Shown: piece after piece, positions 1-24,705 of the stretch
How the letters are laid out: every line of letters starts with the position of its first letter
How positions within the stretch are numbered: position 1 is the first letter of the stretch
Virus record (IMG/VR): IMGVR_UViG_3300037541_000487
Span: 1-24,705 of that record
Source of the DNA: a virus
Length of the DNA: 24,705 nt
Direction: 5' to 3' (one strand)
The notes under the pieces: generated by a model
The model's database searches: none
What the model saw: only the letters and a program-made list of their open reading frames with translations
What the model was told of the DNA's origin: nothing
Program-made: the position numbers and the translations under genes

Positions 1-55
1 CAAAACCAGCTTTGCGAAGGGTGTTTGCTACTTTGCGACTTGTGATAGTGTTCAT
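1..55 (-). CDS. Partial leftward gene, N-terminus only (hypothetical)
   Basis: An open frame on the minus strand begins with ATG at 55 and runs off the left edge after 18 codons, reading MNTITSRKVANTLRKAGF. A good Shine-Dalgarno, AAAGGA (complement of 64-69), lies 8 bases before the ATG, and a near-consensus minus-strand promoter sits at 107-135. These signals make a real gene likely even though only the start is visible. The fragment is basic and looks helical. I do not recognise the protein. Its position, divergent from the packaging genes and sharing their control region, would suit a small regulatory or early protein, but that is inference from context only. Confidence 0.6.
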   Translation of the reverse strand, partial: MNTITSRKVANTLRKAGF

Positions 56-106
56 CTCGGTGTTCCTTTCAGACTGGGTTAGCCACTTGCTCAACCTCAT
101 GTAATT

Positions 107-135
107 ACTATACAGGTATAACAGGTACTTGTCAA
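107..135 (-). promoter_or_regulatory. Leftward sigma70-type promoter
   Basis: On the minus strand a perfect -35 TTGACA (complement of 130-135) is followed by a 17-base spacer and a -10 TATAGT (complement of 107-112, 5 of 6 consensus). Transcription would start near base 100 and reach the ATG at 55 after a leader of about 45 bases. This is the best match to the housekeeping bacterial consensus seen in the window, so the leftward gene is probably read by host RNA polymerase. Confidence 0.7.
112..127. repeat. Direct repeat ACAGGTA in the leftward promoter spacer
   Basis: ACAGGTA occurs at 112-118 and again at 121-127, so the copies are offset by 9 bases and both fall between the -35 and -10 of the leftward promoter. 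Spaced repeats inside a promoter are typical of regulator binding sites. No regulator gene is visible here, so operator function is inference. Confidence 0.4.
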
Positions 136-150
136 CACTTTTAGAGAAGG

Positions 151-180
151 TTTACAAAAGTACACCAAGCGGTGTACAAT
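151..180 (+). promoter_or_regulatory. Rightward promoter for the packaging/structural block
   Basis: TTTACA at 151-156 (5 of 6 for -35), an 18-base spacer, and TACAAT at 175-180 (5 of 6 for -10) form a sigma70-type promoter. The start site would be near 187, giving a leader of about 50 bases before the GTG of the first packaging gene at 240. Its -35 lies only 15 bases from the -35 of the leftward promoter, so the two are back to back and may share regulators. Confidence 0.6.
160..177. promoter_or_regulatory. Palindromic operator candidate over the rightward promoter
   Basis: GTACACC at 160-166 and GGTGTAC at 171-177 are perfect inverted repeats around the 4-base centre AAGC. The palindrome fills most of the promoter spacer and covers the first half of the -10 box, so a dimeric protein bound here would block RNA polymerase. 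The symmetry is seen directly; that a repressor binds it is inferred from position. Confidence 0.5.
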
Positions 181-186
181 GATAAA

Positions 187-220
187 GCCAGCGGGTGCTG
201 TTGTGGTGTGGCTCGCTGGC
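187..220 (+). other. 5' leader hairpin before the first packaging gene
   Basis: GCCAGCG at 187-193 and CGCTGGC at 214-220 can pair into a 7-bp stem with a 20-base loop, right at the predicted 5' end of the rightward transcript. There is no following U-tract, so it does not look like a terminator. A 5' hairpin could protect the long late mRNA or affect initiation at the GTG 20 bases downstream. Confidence 0.4.
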
Positions 221-239
221 GACAATGAGAGGATAAACG

Positions 240-647
240 GTGGAGAAGCTACTGACAGCTAAACAAGAGGCGTTTGCACAAGCTGTTGCTGATGGCATGA
301 CACAGAGTGACGCTTACAGACAATGCTATGACACTAAAACAAAAAGCGATAAAAGCGTAAATGAGATAGCGAGCCAGTTAATGGCTAATCTCAAGATATC
401 CTCAAGAGTCGCTGAATTAAAAGCTAAATTATCGGATGAAATACTTTGGACTCGTAAAGAGGCGGCGGAAGTGCTAAGAAAGGCAATAAACTTAGGGCTT
501 GACGCTGAAAGTCACGGCAAATTATCCGATGCCGTAAAGTCTGTAGAGGTGTTAAATAAAATGACAGGCTTTGAGGCTCCTCAAGTAGTGGAGTTTAAAG
601 GCATGGGCGAGATTAGGCTTAACATCGTGAGAGGGGGTAGCGTTTGA
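240..647 (+). CDS. Terminase small subunit-like protein (Terminase_2 type)
   Basis: A 135-aa protein resembling small terminase subunits, which recognise the packaging site on phage DNA and hand it to the large subunit. The opening LTAKQEAFAQAVADGMTQSD, followed by a DAYRQCY stretch, is the usual start of the Terminase_2 family, whose N-terminus forms a helix-turn-helix. The rest, residues 40-110, is helical and should drive oligomerisation. The start is GTG at 240, preceded by AGAGGA 8 bases upstream; no better ATG is in frame. It is the first gene of the rightward operon and overlaps the next by 4 bases (TTGA). The large terminase follows one gene later, which fits. The family call is from pattern memory, not a search. 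Confidence 0.75.
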   Translation: MEKLLTAKQEAFAQAVADGMTQSDAYRQCYDTKTKSDKSVNEIASQLMANLKISSRVAELKAKLSDEILWTRKEAAEVLRKAINLGLDAESHGKLSDAVKSVEVLNKMTGFEAPQVVEFKGMGEIRLNIVRGGSV

Positions 648-1099
648 GCGATGACAACATTCACGGCTGGGCGAGCGAAGCCTTAGGCTTAATGGAGCAA
701 CACCCTGAAGGCTGGCTAAAGAAGGTTTACACCAATCTCTGTTTCATTATTGGCGCAACAGATGAGCGCATCACACAAGCCGAGAAGTGGAACACGGCAA
801 GGGAGCTTTACCAAGACGGCTTACCGCCTAGGGCGATAGGGGAGAAGCTAGGTTTATCGGCTCAACAGGTGCGCAACAAGGCCAGTAAGAGCGGGTGGCT
901 CAACCTTACCAAGCTGAATAAAACGCTAAAGAAAGCTCCACAGAAGGGCGGGGCGAGAAAAGCCCAAGACTTTATCAAGCAATGCGACGCTTGTCATAGC
1001 CAGTTCAGGGCGAAGAGTGGCAATGAGCGGGTGTGCAATACGTGCCAAGCTGGGGCAATACAGGCAAAGGCTGGCCTGTTGGGCTGGAATGAACAGTAA
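644..1099 (+). CDS. HTH and zinc-ribbon DNA-binding protein, possible second small terminase
   Basis: A 151-aa protein with two DNA-binding hallmarks. Residues about 55-86 form a helix-turn-helix, containing RAIGEKLGLSAQQVRNKASK and ending in a Trp like the HTH of some small terminases (PBSX and P2-type terminase proteins). Residues 114-134 carry a Cys4 zinc ribbon: C114, C117, C131 and C134, with 13 residues between the two pairs. Translation starts at TTG 644, overlapping the previous stop and preceded by a G-rich GAGAGGGGG. Its end overlaps the large terminase by 11 bases. Lying between a TerS-like gene and TerL, it may take part in packaging-site recognition, or be a separate DNA-binding or late regulatory protein. 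Domains are seen in the sequence; the role is inferred. Confidence 0.6.
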   Translation: MSDDNIHGWASEALGLMEQHPEGWLKKVYTNLCFIIGATDERITQAEKWNTARELYQDGLPPRAIGEKLGLSAQQVRNKASKSGWLNLTKLNKTLKKAPQKGGARKAQDFIKQCDACHSQFRAKSGNERVCNTCQAGAIQAKAGLLGWNEQ

Positions 1100-2417
1100 A
1101 CAGACTGTCGTTGACGTTGACCTAACGGTGATTCTTCAAGAGTGCCATGAGGCCGTGCTGTTTGACGAGTCACGTTTTAGGGTAGTCAATGCAGGGCGAG
1201 GCTGGGGAAAGACCTCACTTATCCTCGCCGATATGCTAATCGGGTGCTTGTCGGCTTACACAGATGCCCACGGAAGGCGTCTTTCGCCACGTTTAGGATA
1301 TATGGCTCCCGACTTAAAGCAGGCTAAGGACATCTTTTGGGAGAGAGCCGTACATTTCTTCCACCCTATCACACAGCGTATCAACAAGAGCGAACACCGT
1401 ATAACGCTCATCAATGGCGCAACGATTCACCTACTGGGTAGCAACTACCCTGACAGCGCAAGGGGTGCATACTTCACCCGCTTCTATCTTGATGAAGCGG
1501 CCTTTGCCAAGAGTACCGAGGAGATACTGACGAAGATTGTGAGGCCGATGCTAGACAGGGTGAGGCCATACGGCGAGATGCTCATAACCTCGACGCCTGA
1601 CGGCCGCAACTACTTCTATGACTTGTGCAAGCGTGGCATTGACAAAGAGGAGGGGTGGAGCTACCACTGCTACCCAAGCGTAGAGGGTAAGTTCATTGAC
1701 CAAGTGGCGGTGGATGCGGCGAGGCGAGACCTGACACTTGAAGCGTGGAGGCAGGAATACTTTGCAGAGTTCATTAACCCAAGCAACCAAGTGTACTATA
1801 AGTTTGACCGCACACAGCACACCAAGCCGATACCCTTTGTTGACGGCCTCACGATACACTGGGGATGGGATTTTAACATTGCCCCCGCCTGTCATAGCGT
1901 GCTGGCGCATCATCACAACGGGCGGATTTACGTGTTTGATGAGATAGCCGAGGGCAACACGCCTGCTAACATTGACGTGTTTTGCTCTAGGTACTCGCCC
2001 AACCAAGTGGTTGAGCTTAAGTTTTACGGCGATTACAACGGTAGCTACAGCACCAGCGGCACAGTTGACTACATCCTGATGGTTGAGACGCTTCACAGCA
2101 GGGGCTACAACGTGTCAATGCAGGACATCAGGGTGTACGGTGGCAACCCGATTGTGCGTAGCAGGGTGGAGAATGTCAACCGCCTGTTGCAAAATGCCAA
2201 CGGCGAGAGGCGTATGTTTGTTGATGCCAAGGCCGCCCCTAAGCTAACGAGAGACCTTGAAGAGATGCGACGCTTGCCCACAGGCGACATAGACAAGCGA
2301 AGTGACCCCACCCTAAGCCATGCGAGCGATGCCCTAGGCTATTTGGCATGGGTGCTAGAGCCTCCCAAAATGCCGAACACTGAGAAGCCTAAGACGCTAC
2401 TGTTACCAGTAGACTAG
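1089..2417 (+). CDS. terL: Terminase large subunit (packaging ATPase/nuclease)
   Basis: The packaging motor, about 442 aa from the ATG at 1089 (MNSKQTVVD). An in-frame ATG at 1017 lies deep inside the previous gene and gives an unlikely N-terminus, so I prefer 1089. Walker A is GRGWGKT at residues 36-42; Walker B is RFYLDEAAF with D135-E136; the coupling motif TSTP is at 167-170. The C-terminal half is the RNase H-like nuclease: D261 in HWGWDFN, E285 in VFDEI, and a closing D414 in LSHASDAL. All key parts expected of an intact TerL are present. It docks on the portal, pumps DNA into the procapsid using ATP, and cuts the concatemer. The gene overlaps its upstream neighbour by 11 bases, suggesting translational coupling. 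Confidence 0.93.
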   Translation: MNSKQTVVDVDLTVILQECHEAVLFDESRFRVVNAGRGWGKTSLILADMLIGCLSAYTDAHGRRLSPRLGYMAPDLKQAKDIFWERAVHFFHPITQRINKSEHRITLINGATIHLLGSNYPDSARGAYFTRFYLDEAAFAKSTEEILTKIVRPMLDRVRPYGEMLITSTPDGRNYFYDLCKRGIDKEEGWSYHCYPSVEGKFIDQVAVDAARRDLTLEAWRQEYFAEFINPSNQVYYKFDRTQHTKPIPFVDGLTIHWGWDFNIAPACHSVLAHHHNGRIYVFDEIAEGNTPANIDVFCSRYSPNQVVELKFYGDYNGSYSTSGTVDYILMVETLHSRGYNVSMQDIRVYGGNPIVRSRVENVNRLLQNANGERRMFVDAKAAPKLTRDLEEMRRLPTGDIDKRSDPTLSHASDALGYLAWVLEPPKMPNTEKPKTLLLPVD

Positions 2418-2461
2418 GGGTGTAACCATGGTTTACATCAGTAATGCAGGAGACCTACCCT

Positions 2462-2617
2462 ATGGGCGCAGGTGTTCAAGACGGTAGCCACGCCAAAGCT
2501 GGCGCAAGCGGTAGCACACGTGGCGGTGAAGTGGGCAAGTACCTAGGTACAAAGAAGCCTATCACCAAAGGCACAACCCAAAAGCCAACGGGCAGCGGTA
2601 AGGGCAAAGGCTACTAA
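2462..2617 (+). CDS. Small basic Gly/Lys-rich protein (51 aa)
   Basis: A short gene between the large terminase and the portal. It begins MGAGVQDGSHAKAGASG and ends in a Gly/Lys-rich tail, TGSGKGKGY. The start ATG at 2462 has a good Shine-Dalgarno, GGAG, 9 bases upstream, and the stop falls 3 bases before the portal ATG, so it fills the gap neatly. The protein is basic, low in hydrophobic residues and probably disordered. Small genes at this position are common in podoviruses and are usually of unknown function. A nucleic-acid-binding or minor head role would suit the composition, but this is a guess. It is easily missed because of its length. Confidence 0.6.
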   Translation: MGAGVQDGSHAKAGASGSTRGGEVGKYLGTKKPITKGTTQKPTGSGKGKGY

Positions 2618-2620
2618 CCG

Positions 2621-4675
2621 ATGGATGAGCTGGATTTGATGCCAGTAGGTGCAGAGGCTGATGCGTTGGCCTCTGTTTACACCTATGAGAATGACGAAGG
2701 CGAGCAGGTAGAGCTAACCGAGGACTTGCAGAAGCGAGTCATTAGCCAACTGGTTAAGCAGTTTGAAAACATGGAGCAAGACCGCAAGACTAAAGCGGAA
2801 CCTATATGGCGTGAAGTAGAGAAGCAACTAGAGCCAAGCTACAGCAGTAAGACGAAGGTGCTGGATATCAAGCTACCCTTTGCTAGGCAGGTGCTTAACA
2901 CCTTGCAAGGCCATATTTGGGCAAGAAGCCTACAGGGCGAGAAGGTATTGTTTGATGTGCAGGGCGATGATGAGCAAGCCCAAGAGCAAGCCCCTACCTA
3001 TAAAGCCTTACTCAACTACCTGTTTAGCCAAAACAAACTAAGGTGCAGGCTTGACCTACTGGCTGAGCATTACATCACAAAAGGCGTGTGCATCGCCTTT
3101 ACTGGGCGGATGACTAAGACACGCAAAGTGCGGGTGCTTAGTGGGCAGATGGGGACAGAGCTACAACTTGGTATGAATGGGGAGGCCGAGTTTGTAGAGG
3201 TTGAGCAGACAGTAGCCGAGTTGGCAGACTTGCAGGTGGTTGACCCCTACACCTTTGTGTTTGATACCGACAACGCCGACAACTGGGATGAGTGCTTGAA
3301 GGCATACCGCAAGCCTATCGTCTATGAGGACTTAGCCGACAACACACTTTACGGCAACCATAGCGAGCTTAAAGAGCAGGTAAAGCAGCATATAGAGCAA
3401 CAGAGCAGTGGTTACAACAACGTCGTAAAGGGTGTGAAGGCAAGCAAAGACGCTAAGGGCTTTTACCCTGATGGCAGGGTTGAGCTACTAGAGTTTTATG
3501 GTGACGTGCGCTTACCTAACGGTGACTTGTTGCGTAACTGGATGGTGACAATAGCAGCTAGAAGCCACGTTGTGCGTTTTGAGCCTAACCCCTACTACGT
3601 CAACCCCTTTGTTAAGGCGTTGTATGAGGAGACTACTTGCGGGTGGGGGCAAGGTGGCCCTATTGGCCAAGTGGTTAGCCTGATGGAAGGTGCTAGCCGT
3701 ATGGCTAAGCAGGCCGTGGTAAGTAGTGAATATGCTATGAATCCGCCATACCTTGCACCTAAGGGGATGCTTCAGCAAAAGCAGTACAACATTAAGCCAG
3801 GCGATGTAGTGACGTATGAGCCTAACACAATGCTACCCAACGCCTTGCCACAACCCTTAGTGGCCAACCCTAACCCTGCCTTCCCTATCTTGCAGTTGTT
3901 AGAGAGCCAGACAGAAGCCACGACAGGAGCCACAAGGCAACTATCGGGTAATGTGACTAGCAGGGATAAGGCACAGACGGCTACAGAGTTTCAAGGCTTA
4001 CAGGTTATTGGCAACCTTGTGATGGATAGGGTGATTGACCGCTTTAACCTTGACATGAAACTGCCAGCGATTGAGAAGCTGGCCTTGATGCAAAGCATGT
4101 TTTACCCTAAAGCCCTGACGATACCTGTTGAGGGGAGGGGTGGGGAAAGCGAGTTTGTGCAGGTTGAGCCTAGCCTATACTACCAAAACTACAAGTTCAT
4201 CATTGTGGATAACAAGAGCGAGATGGAGCGTAAGCAGGGCTTGCAAGAGAAGATAGCCCTCATACAGCAAGGCGCACAGATACCCGACATTGCACAGCGC
4301 ATGGACTGGGTAGAGCTTTACAAGTCACTATGGCGTGACCTTGGCTATGGCGAGGCCGACAAGTGGATTATGAACCACGATGAGCTGGTTGTTAAGCTGA
4401 CGAAAGACACGGCAGCAATGGCGTTAGGCCAAGCCTTAGGGCAACAATCAGCTATGTTAGCAATGGGTACAGAACAGGCCATGATGATGGCAGGACAGGT
4501 GGCTTTAGATGCAGTTGATGCCGAAGGTGGATTACAAGCCGAGGGAGCTGGCGGAATTGGCACGCCAGTTGGAGCTATGCCAAGCATGGGTGGAGTTGAG
4601 CAAGGTGGTGAAGCAGCATTGCTTGGACAACTTGCAGGCATCGCAACCGCAAGCCCACAGGGGGCAGGCGTTTAG
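2621..4675 (+). CDS. Portal protein
   Basis: A 684-aa protein forming the dodecameric ring at one head vertex through which DNA enters and leaves. The order TerL, portal, scaffold, coat supports the call. The length and the early segment (residues about 50-160, including FARQVLNTLQGHIWARS) resemble portals of the P22-like class. Residues about 432-460 hold TGATRQLSGN followed by KAQTATEFQG, a signature of portal C-terminal halves. A helical stretch at 465-500 and a basic region follow. The last 80 residues are rich in Ala, Gly, Gln and Met and probably lie in the barrel or are disordered. The ATG at 2621 has only a weak AAAGG about 10 bases upstream, so translation may be coupled to the 51-aa gene. 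Its 3' end overlaps a small gene in another frame. Confidence 0.87.
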   Translation: MDELDLMPVGAEADALASVYTYENDEGEQVELTEDLQKRVISQLVKQFENMEQDRKTKAEPIWREVEKQLEPSYSSKTKVLDIKLPFARQVLNTLQGHIWARSLQGEKVLFDVQGDDEQAQEQAPTYKALLNYLFSQNKLRCRLDLLAEHYITKGVCIAFTGRMTKTRKVRVLSGQMGTELQLGMNGEAEFVEVEQTVAELADLQVVDPYTFVFDTDNADNWDECLKAYRKPIVYEDLADNTLYGNHSELKEQVKQHIEQQSSGYNNVVKGVKASKDAKGFYPDGRVELLEFYGDVRLPNGDLLRNWMVTIAARSHVVRFEPNPYYVNPFVKALYEETTCGWGQGGPIGQVVSLMEGASRMAKQAVVSSEYAMNPPYLAPKGMLQQKQYNIKPGDVVTYEPNTMLPNALPQPLVANPNPAFPILQLLESQTEATTGATRQLSGNVTSRDKAQTATEFQGLQVIGNLVMDRVIDRFNLDMKLPAIEKLALMQSMFYPKALTIPVEGRGGESEFVQVEPSLYYQNYKFIIVDNKSEMERKQGLQEKIALIQQGAQIPDIAQRMDWVELYKSLWRDLGYGEADKWIMNHDELVVKLTKDTAAMALGQALGQQSAMLAMGTEQAMMMAGQVALDAVDAEGGLQAEGAGGIGTPVGAMPSMGGVEQGGEAALLGQLAGIATASPQGAGV

Positions 4676-4775
4676 CGAGGAGGCTATGCGTAGGGTAGCG
4701 GATGAGCAGTTTCTCCGTGGCCTGTATGCGGGTGTGCATTTATGGGGTGAGCTGGCCAAAATACCAGTAGACTAA
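4509..4775 (+). CDS. Small helical protein overlapping the portal 3' end (88 aa)
   Basis: A + strand frame of 88 codons starting at ATG 4509, which has AGGTGG 7 bases upstream. It overlaps the last 167 bases of the portal gene in a different frame, then continues 100 bases past the portal stop. The protein has an amphipathic helical middle (ELAELARQLELCQAW) and a C-terminus DEQFLRGLYAGVHLWGEL, resembling the end of small proteins often found directly after phage portal genes. An internal ATG at 4686, after GAGGAGG, could instead give a 29-aa product. The unique 3' part and good ribosome sites support a real gene; how far it extends into the portal is uncertain. Function unknown. Confidence 0.5.
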   Translation: MQLMPKVDYKPRELAELARQLELCQAWVELSKVVKQHCLDNLQASQPQAHRGQAFSEEAMRRVADEQFLRGLYAGVHLWGELAKIPVD

Positions 4776-4841
4776 GTTTGTCGCTAACATCAGGGCGTTA
4801 TCTGATGGTATCCGCAGCCAAGCGTAAGAGGCACTTAACGT

Positions 4842-5639
4842 ATGTTACAAGATGATAAACAGTTCTTTGACAACACGGATGATGATTTTGAGCAAAACGA
4901 AGATATAGAAGGCTCTGAACCATTACCCGCAAATGAATCCGACGACGACGGCGAAGCTGATGAAGATGGCCAACCCCGCAACCGTGGCGATAGGACTAAA
5001 GCTATACGCCATTGGCGAGGCAAGTACAAAGAGACGGAACAAAGGCTTGAGCAACAGCAACAAAAGCTAGCCAGCCTTGAAGCCATGTACGAACAGCTAA
5101 ACCAGCGTGGTTATGCCCCTCAACAGCAACAACCTGACCCTAGTTTGATTGACCAGCAACGCCAACAGCTCACCGACTACTTATGGGAGCGACCCGACGA
5201 AGTGCTAGGCAACTGGGCGCAACAGATACAACGCCAAACCTACGCTACTCAAGCCCCCTTAATGATGGATAAGGTGTACGAACACGCTGTAAGGGGTGAC
5301 GCCTCGTTGACAGAGGCAATGAGCATACCAGTAGTAAGGGAGATACTAGACCCTTATGTGCAGGACATATTGTCACAACACGGCAATATGGCGCAGGCGG
5401 CTGAGCAAACCAAGCCCTTGGTTGGGCAAGTTCTCAAGCTGATTAACGTAGGGCGAGAGCTAGCACAACAGGCCAAGCCAGCACAGAAGGTTGCACCTGA
5501 TAGAGCGGATTCATTTGCGGGTAAGCAGGCAAACCCAAGCAAGCAAGGCATTTATGGCGAACAGCTAGCCGACACATTGCGGGGGATGACTGGGGAACAG
5601 AGAATACAACATCTACGAAGCATGCAAACAAAGCGTTAG
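4842..5639 (+). CDS. Capsid scaffolding protein
   Basis: A 265-aa protein between portal and coat, the standard place for a scaffold. The N-terminal 48 residues are very acidic (many Asp and Glu, including NESDDDGEADEDGQP). Residues about 55-95 form a Gln-rich coiled coil. The middle is helical, and the C-terminus (from about 215) is basic, ending HLRSMQTKR, which suits binding to the coat protein shell. Scaffolds guide assembly of coat subunits into a procapsid and then leave or are degraded. No protease domain is seen. The start ATG at 4842 is preceded by GAGG at about 10 bases. The 66-base gap upstream holds only a weak 6-bp inverted repeat (CATCAG/CTGATG). Confidence 0.8.
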   Translation: MLQDDKQFFDNTDDDFEQNEDIEGSEPLPANESDDDGEADEDGQPRNRGDRTKAIRHWRGKYKETEQRLEQQQQKLASLEAMYEQLNQRGYAPQQQQPDPSLIDQQRQQLTDYLWERPDEVLGNWAQQIQRQTYATQAPLMMDKVYEHAVRGDASLTEAMSIPVVREILDPYVQDILSQHGNMAQAAEQTKPLVGQVLKLINVGRELAQQAKPAQKVAPDRADSFAGKQANPSKQGIYGEQLADTLRGMTGEQRIQHLRSMQTKR

Positions 5640-5652
5640 ACGTGTTGCAACC

Positions 5653-5674
5653 AGCATGAGGTTTTAACATTATG
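5653..5674 (+). promoter_or_regulatory. Leader and ribosome site of the coat gene, shared with other late genes
   Basis: AGCATGAGG followed by an AT-rich spacer TTTTAACATT leads into the coat ATG at 5672. Nearly the same block stands before the gene at 19417 (AGCATGAGG at 19398-19406, then ATTTTAAGTT), and a shorter version, AGGATTTAAGATT, precedes the gene at 11463. The long A/T spacer after the Shine-Dalgarno is unusual for this genome, where most genes have 5-9 bases, and may give strong unstructured initiation sites. Confidence 0.4.
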
Positions 5675-6568
5675 GTATTAAGCAGAGGCTCCGCTACCAA
5701 GGGTACACGTAGCTTTATCCCCATTGTCTTTTCGTCAATGGTATTAGACATCTTAGACAAGTCGACCGTTGCCGTTGATTGTGTAAGCCGAGACTATGAA
5801 GGCGAGTTTAAAGAAGGTGACTTAGTTACGATTCGTGACTTTGGAGCCACAAGTATTACGGTAGGCGACCACACCGTAGATAGCACTATCACGTATGGTT
5901 TAACGGCTGAACAAAGCCAAGATATGCTGATTGACCAGCTAAAGTACACGGCTTTTCGCCTTGACTACGTGGACACTAAACAGAGTGACCTAGACTTGAT
6001 GGAAGGCAACAAAGAGCGTGCCGCTATCGCCTTACGTGATACCATTGACAGCTTTTTGCTCTCAACAATGGCGGCGGGTGCGCCAGCACTCAACACTATT
6101 GGTGCTACGACAGCAGGCAGTGTCATCACGTTGGATGCGGCTAATATTTTCGCCTTTTTCAACGATATGTACACCTTGCTGGAAGAAAGCAACGCTACGA
6201 GTTTAGGCGGTACACCGTTTGCTATTGTGCCTCCTGCTGTCATGGGCGTGATTCGTAAGAGTGACCAGCTTGTACACGCTACCGCTAGCGGTGACGCTGT
6301 GGTGCGTAACGGCTTCCAAGGTAACTTTGCCCAGTTCGCTGTCAAGCAGAGTACCAACGTGCCTTACAACGCAGCGGGTACAGGCACAGAGCCTTACTGG
6401 AACATCTTGTTTGGTTACAAGAAAGCCACACAGTTTGCTATGCAGATTAACGTGCTTGAGGACTTGAAACTCCAAACCACGTTTGCTGATGCTAGCAGAA
6501 TGTTGGCGGTGTACGGCTCAAAAGTAACCCTACCCAACGCTTTAGGGCGTGCAATCGTAAAGGTATAA
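5672..6568 (+). CDS. Major capsid (coat) protein
   Basis: A 298-aa protein directly after the scaffold, expected to build the icosahedral shell with the HK97 fold. The N-terminal pattern is typical of coat proteins of the P22 gp5-like group: SSMVLDILDKSTVAVDCVSR, then a GDLVTIRDFG beta segment, then an E-loop-like stretch leading to the FRLDYVDTKQSD motif near residue 100. The helix around 110-135 would be the long spine helix. The C-terminus (KVTLPNALGRAIVKV) is beta-rich. No N-terminal protease cleavage signal is apparent, in line with a separate scaffold. The gene has its own leader with an A/T-rich Shine-Dalgarno spacer, and only 3 bases separate it from the next gene. Confidence 0.87.
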   Translation: MVLSRGSATKGTRSFIPIVFSSMVLDILDKSTVAVDCVSRDYEGEFKEGDLVTIRDFGATSITVGDHTVDSTITYGLTAEQSQDMLIDQLKYTAFRLDYVDTKQSDLDLMEGNKERAAIALRDTIDSFLLSTMAAGAPALNTIGATTAGSVITLDAANIFAFFNDMYTLLEESNATSLGGTPFAIVPPAVMGVIRKSDQLVHATASGDAVVRNGFQGNFAQFAVKQSTNVPYNAAGTGTEPYWNILFGYKKATQFAMQINVLEDLKLQTTFADASRMLAVYGSKVTLPNALGRAIVKV

Positions 6569-6571
6569 CGC

Positions 6572-7204
6572 ATGGCTAAGCCACAGACAACGGCCTTGGA
6601 TGAAATAGCAATAGCTGCTAAAGCAGACCGCCTAGAGAAAGAGATACTAGGGGAAGCTAAGCCAGCTACTGCAAACGTGGCCGACCGCTATAGGATGCTC
6701 CTCAAAAGCAAGACTGACCAAGCGGTAAAGAAGGTTGACCTGCTAACTGGGGAGGCGGCTTGCCGCTTCCTCGGTATACCAGTACGGCCTTATTACCAAA
6801 TGGAAGCTGGCACACGGGGCGATTACTACCGCATTAACCAACGCTTTGCACGCTTGTTTGAAGAATGGCAGAGTGACCCTGAAGAGGCTGGCTTGCGAAC
6901 ACCTGCCAGTGGCTTTTGGAAAAACATCATAATCCGCCCTTGGAACCTGAACTACGTTGAGGATTTTACCGACGACGGTGTTACCGTGCTTGGCAAGATG
7001 CTCAAGCCTTACAAGGCGGGTGATGTGGTTATTAACGCACGGTATGAGGCTCCCTTTATGGACGGCACTCAACTTAGTGTGTTTGCTCCTAACTTAGCCC
7101 CCATTAAAAGCAACCATGCGGACAAGACCTTTGTGCAACTGGTTAGTGTAAACGTTACTCAAGACATGAAAACCTACGTGGAAGGATTGCAATATGGCCG
7201 ATAA
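6572..7204 (+). CDS. Head-associated protein of unknown function (210 aa)
   Basis: A 210-aa soluble protein directly after the coat gene. Residues 1-60 are helical and charged (DEIAIAAKADRLEKEILG); the remainder is a mixed alpha/beta region rich in aromatic residues (RPYYQMEAGTRGDYYRINQR and GFWKNIIIRPWNLNYVEDF). No membrane segment, signal peptide or known catalytic motif is visible. AAAGGT about 7 bases before the ATG is the ribosome site. It overlaps the next gene by 11 bases. Position suggests a minor head, decoration or head-completion protein, but I do not recognise the family. Confidence 0.6.
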   Translation: MAKPQTTALDEIAIAAKADRLEKEILGEAKPATANVADRYRMLLKSKTDQAVKKVDLLTGEAACRFLGIPVRPYYQMEAGTRGDYYRINQRFARLFEEWQSDPEEAGLRTPASGFWKNIIIRPWNLNYVEDFTDDGVTVLGKMLKPYKAGDVVINARYEAPFMDGTQLSVFAPNLAPIKSNHADKTFVQLVSVNVTQDMKTYVEGLQYGR

Positions 7205-7916
7205 GATTATTCAGTTTGGAGACGTGCTAACAGGTACAACTCAAAACACGACCGCTACCCCTAGTGCGCCTATCTTTTTGGGCAACGGCACGTTACGCTT
7301 ACCTAACGGCTTGGCTATTGGCTGGCCTGGTGGTGCGCATGATGTTGACTTAGCTCAACTGATTGCTAACGTAATTGTAACCGCACACGCTGGCACAAAC
7401 CCAACGCTAACGACGGTAGTGCAAGGTGTTAATGACCCCTTTAGCAACAACACCACGATTGCCACAACCGCCCTGACAGCAGCAGCTACGACGATTACCT
7501 TGGCCGAGCGAACTGGCATTGCTCAAAACAGCTTTGCTTTGTTGATTGACGTAAAAGCTCAAGGGTATGAGTGGGTGCAAGTGACCTCCTCCGCTACCAC
7601 TGGTGCGGGCGACCACACTATTGTACGGGCAAGGCGTGGAACTACTGCTAAAGCGTTTGCCGTGGGTAGCTACCTGTTGTTTACTAACGACTGGGTAACG
7701 ATTCGCTCCAACAACAGCACAACCACAACCCTTACTACTGGGGCGGTAGATATTTCAGCAGCGACCGCTACCGCACCTACCACGGCTGTTATTGACACCC
7801 AAGCCCTAGGGATGACGACTATCGGCTACCCTGTTATCCGCTTGCTGTCAACTGTGGGTGGTACATCAACACCTACAGCCACGTACCGGACAACCCTTGC
7901 TGGTGTAAAGAAGTAG
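7194..7916 (+). CDS. Beta-rich structural protein, likely head decoration or fibre
   Basis: A 240-aa protein dominated by Thr, Ala, Val and Gly in alternating patterns typical of beta structure. Residues about 95-160 match a beta-sandwich module repeatedly seen in phage surface proteins: a TTITLAERTG strand, an EWVQVTSSATTGAGDHTIVR core, and the RRGTTAKAFAVG turn, which resembles the 'RG..GT.A..H..G' signature of such modules. The second half carries Thr-rich strands (NNSTTTTLTTGAVDIS). No enzyme motif is visible. It starts inside the previous gene (11-base overlap) and sits between coat and connector genes, so a decoration protein or head fibre is the best reading; a tail-associated role is possible. 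Confidence 0.6.
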   Translation: MADKIIQFGDVLTGTTQNTTATPSAPIFLGNGTLRLPNGLAIGWPGGAHDVDLAQLIANVIVTAHAGTNPTLTTVVQGVNDPFSNNTTIATTALTAAATTITLAERTGIAQNSFALLIDVKAQGYEWVQVTSSATTGAGDHTIVRARRGTTAKAFAVGSYLLFTNDWVTIRSNNSTTTTLTTGAVDISAATATAPTTAVIDTQALGMTTIGYPVIRLLSTVGGTSTPTATYRTTLAGVKK

Positions 7917-7924
7917 CTTAACGC

Positions 7925-8698
7925 ATGGCCTCAACACTAACACTGTTTGATTATATGCGGCGAGTGCAAAGAGAAGCGGGGCTTAAACAAAGCTCCGCTT
8001 TTCCTGCTACGCCTTCCACCGAAGAAGCAAGGGTAATAGACGGCATTAACGCCGTGTTGCGTGAGCTAAACAATAAATACTACCTAGCCTTTAAGCTGGT
8101 AGAGCAGGATTTTACAAGTTCATCACTGGTTGACCGTTACAACCTAAGCGAAAGCCCCTACAATTTTAGCTACTTTGACGTTAGCAGGATGGCACGCAAC
8201 GGGGTTATCCGCAAAGAGGATGGCCTGCCCTTACAGTACATTGACTACACCCGCAGGGATGTAATGCGCCCCGAAGCTACGGCTGGGGGCGGTATCCCTA
8301 CTTACTACACAGCAATAGGCGAGACCTTAATTCTATGGCCTAAGCCCAGTGGCGAAGTGTTCACAGTGCGCTACTACCCCACCTATATCGGGACAGACTC
8401 AACAGGAACAACCAGCAAGCTAACGCTCACCCTAGAGGGTGATATCACTATGCTGGATGACCACTGGCAAGATGCCTTGGCCTACGGTGCAGCGTGTAGA
8501 GCCTACAGAGCAGATAAGACGGATGACAAGTATGCCGAGCTTAAACGGCTATGGGAGGACGCACGCAACACCCTACACGGCATGATTCAAGGCGGTGGCG
8601 AAGAGGCAGTGCCTAGCTTTAACATGCTTGGTTCGGCTAGCTACCATGACTTGAGAGACAGACGCTTTTACCCCTTTGGCAGTGGGTTTGAGTTGTAA
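7925..8698 (+). CDS. Head-to-tail adaptor (tail tubular A-like)
   Basis: A 257-aa protein at the usual place of the connector ring below the portal. The N-terminus (MASTLTLFDYMRRVQREAGL, then DGINAVLRELNN near residue 40) is the helical opening of adaptor proteins such as P22 gp4 or T7 gp11. The middle contains YYTAIGETLILWPKPSGEVF followed by a YYP stretch, a beta pattern common in these adaptors. The helical part (DHWQDALAYGAACRAYRADK) and a disordered tail follow. It would bind the portal and hold the propeller/nozzle protein encoded by the following gene, which begins on its stop codon (TAATG). The exact family is inferred from pattern and order. Confidence 0.65.
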   Translation: MASTLTLFDYMRRVQREAGLKQSSAFPATPSTEEARVIDGINAVLRELNNKYYLAFKLVEQDFTSSSLVDRYNLSESPYNFSYFDVSRMARNGVIRKEDGLPLQYIDYTRRDVMRPEATAGGGIPTYYTAIGETLILWPKPSGEVFTVRYYPTYIGTDSTGTTSKLTLTLEGDITMLDDHWQDALAYGAACRAYRADKTDDKYAELKRLWEDARNTLHGMIQGGGEEAVPSFNMLGSASYHDLRDRRFYPFGSGFEL

Positions 8699-10221
8699 TG
8701 CTAGTTGAGTACCGCACAGCGACAGGTGGTGTAAACCTAAGGGGTGGGGTAACAACACTTAACCAAGACCCACAACGCCCTGAGTTTGCCCTGTTAATGA
8801 ACGTAGAGACTTACCAAGATGGTGGGTTAGTAGGCCAGCAGGGCAACACACAGCTCAATTCAGCGGTATCTGATACCAGCGCAGTGCTGGGCATTGGCGA
8901 GTTTAAGACAGGCTCTAGCGTTATTGCCGTGTACGTTAAGGCCAGCGGTAGCGCATACGCTATGGTTGAGGGTGGTGCAGCGGACGGCACAGCCATAAAG
9001 ACAGGGTTAAGCACTTCTGCTATTCCTCACTTTTGCCAGTTTAACGGCAAGATACTGGTGTTTAATGGCGTTGACCAGCCTTGGTCATACGATGGCACAA
9101 CCGCAGCTAACTTGACTGGTACACCTAGCGCATGGTCAAGCACCAAGCCTAACTTCTGTGCGGTACACCGAGGGGGCAGGGTGCTTACCGCAGTAGGTAG
9201 TGAGGTTTACTATTGTGTGCTTGGCAATGAGAATGACTGGACGGGTACAGGTTCAGGCTTTTTAAGCACGCTGTATGGGGATAAAAGCCCTGTTATAGGA
9301 CTTGGCCAGTTTGGTGAGTTCTCCACTATTCACACTAACAACCCCGCCATTTACCTGCTAGGTGGCCAAGCCCCTACTGATTATACAGTAGTGCCGATAG
9401 CCAGCAATAGAGCGGCAGTAGGTAGTAAGGCGTTTGCCAATATCAACAACAGGCAATGGTTTTTTACAGGTGATGCCATTATACCCATTGAACAGACCCA
9501 GCTTAACCAAGTGCAGATAGGTGGGGATAACGACATTGGTAGCAAGATTAAGCCCTTCCTGTACTACGTTAATAACCTTGAAAACATCCTGCCCTTGGCT
9601 GACTCAACCCGCAAAGACACGATACTGGTGGCTGATTTTATCCGCTCGCAGTTGTTGGTGTATGGTAAACAATTAGGGTCATCCACCTACAACATAACGG
9701 CTATCTTCAACTTTTTGCAAGGCGCATGGACGTTTAGGCAGGCAACACCAGTTACTACGGTAGCGAGGGTTGGCAACACCATTATGACAGGCACAAGCGA
9801 CGGCAAGATACTGAAAGAGTTTAGCGGGGAGAACTTAGCCAGTGGAGCCTTGCTTGAGAAAAAAGTCATAACCAGTTGGCTAGACTTTGGGTCAATGTTT
9901 AGCAAGAAACAGCTTGAAAAGTTTTACGTGTTGGTTGATATTAACAACCAATCAACAATGCAGGTGACAGTGAAGCAGGATTGGAGCAGGCAAGCGGTGC
10001 AGAGCTTCCCTGTGGTGCAACCAGTGGCTAAAGATGTGTACGGCACGGCAACCTACGGCACGGCTACTTACAGTGGTAGTAATATCCTAGACCACTCTGA
10101 AAGCATAGAGGGTAAGTTTAGGAGCATACAACTAGACTTTGACCTTAGTGCCAGTGATACCAGCATGAAACTGTTAGGTTATGGCTTTGATGTGAAGGTG
10201 CTAGATGCGAACTCGCCGTAA
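8698..10221 (+). CDS. Tail nozzle/stopper protein with propeller-like repeats
   Basis: A 507-aa beta-rich protein. The N-terminus (GGVNLRGGVTTLNQDP) and the stretch CQFNGKILVFNGVDQPWSYD followed by a GTTAANL turn match podovirus tail proteins forming the closed end of the stubby tail (roles of T7 gp12 or P22 gp10). Later segments (NDWTGTGSGFLS, FTGDAIIPIEQT, GAWTFRQATPVTTVAR, DGKILKEFSG) recur at intervals like blades of a beta-propeller. Residues 448-458 carry the small tandem repeat YGTATYGTATY, known from phage tail surface proteins. The ATG overlaps the adaptor stop by one base and no strong Shine-Dalgarno is seen, so translation is probably coupled. It overlaps the next gene by 17 bases. 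Confidence 0.65.
   Translation: MLVEYRTATGGVNLRGGVTTLNQDPQRPEFALLMNVETYQDGGLVGQQGNTQLNSAVSDTSAVLGIGEFKTGSSVIAVYVKASGSAYAMVEGGAADGTAIKTGLSTSAIPHFCQFNGKILVFNGVDQPWSYDGTTAANLTGTPSAWSSTKPNFCAVHRGGRVLTAVGSEVYYCVLGNENDWTGTGSGFLSTLYGDKSPVIGLGQFGEFSTIHTNNPAIYLLGGQAPTDYTVVPIASNRAAVGSKAFANINNRQWFFTGDAIIPIEQTQLNQVQIGGDNDIGSKIKPFLYYVNNLENILPLADSTRKDTILVADFIRSQLLVYGKQLGSSTYNITAIFNFLQGAWTFRQATPVTTVARVGNTIMTGTSDGKILKEFSGENLASGALLEKKVITSWLDFGSMFSKKQLEKFYVLVDINNQSTMQVTVKQDWSRQAVQSFPVVQPVAKDVYGTATYGTATYSGSNILDHSESIEGKFRSIQLDFDLSASDTSMKLLGYGFDVKVLDANSP
10039..10068 (+). repeat. Tandem 15-bp repeat coding YGTAT twice
   Basis: Two adjacent 15-bp units (10039-10053, 10054-10068) differ at only three positions and both code YGTAT. 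They lie in the C-terminal quarter of the propeller-like tail protein. Confidence 0.7.
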
Positions 10222-10807
10222 TAAAAACATAGCCAGTGGCTACAAAAAAGTTACGCTAGAGTGGGTAAACCTCCCTCATCATGGGGCGCAACACCTCCCT
10301 TTTATCTTGGAGCTGTTCTCAAAGCACCTAGACGTGTTTTTAGACGATGCTCATACCGTTGAGCCTACCCTTGAGGGCAAGGCCAGCTTTTGCCTAGACA
10401 CCTTAGAGGCCATGAGTGGGTGGGTAGCTGTAGCTTTAGCTGATGGAGTACCCTTTGGTGTGCAGTTTGTGCGCTCATGGGATGGCTTAACCGCCGAGGT
10501 GGGCGGGGTTGGCAAGCCCAAGGTGTACCAGCCTGCTATGGATGAGGCGTTTAGCCAGTTTATAGAGGCTATCTTTAGCACTGGCAAGGCCGAGTTGTTG
10601 CGTGCGTTGACCGCCGAGGGTAACAAAGCAGCTAGAGTAGTGCTAAAGCGGGTAGGGTTTAACACTCCCCAGCCCTATCGTGGCTACAAGGTAAAAAATG
10701 GTGAAATTATCAATGCTATAATGTTGTCATTAAGCAAGCAAGAATGGAGTCTATCTTATGGGCGGAGCCAAGAAAAGCACCCCTCCACAAGCACCAGCCC
10801 CGCCTAA
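10205..10807 (+). CDS. GNAT-like protein of the internal virion block
   Basis: A 200-aa protein resembling N-acetyltransferase-fold proteins. The pattern GWVAVALADGVPFGVQFVRS is a GNAT-like strand pair, and the later ELLRALTAEGNKAARVVLKR followed by VGF resembles the GNAT C-terminal signature in which an 'N..A...L...GF' helix precedes the last strands. T7 gp13, an internal virion protein, also has this fold, and the position here, after the tail tube genes and before the ejection proteins, matches. No clear Q/RxxGxG/A acetyl-CoA loop is seen, so it may be structural rather than an active enzyme. The ATG at 10205 has AAGGTG upstream and lies within the preceding gene. Its 3' end overlaps the next gene by 50 bases and contains a promoter. 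Confidence 0.55.
   Translation: MRTRRNKNIASGYKKVTLEWVNLPHHGAQHLPFILELFSKHLDVFLDDAHTVEPTLEGKASFCLDTLEAMSGWVAVALADGVPFGVQFVRSWDGLTAEVGGVGKPKVYQPAMDEAFSQFIEAIFSTGKAELLRALTAEGNKAARVVLKRVGFNTPQPYRGYKVKNGEIINAIMLSLSKQEWSLSYGRSQEKHPSTSTSPA
10714..10722 (+). promoter_or_regulatory. Extended -10 promoter inside the GNAT-like gene
   Basis: TGCTATAAT is a perfect extended -10 element (TGnTATAAT), with the hexamer at 10717-10722. The -35 position holds only AAAAAT, but extended -10 promoters tolerate that. Transcription would begin near 10729, 29 bases before the ATG at 10758, giving a tight leader with GGAG for the first ejection gene. The surrounding codons are locally A/T-rich, unlike the rest of the gene. 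Confidence 0.5.
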
Positions 10808-11450
10808 CTTCCAAGGCAGTAACGTCATGGAAGGGGATTTTTTGCGTAGTCGCACTACGAAAAAGGGCGACGATGTTATAACGCAATCTTTCCTTACCCC
10901 CTTTGAACAGCAGATGCAGGCACAGGCACAGGCACAAATTGCGCAACTGATGCCACAGTTGACTAGAACAAGCCAGCAGACAGACGCTAGGGCTAGGGAG
11001 TTGCAGGACGCTTACCGCAACCAAAGCATGATGCAGTTTAACCAGCAATGGAACCCTATGGTAGCGGACTTGCAGGAGAACAACTTTAGCAAGTTTGGCG
11101 CAAACACTAACCAGCCCTTTGTGGATGCCATGCGTAAGGCGTTGGAGAGCGTGGCCAGCCCAGCCATGCAGAGCATTGGCAACCAAGCGGTAATGATGCG
11201 TGAGGACTTGCTAGACAGGGATACCCAACGTAAGGCGCAACAGTTGCAGATGCTAGGCGTGCCATTAAGCGAAAACCAAGCAAGGTTACTAAGTGGCCTT
11301 GGCTCAACACAGGCAGGGGCGACAATGGGGCAGAACTTCGCTAACCAGCAGTTTAGCAACCAGTTTAACGCCCAGCAGTACAACCAAGCTAACCAGCCAC
11401 AACGAGGCCGTAGCATTTGGGACAAAGTAGCCAACCCATTTGGGATGTAA
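10758..11450 (+). CDS. Internal virion/ejection protein, Gln-rich (230 aa)
   Basis: A 230-aa protein starting MGGAKKSTPPQAPAPPNF. It is rich in Gln, Ala, Met and Asn and mostly helical, with QAQAQAQIAQLM, a NQQWNPMVADLQENNFSKF helix and a Gln/Asn-rich C-terminus (NQQFSNQFNAQQYNQ). This composition, the small size and the place at the head of three further proteins of similar style resemble the ejection proteins of podoviruses (roles like P22 gp7, gp20, gp16), which leave the virion before the DNA and help it cross the envelope. GGAG lies 8 bases upstream of the ATG. It overlaps the previous gene by 50 bases and may have its own promoter at 10714. Confidence 0.6.
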   Translation: MGGAKKSTPPQAPAPPNFQGSNVMEGDFLRSRTTKKGDDVITQSFLTPFEQQMQAQAQAQIAQLMPQLTRTSQQTDARARELQDAYRNQSMMQFNQQWNPMVADLQENNFSKFGANTNQPFVDAMRKALESVASPAMQSIGNQAVMMREDLLDRDTQRKAQQLQMLGVPLSENQARLLSGLGSTQAGATMGQNFANQQFSNQFNAQQYNQANQPQRGRSIWDKVANPFGM

Positions 11451-11462
11451 GGATTTAAGATT

Positions 11463-11870
11463 ATGCCGTTGCCAGCTTTTATACCAGCCTTACTAGCCGC
11501 TTTAAAGATAGGCGGGGCGACCGCTGGCGCAGGTGTGTTAGGTGCAGGAGCAGGCGTGGCTACCGCAGCCCCCATGGCGGCGGGTATGGCAACCGCCCCC
11601 GCTATAGCAGGTGGCCTTGGTTCATCCGCCCCGATGGTAGCAGGTGGAGGCATGGCCAGTGGCTTTGGTGGCATGATGGGCGCATTAACCCCACTGCAAA
11701 AGATGCAGATGGGTATGAACTTTATGGGTGGTGGCGGTGGCCAGCAACAACAATCACAGAACAAGCAACCCGCCATGCAACAGATGGGTTATATGCCAAG
11801 CCCTACACCACAAGCTGCCCCTGACCTAGCCAGTTTGCTAGCCACTTACCAACAACGAAGGGGCTACTAA
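11463..11870 (+). CDS. Small membrane-active ejection protein candidate (135 aa)
   Basis: A 135-aa protein whose first 75 residues are almost all Ala, Gly, Val, Leu, Pro and Met (LPAFIPALLAALKIGGATAG, then further Gly/Ala repeats), long enough to insert into or span a membrane more than once. The second half is polar and Gln-rich (GGGGGQQQQSQNKQP) and ends in ATYQQRRGY. Such Gly/Ala-rich hydrophobic proteins in the ejection block are thought to help form a channel. The leader AAGGATTTAAGATT before the ATG resembles that of the coat gene. The next gene starts on its stop codon. A late holin-like role is less likely given the neighbours. Confidence 0.55.
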   Translation: MPLPAFIPALLAALKIGGATAGAGVLGAGAGVATAAPMAAGMATAPAIAGGLGSSAPMVAGGGMASGFGGMMGALTPLQKMQMGMNFMGGGGGQQQQSQNKQPAMQQMGYMPSPTPQAAPDLASLLATYQQRRGY

Positions 11871-13009
11871 TGAACGCAAACCAGCCAGCATTTGACCTTG
11901 GCGAGTTACTTCGTGGCTTGCAGACACAAGCGGCCTATGGCGCAGCACAATTTGGCCTACCCCAAGGGCAGAGCTTTAACTACACCCCCCCAGTGCAGGG
12001 GATGCCACAGCAACCACAGAATCCTAACGGTGGCCTATGGAACGCCTTAGGGTATGCTGGTGATGTGTTAGGGGCTATTCAGCGTAGTGGTGACGGTGGA
12101 TGGGCTGGTGATGCCTTAAGTACCGTAGTACAGCGACGCAACGCCCAAAGCTACAACCAAGCGATACAACAGGCCAAGTTAGCCGAGTTGATGCAAGCCC
12201 AGCAACTAAGGCAAAACAAGATAACAGACTACCAAAACCTAACAGGCAAGCAGTTTTTAACCCCTGAAGTAGGGGAGCAATACGCTCAATTGGCTGGCTT
12301 CCCCTTGGCAAAAGAGCAAGGCATGTATGGCTTAGAGAAAGACAAGGGCCAAGATGCTCTTAGTGCATGGGTGCAATTACAGGATATGGGCTTTGGTGGG
12401 ACTAGCCCCGCTGGCCAGCCACAGCAGGCTCAACCTCAAGCACAACAGCCAGCCTTCCAAGCCCCTGTTAAAGGCTATGCTCTGCAAAACTTTGTGCCTG
12501 ATAACCAGTTTAGTGCTGGTGCTACACAGACCCAAGTGCCTGACTTTAGCGGTATCCCTGTTACGCCTGATATGCTTGAAAAGTTTACTGGCGCAAGGAA
12601 TCAAAACCTTGACAGAGAAGGGCGTGAGCGTGACCTTGCTAGAAAAGCTCAACTAGAGCAATTGCGATTAAATAACCTAGCCAAGTACCAGCAAGGCCAG
12701 CTTGGCGTGCAACGGCAAAGGGCTGGTATTTATGCCCAGCAAGTTGCCCAGCTTGGTGCTTATCAAAGAGGGCAACTTGGCATCGCCGAGCGCAGGCTCC
12801 AACAACAAAACCCTAACAAATACCGCTTGTTGCAAGAAGCAGTCAACACAGGGAAGATGCCTTGGCCTGATTATTTACAAGCCATATCAGCTAGCGACCC
12901 AATGATAGACTTTGGTGACGCTCTACCAACACAGCCCACTGGTGGCGGTGCGCCTAGGGCGGGAAGTATCCCCAAGTTTAGGGATGTAATGCCAGCTAGG
13001 GGGCGGTAA
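11870..13009 (+). CDS. Ejection/internal virion protein, Gln-rich coiled coil (379 aa)
   Basis: A 379-aa protein, Gln-rich throughout. Residues 1-60 are low complexity; 80-125 form a helix (NQAIQQAKLAELMQAQQLRQ); the middle is Pro/Gln-rich; residues about 240-325 are a long charged coiled coil with a repeated element, AKYQQGQLGVQRQRAG and later GAYQRGQLGIAERRL. No enzyme motif is visible. ATG overlaps the previous stop by one base, with AAGGGG upstream. Composition and position place it with the ejection proteins; the coiled coil may stack inside the portal channel. The exact function is not known. Confidence 0.55.
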   Translation: MNANQPAFDLGELLRGLQTQAAYGAAQFGLPQGQSFNYTPPVQGMPQQPQNPNGGLWNALGYAGDVLGAIQRSGDGGWAGDALSTVVQRRNAQSYNQAIQQAKLAELMQAQQLRQNKITDYQNLTGKQFLTPEVGEQYAQLAGFPLAKEQGMYGLEKDKGQDALSAWVQLQDMGFGGTSPAGQPQQAQPQAQQPAFQAPVKGYALQNFVPDNQFSAGATQTQVPDFSGIPVTPDMLEKFTGARNQNLDREGRERDLARKAQLEQLRLNNLAKYQQGQLGVQRQRAGIYAQQVAQLGAYQRGQLGIAERRLQQQNPNKYRLLQEAVNTGKMPWPDYLQAISASDPMIDFGDALPTQPTGGGAPRAGSIPKFRDVMPARGR

Positions 13010-15453
13010 TGGTTGAGCAATTACAGGGTGGTGTAAGCCTAGACTTTCTCAAGCAAGATTCTGACTTTTTAGCTGCCCCACCTGAACAGCAAAAGGCCTA
13101 CTTGCAACAGTACGTTTTGCCTGATTTAGACCCTGACTTTGCCCAAGCTCCACCCGAGGAGCAGAACGCTTACCTTGACCAGTATGTGTTGCCCAACTTT
13201 ATCCCCAACCCCACCCCGCAACCACTACCCCCAACACAGACCCCTCCACCAGTAAGCCCACCAGCGGTAGCTCAACGACCCATTAACAAGCCAATTGACC
13301 CATTAGGTGGCTATACAGCAATGGGGCAGTTTGGAGCCTTTGCCGCCCCTTATATCCCCCAAGGCATAGCCTATGGTGCTTCAGCGGGGAAGGTGTTACC
13401 TAAACAGGGCTACCCTCAAACCTTAGCGGGGCAAGTGCCGTTTACCGTTGGTGACTTAATCGGTGGCCTTGTCGCCGCTGGTAGTGGTGCTTTACTTGGT
13501 GCAGGTGGTTTGGCGGCTACAGGCGGGACTTACGCTGGCATACGTGAGGCCAATAGGCAAAGCCTTAACCGTGGTGGAGGTAGATACCTTGACCCTACCC
13601 CTTATGGCCAGCTCCCCCAAGCTGAAAAGAACAAGATAGCCCAAGGGGTCGCAACCCAAGGAATCTTTGGTGCATTGACCACTGGCCTACCCGCTGCCCT
13701 TGGCAGGGGCTTACTGGCCAAGATAGGCACAGGGGCGGCTTTGGGTGGCGCACAGGGTGTCACACAGAACGCCTTAGAGCAGTACACCGACAAGGGCAAG
13801 GTGGATATTAAAGAGACCCTACCCGCTGGTTTGTTTGGTGGAGCCTTAGGCGGTGGTATTGGAGCTATCAGTGGCACAGCCCCCACCATGAAGCGTAGGG
13901 AAGTGGAGCAACCACCGCGGCTACCCTTGGTAACTAGGGCTTTACGGCAAGAGCTAACAGGTGGTAAGCCAAGGGTCAACCTTGAGACAGAGGCTAAGCT
14001 ACTGCCCCAGCCACAAGAGCCAACGCCACTAGGCCGTGTGCCAAGGGATGTAACGGAAGCTATAGACGCTATTGCAGCCAAGGCCATTAACAAGCCAGTG
14101 CAAAAACCAGCAGGCAGGCCAGCACCCGCTAAGCAGGAGCAACCCAGCATTGTACCTGCTAAGGCTAAGCCTGTAGAGCCTAAGCAAGTAGAGGCAAAGG
14201 CGGTTAAGGATGCGCCAACTAAAGCACAACGGCGGGCAGAAGAATCACCAGCCCCCAAGGTTAAAATAAAAAAGCCTGCTACTGTTATCAAGACAGACGC
14301 ACAATTACAAGAAACTCTTAGCCCACTAAAGCAAAAGCCTAAAGACGTTGAAGGGCTTATCCCCAAGGTCGTACTAAACGAGGATGAAGTGCGCTACAAA
14401 AGCACAGAAGCCTTTAAGGGTAATGCTGATGAGCAGATTTACAGCGACTCAATAGACACGTTATTTAGACGTGAAAATGGGGATGTGCGCTTAATCCAAG
14501 ACGAGCTAGACAATCTTGTCGATATGGACATGATTACAAAACCTAAAGACTGGAAGGCTATTAAAACACAAGATGAGCTTGAGGCATTACTCACAGAGGA
14601 TTACGAAGGCACAGACCTTACTTTTGCTTTTGACTTGCTAGATAGCCAAAACGAATACGGTCACAAGTATTACGCTATTGAAAACTATGTGGATGACCCA
14701 CGTAACCCCAACACTGGCAAGACAGAGCGAGATGCGATGCTTGGCTACCTGTATGACACGGGTAAGTATGACATTATAGAGCCTGATGCTAGTGTGCTAA
14801 ATACGGAACAGATTGCAAAAAGTATTCAAAAGTATTTCCAAAACGAAGGATTTACGGTAAGCCTAAAGCGTTCAGGATTAAGTGATAGCCATTACTTGCG
14901 TGTTTACGACGATGTTAGGATTGGCGAAGGCTTTAGCCAGTTTGAAGATGGTTATGAAATTGCTATCCGAAACCACAAGGCAGCCAGCCAGCACAGCGTG
15001 AACGGCTACGAGCTGGATGTTGATAGTAGGACAACGCCCAAAGACATAGTTGAAGCTGTCAAGCAGATACAAAAAGATATTGATGAGACGATTGCCGACA
15101 GGCTTTTTGATAAAAAAAGAGGTGGGAAATTCTGGGCTAAGCCAGTAGTGGAAGCCTTTGAAGCCACAGAAGCCCTTGGTAAACAGATTGACGCTGACCC
15201 AAGCACAGCAGACTTGCCAAGCCCCCCTAGCCCAAGGCAGGCTAAGATTGACGCACAGGTGGAGCGGTACAACAAGGCACTGGCTAACAACGACCCCATA
15301 GAGCAGGGTGGAGCAGCTAGAATGATTGAGGCCGAACTAGCCTTAGCCATTAAAAACGATGGCATGGATAAGGCTGGCTTTGTGAAGGCGACTAAAGATA
15401 TGCCCAAAGAAGTATTTGACGACATAGCAAAGAGGTTGAATTGCGGTGGCTGA
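13009..15453 (+). CDS. Large ejection protein with membrane segments and an appended C-terminal domain (814 aa)
   Basis: An 814-aa multi-domain virion protein. Residues 17-64 are two copies of a 24-aa unit (DFLAAPPEQQKAYLQQYVLP and DFAQAPPEEQNAYLDQYVLP). A Pro-rich linker follows, then hydrophobic Gly/Ala segments at about 147-177, 211-252 and 272-291 that could insert in the host membrane. Residues 340-430 are a basic Pro/Lys/Ala linker. From about 455 the protein is acidic and globular. Residues about 600-695 contain GFTVSLKRSGLSDSHYLRVY, a later EIAIRNHK, and an Asp-Val stretch, resembling a small domain (SxxSxYLxV...IRxxxH) I associate with phage and mobile-element proteins. ATG overlaps the previous stop by one base, with GGGGG upstream. 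It may carry a passenger function into the cell. Confidence 0.55.
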   Translation: MVEQLQGGVSLDFLKQDSDFLAAPPEQQKAYLQQYVLPDLDPDFAQAPPEEQNAYLDQYVLPNFIPNPTPQPLPPTQTPPPVSPPAVAQRPINKPIDPLGGYTAMGQFGAFAAPYIPQGIAYGASAGKVLPKQGYPQTLAGQVPFTVGDLIGGLVAAGSGALLGAGGLAATGGTYAGIREANRQSLNRGGGRYLDPTPYGQLPQAEKNKIAQGVATQGIFGALTTGLPAALGRGLLAKIGTGAALGGAQGVTQNALEQYTDKGKVDIKETLPAGLFGGALGGGIGAISGTAPTMKRREVEQPPRLPLVTRALRQELTGGKPRVNLETEAKLLPQPQEPTPLGRVPRDVTEAIDAIAAKAINKPVQKPAGRPAPAKQEQPSIVPAKAKPVEPKQVEAKAVKDAPTKAQRRAEESPAPKVKIKKPATVIKTDAQLQETLSPLKQKPKDVEGLIPKVVLNEDEVRYKSTEAFKGNADEQIYSDSIDTLFRRENGDVRLIQDELDNLVDMDMITKPKDWKAIKTQDELEALLTEDYEGTDLTFAFDLLDSQNEYGHKYYAIENYVDDPRNPNTGKTERDAMLGYLYDTGKYDIIEPDASVLNTEQIAKSIQKYFQNEGFTVSLKRSGLSDSHYLRVYDDVRIGEGFSQFEDGYEIAIRNHKAASQHSVNGYELDVDSRTTPKDIVEAVKQIQKDIDETIADRLFDKKRGGKFWAKPVVEAFEATEALGKQIDADPSTADLPSPPSPRQAKIDAQVERYNKALANNDPIEQGGAARMIEAELALAIKNDGMDKAGFVKATKDMPKEVFDDIAKRLNCGG
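13057..13200 (+). repeat. Tandem repeat of a 24-aa unit
   Basis: Residues 17-40 and 41-64 of the 814-aa protein are consecutive copies of the pattern D-x-D-F-x-x-A-P-P-E-x-Q-x-A-Y-L-x-Q-Y-V-L-P. The two 72-bp DNA units have diverged at many third positions, so the duplication is old and kept at the protein level. Confidence 0.75.
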
Positions 15454-18400
15454 AAACTGTACCCCTGAAAAACTGTACGACACCATAGTAAAACGCCGCA
15501 GGCTTAGCGCAAGCATAGAGAGTAGCCCTGACTTTGCCCCCTCTGTTGAGAAGTTTGGCGACAGGCTAATGATGATGTATGACCAAAAAGCCATGACAAA
15601 AAGCGATGCCGAAGGGGCGGAACTAATTGCAGGGTTAACCCCTGAACAAGCGGCCACTAAGTTGATGAGTAGTAAAGCTTTGCCAACTGATGCAGAGGTT
15701 GGGGCTACCATACAGACCATGAAGGCGTTGCAGGCTAAGGCCATGAAGGCCACAGGGGCAGAAGCTGAGGCGTTATGGGAGCAGACTGGGCAAGTAATGG
15801 AAGATTTAGCGGAGAGAGGCACAGACTTAGGCCGTAGTATTAACATGCTTAGGTTGATAGGTGGGCTAACCCCTGAAGGTGCTGTATATACAGGTAGGCG
15901 GATAGTAAAAAAGGCTGGCGATGCTGACCCCAACAAGGTGGCCAAGATTAAGGACTTTACCAAAAAGGCCAACAAGCCACCTAAGGTAGACCCTAACCAG
16001 CTTATTAAGGATTTAGAGGCGCAACTACAAGGGCAAAACAAAGCACCCAAGTCAAAGCCCCAACAAGGCAACGCCTTACCTAATATCCCCGAGGGCATGA
16101 AAGGTTTTGACGTAAAGGCCAAGATTGATGAGGCTGTAAACGATGCTAACAAGGTTATTACAGACCTTGAGAAGCAACTGCAAAAACAAACTGAACTACC
16201 CAAGGCACAGGCCACCAAACAGGGCTTAAAGCAACCTGACATCCCCGAAGGGATGGGGGGGCTGGATGTTAAGGCTAAAATAGATGAGGTTGTCGAGGCC
16301 AACAATAAAAAGCTGGACGACTTACGCAACAGGATTGAAAAAGAAACAGGCGTGCCAGTGCCTAAGCCTACCCGCCCACCTTTAGACGCTTTGAAATATC
16401 CAAAGGTAGAGGACTTAGTAAAGGCAGCTTTGGCTCACTTAAAGAAACAGCGTGACGACATGCTGGACTTAGAAAAGTTGCTGGATGCGAGAACTAAAGG
16501 GGGCAAGCCTATTAAGCCCCCTGCACCAAGGCCTGAGGATTTAAGGCTAGACCTTATTGCCTTGGCCAAGAAATACTCCGAGGTGCGTAATTTAACAGTA
16601 GCCCAGTTTGAGAAGGCTTTAGTTGACGAGATTAGAACAAAGCTACAACTAAGTGAAGACGAAGCTTCTAGCTTTGCAGCAAGCCTAACAGATGCTATGA
16701 CTGGTAGAATGGGTAACGCTAAGCAGAGGGCTATTAACAATATCCTTAAAGCCTATGACCCCAAAAAGCCAACAGCACAAAAGGCGTTGGTGAATAAGTT
16801 TGCAGAGCTTGCTAACCTTGGGATTGTTGGCAATGAGGTAACGGTTAAGGGCAACAAGCTAAGCCTTGAGGATATTTATGCGGGTAAGTTTGTTGACCAA
16901 GCAACCACGGGTGGACGTGCGCCGTTACCTCAAAAAGCAAATGTTGCCAGCTTAAAAGTGAGCTTGCGAGACATAGTTAAAAAGCACTACACCAAGCAGA
17001 ACGCAACGCAGGCGCAACTTGTGGCACAGATAGCTGCCGAAGTTAAGGCTAAGAAGATGGATATTAGCCCTTCACAGATTAACGAGTTTGCCACAGCGGT
17101 ACACCAGCAAATTAAAGTTAGCCTAGAGAATGCAAGAAAAGCAGAGCTAGATAGGTTGCTTAGACCCATTGAGCCAAACGCAACAGCACGCAAGCCCTTG
17201 GTGGATAGGGCAGTTGAGCTTGCTAACCTTGGGGCTTTGAATGAGCAGGCCACAACCGATTTGCTGGCCGACAAACTGAAGCTACCCAAGCTAACCCCCG
17301 AACAGGCTAAAGAGCTGGCCACCCAAGCCGAGAAAATGCAAAACACCCAAGGCAAAGACAACAGAGTTAAGGAACAAGCTATACTTGGGCGGATGCTGGC
17401 CGACTTAGTACCCCCTGATATGTGGGACAAGGTAGAGGCTTACCGCATTTACGCCATGCTGTCATCGCCTAAGACTGCTGTGCGTAACGTAGCAGGTAAC
17501 GCCATTATGCAGGCGGTAGACTTGCCAGCCAAGACATTAGCCAGTGGCATAGATGCCTTAGTGGGCAAGGTGACAGGCAAGCGCACTATTGGTTTGCCTG
17601 ATATTAAGACCTTTGTAAGGCGTGCCAACTATGGGTTTAGGGTGGGGAAGCGTGACTGGAAGCTAGACATTAACACCCGAAGCGATGCCTCCAAGTACAA
17701 CCTGCCCCGCACTAAAACCTTTAAAACTGGCTTTATGAGCAAGGCCGAGGACGCTATACGCTTTGGGCTACAAGTGCCTGACCGTGTGGCTTATGAGGCT
17801 GTGTATGGCATGAGCCTAAGTGACCAGCTCACCTTGCTAAAGCAACAGAAAAAGCCTTTACGCATTACGGATGAGATGAAGGCTATTGCCCACCACGACG
17901 CTTTGTATGCCACGTTTTCAGATGACAACGTTGTTAGCAAGATGGCCGTTAAGTTAAGGGACACACTTAACGCTGGTAAAAAGTTTGGCCTAGGCTCTGC
18001 TTTGCTACCCTTCGCCCAAGTCCCTGCCAACTTACTCAACCGTGGGTTTGCCTTTAGCCCCGCTGGTTTTGTGCGGTCAATGTACCTATTAACCAAGCCC
18101 TTGGCAGGTGGTGAGTTTGACCAGCGTGCTTTTAGCCTAAGCCTTGCAAGGGCTTTCACTGGCTCTGTGGGTGGCTTTGGCTTGGCTTACCTGCTGGCTA
18201 ACAATGGCGTGATTACAGGGGAAAGGCCAACAGATGCAACCAAGGCAGAGTTTGAGGAGTCTGTGTATGGCCAGTTTGAGAGTATCAACCTTAACGCTTT
18301 AATGCGCTTTGCTATGAGTGGCTTCACTCAAAAGCAGGTAGCCCTAGAGGGTGACACGCTAGTAAGCTACAACTGGGCGCAACCCATCGCCATTGTTATG

Positions 18401-19372
18401 GCCACTGGCGCTAACCTTGCCGTAGCCGAACGCCGTAGCAAAGAAATAACAGGGCTTGAGGGTGTAGCCTTAGACGCTTACAAAGCCCTTGGCATGGGCA
18501 AGGGGGCGTTAAACTCTCTGCTAGACACTGGCATGTTGCAAGGTGTACAAGGCTTGTTTGGTGGACGTGACCCTAACCAAAAAGCAGGGGTTGCCGAAGG
18601 CTTAGAGCGAATGGCAACCGACTACCCATTAACTTACCTCCCCTCTGTGGGTGGCCAGCTAGCCCAACTGGTTGACCCCACTGTTAGGGAAACCAAAGGG
18701 GCGACACCTGTTGAAACCTTAGGGCGCAAAGCGGCTGCTAAAGTGCCAGTGCTTAGCACCACACAGCCAGCGAGAAGGGATGCCCTAGGCAATGACAAGC
18801 CCCGCTTCCAAAGTGATAACGTGGTTGTAAACGCCTTTAACACGCTGGTCAACCCCGCCTTTGTGAAGCGCATTAAAGGCACGCCACTGAGGGCAGAGCT
18901 TGAGCGGTTGTACCAGCAAAGCGACAAGGCCAGTATGTTGCCTAACGTGGTTGACCAAAACATAAGCGTAGTACGCAATGGCAAGAAGGAAGACAAACGC
19001 CTAACCGCACAGGAGATAAGCCAGTACCAAGGCGTGCAAGGTGAAGCTACTAAGCAACTGTTTGAGTTGCTGTACCCGCTAAACGTAAGCTCTCAAAACC
19101 AAGGGATGATTGACTCTGCCAAGGCCAAAACCTACGCAAGATTGGCTAGCCTTGCTGATTCATATGCTAAGGAGAAGCTGTTTAGGCATGAGATTCAAAG
19201 TGCAACTATCCCTGAAATGCTTATCATTAAAGGGTTACAAAGGCAGTCGCCTCAAATGCTAAACAAAGGGGTACAGATTTTGTACGGCAAAGCCCTAAAG
19301 GGAGAAAACCCTAGACGACAAATGAGACAAGAGGCCAAAAAGCAGAAGGTGGCTTCGCTCTTACGGAGCTAG
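15446..19372 (+). CDS. Very large internal virion/ejection protein (1308 aa)
   Basis: The largest gene in the window. The first 350 residues are charged and coiled coil-forming, with a duplicated element (IPEGMKGFDVKAKIDEAV near 214; IPEGMGGLDVKAKIDEVV near 266). A duplicated helical domain of about 95 residues follows (367-461 and 503-597, each ending in ELANLG). Residues about 662-690 have YRIYAMLSSPKTAVRNVAGN, a motif widespread in giant phage virion proteins. LLPFAQVPANLLNRG at 853-867 and a hydrophobic stretch at 901-920 suggest membrane interaction. A C-terminal helical part has RLTAQEISQYQGVQGEATKQ. No lytic transglycosylase or protease motif was recognised. The start is GTG at 15446, overlapping the previous stop by 8 bases, with AGAGG upstream. 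It probably forms part of the ejected complex that conducts DNA. Confidence 0.6.
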   Translation: MAENCTPEKLYDTIVKRRRLSASIESSPDFAPSVEKFGDRLMMMYDQKAMTKSDAEGAELIAGLTPEQAATKLMSSKALPTDAEVGATIQTMKALQAKAMKATGAEAEALWEQTGQVMEDLAERGTDLGRSINMLRLIGGLTPEGAVYTGRRIVKKAGDADPNKVAKIKDFTKKANKPPKVDPNQLIKDLEAQLQGQNKAPKSKPQQGNALPNIPEGMKGFDVKAKIDEAVNDANKVITDLEKQLQKQTELPKAQATKQGLKQPDIPEGMGGLDVKAKIDEVVEANNKKLDDLRNRIEKETGVPVPKPTRPPLDALKYPKVEDLVKAALAHLKKQRDDMLDLEKLLDARTKGGKPIKPPAPRPEDLRLDLIALAKKYSEVRNLTVAQFEKALVDEIRTKLQLSEDEASSFAASLTDAMTGRMGNAKQRAINNILKAYDPKKPTAQKALVNKFAELANLGIVGNEVTVKGNKLSLEDIYAGKFVDQATTGGRAPLPQKANVASLKVSLRDIVKKHYTKQNATQAQLVAQIAAEVKAKKMDISPSQINEFATAVHQQIKVSLENARKAELDRLLRPIEPNATARKPLVDRAVELANLGALNEQATTDLLADKLKLPKLTPEQAKELATQAEKMQNTQGKDNRVKEQAILGRMLADLVPPDMWDKVEAYRIYAMLSSPKTAVRNVAGNAIMQAVDLPAKTLASGIDALVGKVTGKRTIGLPDIKTFVRRANYGFRVGKRDWKLDINTRSDASKYNLPRTKTFKTGFMSKAEDAIRFGLQVPDRVAYEAVYGMSLSDQLTLLKQQKKPLRITDEMKAIAHHDALYATFSDDNVVSKMAVKLRDTLNAGKKFGLGSALLPFAQVPANLLNRGFAFSPAGFVRSMYLLTKPLAGGEFDQRAFSLSLARAFTGSVGGFGLAYLLANNGVITGERPTDATKAEFEESVYGQFESINLNALMRFAMSGFTQKQVALEGDTLVSYNWAQPIAIVMATGANLAVAERRSKEITGLEGVALDAYKALGMGKGALNSLLDTGMLQGVQGLFGGRDPNQKAGVAEGLERMATDYPLTYLPSVGGQLAQLVDPTVRETKGATPVETLGRKAAAKVPVLSTTQPARRDALGNDKPRFQSDNVVVNAFNTLVNPAFVKRIKGTPLRAELERLYQQSDKASMLPNVVDQNISVVRNGKKEDKRLTAQEISQYQGVQGEATKQLFELLYPLNVSSQNQGMIDSAKAKTYARLASLADSYAKEKLFRHEIQSATIPEMLIIKGLQRQSPQMLNKGVQILYGKALKGENPRRQMRQEAKKQKVASLLRS
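16082..16360 (+). repeat. Duplicated IPEGM coiled-coil element
   Basis: Residues 213-251 (16082-16198) and 265-305 (16238-16360) of the 1308-aa protein share the pattern P-x-I-P-E-G-M-x-G-x-D-V-K-A-K-I-D-E, followed by an Asn/Lys-rich helix and a Thr-x-x-Pro end. The two copies are separated by a short linker. Confidence 0.7.
16544..17236 (+). repeat. Duplicated helical domain in the 1308-aa protein
   Basis: Residues 367-461 (16544-16828) and 503-597 (16952-17236) align over their full length without large gaps. They share the opening L-x-L/S-L-x-x-x-x-K-K, a central Q/I-N/S helix, an N-A-x-x-A/K-x-L-V segment and the closing AELANLG or VELANLG. Sequence identity is low to moderate, indicating an old duplication. 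Confidence 0.65.
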
Positions 19373-19397
19373 CCTTACCGATACAATGAGACTAACT

Positions 19398-19419
19398 AGC
19401 ATGAGGATTTTAAGTTATG
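19398..19419 (+). promoter_or_regulatory. Leader of the first tail-fibre gene, similar to the coat leader
   Basis: AGCATGAGG (19398-19406) then ATTTTAAGTT before ATG 19417 closely matches the region before the coat gene. The 44-base gap here has no convincing terminator: the imperfect stem at 19351-19374 lacks a U-tract. Confidence 0.4.
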
Positions 19420-20148
19420 GCCAATCTTGGCGGATTGTTAATCGCAGCAGGTACAGCAACCACTAACCCTAACCCTAACACCCTGATTTTGCCCACCACA
19501 GTAGTGGCTGGAACGGATGTATTTACCAGCTCCGTGGCTCATGGCTACGTGACGGGCAACAAGGTAAGGCTAGGCGCATCTGCTGGTGGAGCCTTGCCCG
19601 CTGGCATAAGCGCAACCACTGACTATTACCTAAGGGTTATCAGCGCAACGACCTTTACCTTGCACCTTACTGAAGCCGCCGCCATTGCTAACGCTGTCAT
19701 TGTGGATGCTACCGACACTGGAACGGCCGTATTTGGTGTCAACCCTCTGCTCATGTTCCCACAGACCCCCCTTGCTACAAAGACACAGCAAACCCCTAGT
19801 GCCGTGTGGACAACCCTTACCACGGCGGGGACTTACAGTAAAGCCTTACGCCCACGCAACAACTATGCGGATGGTATTAACAAAAACATCCTGCTTAACT
19901 TTATCCCCTCGGCTGGCTTGGCGGCTACTTACACGGCTACGGTGTGGGCTTACAACGACACCCATGCACGCAGGGCTTTAACTAACCCTTGGTCAACACC
20001 TATCACTAGTGGCACGTTTAACTTTACGGGCAACCAGCTTGTTGAGTTGGCTAATGATGGTAGCCTGCTTTGGTATGTTCAACTAAGCTCAATCAGTAGT
20101 GGCTCTGTCGCCGTGTACTTTGATAACGGTGCAGCGGAGGCTTTCTAG
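19417..20148 (+). CDS. Tail fibre or fibre-attachment protein (243 aa)
   Basis: A 243-aa beta-rich protein at the start of the receptor-binding block. Residues about 30-105 contain FTSSVAHGYVTGNKVRLGAS, LPAGISATTDYYLRVISAT and FTLHLTEAAAIANAV, matching a small domain common in phage tail and fibre proteins in which an 'H.Y.TG..V' strand is followed by 'LPAGL....YYV' and 'F.L..T...A'. The C-terminal half is a Thr/Ser/Asn-rich beta region ending in YFDNGAAEAF. No enzyme motif is seen. It has its own leader after a 44-base gap, while the next gene starts on its stop codon. Confidence 0.6.
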   Translation: MANLGGLLIAAGTATTNPNPNTLILPTTVVAGTDVFTSSVAHGYVTGNKVRLGASAGGALPAGISATTDYYLRVISATTFTLHLTEAAAIANAVIVDATDTGTAVFGVNPLLMFPQTPLATKTQQTPSAVWTTLTTAGTYSKALRPRNNYADGINKNILLNFIPSAGLAATYTATVWAYNDTHARRALTNPWSTPITSGTFNFTGNQLVELANDGSLLWYVQLSSISSGSVAVYFDNGAAEAF

Positions 20149-20966
20149 TGGCTACCTACACCCCTAACACATCAGGTATTGAGATTGGCGAGCCTGTTCA
20201 AGCAAGTCACCTGCTTAATAACTTCTCTGCCATACAGACCAGCGTTAATGCCATTGAAGCGGTGCAGATTGCAAGCAACGCCGTCACTACGGCCAAGATT
20301 AACAACGGTGCGGTGACAGCCGACAAGATAGCCAGTAGTGCAGTGGTTGAGGCTAAGCTAGGAACAGGGGCAGTAACCACTGCTAAGCTAGCCAGCAATG
20401 CCGTGACGACGGTTAAGGTGACAGATGCCAACATTACCAACGCCAAGCTGGCGGATGAGGCCAAGGCTTACATTTCCAAAAGCTCCCCCTCGGCTGCAAC
20501 GGAAGTTATCTTTACAGGGCTTAACTTTGCCACATTTCAGCAATACGAGATATTCTTTAACCTCGCAAAGAGTGCCGACAACAACGCCTTGCAAATGCAA
20601 TATAGTACAGATGGTGGCTCTAGCTGGGTAACATCAGGATATGAAGTAGGTACAGAAGCGAAGATTATTGGTAGCACGACAACAGGCGCACAAAATGGCT
20701 CTTCCGAAGGGTCGATAGAGCTTGCTTTGTTTGGTTCCACCGCTGGCAACGGAGCAATTGGCCGTGTGGAATTCGGCCAAGAAACAGACCAAGATCAATT
20801 CATGGGCTTTTTTACAACCACTTGTAGGCGTGCAGGCGTAACGGATACCTTGGTATTAAGAGGTGGCTTCCGTGATTTTCAGTCAAGCTCAATAGATGCG
20901 GTTAAGTTGTTTGTAACGTCAGGCACATTAACAGGTAATGTTTTGCTTAAAGGGACACCACGTTAA
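20148..20966 (+). CDS. Tail fibre with decapeptide-repeat shaft (272 aa)
   Basis: A 272-aa fibre-type protein. An N-terminal adaptor of about 40 residues is followed by six copies of a 10-residue unit (residues 41-101), for example IASNAVTTAK and LGTGAVTTAK. Such x-x-x-A-V-x-x-x-K-(I/L) repeats form trimeric shafts in many tail fibres. Residues 110-272 form a beta-rich head with ALQMQYSTDGGSSWVTSGYE, a common phage surface-protein pattern, and end in VLLKGTPR. The start is GTG at 20148, overlapping the TAG before it, with CGGAGG 7 bases upstream. The only GATC found in the window lies here at 20793. The role is probably receptor binding or as a connector for the spike encoded next. Confidence 0.65.
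   Translation: MATYTPNTSGIEIGEPVQASHLLNNFSAIQTSVNAIEAVQIASNAVTTAKINNGAVTADKIASSAVVEAKLGTGAVTTAKLASNAVTTVKVTDANITNAKLADEAKAYISKSSPSAATEVIFTGLNFATFQQYEIFFNLAKSADNNALQMQYSTDGGSSWVTSGYEVGTEAKIIGSTTTGAQNGSSEGSIELALFGSTAGNGAIGRVEFGQETDQDQFMGFFTTTCRRAGVTDTLVLRGGFRDFQSSSIDAVKLFVTSGTLTGNVLLKGTPR
20268..20450 (+). repeat. Six 30-bp repeats coding a fibre shaft
   Basis: Six in-register units code the decapeptide pattern with Ala-Val at positions 5-6 and Lys at position 10. Copies 1, 4 and 5 are closest (NAVTTAK, GAVTTAK, NAVTTVK). The array could expand or contract by recombination and change fibre length. Confidence 0.75.
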
Positions 20967-23533
20967 TGAGCAACAACTGGATTTATAACAGCCCTTTAGG
21001 TGAGCGAGTTGCAAACCTATTTGATAGCGTTGAACAGGCCAACAACGAACAAGGGCTTGTTGACTGGGTTAAGCTATCAGGCAACGATGGTGATAATGAC
21101 GGCTGGGTAAACGCTGTTAAGGAACACCTTAACATACGACAGTATGGGGCAAAAGGTGAAGGGCTTAGCAATGACACCTTGGCCTTCCAGCGTGCTGTTG
21201 CTGTGGGACGTGGCTTTAGGATACCCAAAGGACGCTACCGCCTTAATGGCACGTTAGAACCAAAGGGCGCACTGTCAGGCAGTGTTAACTTAGAAGACTA
21301 TGGCCTTATAGGTGACGGTGTTATCAACGACTTTCAAGCCCTGCAAAGAGCCATAGCATCAGGGTTAAGCGTAATCATCCCTGATGGTATTTACATGCTT
21401 GAGGGTGACTTAACCTTATCCCAAGCGGTTGATTTAATCATAGAACTTAACATTGACAACTTTGGTGCTAAAGGCGATGGCGTAACGGATGACTTAATTG
21501 CTTTCCAAAAAGCACTAGACTCATGCGAAGGTAGAGTCGTAAAAGGCTCAGCTAAGGTTTATCTTATAAGTGATACTCTCTATATCCCACCTTCTGTAAC
21601 CTTTGAGGGGCAGGGGGCTGGTGACCCCTTTAATATCGGTGGCACCTTCCCTAAAACTGTAATACAACTTAGTACAACTACAGAAGGTACTAAGCGAATA
21701 TGGACAGACGTAGGCTTGCCAGCCACACCAGCAGGCACTTTAGTTGATACGCCTATTAGTGTTGGTGTGGTGGCAACAGGCGGGGTGATTAGCTTAAAAA
21801 AGTTTACTATTAGAAGCAACACTGATATTGGCGACAACACTAACACTTGGGACGTGCATTTCCTCTCTGCTGGTGCCTTCCGCTTAAACCTAGACAGGGT
21901 TAACACCCAAGGGACGGCACGCTATTGTGGCTTTTTGCTTGACGCTACTTGGTCAGTGTCTAACACGGCTTTGCAAGATTTACACACCAACACTTATGGG
22001 CGCACTGTGCCAAGTTCAGGCTCAAGCAATGAAATGACCTTTTCGCATTGCTATTTTCAAGGTGGCCAATGGGGTATTATTGCTCAAGGCACAAAGCGCA
22101 CAGATACTAGCCCAGGCATTTGGTCAACTGGCGGAATGTCAGATTTAACTGCTCTAGGGTGTCGTGTTAGCAACACCCCTATTAGGCTAGGCACTCAGGG
22201 GAATGGCCAGCCTATTTATGCTTTAGACAGTGGTGGTTACAAACGAGATTTACATAACGGCTTCCAAAACCGCCGCTGGATAGGTTGTGGCTTTAGAGCG
22301 ACATCAGGGTGTAGTGTTTACTTAGACAGTGGTGCGTATGAGGAGTTTATTGGTGTTTATGGTGAAAGCCGTGGTGACAGAGTACCTTCTGTTGAAGTGG
22401 TTAAAACTATAGACGCTTTAGGGGTAGTGCAAAAAGCTTTTACTGGAAATTATGTTGGCAACCCCGCATTAGTGCCTACCGAGGTTTACATTTACCTAAC
22501 TGATACAACTCGGATTGACCCTATTACTAATGGCATTAAGCCTGCTACTATATGGACAACATCAACAGGTAGCTTTACTTTAGGCGCAGTTGGCTACGAT
22601 AGTACTGCTGGAAGGGTTTACTTAACTGCCGATATTATTACAGGTACTATTACAGCAGGCCAAACTGTGACACAGGCAGCAGGCCAAACCATAGGGACGT
22701 ACGGCTTTTACGCTACTGATAGAGCAGAGGCGACGTATAGCCAAGGGCAGTCTAGCTTTCAGGCACCTGACAAGCAAAAAATATCACATCTTGGTACAAG
22801 TGGTGCCTTGCTAGGTGGAAACTTCAGGTGTGCAGGCATATGCAGTACAAGCGAGGCTTTAGTGCTTGGCGCATTAGATAGCGTCACCTTTGACTGTGAA
22901 AACGGTTCATACAACATCTATCATAACCTTTATGGTGCTGGTACAAATACGTTTGCTAGGCTAAGAATTGATGATGATGCTATCTACCACTATCAGGCCG
23001 CTAACTTTGGGCAAACTGGCAGACGCTGGGGTATTGGCTATTTCACAAGCCTTAACGTAAGCGATACTGCCACAACCCGCACTAACCTAGGGCTTGGCAC
23101 GGCAGCCGAGACTACCTACGAGACTGGCACCTTTACCCCTGTATTGCAAGGGTCAACCACGGCTGGGGTTAATACCTACAGTGTGCAACAAGGCCAGTAT
23201 GTAAAAGTGGGCAGGCTGGTTACTTGCATGATGCGGTTACAGCTATCTGCTGTAGGTACAGCTGGTAACGCTATGGCTGGCGACGCACAGATTAGCGGTC
23301 TCCCCTTTGCTATAAGCCAAACGCCCATAAGTGCGGTGGCCGTCAACTCTGCTCTTAACGTAACTGGTGTGTTAGGGGACAACTACTACTTCCAAATAGC
23401 GACAGGTACAGTCATACCCTTTAACCGCAATAGCGTTGTTGCCACCTTAACAACAGCCAGCGGTGTGCCAGTAACCGACATTACAAACACCACGCAATTT
23501 AGAATTAACTTTAGCTACTTGGCAGCAAGCTAG
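20966..23533 (+). CDS. Tail spike with beta-helix (pectate-lyase-like) fold
   Basis: An 855-aa spike likely to bind and cut host surface polysaccharide. Residues 1-55 form an attachment domain. Then come three successive copies of the cap motif found at the front of pectate lyase-superfamily beta-helices: NIRQYGAKGEGLSNDTLAFQ (from 56), NLEDYGLIGDGVINDFQALQ (from 108) and NIDNFGAKGDGVTDDLIAFQ (from 162). Residues about 205-690 carry beta-helix-type strands with many Gly, Asn and Thr. TATTRTNLGLGTAAETT near 700 is a common fibre linker, and the C-terminal domain from about 720 (GTFTPVLQGSTTAGVNTYS, YVKVGRLV, ISGLPF) matches a spike tip module. Catalytic residues cannot be assigned by eye. ATG overlaps the previous stop by one base. 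Confidence 0.78.
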   Translation: MSNNWIYNSPLGERVANLFDSVEQANNEQGLVDWVKLSGNDGDNDGWVNAVKEHLNIRQYGAKGEGLSNDTLAFQRAVAVGRGFRIPKGRYRLNGTLEPKGALSGSVNLEDYGLIGDGVINDFQALQRAIASGLSVIIPDGIYMLEGDLTLSQAVDLIIELNIDNFGAKGDGVTDDLIAFQKALDSCEGRVVKGSAKVYLISDTLYIPPSVTFEGQGAGDPFNIGGTFPKTVIQLSTTTEGTKRIWTDVGLPATPAGTLVDTPISVGVVATGGVISLKKFTIRSNTDIGDNTNTWDVHFLSAGAFRLNLDRVNTQGTARYCGFLLDATWSVSNTALQDLHTNTYGRTVPSSGSSNEMTFSHCYFQGGQWGIIAQGTKRTDTSPGIWSTGGMSDLTALGCRVSNTPIRLGTQGNGQPIYALDSGGYKRDLHNGFQNRRWIGCGFRATSGCSVYLDSGAYEEFIGVYGESRGDRVPSVEVVKTIDALGVVQKAFTGNYVGNPALVPTEVYIYLTDTTRIDPITNGIKPATIWTTSTGSFTLGAVGYDSTAGRVYLTADIITGTITAGQTVTQAAGQTIGTYGFYATDRAEATYSQGQSSFQAPDKQKISHLGTSGALLGGNFRCAGICSTSEALVLGALDSVTFDCENGSYNIYHNLYGAGTNTFARLRIDDDAIYHYQAANFGQTGRRWGIGYFTSLNVSDTATTRTNLGLGTAAETTYETGTFTPVLQGSTTAGVNTYSVQQGQYVKVGRLVTCMMRLQLSAVGTAGNAMAGDAQISGLPFAISQTPISAVAVNSALNVTGVLGDNYYFQIATGTVIPFNRNSVVATLTTASGVPVTDITNTTQFRINFSYLAAS
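21131..21580 (+). repeat. Three successive beta-helix cap modules
   Basis: Residues 56-97, 108-148 and 162-205 of the spike each read N-(I/L)-x-x-(Y/F)-G-x-x-G-(D/E)-G-(V/L)-x-(N/D)-D-x-x-A-(F/L)-Q followed by a basic or Pro-Lys/Asp-Gly turn and a hydrophobic strand. One copy is usual; three in a row are not. The first and third keep GAKG, the second has GLIG. Confidence 0.7.
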
Positions 23534-23541
23534 GAGGCACT

Positions 23542-23736
23542 ATGGAACTAACACTTGATTTACACGGCAATATTGAAGTAAAGCAAACGATTGACGGCAA
23601 CCTACACCGCCAAGTGGTGGAGTGTGGCGATTGGGCTAAGGCCACTGCTCTTGGCTTGAGCCAGTACGCTACGGCAAACTGGACAACTGAAATGATAGAC
23701 GCTTGGGAAACCTTGAAAGAGGAGGCTAACGAATAA
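23542..23736 (+). CDS. Small hypothetical protein (64 aa)
   Basis: A 64-aa acidic soluble protein, starting MELTLDLHGNIEVKQTIDGN and ending in a helix (WETLKEEANE). The ATG at 23542 has a strong AGGAGG 5 bases upstream. It lies between the spike and the spike-tip-like gene; the following ATG overlaps its stop by one base. The N-terminal half looks beta and the C-terminal half helical. I do not recognise a family. Position suggests a chaperone or small structural partner of the spike, but there is no direct evidence. Confidence 0.55.
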   Translation: MELTLDLHGNIEVKQTIDGNLHRQVVECGDWAKATALGLSQYATANWTTEMIDAWETLKEEANE

Positions 23737-24173
23737 TGAGTCTTGGATTTATAGCAGAAGCTACGGCAAACAGTGTGACGTGGACAGCGGTAACAGGTGT
23801 GTCATGGGATGGCACAGCCCCCACAGATTTAATTGGTGCCGAATACAACCTAACTAGAGTGGGCAAAAATGTCACAGTCAGCTTACTTTTAGCTTATGAC
23901 ACAGTAGGGGCAACCAACACAAGCGTTGTTATCCCTTGGCAAGCAGAGTGGCCAACACCAAGCAAACCAAGTTTTATTGATGCTGCCCTTGAAGTTTTCG
24001 GTGGGGGGTTCCATATCATAGCAGGGAGTGGGGATGCTGCCCCGACTACTTACACTGCCGCCCCTTATGTTTTAAGGCGAAACGCTGCCAATAACGGTGA
24101 TGAGTATCGTGCCTCTTTTAACAGTTCGGCACGCTCTAACCTTATCGGCTCGTTTACGTACCAAGCAATATAG
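23736..24173 (+). CDS. Spike-tip-like beta protein (145 aa)
   Basis: A 145-aa beta-rich protein. GAEYNLTRVGKNVTVSLLLA followed by an SVVIPW stretch and a Pro-rich turn resembles the spike C-terminal domain (GQYVKVGRLVTCMMRLQLSA, later ISGLPF): both have 'Y..VG..VT', a strand, a Gly-rich turn and a strand ending near Pro. It therefore looks like a free-standing copy of the tip module. It may be a receptor-binding or chaperone subunit, or a remnant of an exchangeable spike end. AGAGGAGG lies upstream and the ATG overlaps the previous stop. Function is inferred. Confidence 0.55.
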   Translation: MSLGFIAEATANSVTWTAVTGVSWDGTAPTDLIGAEYNLTRVGKNVTVSLLLAYDTVGATNTSVVIPWQAEWPTPSKPSFIDAALEVFGGGFHIIAGSGDAAPTTYTAAPYVLRRNAANNGDEYRASFNSSARSNLIGSFTYQAI

Positions 24174-24181
24174 GAAGCCCC

Positions 24182-24508
24182 ATGACAGACTCTCTCCCCG
24201 CCATAATTGACGCTGTACAGAGGCTCCTAGAATCGCCCACAACAGGCGGTTTTGTACTCTGCCTAGTCACACTGGCAGGGGTTGGCTACCTTGTTAAGCT
24301 GGTCATAACCAGTTTCTTGCCAAGGTTAGACAGGCTAGAGCAAGGGATGGCTAACCTCAACTTGACCGCTCAAGCCAACGGCAAACAACTAGAGGGGGTG
24401 GTGGAAGAGCTAAAAGAAGTGGTAAACTGTTTAAAGGATAACCATGAGCCAACGGTTAGGCATTTCCCGCATCACAGCAGAGAACACAGCCAGAGAGGGC
24501 GCAACTAG
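24182..24508 (+). CDS. Single-span membrane protein, lysis candidate (108 aa)
   Basis: A 108-aa protein with a short N-terminal helix, one clear membrane segment at residues about 22-44 (GGFVLCLVTLAGVGYLVKLV), a helical region with coiled-coil character (LDRLEQGMANLNLTAQANGK to about 86) and a His/Arg-rich tail (VRHFPHHSREHSQRGRN). Placed after the tail genes, where lysis genes often lie, it could be a holin-like or spanin-like protein; no lipoprotein signal or endolysin domain is visible. AGGA lies 6 bases before the ATG. The next gene begins right after its stop. A 22-codon frame (24444-24512) overlaps its 3' end but is weakly supported. Confidence 0.5.
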   Translation: MTDSLPAIIDAVQRLLESPTTGGFVLCLVTLAGVGYLVKLVITSFLPRLDRLEQGMANLNLTAQANGKQLEGVVEELKEVVNCLKDNHEPTVRHFPHHSREHSQRGRN

Positions 24509-24705
24509 ATGATACCTATTGTATTTGGGACACTTGAGTTTCTGTTTAAGAGTGGGACGGTGGCCAACCTAGCCCTAGTGGCGTGGACGATTTACCGCCA
24601 TGTTGGGGGCAAGACAGGCTGGCAAGTGGTTTACGACCTTGGCACATCATCGCTGTTGATGCAACTTAAGACTTACCTACCCAAGCGGATGACCGAGAGC
24701 GATTT
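24509..24705 (+). CDS. Partial membrane-associated protein at the right edge
   Basis: An open frame starting at ATG 24509, directly after the previous TAG, with GAGAGGG about 9 bases upstream. It runs off the window after 65 codons. The start MIPIVFGTLEFLFKSGTVAN is followed by LALVAWTIYRH, so the N-terminus is hydrophobic enough for a membrane segment; the rest is amphipathic (GWQVVYDLGTSSLLMQL) and basic (YLPKRMTESD). Adjacent to another membrane protein, it may belong to the lysis module, for example as a holin. It cannot be assigned to a family without its C-terminus. Confidence 0.5.
   Translation, partial: MIPIVFGTLEFLFKSGTVANLALVAWTIYRHVGGKTGWQVVYDLGTSSLLMQLKTYLPKRMTESD

What the first reader, a model, noticed from the sequence alone, without database searches (positions are those of the whole stretch)
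1..24705. GATC is almost absent from the whole window
Reading the + strand through (the site is a palindrome, so both strands are covered), I found GATC only once, at 20793-20796. About 95 would be expected by chance in 24.7 kb of near-balanced DNA. GATA, GATG and GATT are abundant, so this is specific loss of one tetramer and not general avoidance of GAT. Strong loss of a short palindrome is the classic mark of selection by a GATC-cutting restriction system. It also removes every HIP1 site (GCGATCGC), common in many cyanobacterial genomes.
Basis: partly seen in the sequence, partly recalled or inferred. Interest (0 to 1): 0.75.

Follow-up and report, generated by a model that had tools for sequence, protein, structure and literature searches.

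The report
Phage stripped of many restriction sites
This uncultured phage has lost almost every GATC, and also at least six other short restriction-enzyme target sequences, by selection that is still acting; it is a strong example of a known way for phages to escape DNA-cutting defences, and it hints at which enzymes its unknown host (probably a non-photosynthetic relative of cyanobacteria) carries.

Summary
GATC occurs once (20793) in 24.7 kb: 95 are expected from base composition, 21 after dinucleotide shuffling, and 25 with protein, codon usage and dinucleotides all held fixed. The window is a fragment of a tailed-phage genome. It has also lost CGCG, CCGG, CCNGG, GGNCC, RGCGCY and GDGCHC (0-6% of expectation), and much of CCAGA, GGYRCC and TCGA (8-28%). 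GGCC, ACGT and CATG are near normal. The loss continues 6.1 kb beyond the window in an overlapping contig and is shared by two 94%-identical relatives. Synonymous differences between these relatives create lost motifs 3-8 times less often than random placement, while control palindromes appear at the random rate, so selection is still acting. Evasion of several Type II restriction systems explains this; codon bias, dinucleotide bias and mismatch-repair avoidance do not. The host is probably not a HIP1-bearing cyanobacterium: portal and tail relatives are prophages in class Vampirovibrionia, where GATC-, GGNCC- and CCGG-cutter families are present. The actual host and its enzymes were not identified. 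This is an extreme new case of a well-known phenomenon.

The parts
20793..20796 (.). the only GATC
13916..13919 (.). the only CGCG
7886..7889 (.). the only CCGG
1590..1593 (.). first of five TCGA sites (others at 5762, 14519, 16293, 20712)
3797..3801 (.). one of three CCNGG sites (CCAGG), kept in the 94% relatives
3656..3660 (.). one of two GGNCC sites (GGCCC), kept in the 94% relatives
2780..2783 (.). GACC here; GATC in relatives L002 and L003 (a site gained or lost by one base)
240..647 (+). terminase small subunit
   Evidence: Pfam PF03592
1083..2417 (+). terminase large subunit
   Evidence: PHROG 2
2621..4675 (+). portal (head-tail adaptor) protein; basis of the host inference
   Evidence: PHROG 332
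5672..6568 (+). major capsid protein
   Evidence: PHROG 267
7925..8698 (+). SU10-type adaptor protein
   Evidence: Pfam PF24175
8698..10221 (+). tail or stabilisation protein; basis of the host inference
   Evidence: PHROG 5107 and MW202554 match
20148..20966 (+). tail fibre protein, holds the only GATC
   Evidence: PHROG 892
20966..23533 (+). pectate-lyase-like tail spike
   Evidence: Pfam PF12708

Best explanation
The window is part of a double-stranded DNA tailed phage whose genome has been purged of the recognition sites of several Type II restriction endonucleases met in its hosts. A genome that enters the cell unmethylated can be cut wherever a site remains, so variants that lose sites by (mostly synonymous) mutation survive and variants that gain one are removed. 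GATC is one of seven motifs reduced to about 6% of expectation or less (GATC, CGCG, CCGG, CCNGG, GGNCC, RGCGCY, GDGCHC); three more are strongly reduced (CCAGA, GGYRCC, TCGA). Shown: the losses, their independence of protein, codon and dinucleotide content, their spread beyond the window and in relatives, and continuing counter-selection. Inferred: that restriction enzymes are the agent. Probable but not shown: that the host belongs to Vampirovibrionia, and that it carries matching enzymes.
For: Motif counts against nulls that keep protein, codon usage and dinucleotides: GATC 1/25, CGCG 1/25, CCGG 1/36, CCNGG 3/51, GGNCC 2/57, RGCGCY 1/38, GDGCHC 0/43, while GGCC 106/111, CATG 59/63 and ACGT 69/64 are normal. 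Same loss in the 6.1 kb extension and in 94% relatives. Synonymous differences between relatives create lost motifs 3 v 25, 7 v 30, 2 v 17 and 7 v 22 (observed v random), control palindromes 26 v 23, 22 v 23, 19 v 18, 18 v 17. The lost words are prototype Type II specificities. GATC-cutting DpnII-type, GGNCC-cutting Eco47II-type and CCGG-cutting HpaII-type enzymes exist in the class that holds the related prophages. The phenomenon is established for dsDNA phages (PMC6286503).
Against: The host is not identified, so no enzyme is matched to this phage. Each cognate family is found in a minority of genomes of the class, and a HaeII-type enzyme (RGCGCY) in none of 119, without a working control. 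CCAGA is asymmetric and was not matched to a known enzyme. Most of the phage's replication genes are unseen, so other anti-restriction means cannot be excluded.
Confidence: 0.88

Rival explanations
1. GATC was lost to escape Dam/MutH-type mismatch repair, raising the mutation rate, as discussed for phiX174, or to avoid GATC methylation signals.
For: phiX174 lacks all GATC, and restoring 20 sites lowered its mutation rate eightfold (PMC5014478).
Against: At least six other motifs unrelated to Dam are lost as strongly, and all are counter-selected together between relatives.
Confidence: 0.04
2. Codon usage or dinucleotide bias (strong depletion of TC, CG, AT and GA) lowers these words without any selection on the words themselves.
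For: TC is at 0.39 and CG at 0.64 of expectation, and this explains part of the zero-order deficit.
Against: The loss remains when codon usage, protein and every dinucleotide count are kept. GGCC and ACGT are normal and WGGCCW is in excess.
Confidence: 0.03
3. The motifs are not those of one host: the phage (or its lineage) met several hosts in turn, each with one or a few restriction systems, and the losses accumulated.
For: In the class of the putative hosts each matching enzyme family occurs in a minority of genomes: 17/194, 4/119 and 4/119.
Against: The lost motifs remain under counter-selection between close relatives (motifs were pooled), so the pressures act on a short time scale. One sampled genome (G414) holds both a GGNCC-type and a CCGG-type enzyme.
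Confidence: 0.4

Closest known systems
Type II restriction-site avoidance in non-temperate dsDNA phages (Rusinov et al. 2018, PMC6286503)
   Same: Near-complete loss of palindromic Type II sites, including GATC, at the DNA level.
   Different: More motifs lost at once than in any other sequence examined here (6 palindromes with a 4-bp core; next 4); host unknown.
Arthronema virus TR020 and Phormidium phage Pf-WMP3 (Saffermanviridae)
   Same: Distantly related portal; strong loss of short palindromes (TR020: GATC 0/173, GGCC 0/124; Pf-WMP3: GGCC 3/126, GGNCC 0).
   Different: Different and smaller motif sets; GGCC, lost there, is normal here.
Prophages of Vampirovibrionia (L035 Gastranaerophilales; L031 Vampirovibrio chlorellavorus)
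   Same: Portal, capsid and tail genes homologous; L035 also terminase.
   Different: Only about 20-38% protein identity; the prophage loci keep most of these motifs (L031: GATC 88/81, CCGG 165/89).
phiX174 loss of GATC (PMC5014478)
   Same: GATC is lost.
   Different: There the proposed reason is mismatch repair; here many other motifs are lost too.

Membership tests
Type II restriction-site avoidance | Recognition-type words far below expectation | tested here: met
Type II restriction-site avoidance | Not explained by codon, protein or dinucleotide content | tested here: met
Type II restriction-site avoidance | Specific to certain palindromes, others normal | tested here: met
   GGCC 106/111, ACGT 69/64, CATG 59/63
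Type II restriction-site avoidance | New sites are selected against | tested here: met
Type II restriction-site avoidance | Host carries the cognate enzymes | tested here: inconclusive
   Host unknown; DpnII-, Eco47II- and HpaII-type enzymes occur in the likely host class, HaeII-type not found
Type II restriction-site avoidance | Phage DNA unmodified and resistant to the enzymes because sites are absent | not testable with these tools
   needs virion DNA
GATC loss as escape from Dam/MutH mismatch repair | GATC alone is lost | tested here: not met
   CGCG, CCGG, CCNGG, GGNCC, RGCGCY and GDGCHC lost as well
Phage of a HIP1-bearing cyanobacterium | Nearest relatives in photosynthetic cyanobacteria | tested here: not met
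   All 69 tail-protein matches in 292 genomes of the phylum are genomes that also appear with a portal match in the Vampirovibrionia class search

The most novel reading that the evidence does not exclude
A phage of non-photosynthetic Vampirovibrionia has escaped a stack of about ten restriction specificities by sequence purging alone, so that its genome is a readable list of its host's restriction repertoire.
Probability: 0.3. Interest if true: 0.6.

Novelty: new member of a known kind. Interest (0 to 1): 0.42.

Why it matters
Restriction-site avoidance is known, but so many motifs purged together, with counter-selection measurable between 94%-identical relatives, makes a clean natural case. 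The lost motifs give testable predictions of the restriction enzymes in an unidentified host, and the same analysis could help link uncultured phages to hosts.

Tried and rejected
CRISPR-spacer search of the first 20 kb in 386 genomes of the phylum: best match E 2e-4, none in a repeat array. Similar DNA in phage records: none. Sample names through the metagenome numbers: no paper holds them. HaeII-type enzyme in the class: not found, but no control matched either. Codon bias, dinucleotide bias and mismatch-repair avoidance were rejected as sole causes (see rivals). The cyanobacterial-host reading (portal similar to Pf-WMP3, TR020, CHP58; capsid best hit 'Microcystis phage MaAM05') was weakened when that record proved collinear with the Vampirovibrio chromosome and the portal matched Vampirovibrionia prophages much better. 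Conversion of TC to TT by deamination as the cause of the TC depletion: no TT excess at codon junctions.

Full report
Check. GATC occurs once, at 20793. Expected: 95 from base composition, 44 from a maximal-order Markov model, 21.2 +/- 4.4 from dinucleotide shuffles, 54.6 +/- 6.0 from shuffling synonymous codons, and 25 when protein, codon usage and all dinucleotide counts are kept.

Not only GATC. CGCG and CCGG also occur once each. With the strictest null, and not counting instances that contain another core motif, observed/expected is CCNGG 3/51, GGNCC 2/57, RGCGCY 1/38, GDGCHC 0/43, CCAGA 3/38, GGYRCC 6/40 and TCGA 5/18. GGCC is normal (106/111) and WGGCCW is in excess, so the loss follows enzyme-like recognition rules and not G+C-rich palindromes in general. 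Further motifs (GCWGC, CTCAG, GCCCG, CTGCAG and others) are reduced but were not pursued. The list of enzyme specificities was recalled from memory and supplemented by an exhaustive scan of words and spaced palindromes; many motifs were tested, so the weaker entries are tentative.

What the window is. It is a virus record holding the structural half of a tailed phage: terminase subunits, portal, major capsid protein, SU10-type adaptor, tail proteins and a pectate-lyase-like spike. A contig 99.8% identical over the compared stretch (L001/G001) overlaps it and adds 6.1 kb with lysis-type genes and many genes on the other strand. That extension has GATC 0/24, CGCG 0/23 and CCGG 0/23, and relatives L002 and L003 at 94% identity show the same loss.

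Continuing selection. Third-position synonymous differences between the window and L002 or L003 were compared with the same kinds of change placed at random. Gains of lost motifs were 3 v 25, 7 v 30, 2 v 17 and 7 v 22 (observed v random mean); gains of eight control palindromes were 26 v 23, 22 v 23, 19 v 18 and 18 v 17. L002 and L003 cover overlapping stretches and share differences, and each pair is counted in both directions, so these are not four independent tests; and motifs were pooled. The result says that selection is recent and not only inherited composition.

Host. The portal has homologues in 100 of 240 genomes drawn from the class of Vampirovibrio chlorellavorus, nearly all of them genomes of 1.6-2.2 Mb, and the tail protein in 69 of 292 genomes of the phylum, all of which are in the class list. 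A named example is L035, Candidatus Gastranaerophilales, with terminase, portal, capsid and tail genes. Capsid relatives at about 30-40% also occur in other phyla but without a detectable portal nearby. No other phylum was searched for the portal, so exclusiveness is not proved; at about 30% identity the host of the window phage may differ. GATC-cutting DpnII-type enzymes occur in 17 of 194 genomes of the class, Eco47II-type (GGNCC) in 4 of 119, HpaII-type (CCGG) in 4 of 119, HaeII-type in none. The specificities are those of the family prototypes, from general knowledge.

Mechanism. Established phage biology (PMC6286503) is that sites of orthodox Type II systems, and GATC, are depleted in dsDNA phages, with outright elimination commoner in non-temperate ones. 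The window fits: many sites at less than 10% of expectation. Escape from mismatch repair, as for phiX174 (PMC5014478), does not explain the other motifs. Bloom-forming cyanobacteria are known to stack many restriction systems (PMC8262939); whether the host here does so, or whether the phage met several hosts in turn, is open.

How unusual. Among 85 sequences of at least 10 kb fetched here the window had 6 palindromes with a 4-bp core at less than 10% of zero-order expectation; the next had 4, and 69 had 0 or 1. This sample is not random. TR020 and Pf-WMP3 show that strong loss of a few motifs occurs in phages with related portals.

Side observation. TC is strongly depleted (0.39 of expectation) on the coding strand in all three codon positions, and GA is depleted in the extension where many genes are on the other strand. 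GA is also low at the less constrained codon positions, so part of the asymmetry reflects coding constraints. It is shared by some capsid relatives (L103, L105, L106). It is not explained.

Verdict.

Noticed in passing
window 1-24705; L023; L103, L105, L106: The TC dinucleotide is at 0.39 of expectation on the coding strand, in all three codon positions (0.53, 0.39, 0.29) and in the gaps between genes; GA takes its place (0.43) in the extension with many genes on the other strand. Shared by some capsid relatives (0.42-0.58; median of 203 loci 0.94). Not explained by the lost motifs.
   Followed up: partly
L030, L211 (MW495066.1, Microcystis phage MaAM05/PhiMa05); L031; G006:C22: The 274 kb record called a jumbo Microcystis phage carries bacterial housekeeping genes (for example secE-nusG-rplK-rplA, trpS, pgi, ftsH, proS) and is collinear at 82-91% DNA identity with the Vampirovibrio chlorellavorus chromosome over 40 kb examined, with a phage structural cluster of roughly 10 kb inside. 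It looks like a Vampirovibrionales chromosome piece with a small prophage, which would bear on the claim that a cyanophage encodes many ribosomal proteins (PMC13157829).
   Followed up: partly
L029 (TR020), L028 (Pf-WMP3), L011, L044-L052: Other phages and prophages lack their own palindromes: TR020 GATC 0/173 and GGCC 0/124; Pf-WMP3 AATT 0/221 and GGCC 3/126; L011 GCGC 1/149; Lachnospiraceae prophages CGCG 0.
   Followed up: no
window coding sequence: GANTC, GAWTC, CCWWGG and TGGCCA are in excess (31/21, 17/7.5, 60/40, 21/12) while other palindromes are depleted.
   Followed up: no
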